A stretch of DNA of 64,000 bases, taken from Onthophagus taurus. Taxonomy: Eukaryota; Arthropoda; Insecta; Coleoptera; Scarabaeidae. A program made the translations under genes and the position numbers. The stretch spans positions 8,618,001 through 8,682,000 of the forward strand of contig NC_091967.1 in assembly GCF_036711975.1 (NCBI RefSeq), given 5' to 3'. The notes beneath the pieces were generated by a model, which saw only the letters and a program-made list of their open reading frames with translations, did not search any database and was not told the origin of the DNA. The number at the start of each line of letters is the position of its first letter. Positions within the stretch are counted from its first letter, which is position 1. Positions 1 to 64,000 of the stretch are shown piece after piece.

Positions 1-3000
1 ATGCTGTTTTAAATCGTTCTTCCGTTCAATTTACCTAACCTTTCTCAAGTCTTGCAGTCTCTCACCCCTCGCTTCTTTCTTTCTAGGAGCTATTAACCAA
101 GACTAAATGAGCGAGGATTCTTGTTTTTTGAAATTTTTCTTTTAATCAAAATTGTTTTTTCTCCTCGATTTTATTGGGAAATTTGATGTTAACACAAAGC
201 AAGGTATTAAAATTGAGAGTTTACGATGAAGGGGGGTAAAATCGGATCTGGATTTTTTAAGGTCCCTTTTTTGAGGTCACGCTGAGGATGTTGAGTGTAA
301 ATTTCCCGTCTTTACGACCTCGAAAGCATTAAGCCTCGAAAAATGCCTAATAATAGTTTAGAGGTGATGTCGTTACCTAAGAAAAGAATCGTAATTTTCT
401 TTTTAATATTTTTTGGGGAGGGAAAATCAATAATAATTGTTATATAAAAACTTTTTTTTATCGATGGAATTTTCCAAACGCCACCATCTTTGCTTCCTCA
501 TTAACAGGAGTTTTCGGTAATAATTCATCATTAAATCGTGATATATGTTAACATTAATTCATTTTTTTTATGAAATTAATAACATTCAAGATCAAACGGT
601 GCTCCGATGTCGTCGAATAAATCGTCTCTTATTAGCGACGGTGCCACCGGTCGACGCGTAATTATTATTTCAGCCGGCCCGTATTAATCAACGTGAATCA
701 ACGTACATTTTTGTTGGGGTTAAAAGCGGGACCGACGACCGGCGGCGGTGTTATCGTTGTACGAACGAAGAAAGAGGAAGAAACAGCAACGGTGGCACGA
801 CGGAGAAGATGCCAAAGTGGCTTAAAAAGCCGCGAGATCCCCGGAGAGAGAATCTGCCGGTTTTTAATAGTCGATAAACTGCTCGCATTAAGCTGGAATT
901 CGTATTATGTTCGGACTTGGTTAAAGGCAAAAAAAATCTCTCGCGGTAAAACCACCGAGAGTACTTTGAAAGGTGGAGCGTAATATGGACGGGCGCCTGC
1001 GGGACACGGGTTTCGAGGTAATTACGTACCATGGAATTAACCAACGTTGTTATGTTGCAAAGTGAAGAGGAGAGTGATAAAATAAAAGAATTTATAAACA
1101 TTTTTTTAAGAAATCTTAGTTGACATCAGGGTTCGCCCAATTCAAAACACGATTTTAATCAGTACTAATTTTCTGGCTTTTTCCACTCCTCTTTTGTTGC
1201 ACACATTGAAGTTTATTGAAGCTGAAGAACAAACAACACATAAAAATTGTTTTAAAGTTGGAAGATGTTGCATATTTAAGCTATGTTGCATTTTATATGG
1301 CACAGTGCAAGTAGTTTCGTAACTAAGGTTACTATATATTGCAAACTATATAAAATTCCCGGTATAAAAATATGAATTTCGAGTTAAAGTTTTGTTGTAC
1401 CTCTTAAATACATAAACCAAGATAGGTGGTTGAATTATGGTTGTCAATGTGTTACTTCCTTCGAGGGCGATAAATCTTTACAGGATAAACACGAATCTAT
1501 CAACGTATCCTTCGACCATAACTCAAACGATCGAGAAATAAATTTCAACAACGAAATATTAGGTACCGTTAAGGAAGGGTGGTTTAAAGAAAATGGAAGT
1601 GTTAAGAAAACATTTAAAATAACCGGAAAAAACCAAATAAATTTTCTTCGTCAAAACACAAAACAATCACTCCCACCATACACATACAATAAATATTCAT
1701 AAACGTGTGGATTTATGGCAATTAGGGTTCGAAAACCGCCGGCACCTATTCGCGTACAAAACCTTCCCCCTTTCAGCATACTCCCCTTTCGGAGAGTAGA
1801 TACGCTTGTACCACGTTTTGGGGTTGAAGCGACGCCCCTTTTAATGGGGAGATCCAGTAATTAAAAGGTCCGTCCGGCCTTTGAAAACGAACTACGACCC
1901 TCCACCACCATCCTGAAAACCAAAGCCTTCACCAAAAAACGAAAGAGAAATTTTCCGAACCTAATCCACAAGTTTAAACTCTAAATTATTTATTTAGAAA
2001 TGGAAAGCCAATTTTAATTTCCAACTTTGTATATTGCTGGTTAGAGTCCTTTAATTAATGTCTCATAATTAATTCAAATATGCATATATAATAATTAATG
2101 ATATAATAAATAATGGCTCCTCCACCAATTATTTTTTGATGTTTTTTTCTTTATAATTTTGAGGAGGAAAAATAAAATTAATCAACGAAGAAGCATTTCA
2201 AAAAGATACAAACAAATCAAAAGAACGGAATGAAAGGGGACTTTTAAAAGCAACGAAATTTTTTTTATTAAACTCATAAAGGAAGTCTTTATTAATTTTT
2301 AATGCTCATTTATTGAATAAGCTCCCCTTCAATTTAAAAATAAAAAGAAAATTCGGTGCGGTGTTCTTATTTCGTTTTCCCAACTCCATCTATCGATTTT
2401 TAATTACAACTTGGATTTAAACTCAATGAAGTTAGCACAAACGATTTTGTTTAGTATCAAATTGTGGAATATTTTTAGTAAATTTAATCGTTATCCAAGT
2501 ATAAGGGAATAATCGATCAGTTCACAGTTGGGGATTGATATGGAAAGGGGTGCAGACTGCCGACCGTCTCGACGCTTTGGGTCTTTGGCCGTCGAGTTCA
2601 AGGATCAGGTCTTGGCAATACATCATGCACGCCGACGGAAAATAAATCCAAATAAGAAAAGGAAAATGGAAAAATCTGTTGTTTTACTTTTATCAATTCC
2701 AGACACTAAATAATTTTATGTAAATCCACTTTTTTCCATGCTTGTATAATTTGTGGCTAGTTTAGAACTTGGCCAAAAGTTAAAATTTTTGTCAATTTTG
2801 GGTGCAAAAAAATATTTTTTTCTTGTTTTTAACAAGACGTTATTAAATTCTGAAACGTGTGTAGACTCAAAGACTCAGAGGCGATAATTGCTGTATGCAA
2901 AATGCAAAACCAGCGTCTAGACATAGCAACAAGTGTTCCGCTGCTTCTCAACTCGTTTTCGCGGTGCGTTCCGCAATGGAAGAATTAAGTTTGCGTTGAA

Positions 3001-4481
3001 TATTTATGCTCAGACGTGCATATTCAAGTTACCTGCTCGAAACACTTCCTAAAAATCAATAAAATGGGTTAAAATGTTAGGTTATCTTAACATAACACTA
3101 AATTTCCGTACAGTTTACTCGCTTACTTTGAAAATTGTTTTTTTTAAGTTTCTAATTTATGTACTTGAACTTGTAATATACGTTTTTGTATCCACAGTAA
3201 AAATAAGCATTCGGGGAAAGAGTGTATAAGCCAAGCGGTATATCGTGCCGTCGAAATCCATCGTCATTAGAGTTGTTGGCGACGCTAGCAGGCCGTTATT
3301 TATAGTCCTTGTTAGTTCCTCTCTACAGTATACAGACAGAGATACAGCCTCAGATGTTAGTAGTACAAGCCCCCGAAGGCACATGTCTTCCAACCCCTTT
3401 AACAAATCGTCTAAAATGTCACATATATTTTATTCCGTTTTATTTCTTCGTTTTTTCTCCCTTTTTTTCTGGGGTTTGTAAACTAAAACTTATAAAATTA
3501 CAATATAAATACTTAAACAGAATGTATAATGACATTTCTTAGTTCTAAATTAACTGTCAAAAATATATCATACCAACCTATTAAAAAAATTATACGAATT
3601 CACCAATTTCTTAATGTTGGTCTAAAATTATATTACAATTGTTAATACTAATTAACAATCGTTTTAAATTCACCTTAATTTTCTAAATAAATTAAAATTA
3701 ATTAATAATTTTAATTAACCCATTTAGTTGCTCTGACATTTCGTACCAACCGTTTTTATTTTTTATTATTTTTTGGTTGACATTTATTTTTAATATTTAA
3801 ATGTAAATATTTTACATTTTAAGCATTAAAATATAAATGATAAGTAAATAAAATAATAATAGAATATAAATGATATTTGTGTTATACGGCGCATGTCCGA
3901 AAAACGTTGACTGCGAAAGTGAGGTTAGAAAGAGAAAGAGCTCGGGGAGGGTAGTAAACACGGCGTGGAAGATCATAGGGTTTCGAGCTTCGGGGGTGAA
4001 ATGACACGACGCTAAAAAGCTCCGAGTTGAGAGCTTCAAAGCTTACGTAAAAAAGTTTGTGTATCAAGTTATGTGAGTTTCATCGAGAAAAACCTATCCA
4101 TCATCAACGGTCATCTAATGAATGGGCACTAATTTAACTAAAACCAGTCGTGTAAGTTACAAATTTTTATTTAAAAATTAATTAACATTATTAATGGTAG
4201 ATATTAATTTGGGTAATTAACGTTAATTGCATTTGAATTTTAAGATCGTTACCGGTTAGTACAGGTGTTTGCATACATAATATAAACGTGTTCCTGTCAA
4301 CAAACCTCATATAACGTGTTTAAACCGTTCGCGTACGCACACACACATGAAATTCAGTCGTTCACTTTGCGTGTATGAGTCTCGGTTTTAATGATTTGTA
4401 CCAATTTATAACGAGTTTACACTCAAACGACTAATTGCACTTGATATCAAAAAACTAATTTCAAGATTATTATGGTTTAAC
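1..4481. other. Intergenic or upstream intronic DNA without a supported gene
   Basis: Mostly AT-rich sequence with GC-richer patches near 600-1010, 1700-1920, 2530-2660 and 3890-4060. Open frames here are short, lack recognisable domains and are not flanked by convincing splice sites. The segment at about 1281-1360 recurs in inverted orientation near 12957-13060, so it is a dispersed repeat. The tract could contain 5' exons or enhancers of the NCKAP5-like gene that starts before 14015, but I cannot point to one. Confidence 0.5.
1281..1360 (-). repeat. Dispersed repeat, inverted copy of 12957-13060
   Basis: The reverse complement contains the order TATACCGGGAATTTTATATA, then AGTTACGAAACTACT, then TGCACT and CATATAAAATG. 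The same blocks lie in the same order at about 12960-13045, and a weaker version flanks the CTAG repeat at 20427-20477. This marks a low-copy transposon end rather than host sequence. Confidence 0.6.
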
Positions 4482-4750
4482 TTTATTTGGGAAGCAGTCT
4501 GTCTGAGATAGATGTTAATTAGATGTTAATGTCAGTGTTAATGTAATCTCAACATGAAATTCGATTCAAAGATAAATCAAATACAAAGATGTAAAGATTC
4601 TTTTTTGCAAAGTATGCTATTACATATAATATAGTATATATAATATATATGTTACATATAATATAGTATGCTATGTTATGCTTGAGACAAATTCATGTTG
4701 CAGCTTTATCTTTGACCTGAATTGAAAAACTTTACTTATTTACTTTTAGT
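4482..4750 (+). repeat. Left module of a CTAG-repeat element (copy 1)
   Basis: About 270 bp, including AATCTCAACATGAAATTCGA and TTTATCTTTGACCTGAATTG, recur at 7533-7740 in the same order, each time immediately left of a CTAG-rich core. The copy here has an extra AT-rich stretch (TATAATATAGTATA-like, about 4620-4680). Shared left sequence plus shared core indicates one mobile family. Confidence 0.7.
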
Positions 4751-5157
4751 TCAAGAATAATATACAAGTATCTAGCACTGAATAACAAATAAAACTAGAA
4801 TTAACACTAGACTTAAAACTAGAAAGTTTCGGGTGTTTCTAGTTTTAGGTCTAGTTTTAGTTCAACAAAAATACGCAACATAGTTTTATCTAGTACTATC
4901 TAGCACTGTCACTGGATCTAACACTAGATATAGAACTAGAAACATACAGGTTTAGCCCTACGTCTCATAAGACGGCTAAACCGGAATGTTTCTAATTCTA
5001 GGTCTAGTGTTAGTTCTAGTTTTACACTAGCACTATCACTAGAACTAACACAAGACCTAGAACTAGAATCATTCGGGTTTAGCCGTCTTGAGAGACGTGC
5101 GGCTAAACGCGAATGTTTCTAGTTCTAGGTCTTTTAGTTCAATAAAAATATAAGTAG
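4751..5157. repeat. CTAG-rich palindromic repeat, locus a
   Basis: Begins with the module TATCTAGCACTGAATAAC, followed by runs of CTAGAACTAACACTAGACC, the GGTTTAGCC block, a short hinge containing the AGACG motif, and the reverse complement of the same words. Two to three degenerate palindromic units are visible. Confidence 0.85.
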
Positions 5158-7532
5158 TTGACTTTACGTGTATGAGTCTCGGTTTTAATGATTTGTACCA
5201 ATTTACAACAAATTTACACTCAAATGACTAATTGCACTTAACATCAAAAAACTAATATCAAGTTTATTGTTTTCACTTTTTGACGTTTAAAATTGTCAAA
5301 ATATAAGTGCTACCAACACATTATTAAAAAAAGTGTTAAATTTTTGATTATTTTTAGGTTATCTTTTTTACTTTTCCCTAATAATAATTACCATAAAAAA
5401 ATGTTAATGTGAATATAAAAGTTTGAAACGGAAACGGAAGTGGTCGTTCCAGAAGGGTGGATGTATTCAGAAAAAAAATATAAATAAAAAGAGGAAATGA
5501 GAAAGAAAAAGAAAAAATTCCCCACCCAAAGAGCAATTATACGTTGAAACTAGTACCTATACTGGTGGGTGGAAAACTTTTGGACGACGACGACGACGAC
5601 GTCGAAGAGAAAGAGAGTCGTTAAACGACGGGGGGTGCCGTGGGGGTGCTTTGGCTGGTAGCAGGTGGGGCAAATAGTGAAATAATTTCGTGATTTGCAT
5701 TAATACTTTGACCGGGGTTGGGTCGCAGGCGCTCATAAAAACTCGTTTAGCATATTAAAACGTTGCACGCATCGTCCGGCTTCTCCTAAAACTAAAAGGG
5801 CGAGTTTAGAACAAAAATCAAAATTAACTGCAAAAATAAATAAATATTTTTTGTAAAGAAAAAGATTTTTTGGTCTTTCGAATGTAATATCGGCGATGGT
5901 TTCCTGGTAATCGGGTCTTTAATTTCCGCTCGATCGGTGTTTTCGATGGGATCGATTCGATTTTGAGCCATGGAATTGCCGCAATCGAGGTCCCATTAGG
6001 AAGGAGTTGGTAGGTTTCTGTAGTTGTAGAAATCGTTCCGCTGGCACGTAGACAAACACGGTGCCCCCTTTCTCTCTCACTCTCAAATTTAGGGGGCCCG
6101 TGTCACCATTAACCATAGCAACCGGCGCGTGCATTTCTCGCCAAAATCCAAATCGCATCAAAGCGAAACTCCCCTTTGATAGGTAGGTGGTGACAATTTG
6201 ATCTTTCTCTTTTAACTAGACATATATATATAAAACTCTTCTATTAAATGCTAAAAAATGTTTTATGCAAACTAAAGTAGTAATTTACTACTAAAAATTC
6301 TTAGAGGGCATAGAATCGTTGATGGTATTATCTTAATATTCTCAAGAGACATGAATAATTCATTTAATTAGAATATAGCCTTTTCTCCGTTTCAAGTGTA
6401 TACCCCAGAAATCTCGTTCTCGAATCCCCCCGTTTTATACACGCCATTGTGTCTCTCATCCTCGACGACATTTGACTGTCTGTTGTCGTCGCCAAAAGAA
6501 AAGAACCCGGCCTGTCTCGTTCGGCGAGGGAAGGGAGGAAATTGCTGAATGACCCCCTTCGGAGTAAAAATTGGAGAACTGCTCTTTTCATATCTTCATC
6601 TCCTTTTGTGTTGTTATTATGACCGTAATCTCGACGAAAAAGATTCTTACCGTTTTTATACAGGGTGATCATTCGAAATATCACGGATCATCTTAAATTT
6701 GACTCTTATCCGTCAAAAATGACAGTTCTTAATCTTGATATGTCTATTTTGACATTTAACTTTATAATATAATCTAACATTTAAATATAATATAATCTCA
6801 AAGTCAAGTTTGATACACTCGCATCTATTTGACCCTGGCGGGTAGTTAAGGGTTAATAATGGATTTCTTTCAAGAGTGGGGGAGGAAAGTTATAAATTTT
6901 TTATTAAAAAAAAAAAAGGAGTGAAAAACATTTTTGGCTTTTGAAATTTAAAGTGTAATCGGGGATTTTTTCGCAGCCGGCCCCCCGTTAATTCTATGCC
7001 TCTTTTGTCCGCGGGACCATTCCCGTCAGATGGCGCGACCCACGCGGCTGTAACCCGGTTTATTTACGCCCCCTGCCGACCGGGAGGATATTACTGGCCA
7101 TAAATGCAAATTGCCGAAAGCGTTTTCGTTCGTTCGGGTGAGATTTTTACAGATATTTACCCTTCGTGAAAGAACCACCAAAAAAAATATTCATCTCATT
7201 TTATTATTATTATTATTATTTTCTGTGCAAGTCATCAATCATTTTCATTTTTTTTTTATCTCTGTTTTATAGGTGTCACCAGTAATAAAAGTTTTTATCA
7301 AAAAATACTTTTGGGATGACTCTTAAGATCTCAAATAAGATCTACTTACACTTAATCGGGTTATTCTAAATTCAAAAATTCTTTACCTGGAAGTTCCTTG
7401 CTGTTTTATTTCTCTTTAATTTGTATCATTTAACTTGGTCCAATTGAAGAAGGTTTTTAACCACCCCTTATTCTATCTTTCAAATGTTGACTAAGTCCTC
7501 ATCAGACTGTTCCTCATAGCTGTTTGGCAAGT
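5158..7532. other. Non-coding DNA with simple repeats and GC-rich patches
   Basis: No supported gene. A GAC/ACG trinucleotide run lies near 5583-5602 and a TTA run near 7201-7221. GC-rich islands occur at about 5420-5780, 5880-6180, 6360-6560 and 6960-7150. The last contains an ATGCAAAT octamer at 7104-7111, which matches the POU-factor consensus. These could be regulatory, but a single octamer is weak evidence. Confidence 0.4.
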
Positions 7533-8050
7533 AGTCTGCTTAAGATAAACGTTCCACTGCTTTTGCTGTAACAAATGATGATGTCAGTGTATGTATAATC
7601 TCAACTTGAAATTCGATTCAAAGATTAATCAAATGCAAAGATGTAAATATTCTTGCTTGCATAAAGTATGCTAGCTTGAGACAACTTCATTTTTCAGTTT
7701 TATCTTTGACCTGAATTGAAAAAGCTACTTTTCTACCTTTAGTTCAAGAAAAATATACAACAATCTAGCGCGCTGAATAACAAATAAAACTAGACCTAGA
7801 ACTAGAAAGTTTCGGGTTTAGCCGTGCGTCTTCAGATGCACGGCTAAACCCAAATGTTTCTAGTTCTAGGTCTAGTGTTAGTTCTAGTTTTAGTTCAACA
7901 AAAAGCTATCTAGCACTAGACCGTGAACTAGAGACATTCGGGTTTAGCCGTGCGTCTGAAGACTTACTACAATAAAAAATATATAACAACCTAGCGTTGA
8001 ATAACGATTAAAACTAGAAGTACCGAACAACTCGGGGAATACCCCGAGGT
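7533..8050 (+). repeat. CTAG-repeat element, locus b, with left module and terminal hairpin
   Basis: Positions 7533-7740 repeat the left module of 4482-4750. The core from 7741 has the AATCTAGCGC/GAATAAC module, palindromic CTAG words around 7785-7945, and a second GAATAAC module near 8000. It ends in a perfect hairpin at 8031-8048, CTCGGGG-AATA-CCCCGAG. Left block, repetitive core and 3' hairpin in this order resemble non-autonomous Helentron (DINE-1-like) elements. That family assignment is inference. Confidence 0.7.
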
Positions 8051-9489
8051 ATTAACCCTCTGAGAATAACATTAAAAACTAAAGAATTTATTTTAAAAAT
8101 TAATTTATTTAAATACTATCTTAAGTAGTAATTTTATCATGAATTGATTTTAATCCGTTTAAAGGATTCGTCGATCCATAGAATAAGAGGGGTTAAAATG
8201 AAAGGGCCCTATAGGGTTACACCTCAACGGTGTAGAAGTGACTCGGACCGTTAATAAGGAGCGGAAAGAGAGTTTGCCACCCTTATCCTTAAAGGCTTGA
8301 TTAACCTTAAATTCAATTCGGAAAATGGGTTGGCAGGGGTGGAGTGAAGGGGAATAAGACAGACGACAGGTGAAGGAGCACGCGGAGTCTCGGTGGTCTT
8401 GAAAGATATGGACGCATCTAATAATAGCCCAATGAACAAAACGCCGTGCTAAAAGAGAGAGATAGAAATTTGCCCCGAGTTATTACGGCGAGGGTGAAAT
8501 TTAAGGGGTGCACCTCTGGTGATGTTAAGACAAAAGGGAAAATCTAATCGATAATAAGCACATTGATTTTTGTTTTAGAAATAACATTTTTTTAAAATTA
8601 AATTTAGGAATTTTCTGATATTTTTATGATTAGGTTGTCAACGATACAATTGAAGTAAGAAACGTCAAAACAGACTTATATATATATTTTTTGTTTCTTT
8701 GTTCTGTTTGAAAAGAATGAGTATCCCCAATTTTCCCCCCTTCGGATTGCTTCTCGAATCCCCTCGGATTACAGGGGCTGTTTTTAAACAGTATTTGAGC
8801 GGATTTAGTTTTATGATTGATATGTAAATAATTCGGAGAAATCCCTCAATTTTTTTTCTCAAATTGATTTTTGAATAATTCAGCATCATCTCCCGTCAAA
8901 ACTCAAAAGTAACTTTAGGCTTAATCTTAATACATCACCTAACAAAGTACAAATTGACATCCCTAACCGAGGTTAGGGGAGATAGTCCCCGGTACAAAGT
9001 ACAAACCATGGGGATAAATATTTAATATATTAGCTCCTGGAGATAACAGGAACTTGTAAATAGAGGGTTTTAGCGTCTATTCCCTTCACGCCCTACTCCC
9101 TCGAATACGTTCCCGGATTACGTCCCTCTCCCCCATATACAAACCCTGGCATCCCTATACACTATCAATTATTCCAACGACGGTGAATCCTGGCAATATT
9201 TACCCCGGAATCCGCATAGCGCTGCGGCCCTAGATCCCGTTTACTTCCCGTTTTGGCACTGATCCCAGTTTTAAAACGTCGCCGCGGTAGTAACGCAAAG
9301 GGTTTAATCCACACGAATTTACTGTTTTTATCGACATTTATGGTTTTCGGGGGCCAAAGGTACCCGAATTATATTTTATAACCAGATTCACATGAATTAT
9401 AAGGGTTACACTAATTATATACTAGATACGCTATGTGGAAGATCACACTTGGATTTGCAAGCACTATTCATTCATGACGGACTAGGTAA
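8051..9489. other. Non-coding DNA, no gene seen
   Basis: No coding evidence. GC-rich stretches lie at about 8200-8530 and 8940-9300. Short open frames here lack domains. Confidence 0.4.
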
Positions 9490-10090
9490 GGATATAATTA
9501 TAAAACATCTAGTAGATATATGACAGAAGACAAGATATTGTTTGTAGGGGGCTAAACACTGCTTGCAGATGATCAGATCTGCTAATAAACGGATAGATAC
9601 TGATGGCAAAAATTTGATATTACTAATAAAATACTGGAAATTGCTGGAAAACACATAGACGTTGATCATATAACGTTGTCATAGAACTAAATATTACTAA
9701 TAGATACCGATATACTACTGGCAGAAAACATTTTAGACTAGAGACTGCAGCTTGAAGCTTAGATACTCTTAATAATAGACTTAATATTACCAACAGCGAA
9801 CTGGAAACTACTGGCAGAAAAGATATTAAACTAGATATAGCTGTCATACTCTTAATAGAAGATTAAACATGGCCAATAGGAGACTAACTACTGCTGGAAG
9901 AAGGTGAAATATTGCTAATACAATGCTGGGTACTGCTGGCAAAATAATAGATACTGCTCGCAGAAGGCTAGATATTGTTGATAAGATTAGATTTTGCTTG
10001 CATAAGGCTGGATATTGTTGGCAAAAATCATATACTGCTAATACAAGGTTAAATACTGTTAGCAAGAACTTGATATTGCTAATAGAAGGT
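9490..10090 (+). repeat. Degenerate 21-bp minisatellite
   Basis: From 9490 to 10090 the words GATATTGCTGGCAGAAGGCTA and close variants recur about every 21 bp. The register is clearest at 9925-10085, for example TACTGCTGGCAAAATAATAGA followed directly by TACTGCTCGCAGAAGGCTAGA. Because 21 is a multiple of 3, open frames persist on both strands and give a hydrophobic heptad-like translation on the minus strand. I regard these as by-products. The array abuts CTAG locus c. Confidence 0.7.
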
Positions 10091-10402
10091 AAAACACAAA
10101 AACTAGCACTAGAATTAAAAACGTTCGAGGGTAGTCGTCTTAAGAGACATAGCCGTATGACCCGAATGATTCTAGTTTTAGGTCTAGTGCTAGTTCTAGT
10201 GACTTTGCTAGATAACGCTAGTTAGCACTAGAACTAACACTAAAACAAGAAATATTTGGGTTTAGCCGCCTTAAGAGACGCACGGCTACTACTTTTCTTT
10301 CAATAAAAATATACAACAATTTATCATTGCATAACAATTAAGACTAGAACTACCGTCCTTGATTTATACATCGTATAGACAACGCGGAGAATACCCCGAG
10401 AT
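10091..10402. repeat. CTAG-rich palindromic repeat, locus c
   Basis: CTAG words, the GGTTTAGCC block and the AGACG hinge lie at 10091-10290. The ACAACAATTTATCATTGCATAA variant of the end module is near 10312. An imperfect copy of the terminal hairpin (CGCGGAG-AATA-CCCCGAG) is at about 10383-10400, in the same relative position as at locus b. Confidence 0.75.
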
Positions 10403-12954
10403 TATCTATGAAAATGGAATAGAGTAATATGAGCGCTAGCATTTATATTTAAATATATATTCCGTTCTCCAAAGTCCGTTCTAACGAGATCCGTTATATC
10501 GAGGATTTAATGTTTTTTTTTAATCATTTGAAGAGGGGGCAACAAGTGTCATTGAACGCACGTTTGGTGTCATTGTTTGACTATCGATTGGGTTGACACG
10601 TCCGTCGCGTCATCGTATGCACAGATACAAAGGATGTCCCGACACCAGCCATCCCCCTCGTTCCTCGTTTCCCACATCACAACACGCAAAACAATCCTCC
10701 GTCCCTGCACTTTCCCCGGACGCCAATCAATTATCGACTTTGAATTTGATTTGTACGTCTCGTTCAAACAACATCCGATTTTTGTTTTATTTCCTTATGA
10801 GTTCCATCTCTCTATTGCGTTTTTCTCATTCCGGTTGTAATAGAAATGTAGATTGTCGAGATCTATAGTGGCATGCAACCGGGCGGTTAATGAACGTAGC
10901 CCAGGCTCGTTATCATTTAAATTAGTCGCGATGTCCTGCGACGAAGCCGCCAAAGCGATTTTAGCGCCCCCCTTTTCCTCCCCGTTCTCATTGCTGAGTC
11001 CCGGAGTCGCTTAATTGAAACGGATTTCGTCGTTTATCTTACAACTTTACCGGGGGATTTTATCGGGGCGCGTTCTCCACCATCAGGTGACAGCACCGAT
11101 TAACTTCTCGCCAAGGTAAACGGAAACTCAAAGTGGATTTTCAACCCGGATAATAACCAAACCTAACTTCACTTTCTTCTTAATTATAATAAAATAATAT
11201 TGGAAAATATTTTTAGAATGGAAAAATCTTATAATTTATGAGTATGTAAATTTTGTCATCATTTCTCTTGGGGCAATTAAACCGGACGCGCGTTCTACCG
11301 TTGCGAAACCCGAATCCTCCTCCGTTCGCCCCCATGGCTTTATGACGGTGCTAATGCGGGGTCATAAATATCTCGGGTAGAAAATAGAGGCCGGAAGCAG
11401 GTAGAACGGCGGCCCAAGCAGGACGTTACCTAACGGGAAACGATGCGTCACCAGAACTGCAAAAATATTCCGTACCCGAAGAAAATCCATCTCAAAACCC
11501 TCGAGTATTTTCACCACATTTTTCCCTGAAAACGGTTTAAACGTAACTTCACGATGCCTATCGCGGTGAAAGAATGGTTACCTAAACCAACAGGTAGCAA
11601 CCCTCACATACACAAAAAGGACCTTGGGGTCCCTTAAATTTGATAACGGTCCCTAAGGTTTAGGAGTGCGAAAATTTAGATTCTTTTTTTCGTTATCTTG
11701 TATTTTTTAGTATTAATCACGGTTGAAAATTCGGGGGGATAGATTTAAAATCCGGGTTTTGTGAACACAACAGTACAATATCTGTTGTATCTCGACCCTA
11801 GGTCCAGAAAAAACTCGCCCACCCTAAGCTTAACTCCCATTGTTGACGAGCTAGCATTGTGCTGTCAGGTTCTGTCAAATTCACCGCCACGTGACCACCC
11901 TCTTCTCATCACAAATCCTAAAATTAGTGTATGCGAGTTTTGCTTGTCCGACAACTCCCCCAAATAAAAGTGTTCGAGGGAGTTTGGGGGACAAAAATTT
12001 TTATTTAAACTAACCTTAAAGGTGATATCCCAAAATTTTCACAACATTTAGTTTCTCGTTTGTTAATTTTCGATTACAAACCAATTAATAAGGGTTGTTT
12101 GTAGAGGCGACCCTTCGATTCGGTTCTGTTCGATTGAAATTTCGTTGTCCGGAAAATTACCTTTCCACGATTACAAATTGATCAATTATTGAAGCAAAAA
12201 CAGAATTTTAATAGGTTATTTTTTTAATCACGTGAACGTAGCGAATGGTGATGCCAACCTAAAAAAATTAAAAAACTAATTTGTTTTATACAGTGTTAAA
12301 ACATTAATTATTTAAAACTTAACTATTTAATGAGTTTATAAATTATAAAAAGAAAATGGAAATAAATCATTAAATAATTAATTTTAAATAAGTTGTTTTT
12401 ATTAAACGTCAAGTAAAAAATGAAATGTCAAAAATATTTCTAACCTCAAAGTTTGTTTTGTAATCGGTGGTATTGTGCTGTCGGATATTTTGTTACAACA
12501 ACGATGAAGGTATAACGAGAACGTAGAAAATAACGACGTATACGACGAGGATGGTCTGGTCGTATTGATGTAGACTTGGGTGGTCGTGCCAAGTTCAACG
12601 TTCAGCTCACGCCACCATTCCCATTGTCTGCTGCTCTACTCTCTCCGGTCTAGGATTCCTGTGGAACCGCTATCGAGCAGGAATCCTCGTTCCGAAGCAT
12701 CCACCCGACGACGACGAGAAGGTTATTTATTTCTCACAGGCTATTTACCCCGTAACTTCAAATACGAGGAGACGTATTTTAAAAATTTTCGTCCTAAGTG
12801 AATTTAAAAGATTTTTTTTTACCCACCCATGGATTTGTAGATCTATATTTCATATGTATGTTCCTGACGGCAAAGATATTCTTCCGGAAAGGGGGAGAGA
12901 TTTCCAGGCAATCTTCAAGTTGTGTCATTGATATATTAGGGGAGTGAGTTTGTA
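10403..12954. other. Non-coding DNA with GC-rich islands
   Basis: GC-rich stretches at about 10550-10760, 10860-11480 and 12500-12760 stand out from AT-rich surroundings. No open frame has a recognisable domain or consistent splice sites. A 9-bp inverted repeat (GGATTCCTG/CAGGAATCC, 12653-12661 and 12678-12686) could form a stem-loop. These are candidate promoter, 5' UTR or enhancer sequences for the gene to the right, but this is unproven. Confidence 0.4.
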
Positions 12955-13770
12955 AGAAGGTTTATACCGGGAATTTTATATAACTTATTAACATATGAAT
13001 GCAGTCATAGTTACGAAACTACTCTGCACTTGTTCCACATAAAATGTCAAAAGTTTTGCAAAGAAAAAGTTTTGCTTGGAAAAAGGCCACCTCAAGAGAC
13101 GCACGGCTAAACCCGACACTTTCTAGTTCTAGGTATAGTGTTAGTTCTGGTTTTAGTTCAATGAAAATATGCTATATAACAACTAAAACTAGAACTAACT
13201 CTACCACTAGATCTAACACTAAACCTAGCACTGTAAACATTCGGAGATAATACTAGTGTAAAACTAGAACTAACACTAGACCAAGAACTAGAAACATTCG
13301 GGTTTAGCCGAACGTCTCTCAAGACGGCTAAACCCGAATGATTCTAGTTCTAGGTCTTGTGTTAGTTCTAGTGATAGTGCTAGTGTAAAACTAGAACTAA
13401 CACTAGACCAAGAACTAGAAGCATTCGAGTTTAGCCGAACGTCTCTCAAGACGGCTAAATCCGAATGATTCTAGTTCTAGGTCTTGTGTTACTTCTAGTG
13501 ATAATGCTAGTGTAAAACTAGAACTAACACTAGACCAAGAACTAGAAACATTCGAGATTAGCCGAACGTCTCTCAAGACGGCTAAACCCGAATGATTCTA
13601 GTTCTAGGTCTTGTGTCAGTTGTAGTGATAGTGGTAGTGTAAAACTAGAACTAATACTAGACCTAGAACTAGAAACATTCAGACATGTTACATTTTATAT
13701 GAGACAAAGTATAATACTGGTACTATAATTTTGTATATGTATTGCATTTTAACTGAAATTCACTGTAGAT
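12955..13770. repeat. Composite repeat: transposon flanks around CTAG locus d
   Basis: The left flank 12957-13060 matches the inverse of 1281-1360. Positions 13085-13690 are the clearest tandem CTAG array: the word GTGTAAAACTAGAACTA or GTGTAAAACTAG starts at about 13256, 13383, 13510 and 13637, a 127-bp period. The right flank (ATTGCATTTTAA then AATTCACTGTA, to about 13767) is shared with locus f at 20750-20785. Each unit is itself an inverted repeat with arms of about 50 bp. Confidence 0.8.
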
Positions 13771-14014
13771 ATTCCCGCAGCAAAATTTATAGTTCTCTTT
13801 CTCTCTTATAATAACGAACCAATTGGCTCAATTAATTAAACTGTGACATTTGTTCTACAATTTGTTCAGTTTGTGTTAGTTGAGAAGGATTCTTCGTCTT
13901 GAAAACTAGAAAGAAATGTTTTCTGAATTAAATTACTATAAATTGCAGGTTAATTTAAGATTTAAATCGTTTCACTATCTTTTTGTTAAATTTTTGTTTT
14001 CTTTTTATTTTCAG

Positions 14015-17000
14015 AGGGAAGCGACTCAAAGAGATGCGGACCGTGAAAGACGAATGCGTGCCGATAGTGAGGCCAGGGCCAAACAGGCTGTACAAGAAGC
14101 AGCGAGATGCAGATCAAGGCTCAAGTTACTTACTAGTGAATTTGCAAGGTAAAGACCGATCATTTTCTTATCCTTTTTTTTTATAATCCGATCCGGGAAA
14201 GATTAATAGTTTTAATTAAGTGTCAAGGGAGCAAAATTCGTCATTATCACGAGTTTTTAGGAGGCCGTATCGTAAAGAACCCCCGCCGTTTGTTACACTA
14301 CCCCTACTGTTAATACTGGTAACAGTTGGTATTAATTATGTTTCAAGTTGCAATCCTAAAAAGAATTTTTTTCTTTGTATATCGCAAATAATGTTACATG
14401 AGAACCGTTTTAATTAAAATTATTATAGATTTAAGTTGGAAGCTCCGAAGAGGTACGTAAGCCCCCTTGAAACATTCTCCGCTAAGTAGATTTAACGGTT
14501 TCCCTATCGCGGAAGATCACAACGCGATGCCAATTATCCTTCCACTTTGATGTGACATAAAGTAGATATCTCTGCAACCAATTCTCCCTTTTCCCTATTG
14601 GAACATAATCCCCCTTTCCACGACAGAAAAGCGGAAATAAAATAATCGTATTACATTGGAGCATTAAATCTTGACGATTTTTGTTAGTTATTTATTTATT
14701 ACAAGATTTTCTCGGCAAAATATCTAAAAAGTTAGGTTATGTTGTGAGTTTTGACGTATTGTGTGAAGTGTTATCAAATTTCTTTTCTATAAAAAAAAAT
14801 CATGATTTTTAATTTACAATATTTTCCAATTTGCTCTAATTTCTGTTACTATACCTATATTAGAATCGATAAAATGGGTTAATATCAATAAATAAGTATA
14901 AATTGTGTTTGGGATTGACACAAAGAGTATCAAGGTCAATTACGTTAAAACGTCAAATCTATTTTGGATTAATTTTTCGTTATTTTCTTACCTCGATTAT
15001 TTTTAAGTGAAAAATAGGTGTTAATCACAATGTTATCACAATTAATTTTGTGATAAAAGAAATACAAGAATTTTTTGTGATTGTAAATTTCAATTTAACG
15101 CATAAAGTCGTAGATTCAACTTCACGGGAAAATGATACCAACCTAAAAATTACGAAAGCACCAAGTCCAATTTTTATAATATAATTTTTGTTTTTAATTT
15201 AATAAATTTTTTAATTAACTTATATTTATAAATATTAATCGAAATTTGATATTAACGTGTGTAACATATAAATGAAACAACCAGAAGTCCGGCGCTGCTA
15301 ATTTTTCCTTTCTGTTATTTCTGTCCTTTAACGTGTTAACTTATATTTGTTATTTAACTAGTACTAGCACCCAACCCAACCCGAATGATTTTAGTTCTAG
15401 GTCTTGTATTAATTCTAGTGATAGTGCTAGTGTAAAAGTAGAACTAGCACTAGATCTAGAAACATTCGGGTTTAACCGCACGTCCCTCAAGACGGCTAAA
15501 CCCGAAACATTCTAGTTATAGGTCTAGTGTTAGTTCTAGTTTTATTTGTTATTCAGCGCTAGATTGTTGCATAATTTTCTTGTACTAAAAGTAGAACTAA
15601 CACTGGATCTAAAACTAGAATCATTCGGGTTTAGACGTATGTCTCTTAAGACGGTTAATCCTGAATGTTTCTAGTTCTCAGTCTAGTGTTAGTTCTAGTA
15701 TTGCACTAGCACTATCACTGGAACTAACACTAGATCTAGAACTACAAACATTCGTTTTTTTAGTGTTTCAATTGATTTTCAATTAAATAAAGAACTCTTC
15801 ATTTCCCGTTACGGGAAATCTCATAACTTCGGATACGAGGAAGTATTTACTGGATGAAAGGGGAACGAGGCGACGCCACTAAATCTCACCCTCTTCCCCA
15901 ACCCAACGAAGAGGTTATAAGGAAGTTTTTTATGACACACTACATCTTTGGGTATTGATCGTCTTCCAGTAAACGTGGTCGTCGTCTTGGAAAGCAAAAA
16001 CATAGAAACCGACCACGAAAATCGTTCGACTATGTAGAGTTCATGTTGGAAGAGTATTAAGAGATTTCATTTTGAACGTTCAAAATGCTAATAATAGATG
16101 TCGTTTCGTGGACGGCATCCAATAATAAAATTTCTACCTGAATTCTAAATCCCCGGTTTAATATCCGATTTAGAAAAGGAATTTTATTGATTTTGTTCAA
16201 GTGAATGGTGCTACTTAGATAAGTTATTATTGATTCAATTTTCAACGTGTTGGTTATCTGTTGTACTCCAGACTCGAGGATAATCAATCAAGAATACCTC
16301 TTTGTAATTAATCAACTTGGTCACTAATTAATCATCATTAACTCATATGTGATCATGTCTCTTTATTGTTTAGAATTTAGATGAGAAAATTTTAATGCTT
16401 TAGTAAAGAAATTTTAATAATTAAGTCTGAAAAGTTTTCTAAAGAACGAAAACAATCATTGAATAAGAGAGAAAGACGAACTTTTCCACTTAAACTCATC
16501 CATGGTCCGTTTTCTCACGTTAAAACGAACAAAAATAAGAGATCTCCTCGGTTCAATAGACCTGTCTCCTGTCCTAAAGAACTTTACCAACTTTACCAAA
16601 TCGATTTTCAACAGAAGTCTCAACAAGTAAAAGATATCTATCGGATGATGTTTAAAATGTGGTTAGAGTTAACCAATTTCAGACGCGCACCGTCATTCGA
16701 TTAGTTCTCGTCCTCGGTTAACGCGATTATGATAGCTTTCTCCATGACGAAGTCTTCGATCTTTGATGTTAAAGGAGAAAGAGGGATGAAGTGGCTTATG
16801 CCAAGGCATCTGACAGTGAGGGGATCTTCGCAAAGTGGCTGACGAAGGGATCTTGGTACCTTTCCATAGTTTAAGGACCCTTCAGAAATCCTCTCTCTCT
16901 CTACCGTCCTAACCACTTGACTACGACTGTCTGTTACCAATAGGAAGAGTAGCGGGACGAAAAAGTTTTATGATTCTTCCAGACCGAAAGGAATTTTTTA

Positions 17001-20000
17001 ACTTTTTTTATTTTTTAATATACTTTTTCTTTTTGTTGGAAAATGTAATAAAGGGAAAGGTTGGCTTTTAAACTAAGTAAATTAATGGTAAACGCCGAGT
17101 GCACTTGCTGCTCTAGGTTAGTGCATAGTTTATACGATCGTAAAAATAAATTTTAAGGCCGATTTAACCTTATTTTCAAGCCAGAGGGAAAAGGGTTGTA
17201 CGAAATGGAAGGTTTTTAGTGCGACTTTTGTTATCTTAGTTTATAACCACCAGACAAAATTAATTAAATCAAAAAAAAGTATTGCAAAAGAAATAAAAAT
17301 AAAGTTTTTAGGTTAGTTTTTTTTTGACATTTCGAGTATTAATCAAAAATGCCAATTAAATGAAAATTAAATAAAATAATTTGTATCGCGAAGTTAGCCA
17401 ACAAAGTTAAATTGACATTATACGTCAATGTCAAAAAATATTCTAAGCTTTCTTTTTTATATGTATAACTACAAACTCAAAATATTATTCGAAATAAACC
17501 ATGTCATTTCTACTAGAACGATTCGTGTTAATTTTAATTAGTGCAGTGGTAACACTGTCGGAAATCATCCGGGTTTATAATTGCATTAGTGGCGCTTTCT
17601 GTCTACGCAGCTGTAAACTAACACGGGCAACAAGGCCGAATTAAATTTTTTCTCTATCGATACATCTTTATAATTAAATTTTATTAAAATAATTCGGAAT
17701 CGGGATAAAAATTGATTCAATCTGGTCGATTAAAAAAGAAGTCGAACAAAAAGGAGTTTTGTAGCGGAATAAATAAGGGTCGCGTATCTCAACAAGACGG
17801 GGGTCCTTGTTAATTTCCGGTTGCGTCGCCGCTTTTAGACCGTAGTAACAGAAGCGACGGCGTCGTCTCCCCTCGATAACTAAGATATCGGCGTCTAAAT
17901 TTAATTAATAACGTCTAGTTCATGTGGGCGCCACGATATTTTGACATTATCAAGATCTGTTATGTTTCAGAAATGACCTTTAACGCACATTAACGTGATA
18001 CGAAGTACTTCTTTACTTTTTACTGTGTTTTATCTTATACAATTAAACGTTTCTACGTTGAAAAATTTAAATGTCAAATTAAACGTCAACATTAAACTTT
18101 TTATTTTTCATAACCTCACTTTTAATAAATGTCAAAATTTAAAATATATATTTTTGTGTGTTTACACACTCAAACCGTTTGCGCAAACTGGCTTTGTACA
18201 AGTAAATTGTTGCGTGTTAACGCTGGCCTGAAGTTTCCGTAAGCCAAAAAATATAGGTTGAGTAAAATCTGTCTTGATAGAAAATCGGTTGTGAGGTTGG
18301 TGTATTGGCATGAGCGTGTGAACGATGCTCACCTCAGTTTCGATCTTAGACATGTGCATTGAATGATAATATTCATTGTGGTTCAAAAATAAATGTGACG
18401 AAGAGTTAGATCTGATTGGAAAAGGATTAGCTCAACCTTTGAATTTTACTGCAAATAGATTTTCTGTTATCGGGAAATCATGGGCATCAAAATTGTGAGA
18501 GACGTCGATCCAGAACAAATTGTGCACGCAGAAAAAATAATAAAAGACGTGTTCTATGAGGCATAATTGCAGTATTCAGACTCCATTCTACACTCAGCAT
18601 TCATTACACGCTCAATCATCAACCAAAACTCAGCAATCATTCAGCACCCAGCAAAGTGCTGCAGATTTTTTTCGCAACCTCAGTGGAACGTTTGGAAAGC
18701 ATTTTTACACTACATCTTACATCCTTTTGTATTTTATAACTTATTAATAATATTCAATAAACTTACCTTGAGATAAGTGTCTTTTAATGCCTTGTAAATT
18801 ACGTCACATGATTCTGGAATTATAGCGCTTAGAGCTGATTTGGAAATAACTGCTGCAAATTTCAATTCCTAGTAACGTCTCCCAGTTGCCAAAAATCTCG
18901 TTCATTATGGTGGTTTTCATCGATACGCAAGTAGTTGCGAAAATCTTCAGGTTCACTACGTAGTTCAGCGATTAAATTGGTATGGGAAAATATATCCCGC
19001 TGTAACAAGCATGGTTTACATCATTTTTTTCTATTAGTCTTCAACTCTTACCCTTGAATTTCCTTAATTCAAAAAGTAAACTCTCCGGCAACTTAGACAC
19101 GCTTTCTTTAGCAAACAGGCTGTTTTCCCCAAACACGACGGAGACGGGGGATTCTTCTCTAGCTGTCCCGCCGGAGGGCCCTTAATAAAATAAGAGGAAG
19201 GCATTTAAATATACGGCAAATATTTGTTTCGTTTTAAGAGTTGTGTACGAAAGTTCCCCTTTTTAGTAGGAGTCTCCGCTTTTTATTTGAGTGTATCCGG
19301 TAGAAATTGAATTACACCGTTTCAAATATTTGTTGGTAAATAAAAAAAATATCGAAGATTTATAAATGATGTATATTTAGTTGCATAATCGCATTTTTTT
19401 ATTAATATCTTTTTCTTTTCAGAATGGAAGAATCAGTTAGATCTATGCTCGTTTATAAAAAGCAAGCCGAACAATTAAGACAAGAAAAAATAGCTTTAAC
19501 TGCTGCTTTTGAGGTAAGAAAATGTTTTCTTTTTTATTTTCAATTAAAAAAAAGTTTTTATCTCTTTCGTCTCTTTGACCACACCTTGGAAGTTAGTTAA
19601 TTAATTTAAATAAAAGTCCTGGGGGATTAAAAGATTTAATTAGTTTTCCTTCTTTCACCCTTTCGGGATCTTCCGATGGAAAAGGGATTTAAATTTTCAT
19701 CGTTAGACTTCGTAATGTATTTTTTAATTTTTTATTGACATCTAAAATATACTTTACCCGAAAAGGATTTGGTGTAATTTAAGTTTCCAAGCCGAGTCTG
19801 CCGACTTGTATTAAGTTCCTCGATTCAATTTACCGATAAAATTTTATGTCTTTTCAACGGTTTTGTTCCTAACCTCAACTTCCCCCTACTAATAATCGAT
19901 TATCGCCAGAAACCCGCTTTCGCCGACCAATTAACTGATACAATTAAGTTATAATTTACTGCAAAGCACGGGTAATACCTGCATTAGTTGTAATAGAGCG

Positions 20001-23000
20001 GTCACACGTGTAATATACCTTCTTGAATGTTATAACCTCGCTTTTCATAATTTAAGGATCACTTTGTAAATTTAGTTTACCACAAACGACTGAAATACGA
20101 GGAGATGGATTCATTGTTAGATAGAACTATTATATAAAGTGTTACCTCCCCCATTTTGAAGGGGGCCTCGAGGTTGTTTACTAAAGAGTCTTATCTCTAT
20201 TTAGGCAAGCCGAGTTTCTGTTTCCAAAAACAATACGGAAAATCTCTCTGAATACACAATGACGATAACTTACAAACAACTCCATTTTATTCAAAAAACT
20301 TTGTAAACATGTAAATAAAACATTTTTTGAATGACATTTATTTCTGTCAATGTCAAAAATTTTATTGCCAACCTCAAAAAACAAAATAAACTAAAATCAA
20401 AGTTATATTTATTTATGAATATGTTTACCTGGAAAATCATATAACACGCAATATATGAATGCAGTAACCATAGTTACATTTAAAACTAGAACTAACACTA
20501 GACCTAGAACTAGAAAGATTCGGGTTTAGCCGCACGTCTCTATAGACGGCTAAACCTGAATGATTGTAGTTTCAGGTGTTGTGTTAGTAGTTCTAGTTTT
20601 ACACTGTGTTAGTTCTAGTGATAGTGTATATAGTTTTGTATAAATAAATAAATAAAATATGGAACATAGTGATATCTTATGTTAACTAGCGCTACTTACC
20701 ACTGTCACTAGAACTAACATTAGACCTACAACCAGAAACATTCAGATATTGTACATTGCATTTTAAGTAAAATTCACTGTATAATTTCAAAAATGTTATC
20801 TTACTATTTAAACACAACCAATTTTTTTTTTAAACAAAACGCAAAATCTCCGCGTTCATACAACGGGCGGTGACTTTCCACCAGACAACCCACTCGGGTC
20901 GCTTTTTGGGGCTCCACCCCCTTCTCTTCGTATACACACTACAAAGCCCTATTGTACACACGTCTCGTGTGTTGGATATATTCAAACGTGGGGTTTGTTC
21001 GAAACTTAGCTTGCTGTAAACTGCAAAAGTGTACAGCTGGAACGATAAAGAGCCCCCCTTCTCTCTGCTCGGCGGTGATTAGTAGAAAAGGGATCCCCCT
21101 TTGAAGGGTAGGTTTTGACCCCATATTGATTCAAATGCGGTTTACTCACAGGATATTTTCAATTTTCCAATTTAAAAAATCCTGTTTTTATTACATTTTG
21201 ACAGTTTGCAAATTAACATAACCTTACTTACACTATTAACATAACCTCACATTAAAAATTTTAAATTTTAGGTTGGTTTCTAAAATTTAAACGTTTATTT
21301 TGATAATTTTCAAACGTGACAGTAACACAAATCATTCAAAACTTGAGTTGAACACCGTGAATACACAAGAGAAGTTTCTTGAAAGGTTTTGATTAGTTGA
21401 TATGTGCTTGAAATTCTGGAGAACGTCGATTATAAGGGGATAATTGGTACTTTGGGGAGAAACGACGCCTGGAGACTCCAAAATCGAACGGTTTGTGAAA
21501 GTGGGAAACTAAGGGGGTTATTGTAAGGGATGGTAATGGGGGGCTAATTATAATCGGTGGATGCATTGAAAGTACTTCAATTCGTTTAGGGATAATTACG
21601 GGATAACTTTAGTTTAAAAAGTTTGTGTTGTTTTTAGTGAAAATTTACAACGATTGGCCCCGGTATAAACTGTATGATCCGAATTTAATGGGGCCCAAAA
21701 ACGACAAGTTATTCCGTCCAATAAATAAAACGTTGACGCTCGAACGTTTTTGGGGGGCCCCACCGACAGGACCGTATCTGGGTAATTTATAAACGCGGTT
21801 CTGCTTTGAATTTATGATATCGGACGCTATTAATGAGAGATTTACCGTAAAATACCAACCTCGTTTAACGTCAAAACAAATTGATTAAAAACTTGGAATT
21901 TTAGGCTCACATTTTAAACCACCAAATTGATTCGGGTATTATATACACGATTTTTAATAAGATTTGAAATTCTAACCTCACATTTTATATTTTTCGATTT
22001 TGAAATCGAGTTATTTTATTAAAGTTATTTTAGAAAGTTCATTCAAGGTGTAAAATCAACATAATCCAATCTTTATGAACCTCTCAGTATATTATACCTA
22101 CTCAAAATCCTTCCGTAGGCGTCCTAATTGACTGGTTCACGACACGGGATTAGATTGAAACACCTCGGTGAGCTCTTATTTAATTAGATTAAGAGCTTAT
22201 CTCGAGCAAAACGGTCGCCACGCCGAACGTTATTCGTGAAAACTGGGTCAATTCTCTTTTCTCATCACACTTTCCCGGATTTTCGGGTAAAAACCCTCCG
22301 TTACTACACAAATTGGACTACGTTAAAGGGGCCAACACCCCGAAACACATTCATTCGAACCTCATCAAATACAATAAACCTTTATAATTATCTTGAGATC
22401 CCATTCAATAATTTTCTTAATTAAATTTGAATTTTGAACATAATTTATTTGTTTTTGAAGTAAACAAACATTATTTGACAACTGACAAGATATTAAAAAA
22501 ACTAACTTCACGCGGTTACTAGTTTAATTTTTGATTTTACTCATAGATGGCGTTTATATAGTTTTAAGAAACGTCAAATTGGTTTTATGTCAAAGTGTTA
22601 ACCTCCGCAAACGCTGAATCCAACCACAACTTAGTACTGGCCAAAATAATCATGAAGACTCATCAAAAAACAAACACAAAAATAGACAGTATCGCATCTT
22701 AGAAACGGACAACATTAAGAAGCTGCCTGGCAAAAAATAAAATGAAATATACTCAAAGCCGCCGAAGAGGTTGTGGGAAGAAGAATATCTAATAAATCTA
22801 CCAAACGAAATACGAACAACAACAACATCCAATACATCAAGAGAGCGCATTGTGAAAAGTTCTCTGCAGACTTGGAACATGACCTTTATGGAGGCCAGAG
22901 GAAGGTTTGGAACATGTTAACAAAAGAATCATTCGAACAACAGAGATGAGGAGAATCTACGATCCATAGCAGGCTGCACCCTGAGGGACCATAAGAGAGG

Positions 23001-26000
23001 CGAAGACATCAGAGAACATTGCGGTATCCAAGATATAGTCTGATGGTCCCGAACCAGACGTCGCGCATGGAGGGGCCATATTGAGCGGATGGATGACAAC
23101 AGATTGCCGAAAATTGCAAGGGATGGTGCCCAAGATTAAAGAGACTTCCTGTACGTCCGCCCACAAGGTGGTATGAAAGTTGGAATTCATCAAAGGCCTT
23201 AAAAAGAGGAAGAAGAGAATAATTATGAACTAAAATATCAATCACATGACATGATAGTATTAAAGTGGGAACTATTAATATCGTATTGTTATTTTGTAAG
23301 GTTAAGTTCTACCTTCCTCCTGGTGGGAATCTTGAATTCGTTCAAAAATTTATATAAATATAAATATACGCATAGACAACCACTTTAGCACTTTTGACAT
23401 TCTAGTTACCTATACTCTATAAAATTCAAACTAACTCTCTTCATTGTACCAAGGTCCGTAAAGTGCATTGTACCAGGTTGACCAGAGACAGCAGAACGCG
23501 TTTTGAAGCTAGAGACTGAAACGAAGTAATTTATCTCAAATATACTGCTTTTTCTAATTAAACACTCTTATTATGAAAGTTATGTATTTTTCTTTTTTTA
23601 TTTAATTACATAATGTATATACTTTAATAGAATACTTTTCTCTTAAAACGTCAGCGTCTGTAACACGTGACGTCACGATTAGGGCATATCAGGGGGTTTA
23701 CTTTTCATACGTTGAAATCCTTCGTCTGGCCAACCTGGTAGAATACACTTTACGGACTTTGCATTGTACCAAAACGAGACCTTATTTCAGCTCTATTATC
23801 GAATTACGGATAACTAACTTACTTTTGCCACGATAACAACACAATTTCACCCCTTTTATACGTTTTCGTATAAACGTTCTCTCTCTCATTTTAAAGTTTA
23901 ATCTGTCTCTGTTTGTCACGTTTTAGATGTTGTGTATATGTTTTGTGTGTGCACAACACGGGCAGAATGGGGGGGTTTGAGGGACTTCCCGGAGGACATC
24001 TTTTTATTAATTCGTAGCCGCAGGGGACTCGGTCTCTCCCCAAAAACGCGTCGGCTTCCCCTTTTAGTTTAAACGTAAGGGTAAAATTGCCGCTGCACCC
24101 CTAAAATGCTATTCGGTGCGATAAGTTGCATACTATGCGCACCATTTAGTTCATTTTAGTTTTATAAGGGTAGTAAATGTAAATTAAACGAAAAGGGGGT
24201 TATTTTGAGTAGTTTTTAATTTAAAAATAAGCTTTTAATTGTTAAATCAATTTTGTTGATAGACTCGTGAGGTTAAATGATATATAGGTTGATAAATATA
24301 TTTTAAAAGAGTTAAAGTTTTCGTATCTTTGTTGGCAAGTTTACAACTTGTCTTAGGATTTAGAGGACTTGTAAAAAGTGTTGTGGAGAAGTCGTAAAGG
24401 CATTAAAAGTTAGACGTAGACGAGTTTTACGGAAAAGTTGGGACACATCGTAGCCGTATAAATTCTTTTATTCTATTTTAACCCAATTCGAAAGATTTAT
24501 CAGATATTGCACCTTCCCTCGTATTTTCAAGGAAATATTTGAAAACAGAAATCAATACTACATTTTTATTCAAGTTGTAACTTTTACAACTTCACAAACA
24601 ACTAATTTATTTTTATTATTATTATAGAATCGGTGCCAACAGTATCAAAACACAGTCGCAAGATTAAACCAAGAAATTTTTACGCTTCGCCAACAATTAG
24701 AACAAGTTACAAATTCATCCCAAGAAGGTTTACTTCAAGCTCAATCGGCCGCTTTACATCGACAAGCTGAAGAATCTCGCAAACAATACGAAAGGTGCTT
24801 AGACGACGTTGCTAATCAAGTTGTTAAAGCTTTATTAGCACAAAAGGTGATTAAAATTTGTATTCCCTTTAACTACTAAAGTTGTTAAAGTTTAACACTA
24901 TGGTAATAAAATATTTTTTAGGGTTTAAGAGAAGAAGTTGGTAATTTAAATAACAAAATACTCGAATTAGAAAATCAAAATCGAGCTCTAACTTCAATGT
25001 TAGTCCACCAATTACGCGGTGACATCTCGGAAAGTGATCAAAACCTTTCTAGGTTAGCTTTAGAAGACAAACAATCTGATAATAACACTTCCGCTGACGT
25101 TTCTCCTACGAATCTAATGAAATCGAGCCTTAATTTCAAAAATTGTAGCTCGTTTAATTCGGAGTTTCTTTTACCGTCGCCGAATTATAACGAAGAATCA
25201 TCTTCGTCGCCGGAAAGGGTGGTTAGTCGTATCGAAAAGAGATTATCCGCGGGTTCGGATATTTTAGATACGCGATTTTCTTTGGAAGATAAAAAAAGAC
25301 ATCAAGTTTTAACGCGGCTTTGGACCGAACTAAAAGGAACGGAGGTAACCCCAAAAAGACTAATTGAAGCTTTAAGTAGCGTTGATTCAACACTTTGGGT
25401 ACCACCACAACGCCCGGTTTCTTTAAATCTTCAATTACCAATATTACAAGCTGCGAAATATAGGAGATCGCGACCGGTTTTAGCACATCAAAGTAGTAAC
25501 TCAAAAAGTGAAGAAGAAACAACCGGAAACGAATCGCCGGAAAGCAACGGAAATAGAGACGAGGGGTACTCAACTATGTCTTCAGATGTTCAAGCCGAAG
25601 TTACACGAGGATCCGGTGGTGATGCATCACAAGGACGGGGATTGGAAGATTTAAAAGAGGAAGAATTATTAGGCGGTGGTGAAACTAGACTTTTGGTAAC
25701 TGACAATAAAGATCCGGATATTCTTTACATTCCGTTTAATTTACTTAATTTGAAACCAAGAAATAGTTTTCCACCTGGTAAAGATATTATACCTTTTCAA
25801 CATATCGTTAGAAGCTTTTCTGATTCACATCTTTGTATTAAAATTACTACATCACCAAGTCCTTATTATACTTTTACATCACCTATTTCAAGTAGTCCAA
25901 GTATTGTTTTAGTTGATATTACTGAGAAGACAATAAATCCTTTAAGAAGAACGAAAGGAACCGCTAGTTTATTAGGTAAGTTTCAAAGATTAGAGAATCT

Positions 26001-29000
26001 AAAAAGGGCTGCTACATCCCAGCGTCACTTTAACAGTCTATTAAGATGGCTAAACACGAATGTTTTTCGTTCTAGTTGACTCTAACTTAGTTTCAATAAA
26101 AATTTTCAACAATCTAGCGTTGAATAACAATTAAATACTAATCTGAAGACGTATGGCTAAATCCGAAAGTTTCTAGGTCTAGTGTTAGTTCTAGACTAGC
26201 ACTATCACTAGAACTAACACAAGACCTAAAACTAGAATTATTCGGGTTTAGCCGTCTTGAGAGACGTGCGGCTAAATCCGAATGTTTCTAGTTCTTGGTC
26301 TAGTGTTAGTTCTAGCACTATCACTAGAACTAACACAAGACCTAGAACTAGAATCATTCGGGTTTGGCCGTCGCGAGAGACGTGCGGCTAAATCCGAATG
26401 TTTCTAGTTCTTGTTCTAGTGTTAGTTCTAGTATTGCACTAACACTATCACTAGAACTAACACAAGACCTAGAACTAGAATCATTCGGGTTTAGCCGTCT
26501 TGAGAGACGTGCGGCTAAATCCGAATGTTTCTAGTTCTTGTTCTAGTGTTAGTTCTAGTATTGCACTAGCACTATCACTAGAACTAACACAAGACCTAGA
26601 ACTAGAATCATTCAGGTTTAGCCGTCTTGAGAGACGTGCGGCTAAATCCGAATGTTTCTAGTTCTAGGTCTAATGTTAGTTCTGCTTTTAGTTCATGAAA
26701 ATTATGCAACAATCTAGCGCTGAATAACAAATAAAACTAGAACTAACCCTGAAGCTAGAACTTAAAACATTGGGGTTTAACCGTGCGTTAAATTACAACT
26801 GATTTTTTAGTTGGTACCACTTATTATTAATTATGACACATGATTAAAATGTCATTAATGACATCTCAAAATCAATTTAATTATAAAACTATAATTTTTT
26901 TAGTTTCTTCAACTGGAAATCCAATTGAATGTCTTCATGAAGAAACAACATCACCACACTCATGGTCGAGTATAGCAGAAGAACGTTTAGAATGTTCAAC
27001 ATGGGACGCGGAATACATTCAACATTGGTTAAGATTAGATGAAACTCGCACAACTCTCCAACAACACCGCGATTTATTTGAATTAGAATACGATCGAACT
27101 GAATTGGAAGATTGGAGTTTATCGTTATCAAACGATGATATAAGAGAAAATTGGAAAAGAGATGCTACGACTCCGGGTCAAATTTCTTTAGCGACTTTAC
27201 CGAGTATCCAAGAAAATAATACTTTAGAATTAGAGGAAGATTCGAACGAGTGTTTATGGAATAATCCGAGTTATTTAATGGATAAGGAAGGTCATGAAAT
27301 CGTAACTTTATTAATGGATAATGGAAATACAGAGAAACAATGGCCTTACGCTATCAATAATCACGTTAATGGGGTTCAAAATTCGCCTGATAATAGTTGG
27401 AGTAGTGGTGGGTCTGATTGTTGTCCATCTCACGAACCGGAAACTTGTTCGAAACGATCATCGGCGGCTTTAAGTGGGTGTAGTGATGATACGGGGGAAT
27501 TACCGATGATCGGAACTGATTTTACTAGAGATTTTTATAGACTGGTTAAATTTGAAAGTACGAAAAGCTTAGCTTCGACGTCTTCGAGGAGTCTTGGGGG
27601 TGCTTTATCAGAAGCAGGGGATAGAGATACAGCATTACAAAACGTTTTAACATTTATAGCGGAACAACAAAAATACGTAACTCAACAAAGAGATAATTCA
27701 TCAACGACAGTTAGTGAAATCACCAAAGAATTTAACATTGAAGCTCCTCCTCAAGAAAGAGACGAAATTAAATTAGATTGTGATTATATTAGTAATAAAT
27801 CAAGTTCGACGAATTCGGAACTATCAAAAATTTCCGACGAAGAAAACGTTATTACAGTTGAATGTAAAAACGAACAAAATTTAAATCCAATTGATGTAGA
27901 AATAAAAGGTAATTAATTAACTATATTTAAAATATTAAATTAAAATGTATTTTATTTTTAAGATGTGATGTACGCTGAAGAAATATGTTTAGTAACTCCC
28001 ATAGATATTGAAAGTGAAAATTGTTCAAATTTAAGTGAACAACCCGTTGATATTTGTAGTAGTGTAAGTGTTGAAATAATGGGTAGAGAAAAAAACGAAG
28101 AATTCAACGATTTAATAGAAAACGATTCCTCTTCACTCAACGAATTGATAAACGATCTAACTAATAGCGATACAACTAACAACATGAGCGAATCGATGAC
28201 TTCTTCAAACAGCACACCCGATACTGTAATTTCAAAGATACCCAGAAGAAAATATTTGCCGTCGAAAATCCCGGTCAGTCCAGCTAAAAACGTTGAATCT
28301 AATAGTAATAAAATAAAAAGCAAAATTCCGGCTAAAAATTCGAAAATTTCGCGTCCAAAAACTCCGGCCCAGAAACAAAAATTAATTAAAATTGAAAATG
28401 ATATTCATCAAGCGAAACAGCATGTAATAACGGCGGAAAAGCTGCCTCAACCGACATCGGGGGTTATTAGTAATATTATTGATGGCCCCCCGCATCGAGC
28501 CGTTAGTTTTCACGAACGAGCCACCTCCAAAGATGTTATTGATGAATTAAATCGTATGATAAAAAATGGGGAAGAAGGCGAAGCGATTGAGAATGTTAAT
28601 GTTACAATGGATGAGGCGTGTAGACCTACAGGGTGGGTTCATGTCGAACAGCAAGAAGTTGATTTAAATGATCCAAAGGTAAAATTTTTAATGTAGATTT
28701 AACTTTTCGTTATTGAGGAGTGTTTGGCAAATAACCAGATATATAGAGTGTTTGATTTTAGCTATCACAATACATATCTTGATTATTGTTGGAGATATGA
28801 TAAAATGTTTCTTCACACTTAATATTGCATTATCTGTCATGTTCAAAAAAACAATTGAGCATTAAATGTGTTACATAAATAGTTATCTTCAATTCAAACC
28901 ACAAATTTATATTTAAAAAGCAAATGACAAAAAACAAATAAAACTATAATATGAACAAAATATAACAATAAATTAACAAGTAGACTAAGCAATAATAGTA

Positions 29001-31128
29001 TACAATTAGTTCTAGTTTCAATTCAAGAAAAATATACAACAATCTAGCGCTAAATAACAATCAGGCCTTTACCCATAATCGAATAGAAAGACCGTCATTA
29101 AAAAATCGATAAACTATGTAAAAATAGAAGGATTGGCAACATTTCCAGATCCTAAAATTGTTTAATTTTTGCAATAATTAATATTAAAATTCAAAATCCC
29201 CTCTATAAAAGCTTTGGTGACGTTTACGAGGTTTTCGCGTAAGATCAAAAAATCTGCATTCCCAAAATTAACGTGGATTGTCTATATCCCAGAAGAAATC
29301 ATTTTTGCTATTAGAAATTCTGTTATTACTGAAATTAGATTCATCTCTCAAAAGTATTCAGTTCAATACATTTAAATTGCTGTTCAGTCAATTACAAAAT
29401 ATCACTCTTCTGTCAAAATCACAAATTTGTTTCATCGCTTACTATTTTGAATAAAGCTATGATCTAAGTAAACGTATATTTGCTGTTAATAACATTGTGC
29501 ATTTGCGTTCATTGTTAGACATAGGCCTCACCTATTCTGTTCCATTCGATTTTTTTCTGTGTTGTCTGAATCCAATTGTTGGTTATTCTTTTGACATCGT
29601 CAGTATCGACCTCTCCAGCTTTCTTTGCGTTACTTTGAGCATCATAACCGGAAGCACGCATTGATTGAAAGCCTTCTTTTTCAAATGTATAGGAATATCG
29701 CTCTTGACGATATCTCTAAGTGATCCAGAAGAAGATGCTTTTGTTCAGTTCGTTTGTTTGACTATCTCTCAATACACGAACCTCATGGCCAAGATATACA
29801 TAGCTGTCAACCCTCTCAAACTCATTATCTCCAATGTTGATGTTAGAGCTGCAAACAAGATTTGTTATAAATTTTGATTTCTTCATATTGATATTTAGCC
29901 CGACTCTTGCACACATTTCCTGTAAGTCGTTCAGCATCAGTTTCATCTCTCCGCGTAGCAATTTACTTAGGTATTTGCCATCGATGTTTATGCCTTATCG
30001 GGTCCAATCCAGTTGTTTAAATGCGCTCTCCAGGACTATAATGAACAATTTGGGGAACATTGTATCGCCTTGTCTTATCCCACGCACAATTAATAACACT
30101 TTATCACATTTCCAACAGTAATTGAGATATCTGGTATGACAGCTAAAATCAAACACACTGTATTTGGGGGTTGATATCTCAGCAGCCATTCTATGAAATA
30201 ATCTAAAAATTGGCAATCAAATGGTGGCTGCGATTCTAAACTGAAGAGCCATTAGTTTATGTCTAATAAAGAATTATTAATATTGATTGTTGTAATTTTT
30301 GTAATTTAGGCTAGAGCAAACATTTTAGACATAATGATGACGTCCGTTTCGAGTGATTCATCACCAACATCATCTTGTGGGGGAAGTGTTACAAGCGAAT
30401 CAACAGAAGAACCTCCTGATTACGGCCAATTACATAGAATACATCGATTTCATCGACAAAAAAAAGGTACTTTATTTAATTTAATTATAATATGTGTTAA
30501 CTCTTTTAGTTGATGTAGTAGTTTTTGTTGTTGATTTGGATTTTTAATAATAATAATAATTGTTGCATGTTTGTTTAACCATAAATCCTAACGGTTTATT
30601 ACTTTCTGGTGGAGGTTGATACGTTTAAATCCCTAAATTGTTAGTTAAATAAATCGACGAATTTAATCGAAAAAAATCCTTTTTCTTTCCTGCATTTTAA
30701 AAATAACTTTGTATGCTATTAAAAATCCTTTCCTTTTATTATTATTTCTTATTTATTTATTATTTTATTCAAAATTGATTGAAATTTCTTGTATTTTCAT
30801 CAACAATTTGTGGGGGTTTAAGCGTCATCAACGTGTACTCCAATCACGGAAACGGCAGTTTGAATCGAGGCCCTTCCTTGTAGCACACGCAGCCAGACCG
30901 GAAATGATGGCGGTCGTTAGAGCTTCGATGCCACCAGCTCGACCTTCAATAATTGGTCGGCCGGATTTTTTTGTGCGTTACGGTGAGAAGGAACGTGAAG
31001 CGGTCGCTAGTTTTGATTTTCTCGATGAATTAACAACGACGAGTAGCAGTTGTTGTTCCGTTGAAGAGGATTCTTTGCCAATCGATGAAGTTATATTCAA
31101 TAATAATAAAACTGAAAGCGTTGTGTAA
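14015..31128 (+). CDS. NCKAP5/NCKAP5L-family protein, 5'-incomplete
   Basis: Eight exons join in phase: 14015-14148, 19423-19513, 24628-24846, 24922-25975, 26904-27908, 27963-28678, 30310-30466 and 30884-31128, giving 1206 residues with no true start seen. Residues 1-75 are coiled-coil. Residues 76-148, with the core YERCLDDVANQVVKALLAQK followed by LREE and an E-x-QNRAL segment, match the most conserved block of vertebrate NCKAP5 and NCKAP5L (Cep169), which are centrosomal, microtubule plus-end-associated proteins. The rest is low-complexity and Ser-rich. Three SKIP motifs at residues 925, 935 and 954, in a basic Ser/Pro-rich tract, fit the SxIP EB1-binding consensus. The human proteins have about 100 residues before the first block, so upstream exons are probably missing. 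A short in-phase ATG exon at 13916-13948 is a possible alternative start. The last acceptor, 30884, is chosen by phase and its pyrimidine tract and is less certain. The introns hold CTAG repeats and LINE fragments. Confidence 0.8.
14149..19422 (+). other. Large NCKAP5-like intron
   Basis: A 5.3-kb intron between donor AG|GTAAAG and acceptor TTTTCAG|A. It contains CTAG locus e (15355-15760) and otherwise AT-rich sequence. Open frames at 16459-16704 and 18480-18776 lack domains. The stretch 18540-18780, with many CA-rich words and an AATAAA at about 18756, might be an LTR fragment, but no second LTR or primer-binding site was found. Confidence 0.6.
15355..15760. repeat. CTAG-rich palindromic repeat, locus e
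   Basis: Two to three palindromic CTAG units with the GTTTAACC/GTTTAGAC hinge blocks. The end module appears in reverse orientation (TTATTCAGCGCTAGATTGTTG near 15546). It lies within the first long intron of the NCKAP5-like gene. Confidence 0.85.
20427..20785. repeat. CTAG-rich repeat, locus f, with the same flanks as locus d
   Basis: The left flank (TATAACACGCAATATATGAATG and CATAGTTAC) and right flank (ATTGCATTTTAAGTAAAATTCA then CTGTA) match those of 12955-13770. The core 20478-20740 has one main palindromic unit. Loci d and f are therefore two copies of one composite element. Confidence 0.75.
22640..23215 (+). pseudogene. LINE reverse-transcriptase C-terminal remnant (RTE-like)
   Basis: The + strand translation from about 22970 reads GCTLRDHKRGEDIREHCGIQ, then DIV, a stop, and W-S-R-T-R-R-R-AWRGHIERM with RLPKIARD. 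This has the typical form of the C-terminal tail of insect endonuclease/reverse-transcriptase LINEs (DH.R.EDIR, W..HI.RM, RW motifs). In-frame stops and frame changes show it is dead. The preceding 300 bp are more decayed but in the same sense. It sits in sense orientation inside an NCKAP5-like intron. Confidence 0.65.
23453..23761. mobile_element. Short element with about 33-bp terminal inverted repeats
   Basis: The left end GTCCGTAAAGTGCATTGTAC and the reverse complement of the right end GTCCGTAAAGTGTATTCTAC agree over about 33 bp, continuing CAGGTTG(A/G)CCAGA. The 309-bp body has no coding capacity. The 11-bp word CATTGTACCAA lies directly outside both ends (23442-23452 and 23762-23772), so it is either the target duplication or part of the element. 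Confidence 0.65.
26035..26800. repeat. CTAG-rich palindromic repeat array, locus g
   Basis: The largest array in the window. The word CACTATCACTAGAACTAACA starts at about 26200, 26316, 26443 and 26570, a spacing of 116, 127 and 127 bp. Units alternate with the GTCTTGAGAGACGTGCGG hinge. End modules (CAACAATCTAGCG) are present at about 26108 and 26711. It begins just 60 bp after a donor site of the NCKAP5-like gene, so the readthrough frame past that exon runs into it. Confidence 0.9.
28995..29065. repeat. CTAG-repeat end-module remnant, locus h
   Basis: Only the TTAGTTCTAGTTTCAATTCA segment and the ACAACAATCTAGCGCTAAAT module remain. A truncated copy in an NCKAP5-like intron. Confidence 0.7.
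29515..30216 (-). pseudogene. RTE-clade LINE fragment, antisense in intron
   Basis: On the minus strand, an upstream piece near 30120-30000 contains RGIRQGDTM-PKLF and LDW motifs. A second piece at 29961-29716 contains MCARVGLNINMKKSKF and the Y-V-YLGHE motif. Remnants at 29690-29520 read QCVLPVM, TQRKLERS and W-I-Q--Q-K-IEW--IGEAYV. This order (RT palm, thumb, C-terminal tail) is that of RTE/BovB-type insect LINEs. Stops and frameshifts show decay. It is inserted antisense between exons of the NCKAP5-like gene. Confidence 0.75.
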
Positions 31129-31434
31129 CAAAAAAAAATATCTTCAGTAGAAAATCAAAAAGAAATGATTAAAAATTAATAAAAACGTGAATGTGTACCT
31201 ATTTAAAGAGAATTAAAAAAAATTAAAAAAATAACTTTCTTTTTTGTTGTATTTTTTGAATTATTATTTACAATGCAGTATTTTTATTTTTTATGATTTT
31301 TTTAAGTTAGGGTTAAATTATTATGAGATAACTTATTTTTTTAAAGTTAATTAATTTTTTTTTTATTGTTTATGACTTTAATATGAAATACATAAAAGAA
31401 TAGTGATATTGTCTTTTGCATATGTCTAATTGTG

Positions 31435-31440
31435 AATAAA
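31435..31440 (+). terminator. Poly(A) signal of the NCKAP5-like gene
   Basis: AATAAA about 305 bp after the stop codon, followed by a T-rich stretch. It is the first canonical hexamer in an AT-rich 3' UTR, so it is a plausible but not exclusive cleavage signal. Confidence 0.5.
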
Positions 31441-32840
31441 ATATGTTAAAGACCCTTCCTTTGTACATAAATCTTTTATTTATCGACGAAGAAAAAATTA
31501 ATTACAACTAATTACTCTATTTCATTTAAAAATTAAAAGGATAAAATCAACTTTATCCATTTTGTTTTTAAATTAAATATAACAAAAAACTTTTAGAACT
31601 TTTTTTCAATCGAAATTAAGTTTTTTTTTATTAAACACTACTTGTAATATATTGATATATATATCTATATATCGTGTTAAAACAAGTGTATACCTTTAAA
31701 ATCATTTATGTTCCGTACTATTTTTTAAAATCGTTCTCTTATTAGTCGAGAGTTTTTTTGTGGTACTTAAAATAAAAGAAAATTGTAATCAAAATCATTG
31801 TTTAGAAAGAATGAGAAATAAAATCAAACATTATCATGATGATTTTTTAAATTAAAACGAATTATTAGTTCTTAAAATAAAGAAAATCGTAAAAACACGT
31901 TTTTTTTGTTGTGATAATTAAATAAAAAGTAAACGTTTTCTTGTACATTAATTGAGAATTAATTTTTTACTTAACCTTGTTATTTATATTCGTTTTTCTT
32001 TTGAAGAAGAAACATCTCCCTTTTTTCTCTCAATTTTTGTGTATTATACGTGTGTAGAGTGATGTATTTTTATATAGGCTTACTTACATACATAATATAT
32101 TTAGTACAAAACCTAGAAAATAAATAATATTCAATAAAATAGTTGTGTTGTTTAATTTTAATGGTTCTCTTAAAATCTCTAAAAAAGATTGAAAGAGGAG
32201 GGTAGAGACTCACCGAAGTACGGACTATGGCCAGAGATAGGAAGATGTATAATAAGATGGATCCAAAACCCAACATCGTAAGGTGTAAATAGGGGCAAGA
32301 GAACGAAGAGAAGCTTTATTATCATGTTAATTGATATAACACAAGATTTAAAAAGAAATTGATCAAGATCTCAGGAGCCGGTATGTCAAATCCGGTTCAA
32401 ACAAAAGAAAAATCACTTACCTTATCGTTTAACGTCGTTATCGTTTTCCTACTCCAAATAGGCGGCGTTTTCTTTTTTAAAAAAGTTTCCTTTCTTCGTT
32501 TTTATTTCTTTTTTCCAATTAATTTAACATTTTAACCGTTTTTGTATAATTTTCACTTGACTTTATTTTATTTTTCTCGGTGTACCCAATTTCGACGGCG
32601 ACTCGTTCGTGTCCAAACAGCATCTCTTTTTGCGCGTCGTTTTTTGCACACGCTTTTGTTATTCTTTTATTTTAAAAAATTATCCCTTCTGATTGGTCGA
32701 TTAAATAGTTTCAAAAACTAGTTACCCGGTGTTTTCTAATTATGGAATATACAGGGTCTTAATGTCGATTTAATATACAGGGTCTTCGAAATTATATATT
32801 TTCATTTGTAAACAAAACTTACCACTCATTTTTTTTTTGT

Positions 32841-33130
32841 AAAACTAACCTTACTTAACATTTCTTCACGGTTTAATTAACATTTCAAAAGAAAACTAAA
32901 TTTACTCAATATTCCTTAATGGTATAATTGACATTACAAAAGAAAGCTAACCTTACTCAACACTTCTTCACGGTTTAATTAACGTTTCAAAAGAAAACTA
33001 ACCTAGCTCAACATTCTTTCACGGTATGATTGAATTACAAAAAAAAAACTAACTTAACATTCTTTTGTGGGATGATTAGCATTTGTAAACAAAACTAACC
33101 TAATCCAATGCAACATTCTAACTAAAACTA
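32841..33130 (+). repeat. 52-bp minisatellite, about five copies
   Basis: The phrase AAACTAACCTTACTCAACAT followed by TTCTTCACGGTTTAATTAAC and ATTTCAAAAG recurs at about 32841, 32893, 32945, 32996 and 33048 with substitutions, giving a period near 52 bp. No coding capacity. Confidence 0.75.
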
Positions 33131-34968
33131 GTCTAAATCATTTTGCAGAGTGTGGAGCGCAAGCTGAGATTCATAAAGCTTTAGCTCTGAACTGTTGACG
33201 AATGAATTTTATTTATATCAAAATTTGTGTCGCCATCTCGTATCCACTAATACATTCTATTATAACTTCAACTCTTTACAAAAGATGTCGTTAATATTGT
33301 TTAAGATTTAAAATTTATTAATATCAGTGAATATAATTAAGATGTGTATAAATATATCTAGAAATGCCTATTTAATGATATAACAAATAAAAACTATTTT
33401 TGAAAACTTTATATTTTTATTATACATGAAACTGTTACAATTTGAGTAACACTACAAATAATGAACATATTGAAATCACGAGAACCTAAATAACAATAAA
33501 ATTATAATAAATTGAAGAGATAAGAGGACCTATCCGAAAACTAAAAAGAAACGAGAAAACGATATCCCTTTTTCGGAACGTTCCTAACTAATAATAATAA
33601 TGAAATAAATCTATTGCAAAATAACTCGTAAAATTTGATATTTGTATTTTATTTCTTAAGTTTGTTTAGAATTCGACGAATGAAACAAAGAAAACTATAT
33701 ACACCGGAAACGATCTCCTTATTATGTTCCTTTACATCTTTCATCTTCAAAAAAACCCGGATTATTATTTTTTCTTTTTATCCTTAATACTTTCAGATCT
33801 CAAAAACATTTTCTTCCACATAACTTCATAATTTACTAAGATGACTAAAAATCATCATCATTCACGAGTTTTACAAACAGATCCCCGTTACATGATATAC
33901 ACATATTAATATATGTAGTTTTTAGACACTAATTCTTCGTACATTTTGTGTTTTTTTTTGTATTATTTTTTAATCCGGGTAAGTAGCTTAACGTCAAAAT
34001 GAAACGTAAAAAAAATTGCGTTTTACTTTAATAATATTTTTTTATTGATATAATAATATACAGAGGAAGGGTGATTTTTGTTTTAAATGAACACACTGTA
34101 TATTATAAATTATTAATAATTATAATAATAACGTAATTGCGAAAAGAAATGATTTAAAAATAAATTTTATTTGTGTAAAATCTTTTTTTGTTTTTTCTTT
34201 TTTTTTTGAAATTCTTTCTCCAAGTCGGCATCTTTCTTTCTTCTTTTTATTACCGTTTTAATCTTAATAGTATATGTACAAGTAGAACTCTTCAAAAATT
34301 TACAACAACCATTCTAATTTCGAAATATTCATCATTACTTCTTTTATTACGATTAAATTTTATTTAATTTTTATTTTTTAACGCACTTTATTAACACAAA
34401 ATAATTGAAATGTATCATTAAAGTTAATTAGTTAACAAAGTGCATTAAAAAATTATTGCATTATATCCAATTAATTGTTTTTAATGAATAATATGTGATA
34501 TAAATGAAGATGTACTACTCACAACACAAAAAAATTTCGGACAGAGACTTCATCATTATTTTTATTTCATCATCATCACTTGGTTTTTCTTTTCTAATTT
34601 TTAATAATATTTAGTAATTATACCCTTCCTTATTTACTCACACGCAATTTATTTTATTTTATTTCATAACTTTTTAATTATTTTTGTATCCTCTCATTTG
34701 TTAATGTTAACTTCGCGTTATGACAGTAGTAATAATTGTTTTCTTTTAATCGCTAAATCTTAAAAACTAGAATAATATTAAATAGTACAGCCAGACTTGT
34801 AGAAAACATTCTCACGGAACTTTCAAACTCAAAAAAAAATCAAAGAAAAAAAAACTTGGTTGTCTGTTTACCCATTTTTTTCTTTTTTAATATAATAATT
34901 CGTAATATTAATAATTATACTCTTTCACACGTTACACTCGCTTATATTCGGTTTTATTTGAGAGTGCG

Positions 34969-35005
34969 GACGTCGCCAAGGACTTCAGTGGGGGAGGGCG
35001 ACGTC
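34969..35005. repeat. Nine-bp stem-loop GACGTCGCC/GGCGACGTC
   Basis: Perfect arms at 34969-34977 and 34997-35005 enclose a 19-nt GC-rich loop, within an otherwise AT-rich region downstream of the kinase gene. It could be an RNA hairpin in a 3' UTR. Function unknown. Confidence 0.5.
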
Positions 35006-35849
35006 TCAAACACCCCCAAAAACAAAATAATTATAAAATAACTAATATTTAAATTTGTTAATTATGTAATAGTAATAATTATTAATGTTATTTTAATAAT
35101 TAAGCGGGCTGGCGGCGCGCTTGATCAGAACACGAAACAAAAAAACATGAAATTTAATTAAAGAAAAAAAAATCGTCGATTACGAAACTAAGTTTATATA
35201 ATTATATATTTATATATTTAATTTTTTTTTCTAAACAATGTAGTACACTCACCTCGTAAAATTGCGCATCAAAATCAAATTGAAACGATTTCATTTTTTA
35301 ACACATAATTTTACGAAATTTGTACCCGATTTACCATTTTTTTTCTTTGTAATTAAGTTTTTTTATCTAATTTTTTTACGTTTGTTAACTTTAAATTTTG
35401 TTTCTTTTATTATTAGATGAACGTGTTGTTGTTGGCTTTGTTGTCGACGGAGGGCGAGCCCTCTTCGTTCGGGGGACACCTCCACCATCGACAACAGCAC
35501 GCAAGTTTGCTCGCAATTTTGCGGACGACGACCCCTGCCGTTGAAGACGTGTTGACATTTGACTGTTGTTGCAGGCGTTGTTGAGTTGTATAGTGTTAGC
35601 GATTACCTGTAATTAATCCACTTAAAAAAAACAAAAAAAATTCTTCAGGAATATGTTTAAAGATTTTTACACATTTAACTTTTTAGTGATCTCTATAATT
35701 AAATTTAAAAGTTAACTTTTTTAAACCAGTGATTCCCAAACTGCTTTTATTACACAAGAACTCACGGTTTTGGACGTGAGCAACAAAATCTTATTTCTAA
35801 GGTAATTAGGGACGCTGAATCTGAATTTACAGTACATTTTTTAAGATTG

Positions 35850-35995
35850 ATTCTAGTTTTAGAGATATTTAATGAAGTTATGACGCACGGCTAAACCCGA
35901 TACTTTAAGTTTTAGTTTTACACTAGCACTATCACTAGAACTAACACAAGACCTAGAGTAGAATCATTCGAGTTTAGCCGTCTTGAGGGATGTGC
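35850..35995. repeat. CTAG-rich repeat fragment, locus i
   Basis: Contains GACGCACGGCTAAACCCGA, ACTAGCACTATCACTAGAAC and GTTTAGCCGTCTTGAGGGA. One palindromic unit, partly deleted. Confidence 0.8.
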
Positions 35996-36191
35996 CTTAC
36001 ATTTGGCAACTTTTAATTGTAATATTTTAGTTGCAATCAATGCTGCCAACACATTTCTTTTGAAAGATTGAGCCACATGTACACAAAGAAACCAACAAAA
36101 CACGTTATGTCGTTATATTTTTTTACAGTTGGTAACACAAAAAGTAACTAAAAAATTAACCATACTTTCAGCGCAAGTTCAAGAAATATAT

Positions 36192-36645
36192 AGGTGTCCG
36201 GAAATTGCATCCATATATATAAAAAAATGATTCTACAACAAAAATCATGAAGAAAAGTTTATATAAAGCCGAAAATGCTTCCTAATAGCGCTAGAGCGCT
36301 TTAAAGATGGCACTCAAGAAGTATTTTTTTAGCGTTATCTCAAAAACGGCAAGGTCTAGAATGCCGAAATTTGGTGTACATGGTTATTTTTACGTGACAA
36401 ATGTGATAATCAAAAGAAAAGAAATAAATAATTTATGGGGTCCAACATAATAGGTAGAGGGCCACATTTTTTTGTCTTCATTTTTTCTGCTATTTTCAAT
36501 GCATCAATCAATTCTGCGGAAAAAAATACATAAAAAAGGTACCACTTAAAGAATTGTGTAAAACCAGTCGTTTCCAAAAAAAAATGTATTAAACGATTCG
36601 CGGCACCTCTTTCAATATATAGACGCAATTTCCGGACACTCTGTA
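36192..36645. mobile_element. TIR element, about 454 bp
   Basis: The left end GTGTCCGGAAATTGCATCCA (from about 36194) and the reverse complement of the right end GTGTCCGGAAATTGCGTCTA (to about 36640) match over about 25 bp and are bordered by TA-rich sequence. The body has no intact transposase. Likely a non-autonomous DNA transposon. Confidence 0.7.
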
Positions 36646-36989
36646 TGTCCAAACCTATCATCTGCAAGTGCAAGACTTTACGTCAAACTCAATACGGAAG
36701 GTTCGAACCCTATCAGATGTATTCCGTTCCAAAACTGTACATAGACATTCAAAAATTGGAGTCTAAAAAACCACCATTAGGTAGTCCTATCTTGTGCTTA
36801 TGGATGCGAGACATGGATTATGACAGAGAGCGCAAAGGCTAAGCTGGAAATATTTGTAATGAGGAAAATCTTTTGTCCAATAAAGGCGAATAAAATATGG
36901 AGAAGGCGATACAATGTGAAACTTAACTATGTGTTCAAGGAAGCCCTTATTTATTTCAGAATTGGTTACGCTGCAAAGACTGCAATAAG

Positions 36990-37115
36990 ATAAATTTAGA
37001 ATGTCAAAAAAGCTCTTAAACAGCAGAATACAAGGCAAGAATCCAAGAGGGAGGCCACGAAAACGATGGGAGGACGAAGTGATGGTGGACGCACAACGAC
37101 TTATAAGCGTCAGAA
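36990..37115 (+). pseudogene. LINE reverse-transcriptase C-terminal remnant
   Basis: The + frame starting near 37019 reads NSRIQGKNPRGRPRKRWEDE followed by VMVDAQRL, the basic G-R-P-R-KRW tail seen at the end of many insect endonuclease/RT polyproteins. Upstream sequence back to about 36860 is frameshifted and only weakly similar. No intact gene. Confidence 0.55.
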
Positions 37116-38258
37116 CCACGAAGATTCAGTTGTAAAAAAACACTTTGTCGCAGAATTTGCTAAGAAAGATTTATTCAAATACCGTGTCTTAATCAAACTT
37201 CCTCATTGTAGACAGATATTAAAGATACAGGCCCAAACTTCAAGGGAAAGTTCAAATGCAATTTGGAATAAAAGTTACTAAATAATAGAATTTGTTGTTC
37301 AAAAGTAAGCCATAGATACTTTTTCAAAAAGATCATACAAGATATGTTTTTGCCTGGATGTTTAATATTAGCCCAATTTATTGAACATTGATTTTTGGCT
37401 TCATAAATATTCATGATTTGATATATTATGCAGAAAAGTCGTAAATAATATAGCTAAATTACGTTTATTTATACCTACTAAATCAAGCTGTCTTTAGAAT
37501 TAAGATCCAGTAACCAAAGAGGCCATTCAATACTACCAACCCTGATCTACCAATTATTGTCCAGGAAATACCTCACTCAGCTAACGTCAAGAATTTACAA
37601 CAAAATGAGTTGGAGCTCCCTTTTGTTGAAACCATATCTGAGTCATCTAGATTGCAGCCATCTTCAGTTAATTCTTGCATCATATGAATTTAGTATGATT
37701 TAAATTCATTTTTATATAATTCACGCAAGATTGAAGAATGACTTACATGATTTGCTCTTTGGTGTCCATTCCACAAGATTTACGGTTTCACATACCTTTG
37801 ATTTGCAACAAGAAATTGTTATTTTTATTAAAAATGAAAGAGATACAGAAGAATACAGAGAAAACAGGCACTTTTTGAAGCAACTGAAAAAATATCAGCT
37901 TTTATAAAAAAAAACCAAGGAGCAGAAAAGCTAGTAAAGATAAGTTTTGACGCCAAATAAATATGATATTTCTAAGTCATAGCTATTTGAGGGTTGAGTT
38001 GTATCCAGTTTAATTGCACGATTTTAAAGAATGTACAGATTTTTTAATTTAGTTAATAATGTAACAGAAAAACTAATAATAAAGATACACGAATTTTATT
38101 TACAAACTCAGTTACTGATGAAAAGTTTGGGAATCACTGTTTTAACTGCTAATATTTTACAGAGTTTTTTAAATTTAATTTGTTCTTATTTTGTTAATAA
38201 ATAATACGTTTTTTTATTTTACAAAAAGAAAATTAACAAATCGACACAATGGTTACAT

Positions 38259-38264
38259 TTTATT
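38259..38264 (-). terminator. Poly(A) signal candidate for casein kinase I alpha
   Basis: AATAAA on the minus strand, about 140 nt after the stop codon at 38405. If an alternative distal exon near 35606 is used, later signals would apply. Confidence 0.4.
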
Positions 38265-38404
38265 TCTCCACACTTGTTTTAATGAGGATCACCCCATCAT
38301 GGGTTCACGGTGGAAAAAAAAAAAGAAAAAAAAAACAGAGACACAAAATGAGAGACTAAATTAGAAAACGCTTCTACGAGTTATTATTATTCAAAAAATC
38401 AAGA

Positions 38405-41400
38405 TCAGTGGCCCTTCGCAGATGCCTTCACAGCGTCTGTGGCCAGATGGGGGGGATTCACTTTCGGGTGTGCCGTGATCACTTTCGACAACTTCCTGTC
38501 AACGACTTCTTTATCTTTATCTTTATCACGACTTACTACAACACCCGAAAAAGAAAAAAAACGTCCAAAAAGAAAATAACGTTAACGTAAAATTTTGTTT
38601 TTAAAATTTTCGTTTTGGATTACTTTGCGAACACTTACCAATTTGTGGATTGACGGCTTGGGACGGTTGTGCCTGCGTGGAGGATCCGCACGCGGCCCCC
38701 GAACCAGCCGCTTTTTGTTTTAGCATTGTCCAATCGAACGTGTAATCGTATTGATGATTCAAAGTGCGAAACAGTATACGGAACAGCTGCCTGAGGTACA
38801 TGTAATCAGGGGCCTCCTCAAATCTAAGACCTCTACAGTAATTCAGGTACATGGAAAATTCGGCTGGAAAACCCTAAAAATTTAAACAAAATTAATTAAT
38901 TAATTTTTTTAAGACTTTTAATTTGTTAACAATCGGAAATAGAAATGTATAGTAATCTCATTCAGATTATTTTTATCTCATTTTAAGTATTGATTGTTTC
39001 ATTTAAAAATTAAAATAAAAATTTTACCTTGCATAAAACTTCTACGGGAGTAGACATTTTCTTCTCGCTAATCTTCTCGTACTTTTGCTTTTTGGTGGCG
39101 GCTTTTAATCCTTGCCAAGGCAAACATCCACGATTGAAATACATAAGAACGTAGCCGAGACTCTCCATATCGTCGCGTCGCGACTGCTCGATACCCAAAT
39201 GGGCATTGATCGAAGCGTACCGAGCGGTCCCCGTCAGGTTCTTGTCCTCACGGTATCCGATGTGACAACGAGTACGCATATCGCGAAACTTCTTTGCCAA
39301 ACCAAAGTCGATCAGGAAGAGTTTGTTACAGTGACGTCCGATGCCCATTAGGAAATTGTCGGGCTTGATGTCACGGTGTATAAACGATTTGCAATGCACG
39401 AACTCGACGCGACCGATCATTTGATCGGCCAGCATCAGTACGGTTTTTATTGTAAAACGACGCGAGCAAAAATTAAAGAGATCTTCTAAGGAGGGACCCA
39501 ATAGGTCCATTACTAATACATTGTGCTCTTTTTCTTGACCATAGTATCTGCAAGAAAAAGAAAAAAAAATGATTACAATAGAAATATTTTTATTAAAATT
39601 AACATAATATATTTATATAAAACATATCTTGGGCAATAAACTTTGAGATTATCAAGATTAAGAGTGAATCAGCAAGAATTTGGCAGAAACGAATCACACG
39701 TTTCTTTAATTTTGCCAACAAAAAGAAAAAAATGTGATTACAATAGAAATATTTTCGCTAAAATTAACATAATATATACAAAACATATTTTGGTTAATAA
39801 ACTTTGAGATTTTCAAGATTAAGAGTGAATCAGTAAGAATTTAGCAGAAACGAATCACATGTTTCTTTAATTTTGCCATATCGCAAATTGGTCTGGATAA
39901 TCAAAATTCTTAGTACTCATCAAATCCGTAGACTACAAACCCGCAAGTTCTGGCTAATGATAAACCATGCAGCATTATAGCAGTTTTCGAGATTTATTAA
40001 TTGATCAAGTTTAAATAATAAAACCTGCACCATGATGAATACACTACATTGGTCAATGGAGAATGTCAAAAGTCTTCCATAACATTGAAGTGGAATTCTG
40101 ATATTCTTTAGCAAATGGTGAGGTTAAGATAAGGTGGGAAAGATCCTACACGAAATGAGACATTTGCAGAACGTCAGACTCAGTTGCAAAATTTTTGGGT
40201 TGAGATTATAAGATTATATTTTGCAAAATAATCAGGTTGGGTTTGCTTATGACATTCAATTGAGAGTCTTGGACTAAGAATGAGGTTGAGACATCGAGAT
40301 GGTATTGGTTCTGTTCGAATTGTGATACTTTTTGGTTCATGATGAGGTTCTATTGGATTTATTGCACACTTCAGGATGTAGTTCGGTTGACACTTCTATT
40401 GCTTATGTTTTATAATGATATCAGGGTGAGATTTTTGAATTTCCCATGAGACTGGATTTAGATATTCTTGGACTCAGACTGAGGTTAAGATATCGAGATA
40501 GTATTGGTTCTGTTCTAATTTTATTACGTTTTGGTCCATGATGAGGTTCGATTGGGTTAATTGTTGAGGATGAAATTCGGTTGACACATTCTATTTCTTA
40601 TGTTTTATAATGATATCAGGGTGAAGTTTTTGAATTCCTCATGAGACTGTATTGAGATATTCTTGGACTCAGAATGAGGTTTAGACATCGAGATGGTATT
40701 GGTTGTGTTCGAATTGAGATACTTTTTGGTCCATGATGAGTTTCGATTGGGTTTTCTCATGAAACTGGATTCAGATATTCTTGGACTCAGAGTGAGGTTA
40801 AGGCATCGAACTGGTATTGGTTATTCAAATTGTGATACTTTTTGGTCCATAATGAGGTTCGGTTGACACATTCTATTTCTTATTATTTCTTTTGATATCA
40901 GGATGAGATTTTTGAATTTCTCATGAGACTGGATTGAGATTCTCAGATTCAGAATGAGATGAAGACATCAAGATTTGATAATTGGATAATCTCGGATATT
41001 AGATTATGATATAGATTACGATGTTATATTTGATGGCAGTTATAAATCTTGAAACTAAAACCAGAGCTAACATTAGCACTAGAACTGACACTAGTCTAGT
41101 GTTCATAATAATAATAATAAAACCCGAACCTTTCCAGTTCTAGATCTAGTGTTAGTTCTAGTTTTATTTGTTATTCAGCGTTAGATTGTTGTACATTTTT
41201 ATTGAACTAGAACTAACACTAAAGCTAGACCAGTTCTAGTTCTAGTGCTAATGTTAGTTCTGGTTTTAGCTTCAAGAACATTAACACTAGAAATTTCAAA
41301 CTTAATAAATATAAACAATTACGATAAATTTTAAATGTGCGATGCATATTTATAAAACAATTTGCAGACCCATTCTTGATTATGGAGCTCCCATCTTCCT

Positions 41401-44400
41401 TAATATCAGCAAAAAAGCTACATCGCATCTAGAATTAGTAGAAAGATCAGCAATTACAATAATATCCAAACTTCGAAATCCCAGAAATCCCCTATTCAAC
41501 CCCTCTAACAATCTCCTTTATGAAAAATACCAAATTATTCCCATTACTCAACGAATATCTCTCCTCGCACAAAAAGCTTACAAAAATATGTTCTCTTTTA
41601 GAATCCTCAAATTTTGACACTTTACAAGAAAATCGTGGATTCCTAAAAGATGACTAATCAGTGTAACATGGGCAGAAGGACTACGGTGGGTAGCCCGTTC
41701 CAGCTTCAAAGTTTAACTTTAAGTTTACATTGTATAATAATATTATTTAATTTTTAATTGTATTGTGATAAGCTGAAATAAATTTGGAAATAAATATCTT
41801 TCTTTCTGTCTATAAACAATTTTAAAGAAAGAAAAAGTGGAATAATTTTAAAGAAATTAAACAAACTTTATAACTTAATTGAATTAGGCAAATTTCACGT
41901 TACAATCTTTTTTGAATTAATTTTTTTTGTTACTGTGATGTGTTTGAGCGCTACTCAGTTGGGACCACAGGGGATCATTTTGAGGACGACGACCCCAAAC
42001 CGAGAACGACGAACACCGGTGATCGGTTGTTGTCATCGCGGTTCGCGTGTTCACCACAATACTCAAATGTATACACTTGGTTTTACAAAATCACAAAAGT
42101 AAAATAAAGCCACCAAAGAGAGGGTGCAATTTTAACTCTAATTACCGAACGTTTTTTCGACGCAAAAAAGAAATGTTCGTATTGAAAGGAAGAAAGCTTC
42201 TTTTTATATTCGTACGATTACGTTACGGATTTCAATGTTTTCGTCGTTGCGGGCCCGAAAGAAAAAGTTTCAAACCAGAGTATAACTGTTACGCTTTTTA
42301 CACCTGGATGAAAATTTGCTTTCTAATTCAATACTTTTAATTTTTTTTTAATAATATGAAGAAATATTTTGATAAATAAGATTGTTTTTAAATAAAAAAA
42401 AACTTTCTCCTTAGTCTTATCGATAATAGGATGTTGCGGTTAAAATCGCGAATTAAATTTCTACAAATTATAAAATAAACGACGCAATTAAAACAAAATT
42501 ACGCAATTATTTTTTTTTTTAAACGAATCGTTTTTCTCAAACGTATTTCTAAAACTAAGATAACATTGAGTGTATTTCCAAAGCATAGATTTACGAGATC
42601 AATCATGCTGCTACTTACTAAACACATTTTTTAAGTCCTTGAATAGTGTGTATAATTCACGCGTGCGCTCAAAGTTAACGGAAAAAAATCTCCTTACTTT
42701 ATTCAAGGTTTTTTGTTTTATCAAAAAAAACAACACGTTTTATTGAAATTAATTTTTGTATCAAAAAACGATTATAAAATACATTAAAAATTTTATGTAG
42801 CAACAAAAAAAACATTTCTTTTGGCTGCATTAAAATCGGCTACGCACACTGTGAGAGACATTTCGGCGAGAACCACGTTTTAAAAATAACTCTCGGCGCG
42901 TGTCCCTACAAACCGAGCAATAATAATAAAGGAGACTACGAGACGAGACTTTTTCTCGCGACGCAATAATCATACAAAAGATACAATCGAAAAATTAAAA
43001 AAAAAAATTATGAATCATAGTATTTTTTTTTTGTACATCGTCGATAAAAGAAGCTGCCTTTTTACGGTGTTGTTCGTTTTGTCGACGTGGATATTTTCAA
43101 ATCGATACCACTTTCACCGTTGTGTTGCGTGGGCTAAATTCGTAAAATTTCGGCGCGTGTACTTATTATTAACACAACGAAAGAATTATTTTCTGGATGG
43201 CCAAGAAATTTGTATTTATGAAATAATATTAATACAAAAGATAACGAATTATTTACTTGAAACATTGATTAACCATCACAAACGTGTTATACGAAATATT
43301 GCGCAATACACGAACAAAGAGCTAAAACGTGTCAGGACACGTTTTAGCAGCGCACGTAGATGTGTACGCTCCCTAAAGTCGAAAGAGTACCAAGAAATTT
43401 AGAATACATTAAATTAATCAAAATAATGTTTTATAGAAGAAGAATTGTATGGAGCAGTCATAATTCCAGGTTGATTGTTCAAATACAAAACAACGATAAT
43501 AATTACCCGGATAAAATCGTAGTTAACTTTATGATTGGGTTCAATGCAAAACAAGTATATGAAACGAATATATACGGTTTTATTAGCAATACGTAGACCA
43601 AACAATACACGCAACACAAAAAAAGAAATAATAATTTTGCCATTTCCGCCGAGAAAATATGATCCTCGTAAAATATTTTCTTTCTAACTGGTTTCCACAG
43701 TTTGCAAAGCGAACGCATTCTTTGTCAATGAAAAAAAACTAAAATAATAATATTCCATTTGAGAAGTACCAATATTTATCTTTCTAATTAATCGATTGTT
43801 GAGAGATGCTGATTTCACCTTTAGCATATATGTGTTTTGCTTTTTAGTGGTTAGAATAAATCTGAAATTATTTATTAATTTACAGTCAGCGCATCACATG
43901 TTCATGTATATTCTTTAGAATTTGGTTAAGTTCTGCCAAAGATTTTGATAAATATAGTTCGTTCATCGAACAGATTCAGCGATTTGAAATTACAGCTCCT
44001 CCCACTTCTACAGGCAGAAGAATAAACATTGTTTGTAAACAGCGAAAAATAGCTGGAAAAACATTAACACAACAAAACAGTAATTTAGACTATGTATTGC
44101 TTGTAGAAAACTAAATATTGTTTGCAAAAACTAGATGGATCTTGATTTTGTAAAGCTGCAGTAACTTCCAGAATAATTCCATGGTCAGCAATATTCAAAT
44201 GATTTGTAGCCACAGGTGCAACATAACGAACTAACGATGCAATGTATTACACTCACACGTTCATCTCGTGAGACTACAAATTACGGTGATATTCTCATCA
44301 TTAATCTAGTACCGCTTTTCAATACTGATAACTTTTTAGCTTTTGTAAACATAATAGTATATCTAAAAACCAAGTCCAGAATGATATTCCAATGAAATTG

Positions 44401-46300
44401 TTGTAAGCGCTAACAGACTGAGTATGAAAATACGAAACAGTTTTAAAAGTAAAAAATACATCTATATATCAATATTTATCTTATCAATATAGAAATACCT
44501 ACCACGTGTGGCGGTAAATTAAATAAAATAATATACATTTCATGTGAGATTTTTGTAAATGAAAGGATAAACATTTCATTTAAAACAATCAAATGATTAA
44601 TTAAAAACGTTTACTAACAAAAACTTGGATAACAATTCGAGAATTGTAAACCTATCAAAAACGATAAGACTCAAGGAAATTAACAAGTAATGAGTCAAGA
44701 TAAATTTAAACAATTTTTGATAAAAAAAATCTATAACATAAAAAATTAATGTATCATATACAGTGAAATTCCTCTAATTCGAACTTCTGCACCTTGAATT
44801 ATCCTCTAAGGCGAATAATTTTCGTATGGTCAAGCGTTTTACCACGTTTCCAATGTGTTTTTATCTTTCTATGCCGAATTCCACTAACTTGAACTGAACT
44901 ACTATGAAATTACTTCTCCTTTAACTTCTATATGTGGAATTTTCCAAAGAATAAACTATTTGAATTCGTTCTGTAAGGCAACAGACGCGCGGCTATAAAC
45001 CCGAAACTTTCTAGTTCTAGGTCTAGCGTTAGTTCTAGTTTTAGTTGAATAAAAGTGGACCTGGAACTAGAAACATTCGGGTTTAGCTGACTTATGAGAC
45101 GCATGGCTAAACCCAAATGATTCTAGTTCTAGGTATAGTGTTAGTTCTACATAGTAACAGTCCTAGTGTAAAACTAGAACTAACACTAGACCTAGAACTA
45201 GAAACATTCGACATTATTACGAAACTTTCTAGTTCTAGGTATAGTGTTAGTTCTAGTTCTAATTGTTATTCAGCGCTAGATTGTTGTATATTTTTATTCA
45301 ACTAGTTGAAAGGTTAAATATATGTATTAAAAAAGTAAATTTCTATTTTTTTTCCTTTAGAGCTAAAATTCAACTAATTCTTCTCTAACTAGAGGTTTTT
45401 GTTCCACTCCCTTAGCAACTTAAAGGAATTTCACTGTATTTGTATATATTTTAGCATCAAAAACATTGCAATCAATTTATTTAAAAAAAAAAATTACTTA
45501 AAATACTTACCTGATATGTGGTATACCGATTCCTCCATGAAGGATCTTGTATAGCTTACTCTCATATAAAAGTTGTGGATGTCTTGCTCGAACTGATTCT
45601 AGTTTCACAGCAACTTCCTGGATAAAAAAGCAAAAAAAAAAAATATTAATCTGATTTCCTGTTGAAAATTACAAATTAATGGTAAGGTTTAGTCATTGGC
45701 CTTCAAAGAACGAAAAAACAATTAAGAAACGTAAAGAAAAATAATAATAAAAGATTCTGTTGAAACCAAGAAATGGTTTTGTAATCATTTTTTTTTATTT
45801 TGTATTTTGCATCCTGGTCGTATAACCTACATTCGAAATAATATGGTTGCAAAACAACGTCGCATCAAATTTTTTTTAATTACTTTTTATCATCGATTTT
45901 TTTACGTTATTATCATTATACGTGATTAATAATAAAAGGTGTTATTGAAAATTATTCGCTGCGAGACTTGGTTTATTTAGAAAAGTTTTCAAAAAAGAAG
46001 CTTTGGGTCAAAACCAGATATGGCTGCCGAGAAACTTCGTGGAAGACGACGGCGATCATCATGTCAAAGGATTCTATTAAATCCTAAAACTCTCTTTGTA
46101 TCGAAATCTCTGCGTTTTCATATTTTACGTTAATGTGATTTTTTTATGGTAACGCCCGTGAACGCACTCACCTCGCCGTTCGTAATGTTGATACCCAAGT
46201 AAATGTCACCAAAAGATCCACTACCGATTTTACGGACTAAACGATATTTTCCACCAACTATAAACTCAGGCTTGACGACCAGTGTGGCTATGGATGCCAT
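38405..46300 (-). CDS. CkIalpha: Casein kinase I alpha
   Basis: Five minus-strand exons join in phase: 46300-46172, 45617-45511, 39547-39028, 38873-38639 and 38535-38405, giving 373 residues, close to the usual length of about 340-365. CK1 kinases are monomeric Ser/Thr kinases; the alpha form primes beta-catenin and Ci/Gli and acts on clock proteins. Visible motifs are the GSGSFGDIY glycine loop, EEVAVKLES with the catalytic lysine, [19 protein letters not shown] and the [20 protein letters not shown] segment. The [20 protein letters not shown] tail identifies alpha rather than delta/epsilon. The activation segment reads HIGYRED where most CK1s have HIPYRED. The last exon encodes a DKDKDK-rich tail ending in ASAKGH and has a weaker acceptor (TTGTAG|T), so the C-terminus is the least certain part. 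The 6-kb second intron is full of repeats. Confidence 0.92.
39552..39880. repeat. Tandem duplication of about 165 bp at a splice acceptor
   Basis: Two adjacent copies (about 39552-39715 and 39721-39880) share AGAAAAAAATG, GATTACAATAGAAATATTTT, AACTTTGAGATT, AAGAGTGAATCAG and AAACGAATCAC in the same order, with about 90 percent identity by eye. The first copy starts directly upstream (in transcript sense) of exon 3 of CkIalpha and so contains its polypyrimidine and branch region. The second copy duplicates those signals. Confidence 0.8.
40266..40975 (+). repeat. Tandem array of a roughly 195-bp unit
   Basis: The phrase TTCTTGGACTCAGAATGAGG followed by ACATCGAGATGGTATTGGTT and TTTTGGTCCATGATGAGGTT recurs from about 40266, 40465, 40661, 40778 and 40950. 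The fourth interval is shortened by internal deletion. It lies within the long CkIalpha intron. No coding capacity. Confidence 0.8.
41045..41300. repeat. CTAG-rich repeat, locus j
   Basis: CTAG words in both orientations with the reverse end module TTATTCAGCGTTAGATTGTTG near 41170. The hinge block is replaced by an ATAATAATAATAATA run. It abuts a LINE 3' end on its right. Confidence 0.8.
41320..41810 (+). pseudogene. Jockey/CR1-like LINE 3' end
   Basis: The frame from 41342 reads [20 protein letters not shown], then a segment containing [12 protein letters not shown] and [16 protein letters not shown]. This is the C-terminal region of Jockey/CR1-type reverse transcriptases (YK..I-P-L-YG-P, LE..Q/R...I). 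It is followed by an untranslated stretch ending in AAATAAATATC at about 41790. The copy is 5'-truncated next to CTAG locus j, in the CkIalpha intron and antisense to that gene. Confidence 0.7.
43321..43348. repeat. Near-perfect 28-bp palindrome
   Basis: GCTAAAACGTGTC at 43321-43333 and its exact reverse complement at 43336-43348, separated by AG. It lies in a CkIalpha intron stretch (43010-43400) with an unrecognised open frame. It could be a dimeric protein-binding site or chance. Confidence 0.6.
44759..45439. mobile_element. Pogo-like MITE split by a CTAG repeat
   Basis: The left end TACAGTGAAATTCC and right end GGAATTTCACTGTA (44757-44770 and 45426-45439) are inverted, with TA at both borders as expected for the Tc1/mariner/pogo superfamily. 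Its right inner sequence (GTTGCTAAGGGAGTGGAACA in reverse complement) matches the related element at 61249-61410. Positions 44975-45312 inside it are CTAG locus k, so one element inserted into, or was captured by, the other. Confidence 0.75.
44975..45312. repeat. CTAG-rich palindromic repeat, locus k
   Basis: CTAG words, GGTTTAGC blocks and the reverse end module TTATTCAGCGCTAGATTGTTG near 45264. It is nested inside the pogo-like MITE above and is the rightmost member of the family in this window. Confidence 0.85.
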
Positions 46301-47786
46301 TAGATAATTGTCTTCGTCTTTACTTAAAACGAACGATTGTGTAATTTAGAAGGTTTACCCACAAATATTTCGTGCACAATTAACTATCACTTGTTCTTAC
46401 AACAGCGCGACATGTCTAACTTTCCTTGACTGAACGTTCGCCTGACGTCACACCAACTACCAACATCAACACCATCTACCAATAAAATCACTAAATATAT
46501 TCAATTATTTTATACGAAAATTCCGATTTATACTTTATTTATTAATAATGAACATAATATACCATTAATTCGTAATCGTAAAATAATTTATTTTATTATA
46601 AACTTTTATTCATTTAAAATAAACTTGATATTATGCGACACGTAAATTACAGATTTCTATATTTTAAAATATAATTCATTTATTTTTATATTAAAAAACA
46701 TTATTATTTATTGGAAATTCATTTATATCGAAATTAATGTAGATATTTATTTAAAATCATAATTATTTTAAATTTTTCAATTATAAATAAAAAAAACTTG
46801 TTTACTACCAACATAAAAAAAGCAATGACACTAGATATTTTTGGTGGCAAATTTAAATTCACATCCTTTATTTATTAAAAATTAAATATTTTAATTATTA
46901 TTAATATTTATTACAATAAAACTTATTTTAATATTTATTTATCATTTCGTTAATTCTAAACACACAAGTTAACATTTTAGGTTTCAGGTACAATACTTTG
47001 ACAGATGACCAACTTTAAATCTACTTTAATTTAATTTGTTATATCACTTTATATAATAACGAGATAATTTTGGCACCACTGGATGATTATTAAAACCTTC
47101 CTACCATCATGAAGCTCTGTAATAACATTTGTTTACAACTCATAACTTTTTCGGTTTTTCAAACCATGATATTCTTTAATCACAGGGTAAACTGTTGATT
47201 TTGCAACCCCTACAAATAAAGCATTGTTATTTTGTAACTTTGATATAATTTTTAAAACATATATCTTACCAGTATCAATTTTATCAACATCATTTTCATT
47301 AGTAAAAGTAAAATCTGTTATGAGTTACCACTAGGATCAACATCTTTATTTAGTTCTAAGAACTTATTTATCTCAATTAAATTGAGGTATAGCCCCTAAA
47401 CAGGCTTAGAACACAGGAATCATTGAGAAGTCGGTAACCTAACCTATATAAATTAAAGCGCTGTCAAAACTAAAGTATATACAGCAAGGTCATTTTGGTT
47501 ACAAAATTAAAATAATTTAAAAACTTAATGATTTAAAAAAGAATATGATTATTTAAAATTTCACTAAATCATTCTAATTTGTAAAAAAAAATCAATAATA
47601 TTTATATTTCGATTGTATTAAATTAATAAATTAAGATTTTATTACCAACCTAAAAAAGTGAGTTGGTACTTTTCATTTCCAATCAACATTTTTATTTCAA
47701 CAACATGAGCAATTTTTAATCCAGTTCTGAAAGGGAAAAATTAAATTTAACTCAACCTCAAGTGATAATTACCATTTAAACTCGTC
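46301..47786. other. Region between divergent CkIalpha and Idh3b
   Basis: Head-to-head genes 1.5 kb apart. The sequence is very AT-rich. On the minus strand, 47268-47212 looks like a 57-nt intron (G|GTAAGATAT to TTTGTAG|G). It would join a frame containing FTNENDVDKIDT to VAKSTVYPVIKEYHGLKNRK and a stop at about 47135. Upstream frames are closed by stops, so this may be a decayed or partial gene. I do not recognise it. Confidence 0.3.
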
Positions 47787-49219
47787 ATGGCTTTGGTTAT
47801 GAGAAATTTTTCAAGAATATTCGCTCAGGTTATTTATAATTTTTAAAAAAGAACAGTTTTATTTTTTTTAAATCCCTATTTAGCATAAACTCAAAAAATT
47901 AATCACGTGATCTTTTCGTTACTTTTAGGGTGCCCAACAAAATTTAAGAGGGATACACTCAACCACTACCGCTAATACACCTGTAAGTAACCGCTTTTGT
48001 GAAACCTAACCAAAGAAAAATGCGTTACATAATAACACCACATTTTTTCTTAAATTTGATTTTTAAAGGCTGTTTCTGAGCGTCCTGATACACGTACGAC
48101 GTGTACTTTAATTCCTGGAGATGGTGTAGGCCCCGAATTAGTATATTCGGTTCAAGAACTCTTTAAAGCAGCTGCTGTTCCTGTTGATTTTGAAACATTT
48201 TTCTTTTCGGAGGTTAACCCAACATTAAGCGCCCCTTTAGATTCTGTTGCAAATTCAATATCGAAAAATCGAGTATGTTTGAAGGGTATTTTAGCCACTC
48301 CCGATTACAGCCATACCGGAGAATTGCAAACTTTAAATATGAAACTACGCACCACCTTGGATTTGTATGCTAATGTTGTCCATGTGCGTTCTTTACCTGG
48401 TGTTAAAACCAGACATGAAAACATTGATTGTGTTATTATTCGTGAACAAACAGAGGGGGAATATTCAGCTTTAGAACATGAGGGTGTTCATGGTGTGGTG
48501 GAATGTTTAAAAATTGTTACTGAAGAAAAGTCTAAAAGGATTGCTAAATTTGCATTTGATTATGCTACTAAAAATGAGAGAAAAAAAGTTACTGCTGTAC
48601 ATAAAGCAAATATTATGAAGTTAGGGGATGGATTGTTTTTGAGGAGTTGTGAAGCTGTTTGTATTATTGATTATAAAAAATAATTGGATGTTAAAAGGAA
48701 AATTATTTTTAGATGGCTAAATTATATCCAAAAATTGAATTCGAAAGAATGATTGTTGATAATTGTACGATGCAAATGGTGTCTCGTCCTCAACAATTCG
48801 ATGTGATGGTTACCCCAAATTTATATGGAAATATTGTTGATAATTTAGCATCTGGATTAGTTGGTGGAGCAGGTGTTGTTGCTGGGGCTTCTTATTCAGC
48901 TCAATGTGTTGTTTTTGAACCTGTAAGTTAATTTAATTAATTAAAGTGTTTTTTAAAAAAAGTATTAATTATTTTTTAGGGCGCGCGTCACACTTTTGCA
49001 GAAGCCGTTGGTAAAAACGTAGCAAATCCAACAGCTATGATGCTTTGTGCTGCAAAAATGCTTCATCACGTTAATTTACCATCTTATGGAACAATGATTC
49101 GTAACGCAATTGATAAAGTACTTAGAGATGGGAAAATACGCACAAAAGATATTGGTGGTCAATCAAGCACCCAAGATTTTACTTATGCTGTAATACATAA
49201 TTTACAACATAAACAATAA
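47787..49219 (+). CDS. Idh3b: Isocitrate dehydrogenase [NAD] subunit beta, mitochondrial
   Basis: Five exons join in phase: 47787-47828, 47929-47982, 48069-48656, 48713-48922 and 48980-49219, giving 377 residues, the normal size. The first 30 or so residues are Arg/Ser-rich without acidic residues, fitting a mitochondrial targeting peptide. The mature part has [20 protein letters not shown], the [14 protein letters not shown] substrate loop, the [15 protein letters not shown] segment and [21 protein letters not shown] (first 20 residues conserved). [15 protein letters not shown] and the C-terminal RTKDIGG-S-T-DF favour the beta subunit over gamma or alpha. IDH3 is a TCA-cycle heterotetramer of alpha with beta and gamma, and beta is structural or regulatory. 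The 56-nt intron after residue 228 (GCT|GTTTGT to TTTTTAG|ATG) is required; reading through it gives a stop. Confidence 0.93.
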
Positions 49220-49447
49220 AAAGATATAATATTATTTTGAAATGTTACTATTAAAAAGTATAATAATAACTCGTAATAGCCACAATTTTAGGGAATGTGT
49301 GGTTAATATTTATATAATAATATTTGATTTTATTTATTAGCATTTTTTGATTTAATAATTTAAAAAAATTTTATCATTTAATTTATTGATTTTAATTATT
49401 GGATTTGAATGATTTGTATTCAGAAAGAAAAGTATTATAATAATTAG

Positions 49448-49453
49448 AATAAA
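49448..49453 (+). terminator. Poly(A) signal of Idh3b
   Basis: AATAAA about 230 nt after the Idh3b stop codon. It sits between this gene and the convergent THEG-like gene, whose own minus-strand AATAAA candidate lies at 49600-49605. Confidence 0.45.
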
Positions 49454-49808
49454 GATGTGGTGTTAAAGGAAAAGTAGTATAATTTATCCTCAATTTAAAC
49501 AGTTTTTTAGTATTTATAAACAAAATAATTTAATTTTTAAATTTGACAAATCAGAAACACCATCTATTATAAGCGATGTAAAGTTTTATGTTACAATTAT
49601 TTATTAAGAAAATAATCAAGTGAATCCAATATAAACCAAAATCTTAAAAAAGTAATAATTTAATGATTATTAGTATTTATAAAAGAAATTCTTTAATGTT
49701 TTTAGAATGGAAAATCAATTAATTAAAATGACATGTCAAAATTTCGCGCGAAATTCGAATTTTAATAATCAAAACTTTTTTTATAATTTTATTTTTGATA
49801 ATACACCA

Positions 49809-50703
49809 CTAAAATTCATATTTATAAAGTATATTCATGTTACTACTAATTTTAGCCGGCTGAATATATTTCTTGACAACCTCTTTTTTTGTTGAAACCA
49901 TACTTTTATGTAAGCTTTCGTCGAAAGCTTTCGATTTTATCGAAACGTCGTCATCCTTTTTGTTATGTTTTTTACTTTTTCCAATCATTTGGATGGTCTT
50001 TTCCTTAATTGAATTCCTTTTAACTTTTTTAGCCGATAATTCTCTAACTGGCGACATCATTCTCGGAGAAGTTGATGCGTCTTTTGTGAATTCTTCAATC
50101 TTAACTACAGGTTTTAACTTTTCTTCATGTTTAGCTTTTCTATATTCATTATAAATGCTATCCCAAGCGCTGTTTATACGTTTATTCATTCGATCCTCGT
50201 AATCTCTAAATGTATTTGGATTTCCGGTATATGAATTTTTGTTTGTGTATAAAGACCTAGTTATAAAAGAAAAATATTAGTGATGTTATTTTTTATCTTA
50301 ATAAAAGTAATAACCTTAGATGTGGTCTTGCTAAATATTCAAGTCGTTCACTTGATTTAATACTTTCCAAACGAGTAGGTTTTTTCTTTGGTTTTGGTAA
50401 TTTGGGTTGTTCTTGTTTTGATTGAACTTGATTTGGTTGTTGGTCTTGCTGCTCTCCTTGTTCTGGTGGAATTTGTTCTTGTTCTTCCTGCTTGTGATGT
50501 TGATGGCAACACTGTTCTTCCGATTTATATTTGGCTGTAACATATTTTGGTGTCGCTAACATCGCCACTCTCCAACTGCAAGTTTTCCTTTTTCGGAAGG
50601 ACTTTTTTGAAGTTGTTGTTGAAGATATAACGCTTTTTGCAACATTAGGTTCGCTTGTGAATGAACTTATTTGGGATAGATTATCAGGCTTATCATTTGC
50701 CAT
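49809..50703 (-). CDS. THEG-repeat-like protein, probable sperm/axonemal
   Basis: Two exons, 50703-50315 and 50256-49809 (donor CTAAG|GTTATT, acceptor AACTAG|G), give 278 residues, highly basic. A first repeat-like motif at residues 45-53 reads RVAMLATPK and a second at 120-127 reads RLEYLARP. These resemble the R-xx-LA-x-PK motif of THEG/SPMAP2 testis proteins, which line sperm microtubules. Between them lies a Gln/Glu/Pro/Lys-rich linker (about residues 62-112). The C-terminal half is Lys/Ser-rich with an SPRMMSPVRE segment and no other domain. Only two recognisable motifs are present, so family membership is tentative. It lies 104 bp downstream of the dehydrogenase on the same strand and converges with Idh3b. 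An unrelated basic cytoskeletal protein is the alternative. Confidence 0.7.
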
Positions 50704-50807
50704 TTTTGGAATTTAAATTTTTTTGTCGATGCACAATCAAATTTTGGGTAGACATGAATATTTATGAAGTATTTGGTAAATAACTGGGTTTCTATGACAA
50801 CTTTACG

Positions 50808-51885
50808 TTATACTTTTTCGTTGTGTTGTAAATCAACATATTCCTCACTGGCATTCCAAATTTCATTGCAAAATTTTAAATCAATTGCCTTTTTCGGTGG
50901 TGCAAATATTTCATTTTCAATGAAAAACTTTCCGGTAATGCATCGAAGCGTTTCGCTTAAAGCTACATGAGCTACAGTTTGAGCTGCTTGTAAAGGAGTC
51001 TAAAATATTATATTAATCCCAAGAATATTACAATCACACAACAAAACCTTTGCGATTTTATCCAACGAAAAATAAACAAACTTTTTTAAATTTTGATATC
51101 TCTCCACGCCCCTCATTCCTTGATAAATATTAGTAACTGCAATCCCAGGATGTACAGCGTTAGATGTAACCCCAAAGTGCTTCAATTTTTCGGCAAAACC
51201 TTTCGAAGCAATTATATTACACAATTTTGAGTTGCTATACACCATAAAATCCATTATCGGATAATCCGAGATTGTGTTTAAGTTGCTTAATGTTAAATTA
51301 TTAGCGTAAGCAAGAGTTGAGGTAACGAATATTATCCTACTTGGATTAGATCTTTTTAAAACATCTACAACAAGAAAGCTGAAATCAAATAAATCACATA
51401 AATTAAAATAACCTGTTAATAAATGTGTTAATAAAAAAGGCCCAAAATGGTTAATTTGCATCTCTTCTTGAAGTAAATCTTTAGTATATCGATGTAATAA
51501 ACCTCCAACACCTGCGTTATTTACTAAAATATCTATATGATTTTCTTCTTTATTAATGCAATGGCAAAATTGTCTTATCGATAACAATGATGATAAATCT
51601 AAGTGTTTGTAAGTTATGTTAGCAGCAAAAGAAGAACTTTGTAACACTAATTCGGCGTTTATATAGTTTTTATCTGCTATAATTACTTTAGCTCCACGAG
51701 AAGCTAAGATTTTTACAGTTTGAAGTCCAATTCCTAAAAAAAAAACACTCTTACTCTCAATAATTTCAAAAAAAAAAATAATAACCAGATGCTCCTCCTG
51801 TTACTATAGCGGTTTTATTTCCTAAAAAAGTTGTGCATTTACACGAACTATTCGTTATTAAAGATAAATATCTGAATGCAGTCAT
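50808..51885 (-). CDS. Short-chain dehydrogenase/reductase, retinol dehydrogenase-like
   Basis: Four exons, 51885-51786, 51733-51413, 51364-51048 and 50999-50808, give 309 residues, typical of the RDH11-14/WWOX-type classical SDRs. NAD(P) is bound by TGGASGIG (residues 29-36), followed by GAKVIIADK, HLDLSS and ILVNNAGVGG. The catalytic set is the Ser in SRIIFVTST plus YSNSK. The substrate-side VHPGIAVTNI and a TPLQAAQTVAHVAL block near the C-terminus are also typical of the group. The third intron is only 48 nt, a multiple of three without stops, so its retention would add 16 residues after LLTHLLT. Excision restores the canonical LLT-DVLKRSNPSRI. The substrate cannot be told from sequence. 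The gene is divergent from Avl9. Confidence 0.88.
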
Positions 51886-52224
51886 ATTTAACAATTAATC
51901 AAAAATTAAATATGACAGTTTTAAATTTTGTTGTAGGAGTACCAACATAAATAAAATTGAAATTAATAAAATGAATTAAATTAATAAATACTATTTAGTA
52001 TTATAATTAAAAAGGAAAAAAAATTTAACTAGTAATCGCATATTCAAATTTTTTAATTTAATTTTAAATTCATTTTAAATAATTAATTCAGTCTTTTTAT
52101 TGACGTTTGTGAAAGAGATTCAAGTTGGTACTACTGAGATATCTCTCCCACTGTCATTAATGTCAAAATATGCCACAAATAACTTGAATGTTATGTTTCT
52201 TTAGCTAAATTAAACCCAAAATTA
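51886..52224. promoter_or_regulatory. Shared promoter region between SDR and Avl9
   Basis: 339 bp separate the two divergent start codons and must hold both 5' UTRs and promoters. The sequence is AT-rich, lacks a convincing TATA box, and contains the recurring words GTACCAACATAAATA (51942) and AAGTTGGTACTAC (52122) in opposite orientation. These belong to a short repeat motif seen elsewhere in the window. Confidence 0.45.
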
Positions 52225-55200
52225 ATGATGAGTGACACAAAAGGGCCGATTCTTTATGTCCTGGTGATTGGGTTTCATCATAAAAAAGGTTGTCAGGTAC
52301 GTAAATCGTCTAATAATTATTAAATGAACCTTCATACATTAATCTTACAATGCAGGTTGAGTTTTCTTTCCCCCCTTTGGTTCCTGAATCTCCAAACGAG
52401 TGTCCAGCCGGTTGGAAATACTTACCAACCTTAGCTTTACCAGATGGATCTCATAATTTCGACGAGGATACCGTATTTTTTCATTTACCCAGTTTAACAC
52501 AACCCAGAAAAACCGTGTATGGTATATCGTGTTATCGACAGATTCCCGTTGAGAAATTAAAAAATAAAACAGCTGATATTACGAGGGGAACTGTACAAAA
52601 ATCGGTTTGTGTTTTAAGTACTGTGCCTTTATTTGGGTACATACAAGTTAAAATGACATTGATTACGCATGCTTATTTCGATGAAGGGGATTTTAGCAAA
52701 GTTTCGTTACTTGAGGATACTTATCATCATTTAAATTCCGTTTTATTACAAAATGATTTACATGCACAAACATATGTGGGTGAGTTTTTTTTTATATCTA
52801 GAAAGGAAATACAAGTTTTTTTTTAATGTAATTTAATATGTTTGTTTTATTCTTTTATGTGGCTGATTATTTGTAGCTATGAATCATAGTAACTGATAAT
52901 TTGTTTATAAATACAATGATTAATTGAATTATTATATGTACAGGGTGTTTCACTTAAAACTCCTAGGCCAAGTATCTCTGGAATGGCTGAGGTATTTGAG
53001 TTTTGTTAAAAAGTTCTTAAGTATTATTATTTTGCATTGTACAAAAATTTCAACACCCTTCAACACAAACTTTTTATTAGGTGCATGTGATAGAACATCA
53101 AAAACTGTGCAACTTTTCTTATTAACATTGATTTCAAAACTTAGTAGATTCTAAGAATTGACATAAAATGATTTGTAGAAGCCAATAAGATGGTGACAAC
53201 ATTATTTTCTAACATAAATAACATGTTAGGCTATCAAATACATTTTTCACCATAATAATAACTGGTACAACAACAAAAAATTATAATAACTGTTCAAAAT
53301 TACTTCCATTTTCATGCATGCACAATTCGAACCTAGAGATTCCTACTTTTTGGAATACGCAGTAACTGGTAGTGTCTGGTGTTATACATCTTCAATCTTA
53401 TCTAGTGAGGCCTCTTTCTTTTTAATTTCTAACAACCTGTCGTGTATATAGGCAGATGGTAACGTCATTATATCGTATTTGATAAATAGGGGCTTGCATG
53501 TTGATGTTTGAGGAACTCCATCAATTGCCAGAACGGCTTTCCGCAATTTCATACAACATAGAAGCATGAAATAAGACAAAGTAAACTGTCCTGGCTTCCT
53601 CACTGCCAATTAATTGTCGCACCCTTCTAATCACATATATTTGACGAGTAATTCTTCGTGGTGGCACCAAGTAAGAAGACTGTCTAGAAACTCTAGAACA
53701 ACACCCAAATATTGCACCTTTCCTCCTTGAAACTCGTGATGAATTTAACTAGTTGTCAAGTGGATGTTGGACAATTTTTTACGATTTGTAACAAATTTAT
53801 TGGTGGTAAAGTTAAGTAAGGTTGGTGGTAAGTTTGAAAAATTCGTATAAAATCCAGTTCTTGGAATATGAGTATAAAAACTTCCCAAAGTGTTAATAAA
53901 AGTGTCCTCTTTCCAATGAACCAACCCGTTTTGAAAAATAACTTTTAGTTTTTGAGAAAACAATATTTGAAGTTTTGCTAAAATTTTCGATGTTGCAATT
54001 TTCATCGATAATTTTCAAAATTTGCTATAAAATTAATTTCTTGAAGGATCCTTGTGGAAATATCACCAATTATTAATTAAAGTATCCTCTTTTTAATGCA
54101 ACAAGCCGTTTTGAAAAATCACTTTTAGTTCTTGAGAAAAAAATTTTTGAAATAATCGACAATTTTTTCGTTATTTGCAATTTTCATCGATAATTTTCAA
54201 AATTCAAAGTTTAATAATTGAGAAGTTTATAACATCAGAAACTGGATCTTTTATGATGTTTACGGTTTCATTCAAAAGATGGAGTCTTGGTCTTGGCACG
54301 ATTTTATTATGGTTGCTCTTCATCTGGATTTGTAGGAAAAAAAAGAATGAGAGATGTTTTTTCAGAATTTTACATAGATAATCTTTAGGTTGAGTTTGGG
54401 TAAATGGCAGAGTGCTTATAAGGTCTTTAATAATATTTGTGAAGAATTCGTTAAAGGAGTTAGCAGTTAATCTAGTTGAGGTTAACATTGAATGTCTTTT
54501 CCGTCCAGTTTCCGAGTTTATTATATTCCATGTTGTTTTCTAAGTAGTTATCTTTATGGAGATTAGTACATAAATATATTGTCGATACATTTCCACGAAG
54601 TTAGTGTTATCCTAGTTGCCTCAAAAATGGATGGTTCCAGTCCGTAACTTACAGACTTAAAGTTCCATTACTTAAAGTTCCATTGATTATCCCGCACCAA
54701 ACATTGACCCCAAAAATAGTTTGATTGTTTGTACAGTCAAACTTATTCAGAAAGATGTCTCTTTCAGTAAAAACTGAAAATTCAGCCAAGAACTGAAGGC
54801 TACTGATATCGTCGCCTGGTCGTAAATGTTGCACAAAATTACAACTTTTTACAAAACTAAAATATCTCAACCCATTCCAGAGATAACTGGCCTGGAAGTT
54901 TTAATTTAAGTGAAACATCCTGTATATATTATTGTATTTTTTATTTTAGGGTTATCTTTAAGAGATTTCATAATGCACTGGAAACATAAAGCAGTATTAC
55001 TATTTAAATTAATGCTTTTAGAGAAACGAGTAATTTTCCATAAAAGTCCCGTTCACGATTTATGTTCAACAGTTTTATGTTTGTTATCGTTATTTCCTGA
55101 TATGATTGAAAAAGGGTTGGATAAATCGGCGTGTGTAAGGTATTATTATTAATTAAGTCTTAAACCCCATCTTCAATGTGTATCGTTTAGATTATCGAGA

Positions 55201-56520
55201 CCTATGTCGCCAATGCCAAATTTTTCCGATGATGATATTACCCCAGAGGCAAGTCCTCGACATCAATCCAAAGACATCAAAATCGAATTTGTTGAAGCTC
55301 CATCGAAAGAATACGAAAAAAGCACACCTGAAAAAAATACGTCATCCACGGAATTAGGTGTAGAAATTACGGAAAGTACAGAAGAAGAAATCACTAAAGA
55401 GATATCAGAAAATGGTAATAATGAGAAATCGCAAAATTCCAAAGAACAAAATGAAACGGAATCATGTAATAATTGGATTCAATTGGCTCAATTAAAAAAT
55501 GAAACGTGTGGTTTTCCTTTAAAAATTTTTCACCAGGGATATTTGTGTCTTCCGTATCTTTCGCTCCCCTACATGGATTTATTAAATGATGTGAATGTTC
55601 GCGGGTACGTTGTTGGGGCCACTAATGTTCTGTTTAAGCAAAAACGTCAACTTTTTGATATTTTGGTCGATATCGATACCGCAAAAATTGAATGCCAAGA
55701 TTTAGAGTTAAGGAAACACCTACACCTAACGACCGAAGATTTACGATTCGCCGATTTTATCGTTAAACACGTCTCTGAAGAGAAACACGACGTCTTTTTG
55801 GATGGAGTTGGTTGGGAAGGCGGCGACGAATGGATTCGGACTCAATTTAAAATTTATTTGTTGTGTTTATTAAGAACTTCGCTGCTTCAAGATGATTGCA
55901 AAGAGTTTGAGCATTTCAATTCAAATTTTATATCGGCTTGGAAGGATACTTTTAATTATAAAATGTGGAGTGGGATTGATTATCCAACGATTTTAGAAGT
56001 TAATCCTGGTCATCCATTTTCAGGACAATTATCTGTTGCAGATATGAAACTAAGATTTTCACAGTAATATTTAATATATGTTTATATAATATATAAATAT
56101 AGAGTTGTTTTAATTCTAGTACAATGCAAAATACCGAAGGTGGAAGAAAATTAAATCAAGCCATGGTCTCAACAGGTAGAGCAGTAGCAACAACTAGTAA
56201 AGCGGTTGGTGTGTAAAATATCATTTTATTAAAATTAATTTAAAAAATACTTATTTAACTTTTTTTCGAATTTTCTTTAAGGTGGTGCTATATCTCAAGC
56301 AAAAGGTGCGTTCTCAAACTGGTGGAGTAACTTATTAGTGAGCCCGGATCCCGCAAATGCGTCAACAATCGATGTACTTAATGATACAAATATTAAACCG
56401 GACGGTGTAGATAATAAAAATAATCAAATCGAAGTAACTAACGGGTTTTTAATAAACGAAATCGAAACGAATACGGAAAAAATCGTTGATCATAAACCCG
56501 GGGAAGTTCATTTAGTTTAA
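52225..56520 (+). CDS. Avl9: AVL9 homolog, late secretory pathway
   Basis: Six exons join in phase: 52225-52296, 52356-52779, 54950-55139, 55191-56063, 56120-56208 and 56282-56520, giving 628 residues, near the human length. AVL9 proteins carry a DENN-related fold and act in late exocytic transport and in polarity and migration; the yeast founder is lethal with APL2 and VPS1 loss. The strongest signatures are VLVIGFHHKKGCQVEFSFPP at the N-terminus, ALPDGSHNFDEDTVFFHLP, YGISCYRQIP, ADITRGTVQKSVCVLS, then LRDFIMHWKHKAVLLFKLML and LFPDMIEKGL. A charged low-complexity insert covers about residues 240-330. The C-terminal half has LPYLSLPYMDLL, GWEGGDEWIRTQF, HPFSGQLSVADMKLRFS and TEGGRKLNQAMVSTGRAV. 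Two start codons are adjacent (52225, 52228). The 2.2-kb second intron carries a TIR element with LINE debris. Confidence 0.92.
52944..54925. mobile_element. TIR element in Avl9 intron carrying LINE fragments
   Basis: The left end CAGGGTGTTTCACTTAAAAC, then CTAGGCCAAGTATCTCTGGA, and the reverse complement of the right end (CAGGATGTTTCACTTAAATT, then CCAGGCCAGTTATCTCTGGA) agree for about 80 bp. TA-rich borders lie on both sides. Inside, minus-strand pieces read MKLRKAVLAIDGVPQTSTCK with LTLPS-like MTLPSAYIHDRLLEI (53590-53390) and SFNEFFTNIIKDL (54470-54430), both typical of Jockey/CR1 reverse transcriptases. An internal duplication of about 170 bp spans 53885-54195. No intact transposase was found. 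Confidence 0.7.
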
Positions 56521-56580
56521 AAAGATTTCTTCTATTTTTTTCTTTTCAGTCTGTGTGTGTGGAAAAAGAAATGAAGATGA

Positions 56581-56586
56581 AATAAA
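56581..56586 (+). terminator. Poly(A) signal of Avl9
   Basis: AATAAA 61 nt after the stop codon, in AT-rich sequence. Confidence 0.45.
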
Positions 56587-57984
56587 TAACGAAAAGGTTT
56601 TAAAAAAATCATCAAAATGTTAGTTAAAAGTATTATTGTACAAAAAAAATCAAGAACAATGTTACTATTAGAAAATCTTATTAACTTAAAAACACTCTTA
56701 ATCTTATTATTCATTCCTTAGTTTTTTGTGATATTTAAATTTTACTTCTTGTTATTTTATTACAATTTTTTTTTTAACTTTATTCAAATCTAAGGGGAAG
56801 TGTAATGTTTAATAATTTAAGATCAATTCAATGTGTGTAAAAAAATTAATTTATTCATATAAAAATTAACTAATAAAATAATTAAGATTAGTTTGTTGTA
56901 AAAGTGCAGCAATTAAAATGTAGTTTGATTTGTAATTTTTGTAATCGTTAATTATAATAAGTAATAAATACTTGTATTTGAGGTTTTGTTTAATTTTTTT
57001 GCAATTTTTTTTATTTCAAGACAATCGTTCACATACATTAAATTAAACATAAGGTTCATTCTTATTTGCACATTCTCACACATATTGAGAATAAAGCTGG
57101 TAGAGGTAATCAAAAAATTTAATTGTTACTATTTATCCTTAGATTAATTGAATTGTTCTTGTCAACCCTTTAATGTTGAAAACGCTTGATCATATTTCAC
57201 TGGGTCACAACCGAAATGTTATATTTATGAATTTAAAAGCTTCTTACAAACTCCTTGAAAAATGCAAAAATTAAATCCTTTATTTGGTAACATAATCAAG
57301 TTTAATGCGTTCATAAAACTCCTAATAAGTCGAAATGATATTAAAATGGTTAAACAAAAAAATATCACCAGGTGTGTCACAGTTATTTTATGGTTCATGT
57401 TGGTAACAATTTTCTTTTGAAGTTTAAAATTGTCAATAGTGAAGAGTTTTTCTCCACTTTTACTCTTTATTAGATGACCCAGTATTAAATTGTATACTTA
57501 ATCAACTCTTAAAAAAATAAACATTTTGTACAAAAAGTTCAAACTTTTAATAGTCGAAATACAGTAAGGGAGAGTTGTGGTGCAGGAATACCAGTTTCCC
57601 ACCGTATAAGAATAGTAGTTTGCCTTCAAATATGTTTTTTACCTCCGAAGACAACTTTTCTCAATATATATAACTTCCAGGTGCAGTCAAAAACTTCTTC
57701 GACATTGACGTCATAGAATATATTTGGCCATTATGCTTCCACCATCTTATTGAAAGCTCGTTTATTTGAATGAGTTGAGTTCATGATTTAAATAATTATC
57801 TATCTCTGACTTCAGATTAGTAGATTTATTGTAGTTTGTGCGATTTCTTTATAAAAACCCAAATTGTTTTGTTTTGGCATCATCTTCATTTTCATTCAAA
57901 ACTTCAACTAGTTCTTGGTGATATTTTATCATTTTTGCTGTGTCAGCCTTCTAATAAATTTTTTTATCCTGATTTCTTTTTATT
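56587..57984. other. AT-rich intergenic DNA
   Basis: Probably residual Avl9 3' UTR followed by intergenic sequence. No domain-bearing frame or repeat stands out before the LINE remnant that begins near 57985. Confidence 0.5.
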
Positions 57985-58725
57985 CCTAGATAAGTGTTAT
58001 CCAGGTTTGAAACATTCCGCAGCTTTTGAAACTGGAGAAGATTCGCAGGATGCCAATACAGAAAGAATTTTGATATTTAGAAGCAGGGATGATTGGGTGA
58101 AGGGAGGGCCTCAGCTAAAAAGAGAAGCCCTAGCCTGGTACACCGATGCTTCAAAGACAGTTAGATCCGGAGGGCATCAATGGACCAAATAGCCACATTA
58201 AACTGCCCCTCAGCTCGGACATAATAAATTTTCCAAGCAGAAGTTCTTGCTATAAACTTCTGCACCGCTTAGAACCTACAGAAGGGACAGAAAGGTGCAT
58301 CCATAAACATTTTCACAGAACTTCCACTCACAGACAAGCGAAGAGCATGATAACTCCATCGCAAAACAAAACCAAAGAGGTTTATGCCTCAGCAAAGGGG
58401 ATCTAAGGACGCTCTCAGGTTACCTGACCGGCCATGCGCCCCTAAAATACCACCTCTTCCATATTGGACAAGCTGAGGATCAAACCTGTCGACTATGCAC
58501 CGACGAGTCGAAAACTGCTGAACATATATTGTGCAAATGGGTCGCCAGAGGTCGTCTAAGACACAACATTTTCCGTAAAACTCCCTTGACACCTACCGAC
58601 ATAAAGGTTCAAGACCTCAGGACAATACTAAGTTACAATAGATCTTATAGGTCGCGGTAACGAGAGGGGCCGCTCCCCTCAGCCCGGCAGCAATAATAAT
58701 AATGTGGAAAGAATAGAGGAGATTG
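57985..58725 (+). pseudogene. LINE 3' fragment with RNase H remnant
   Basis: The frame from about 57985 contains KCYPGLKHSAAFE and, near 58130, ALAWYTDASKTVRSGG, which is the start of an RNase H domain (W-TD-SK). A second frame from about 58408 reads LSGYLTGHAPLKYHLFHIGQ, AEDQTCRLCTDESKTAEHIL and C-K-W, the Cys-rich tail of RNase H-bearing LINEs of the I/R1/LOA group. The copy ends in AATAATAAT at 58695. Stops between the pieces show decay. Confidence 0.75.
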
Positions 58726-59249
58726 GCCAGAATATGTATATATGGACGGCTGAAAGAAAAAAGACTCTTAAAGTAAAATTCTGCATTGATTTTGTCTAAA
58801 AAAATGTGGTTAGAAAAAATTATTAATAATTTAAGGTTATCTTTGCAAAAACACCACTTAGGAATGTGTTCAAAATTGTTGCTGGGGTCTCTACAGCAAA
58901 TAATATTATTTGCATTTCATTAAAATATTGTTTCAATGTATTTAATATCAATGAAGTATCCCAAAATGAGATTATGTCCAGTTACAATTTTGAAGAACCA
59001 CACTGTATAAAGTATTTATGAGAAAATTAATTTTTACGTTCAAATTTGCCATTCTAAACAATTACCATTTTGATTTCCAAATTCTTGTCTAAAATTTTCG
59101 ATCGATCTAAAATAAAGTTATTTTTTCTTATAAATAATAAAAAACATAACCTAGAAACAGTAATAAAGATAAAAAGTCACGTCATGGCCATTTAATTTGA
59201 TTAGTAAAGAGAGAAATACGTCATAGAAAATCCGGTAGTGTTTATATTT

Positions 59250-59968
59250 ACCGACTAAGTTTTTGAGGTTATGTTAAGCATCGTAGGGCGGTAACATAAC
59301 CACAAAACGTCGCGCGCCAGGTCACTCGATACTTGAATGAGCGGCGTCGAGCCGCTTCGTTGAAAACAAAAGACAAACCGATGCGAGGAGGAGACGACGA
59401 GATTTGCCGGTATAATAGTTTGTTTATTTTCCCACCGCGCGGCCGTCGTTTGCCGATTTCCCGACAGGCAACTGTCACCTACGGCCCGCTGTGTTACTCG
59501 AGTGCGTAAGGCTTTGCTTACATCTTCTCTCGTTTCGTCCCCCCAGCCTACTATGCAAAACATTACCGTATAGAAAAGTGGATCAATCTCTCGTGGTACG
59601 AAGTGTTCGTGTTAAATATTTTTCATTTTTTCGCGACTAATACGCGAGTGAAAACAGAACCGTTTCGATGAAAATTAAACGAAATTAGCCGACGGTTTCG
59701 GTGGGTAAAGGGTCGCGTGCGATAACGAGTGTTTTGTTGATCAACAAACTGAGTAAAATGACCATGAAACGAAACAATATGCGGTCGCCATCTTAAACCC
59801 GGAGTAGTAGTGCTTTTTTTTTTAAACGACGACGATCGCCCCGTTGTTTCGAACAACGTTGATGTGTCGATAATTTAGTTTCGATGTTTTTTTGTTTTTT
59901 TCATTTCTTCTTTAACCTAACCTGAAGTATCTACGAGATTCCTCGTGGAGAATCCGGAGGAAAAAGTG
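59250..59968 (+). promoter_or_regulatory. GC-rich promoter/5' UTR region of an unidentified gene
   Basis: CpG-rich sequence from about 59270 to 59870 stands out from the AT-rich background. A strong donor AAGTG|GTGAGT at 59968/59969 could end a 5' UTR exon that splices to the acceptor at 60453-60454. No long coding frame on the + strand precedes the donor. The transcription start cannot be placed. Confidence 0.4.
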
Positions 59969-60454
59969 GTGAGTTTAAGTTAAGATATTCAAAGGGTTCA
60001 ATTAAATCGTTAAAATTAATTTTAACCTAAAAAAAAGGAGAAGGTAAATTGATTTAATCGCGAAAATCTAACATCCTAGTCAAGTCAGCCATGATAGATA
60101 CGTTTTAATACGTGTATAAGTGACGGAAAACAAATCCGAACGGGTGATTTACTTCTGTTTTAAATAGCTTACTAAGATTATTATATATAGATTTTTTTTT
60201 TATTGTTAAGTAGGCCATATTTAATTTTAAAACCAGGTGTGTATCGGAGTTGGAGAACCCACATGGCCCCCCTTTTTCATTAAGTCACTAATACGGTTTC
60301 TATTTATTTAGTTTTCTAAGATTCGCGTCGGCCATTTGTTTTAAAATTATACATAAAAGTTTCTAATTAAAATATGTAATAATCAAAACATTTTTCTTGG
60401 TAGTGTGCCTTGAAACCGAAAGAATTTTAGATGTAGTTATCTCCTTGTCCGCAG

Positions 60455-60516
60455 GTTTGCATGGAGCGCCACAGGGCGGAAAGGGATGGCTGAGAACAGA
60501 TTATTTTCCGGAGGTG
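60455..60516 (+). CDS. First coding exon of an unidentified gene (partial)
   Basis: The exon lies between a good acceptor (CCTTGTCCGCAG|G) and donor (GGTG|GTAAGT). A start at 60486 gives MAENRLFSGG then a split Gly codon; the rest must lie beyond the next intron, and no continuation was found before the window ends. An upstream ATG at 60461 opens an 11-codon frame that ends at 60493, overlapping the main start. Such an overlapping uORF usually lowers translation. The assignment as coding rests on splice sites alone, and I do not recognise the N-terminus. Confidence 0.4.
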
Positions 60517-61248
60517 GTAAGTACCTCTTAACCTCAAAGAAAATTTTTTTTCTTCCTAAGAATGATTTTTTTTTTTGTTGCCAACTTAAAAACGCCGTAT
60601 GTTTTTAAATCCGTAGGTATACTTTTCTCGTTATCTGATTCGCGGAGCCCGAAAACTATTAATAGCTTTCGTAATGTGTACCGAGTTCGATTTTTCCTCG
60701 GTCGAACGACGATCACGTGATCGCCGACTTGATATTAACGATTTGAAAATTGTTTCGCGGTTAACTTAGATTACTCGAATGCAACAAATGAACGTCTTCA
60801 ACCAGCGACATATTGGTTTTCTCCTTGCTAAACTTGTTGCCATGTTTTAAGTGTTGTTGTTGTCTTTTATCATTGTAGGTTGCGCCTCCTATCGCGTTAC
60901 AATCGTAACTCCTCCCTAAAACCATAGCCAACCCACATTATTTAAAATTATAATTATTTCAATATACATATATATTAGCTTATAATATATATATTAGCTA
61001 GCTTGATTTTAAATGTTTAAACATTGAGGTTTGATTTTTTAACGTTATGTGACGTATCAACTTAACCTTGAAATTATTTAAGTTAATACTTTTATTTAGG
61101 CGGATTAAACTGGATACATTTTTGTGTAATTTTTCCATAAAACAGCGCCATCTGAGAAGATATTTTAAAAGTTACTTAACTTAAACTTAATTCCTCGATT
61201 TTACTACAAGATAAACTATAACCAAGAGGTTACCCTTAACTACATATA

Positions 61249-61410
61249 CAGTGAAATTCCCCTAACTCGAATCACTAAGGGAGCGGAAGAAAACTTCGAG
61301 TTAGAGAAAATACATTTGAAGCCTAGTCAAACGCTTGAGCTTACGAAAATTATTCGACTTAGAGGATAATTCGAGATATAGAAGTTAGAGTTAGGGGAAT
61401 TTCACCTTAC
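61249..61410. mobile_element. Pogo-like MITE, about 160 bp
   Basis: The left end CAGTGAAATTCCCCTAACTC and right end GAGTTAGGGGAATTTCAC are inverted over about 18 bp. Inner GAGTTAGAGAAAATACATTT and the GAAAATTATTCG block match the element at 44759-45439. Same family, shorter copy. Confidence 0.75.
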
Positions 61411-63148
61411 TTAAACCCTATCATATTTATGATGGAAGTATTTTTATGTATCATTTAGTATCAAGAAAGAGAAGAACGGGATTCTAATCGAGAAAGTAGA
61501 AGTTTCTTTTTTTACTTCCTTAAAAAAACTTTATAATCTTGAAATTTTTTTCTTGATTCCGATTGAGATGAATTAAATGTTTTAAAATGGTATTAAGCTG
61601 GTCGCTGTACCACAGAGGGCGTTAAGAGTCGTCCCGGTTCGGAAACAATTGATTAAGAGAGCACAACGCAGGCGGCCGAGCTGTGGACGCCCGATCGGAA
61701 ATCGGCGGTGTCGAGATAAAGATGGCGGACTAAATATTTTAACCTTACAAATTTTAGACTTAGTTTTATAACGTTTCGTAAAAGAAAGGTTAAATCATCA
61801 ATGATGGAGAAACGTAACCACATTATTTTGTGTAATCAAAAGATAAGATAAAGGTTCCACTTAAATACTTTTTATAAATATGGAATTAATTTTTTTTGCT
61901 ATAAATAGATGTAATATTTGTTAATCTAGTTTGAGTAATTAAAAAAAAATGTTTTTGGTTTATTTTTTTGAGAAATCGTTTTATTTTGGAGTGTTATTAT
62001 TATTATGGTGTAATGTGGCAAGGTTAAACCGGTGTAGATTTGGCCTCAACGGGGCGAGACTTTGTCGAGTTGAGCGAGGAGCATCGATCGCGGCGCGCCG
62101 GGGTCGCGGCTGTGGTGCAGTGGGGCCACCAGTCGTGGCGGCCGAAAAACACTTGTTGCTCCGACATCGGCGCGATCCAGGCGGCTGTGCGGTACTCAAC
62201 TGAAGCGTCAGTTCTCGTCGACTGTTTCGCTCTCCCCACCCTCCTTCTACTCTCCCTGTGTGCCTACTACGCGCGGCACGATCGCTTTCCTCTCTCGTAC
62301 ATTCGTCGTAACACAGAACCGTAATCAAAGTTTTTTTTATTATTTTTAATATAAATTGGGTTTTCTCGATTAATGCTATAGTTTACTACAAACTTTATTG
62401 CATTATTGTATTTAACACTGTAATAGTCGCAAAAATATTCATACTCAAAGTAATCTTTTAGCTAACAAGCCATCTTTTAATTCTTTAAGACACATTTGGC
62501 TATCTACGCCTAAACCCAACATTTTAGCATCAACAATATTTTCAAGATACACCATTTCTTGGGCATTTCATGTACACAAAATATTGAAAATTTTAACCCC
62601 GTAGTTCTTTTCTATTCCAAGTCGCAAAGATCTATGCAGACAATCCATGCAATCTTATCAAAATTTTCATTTTGAACTCTGGCATGGTTTTTATATCTTT
62701 AGAAAGATCAAGTACATTTGTCGTCTAAAACTGCTTTAATATTAAAATCACAATCTGTACCTGCATCTTCATTCGCTTTTCTTTCCATACTTTGAGTTTT
62801 TTTTATAAAACTTATTCTGGCATTTTGCATCAGAAATGCGAATAAAAAATAAAATCAAAATAACTCGAAAAAGAAAAACGCTGTACCAATAACTTTTATG
62901 AAAGTTATATATAAAATATCGAAGTTGTGGTCTACTTCCGGTAAATCGGAAGTGGTGGCCATCTTGAAAGTATTTTAGATCGAAAGCTGAGGATGATTAA
63001 ATCCTACTACCAAAATTTAAAAATTGTGCGACCAGTTTTGTGAGAACCATAAATGATACTGACGTCGATTCGTTTGATGTTAGCGGTACCTCGTTTTGTG
63101 ACCTTGATTTAAAATCCGCCATCTTATCGCGAGTTACCAAAGGCATAG

Positions 63149-63265
63149 AATAACCAGAAGTAATACTGGCGGTATCCTGCCAAATATTTACCACCAATAG
63201 CAGCAATACCTTGCTAATTCGCTATAATATGGTGTCAGATTTGTCACTTCTGGTTATTCTGTAAT
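63149..63265. mobile_element. Short MITE with 15-bp TIRs
   Basis: AGAATAACCAGAAGT at about 63148-63162 and its reverse complement ACTTCTGGTTATTCT at about 63247-63261 enclose roughly 85 bp of non-coding DNA. Target duplication not clear. Confidence 0.6.
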
Positions 63266-63450
63266 ATAAAGTTGCACTAAAATCTTCTACTTCCCTTAAC
63301 AGAAATCTACACTTTGAAGAGTGTTATAGGTGTAAGACTATATCCACAACAGTACAAAGAAATACAACGAACACATGAGTGCCATACTAGAAATAAAAGT
63401 CAGCTAAGTTTACACACTGATGACAAGATTTATCTGAATTCTAAAACATA

Positions 63451-63831
63451 TTACAATAAGGCTTGTACTCTTTGGATATGGTTGGGATACAAAAGTTGCC
63501 TTTTCAAAATTCTCCAAACCGTCGAGTGAGATAGGTTTAAGTTGTGAGCAATTTTTCTGGTACTTGTAGTCGGATTTTCATCAATTTCGTTGAGGACAAC
63601 CTCTTCTACTTGGAGATTTGCAACTTCCATAGGCCGCTCATTATCAGCAGTATTCCTTTTAAAACTTCCAGTTTCCCATAGTCGTTGGTGAATGCGTAAA
63701 AACAAGTTATGGTGTGGTACTGAGTGATCAGGATGTCTTTCTTGATACACCCGCCTTGGTTCTGCCGAATTACCGCACGCCATTCCGTAAAGGTAATGAA
63801 TTTCGTATATTTCAGCGTTTGTGTAATTCAT
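63451..63831 (-). pseudogene. HTH-domain transposase-like fragment
   Basis: The minus-strand frame of 126 codons starts MNYTNAEIYEIHYLYGMACG, then has PRRVYQERHPDH, a LWETGSF segment, ENPTTSTRKIAHNLNLSHST and VWRILKRQLLYPNHIQRVQAL. This is the N-terminal double helix-turn-helix architecture of an insect transposable-element protein family with Tc1/mariner-like DNA-binding domains. The frame stops before any DDE catalytic core, and the downstream sequence is broken by stops, so it is a truncated relic. Confidence 0.7.
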
Positions 63832-64000
63832 TTTTAATTTTGTAATACAAGTTTACTTTTTGCAGGTACAAACTAATTGTTATTTTGACAGGAAGTAGCT
63901 TTTGTTATAAAATTTAAAGCCTACTTGTTAAAAATAAATTGTACAATTTTTTACACAAACGCTGAAATGTGCGAAATGCGTTTACCTTTACGATTTGGAG

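Follow-up and report, generated by a model that had tools for sequence, protein, structure and literature searches.

A palindromic repeat family at the locus

The window, meaning the whole 64-kb stretch of DNA analysed here, contains several gene pieces and a family of palindromic repeat units, the CTAG family. A repeat profile, built with nhmmer from the unit, refined once on the window and used with an E-value cut-off of 0.01, finds ten clusters of the repeat between 4791 and 45,260, with E-values down to 1.5e-37. Some of the clusters are associated with elements bearing terminal inverted repeats (TIRs), which we call F1, F2 and F3 and refer to as carriers.

4791-5140: array of three hairpin units with linkers, no carrier end recognised (nhmmer)
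7781-7966: array of about 1.5 units that ends in the hinge (nhmmer); a 22-bp fragment of the F2 right part lies at 8027-8048
10096-10514, plus strand: array (10096-10288) with the right part and right TIR of F2, the F2 end being at 10514
12965-13767: F1 element whose two ends are present, with TIRs flanked by TA at 12965 and 13767; the array 13085-13682 lies between them
13246-13680, plus strand: 127-bp tandem array of 3.4 copies inside the F1 element 12965-13767 (TRF)
15368-15757: array, carrier not recognised (nhmmer)
20426-20781: F1 element around the unit 20482-20599; right TIR from alignment and pattern, left flank from alignment
26029-26789: array in a putative intron, carrier not recognised (nhmmer)
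29006-29060, plus strand: arm end and linker without a 127-bp unit (alignment)
35881-35995: partial units, carrier not recognised (nhmmer)
39010-39612: gene piece, casein kinase I alpha-like
41057-41267: diverged unit, linker and part-unit, carrier not recognised (nhmmer)
44759-45438: F3 element, TA-flanked TIRs TACAGTGAAATTCC around the array 44979-45260
48060-48683: gene piece, isocitrate dehydrogenase
51000-51800: gene piece, short-chain dehydrogenase
52317-56067: gene piece, Avl9
61247-61409, minus strand: F3 copy without an array, the end at 61409 read by eye

The sequence-only reading had described a dispersed palindromic family at eleven loci. Whole or partial palindromic units are present at ten of these, but at 28995 only an arm end and the ~50-bp linker are found. 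The words held to be common to all loci are less widespread than claimed: a 19-mer occurs five times on each strand and is absent at 10.1, 29.0, 35.9 and 41.1 kb. The 127-bp period at 13.2 and 26.3 kb is recovered by TRF at 13246-13680 (3.4 copies) and 26312-26683 (2.9 copies), and a further period-127 stretch lies at 4900-5132 (1.8 copies). The last unit ends at 45,260 and zero units follow within the 64-kb window (nhmmer, E 0.01), in agreement with the absence stated from 45.3 to 64 kb. The family as such is borne out by units at ten separate window loci and throughout the genome; it is not confined to this locus, as the assembly search described below shows.

Within the F1 element at 20426-20781, the repeat span found by nhmmer extends from 20482 to 20751, and a degenerate left end, TACCTGGAAAATC, can be read by eye.

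The unit is predicted to fold into a long hairpin

The repeating module is a ~110-bp hairpin whose hinge is asymmetric; it alternates either with a ~17-bp spacer, which gives the 127-bp period, or with a ~50-bp linker (TTCAATAAAAATATACAACAATCTAGCGCTGAATAACAA...). The inverted repeats listed for single units have arms of 34-54 bp that are 74-94% complementary, with 2-16 nt between the arms. Steps from unit to unit are mostly 121-128 bp, and steps of 99 and 136 bp are also seen. The loci analysed contain 241 non-overlapping units grouped into 47 runs, with 1 to 29 units per run, and 188 of the units reach ~95 bp or more; six overlapping loci (L001, L003-L005, L007 and L037) were left out of this count. 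The smallest arrays hold less than one unit and the largest ~29 units. The arrays are homogenised locally: in the 12 arrays that have at least five units, identity within an array is 0.900-0.996, compared to 0.896 between arrays. In the L029 array, 16.4 units are 99% identical; in L031, a higher-order repeat of 363 bp has 98% identity.

Folding as single-stranded DNA was computed for two window units and one unit of the L029 array. The three have predicted energies between -40 and -49 kcal/mol, where shuffled sequences average about -10.5 kcal/mol (z of -12 to -17). Together with the inverted repeats of single units, this supports the long-hairpin potential that had been read from the letters.

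Such folding would be expected if the repeat were an RNA gene, or a source of small RNAs, whose hairpin is maintained for its structure, a reading that we consider very improbable. Similarity between the two arms of a unit (0.920) does not exceed that between arms taken from different units of one array (0.933). Changes on both sides of a pair occur in 62 of 8973 cells, where 35 are expected if the sides change independently, and 45 of the 62 restore the match; this mild excess can be produced by the relatedness of units within arrays alone. A search of Rfam gives no match at the gathering score within the window. The arm comparison gives no clear sign that the hairpin is kept by selection, and a functional hairpin was set aside as an explanation for want of clear support from this arm-pair test.

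Abundance and placement in the genome

The genome assembly (290.8 Mb, 33 contigs) was searched with a 30-base word from the arm, allowing up to 2 mismatches. It matches at 12,585 and 12,452 places on the two strands, compared to 0 for the control. Since every unit has two arms, this corresponds to roughly 12,500 units or more, a figure that leaves out diverged ones. An orientation bias was considered because, among the matches listed for contig C1, 58 exact plus-strand places precede the first on the minus strand; the idea was dropped as the strand totals are even. Exact 30-mers have no match in the viral and prokaryote collections.

In a sample of 20 stretches of 10 kb, spaced along contigs C1, C3 and C11, the repeat is matched in 7 stretches and covers 3,286 of 200,000 bases (1.6%), of which 1,412 lie in one cluster (L017). 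The stretches without a repeat match comprise four on C1 (11-26 Mb), four on C3 (6-21 Mb) and five on C11 (3-26 Mb). Long arrays are found distally, with 32 of 38 non-self places, among the matches listed, within 15% of a contig end. The corresponding figures are 16/39 for F1, 3/39 for F2 and 9/39 for F3; all four lists hold the best-scoring places of the respective search and are not random samples.

A classical satellite forms long heterochromatic or centromeric arrays. Here, the assembled runs have 1-29 units and lie at many separate places, a result that rests on the assembly, in which collapsed or unassembled arrays may be hidden.

The usual insect telomere repeats are not seen in the assembly. 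Five copies of TCAGG have 0 exact matches, while five copies of TTAGG give three overlapping matches at one internal place, the backward control giving 11.

Arrays lie inside elements with terminal inverted repeats

All-against-all comparison of the outward flanks of arrays yielded recurrent ends. Those of F1 read ...GCGAGTTATATGAAATTCCCGGTA and ...AAGTGAAATTCACTGTA, that of F2 reads ...GGTCCGTTATATCGAGGTTTTACTGTA, and F3 has TACAGTGAAATTCC at both termini. At E 1e-4, the 400-bp flanks of F1 show no match to those of F2. The idea of an independent repeat with ends of its own was rejected on this comparison, as several of the recurrent flanks are the ends of TIR elements. At least three kinds of element, short and apparently without coding capacity, contain arrays; their TIRs differ, and TA flanks them. 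The sequence-only reading did not include this placement of many arrays within transposon-like elements.

Each carrier search scored the best 40 places in the genome, 39 of them non-self, and the tallies refer to these 39. In the F1 search, 31 matches stop at query position 440-449, which is the TIR end ..GAAATTCCCGGTA; array sequence is present in 39/39, a figure favoured by the query, which held both carrier and array. For F2, 22 of the 39 matches start at query position 251-255, the TIR start CAGTAAAACCTC, and 22 continue from the left part of F2 into the array. For F3, 25 matches start at the TIR start (query 35-40) and 30 stop at query 256-263, where the window array begins, so that the F3 search alone is no proof of arrays in F3 copies. 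Two further F3 copies that were fetched, L045 and L046, both contain an array. The L046 copy has both TIRs, one hairpin and one linker, with TA beside each end.

TIRs are found at both ends of a single copy in each family: in F1 at window 12965-13767 and L016:7236-7641, in F2 at L008:1049-2830 and L031:1479-5205, and in F3 at window 44759-45438 and L046. TA stands beside both ends in the two F1 copies, the window F3 and L046; the terminus patterns that were searched began with TA, so the list they gave favours TA flanks. Among nine F2 termini, six read TA, two read CA (L037, which is the same place as L008, and L038) and one is ambiguous (L044). The right end of the window F2 reads AA. Common termini recur at high copy number (40 places scored per carrier search), and F1-F3 have the TIRs, TA flanks and copy number of miniature inverted-repeat transposable elements (MITEs). 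The F2 terminus has what we take to be a resemblance to pogo/Tigger. A literature search for the words tested gave three papers, none of them, judging by title, about transposons.

No transposase was tied to the carriers in this analysis. Read by eye, the 25 longest ORFs of the 26 loci fetched include none that looks like a pogo transposase, and no transposase is seen among the ORFs of the F2 copy in L010. An ORF at L012:1957-2862 reads by eye like a Tc1/mariner-type transposase and has no link to the CTAG family. A fragment at L029:3640-3800, which by eye resembles a Tc1-type transposase, adjoins the 16-unit array there, suggesting that this array interrupts or borders another transposon.

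Further candidates and remnants are present in the window. A solo F1 end lies at 1276-1365, with no CTAG unit within 3 kb. The array-less F3 copy at 61247-61409 was rejected as a strict empty site: its interior differs from F3 as well, so a deletion derivative is as likely as an array-less form. The stretch 7400-7731 was rejected as a fourth carrier, having one other match among those scored, itself in the window.

Association of carriers and arrays

Queries restricted to carrier sequence place a carrier piece beside 16 of the 33 array clusters that had not been chosen through a carrier; none was recognised at the other 17. In the window, a carrier piece lies near 5/10 clusters (random placement mean 2.1), one of the five resting on the 22-bp fragment at 8027-8048. 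The random sample gives 3/12 (mean 1.2), and a fourth cluster there, L015, has an F2-like terminus by pattern only. For long arrays the count is 8/11, a small excess over the random placement mean of 6.1. Several of the carrier queries (window 10356-10514 and 44759-44977, and those from L008, L016 and L031) derive from loci that were scored, and these match by construction.

The clusters with no recognised carrier, and the homogenisation of arrays in place, would suit a dispersed satellite of the ordinary sort that spreads on its own, for instance as circular DNA re-inserting at short homologies, and that entered MITEs secondarily because both are common. We regard this as quite improbable, since sharp termini are common to array-bearing copies at dozens of places. 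These termini indicate that carrier and array moved together repeatedly.

The joints between carrier and array differ between the families. F2 enters the array inside the linker, at AGCGCTGAATAAC. In most of the F1 copies read, the carrier leaves at ..AGAAACATTC, within an arm. The F3 joint is at an arm or the linker, and differs between three copies.

The ends of the runs (n=94) cluster: 64 fall at a unit edge and 21 close to the hinge, at folded position 42-57, which leaves 9 at other positions. Window ends close to the hinge are those at 7966, 10288, 13085, 26143, 26789, 35995 and 44979. It is conceivable, if rather unlikely, that the hairpin and linker module is itself a mobile foldback-type element that ends at the tips of the hairpin (hinge AGACG/CGTCT) and has frequently inserted into MITEs. 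This would account for the arrays without a carrier and for the three different carriers, and the run ends favour it. However, the unit-edge class is inflated by fragments under ~44 bp, which go undetected, and the F1 joints are common by descent, so the clustering of run ends is a lead only. The variable F3 joint also argues against a module with fixed ends, as does the one array-less comparison, which has no duplication beside the module and may reflect a deletion.

Probable capture and dispersal of a palindromic satellite

Taken together, we find it likely that the CTAG family is a palindromic satellite that forms the interior of several non-autonomous MITEs of the Tc1/mariner-pogo kind with TA flanks, and that it was captured, spread by transposition and lengthened locally. 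A palindromic tandem repeat would have existed beforehand, and three MITE lineages would each have captured a piece of it in a different phase; family-specific joints are as expected from such captures. Transposases acting on the MITE ends would then have dispersed the captured array, and a location inside TIR elements would explain the dispersal of the repeat. Unequal exchange or slippage, perhaps aided by the hairpins, may have lengthened the arrays, chiefly in the distal chromosome arms, the within-array identity being the basis for assuming local growth. The order of events, that is, capture by MITEs as opposed to an independent element, is not proven.

More tentatively, the satellite could be a passenger of passengers. 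It would have moved among at least three unrelated MITE families of one genome by using whichever transposase acts on these, and its hairpins would have provided both the breaks for capture and the slippage that lengthened the distal arrays. We put this forward as a possibility that is open to considerable doubt.

The satellite captured by MITEs, our preferred reading, belongs to a kind already known from other animals, the transposon-carried satellite. In Tribolium beetles, euchromatic satellites form arrays in gene-rich regions, as the CTAG arrays do, a likeness of placement. The Tetris foldback transposon of Drosophila virilis is likewise a DNA transposon linked to a satellite, and its tandem repeats reportedly belong to its long terminal inverted repeats. 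Where carriers are recognised, the CTAG repeats are instead internal to short, unrelated TIRs and do not form them.

Helitrons and Helentrons have no TIRs, make no target duplication and end in TC...CTRR, unlike the recognised carriers F1-F3 with their TIRs and TA flanks. Mollusc Helitrons and Helentrons carry satellite arrays, with the same arrays across different elements (PMC12628747), and for one of the satellites examined the junctions map within the palindrome (PMC5139131). The CTAG arrays resemble them in being carried by transposons and found across different elements.

A close parallel is the Xenopus element miDNA4 (Scalvenzi and Pollet), a Tc1/mariner MITE whose internal satellite is present as a single monomer or an array, and for which capture of a pre-existing tandem repeat was proposed (PMC12628747). 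Both are TIR elements whose interior is a satellite monomer or an array of variable length. The CTAG family differs in its palindromic monomer, its beetle host and the occurrence of one repeat in three TIR families.

Six words of the repeat were looked for in print and none was found in the literature searched. Within these literature searches, neither the repeat sequence, nor the palindromic monomer, nor its presence in three TIR families of one genome was found described, and a prior description is possible.

The family offers a clear and abundant case of a tandem repeat whose dispersal is probably due, at least in part, to several different DNA-transposon families, and in which a comparison of sister species could show whether the satellite or the transposon came first. 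It is also a caution for repeat annotation: where such arrays are masked simply as 'satellite', MITE insertions are concealed, including some beside or within genes.

Surroundings of the arrays

Other tandem arrays in the window, at 32841-33053, 39551-39878 and 40267-40753, have units of 51/102 bp, 161 bp and 195 bp and seem unrelated to the CTAG family.

The left flanks of the first two CTAG arrays (4523-4834 and 7575-7817) are 68% alike. Among the places scored, the flank at 7400-7731 has no match outside the window, which suggests an old local duplication. A direct repeat of ~128 bp, 88% identical, flanks the first array at 4356-4484 and 5153-5279, and may have arisen by local duplication as the array arrived.

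The array at 26029-26789 probably lies in an intron, judging from a donor-like GTAAGT near the end of the upstream ORF and from the next long ORF, which starts at 26837. The upstream ORF (24922-26079) is long, and its 3' end extends into part of a CTAG unit, with the donor-like GTAAGT preceding this part-unit; on this reading of the letters, the overlap probably represents read-through into the intron.
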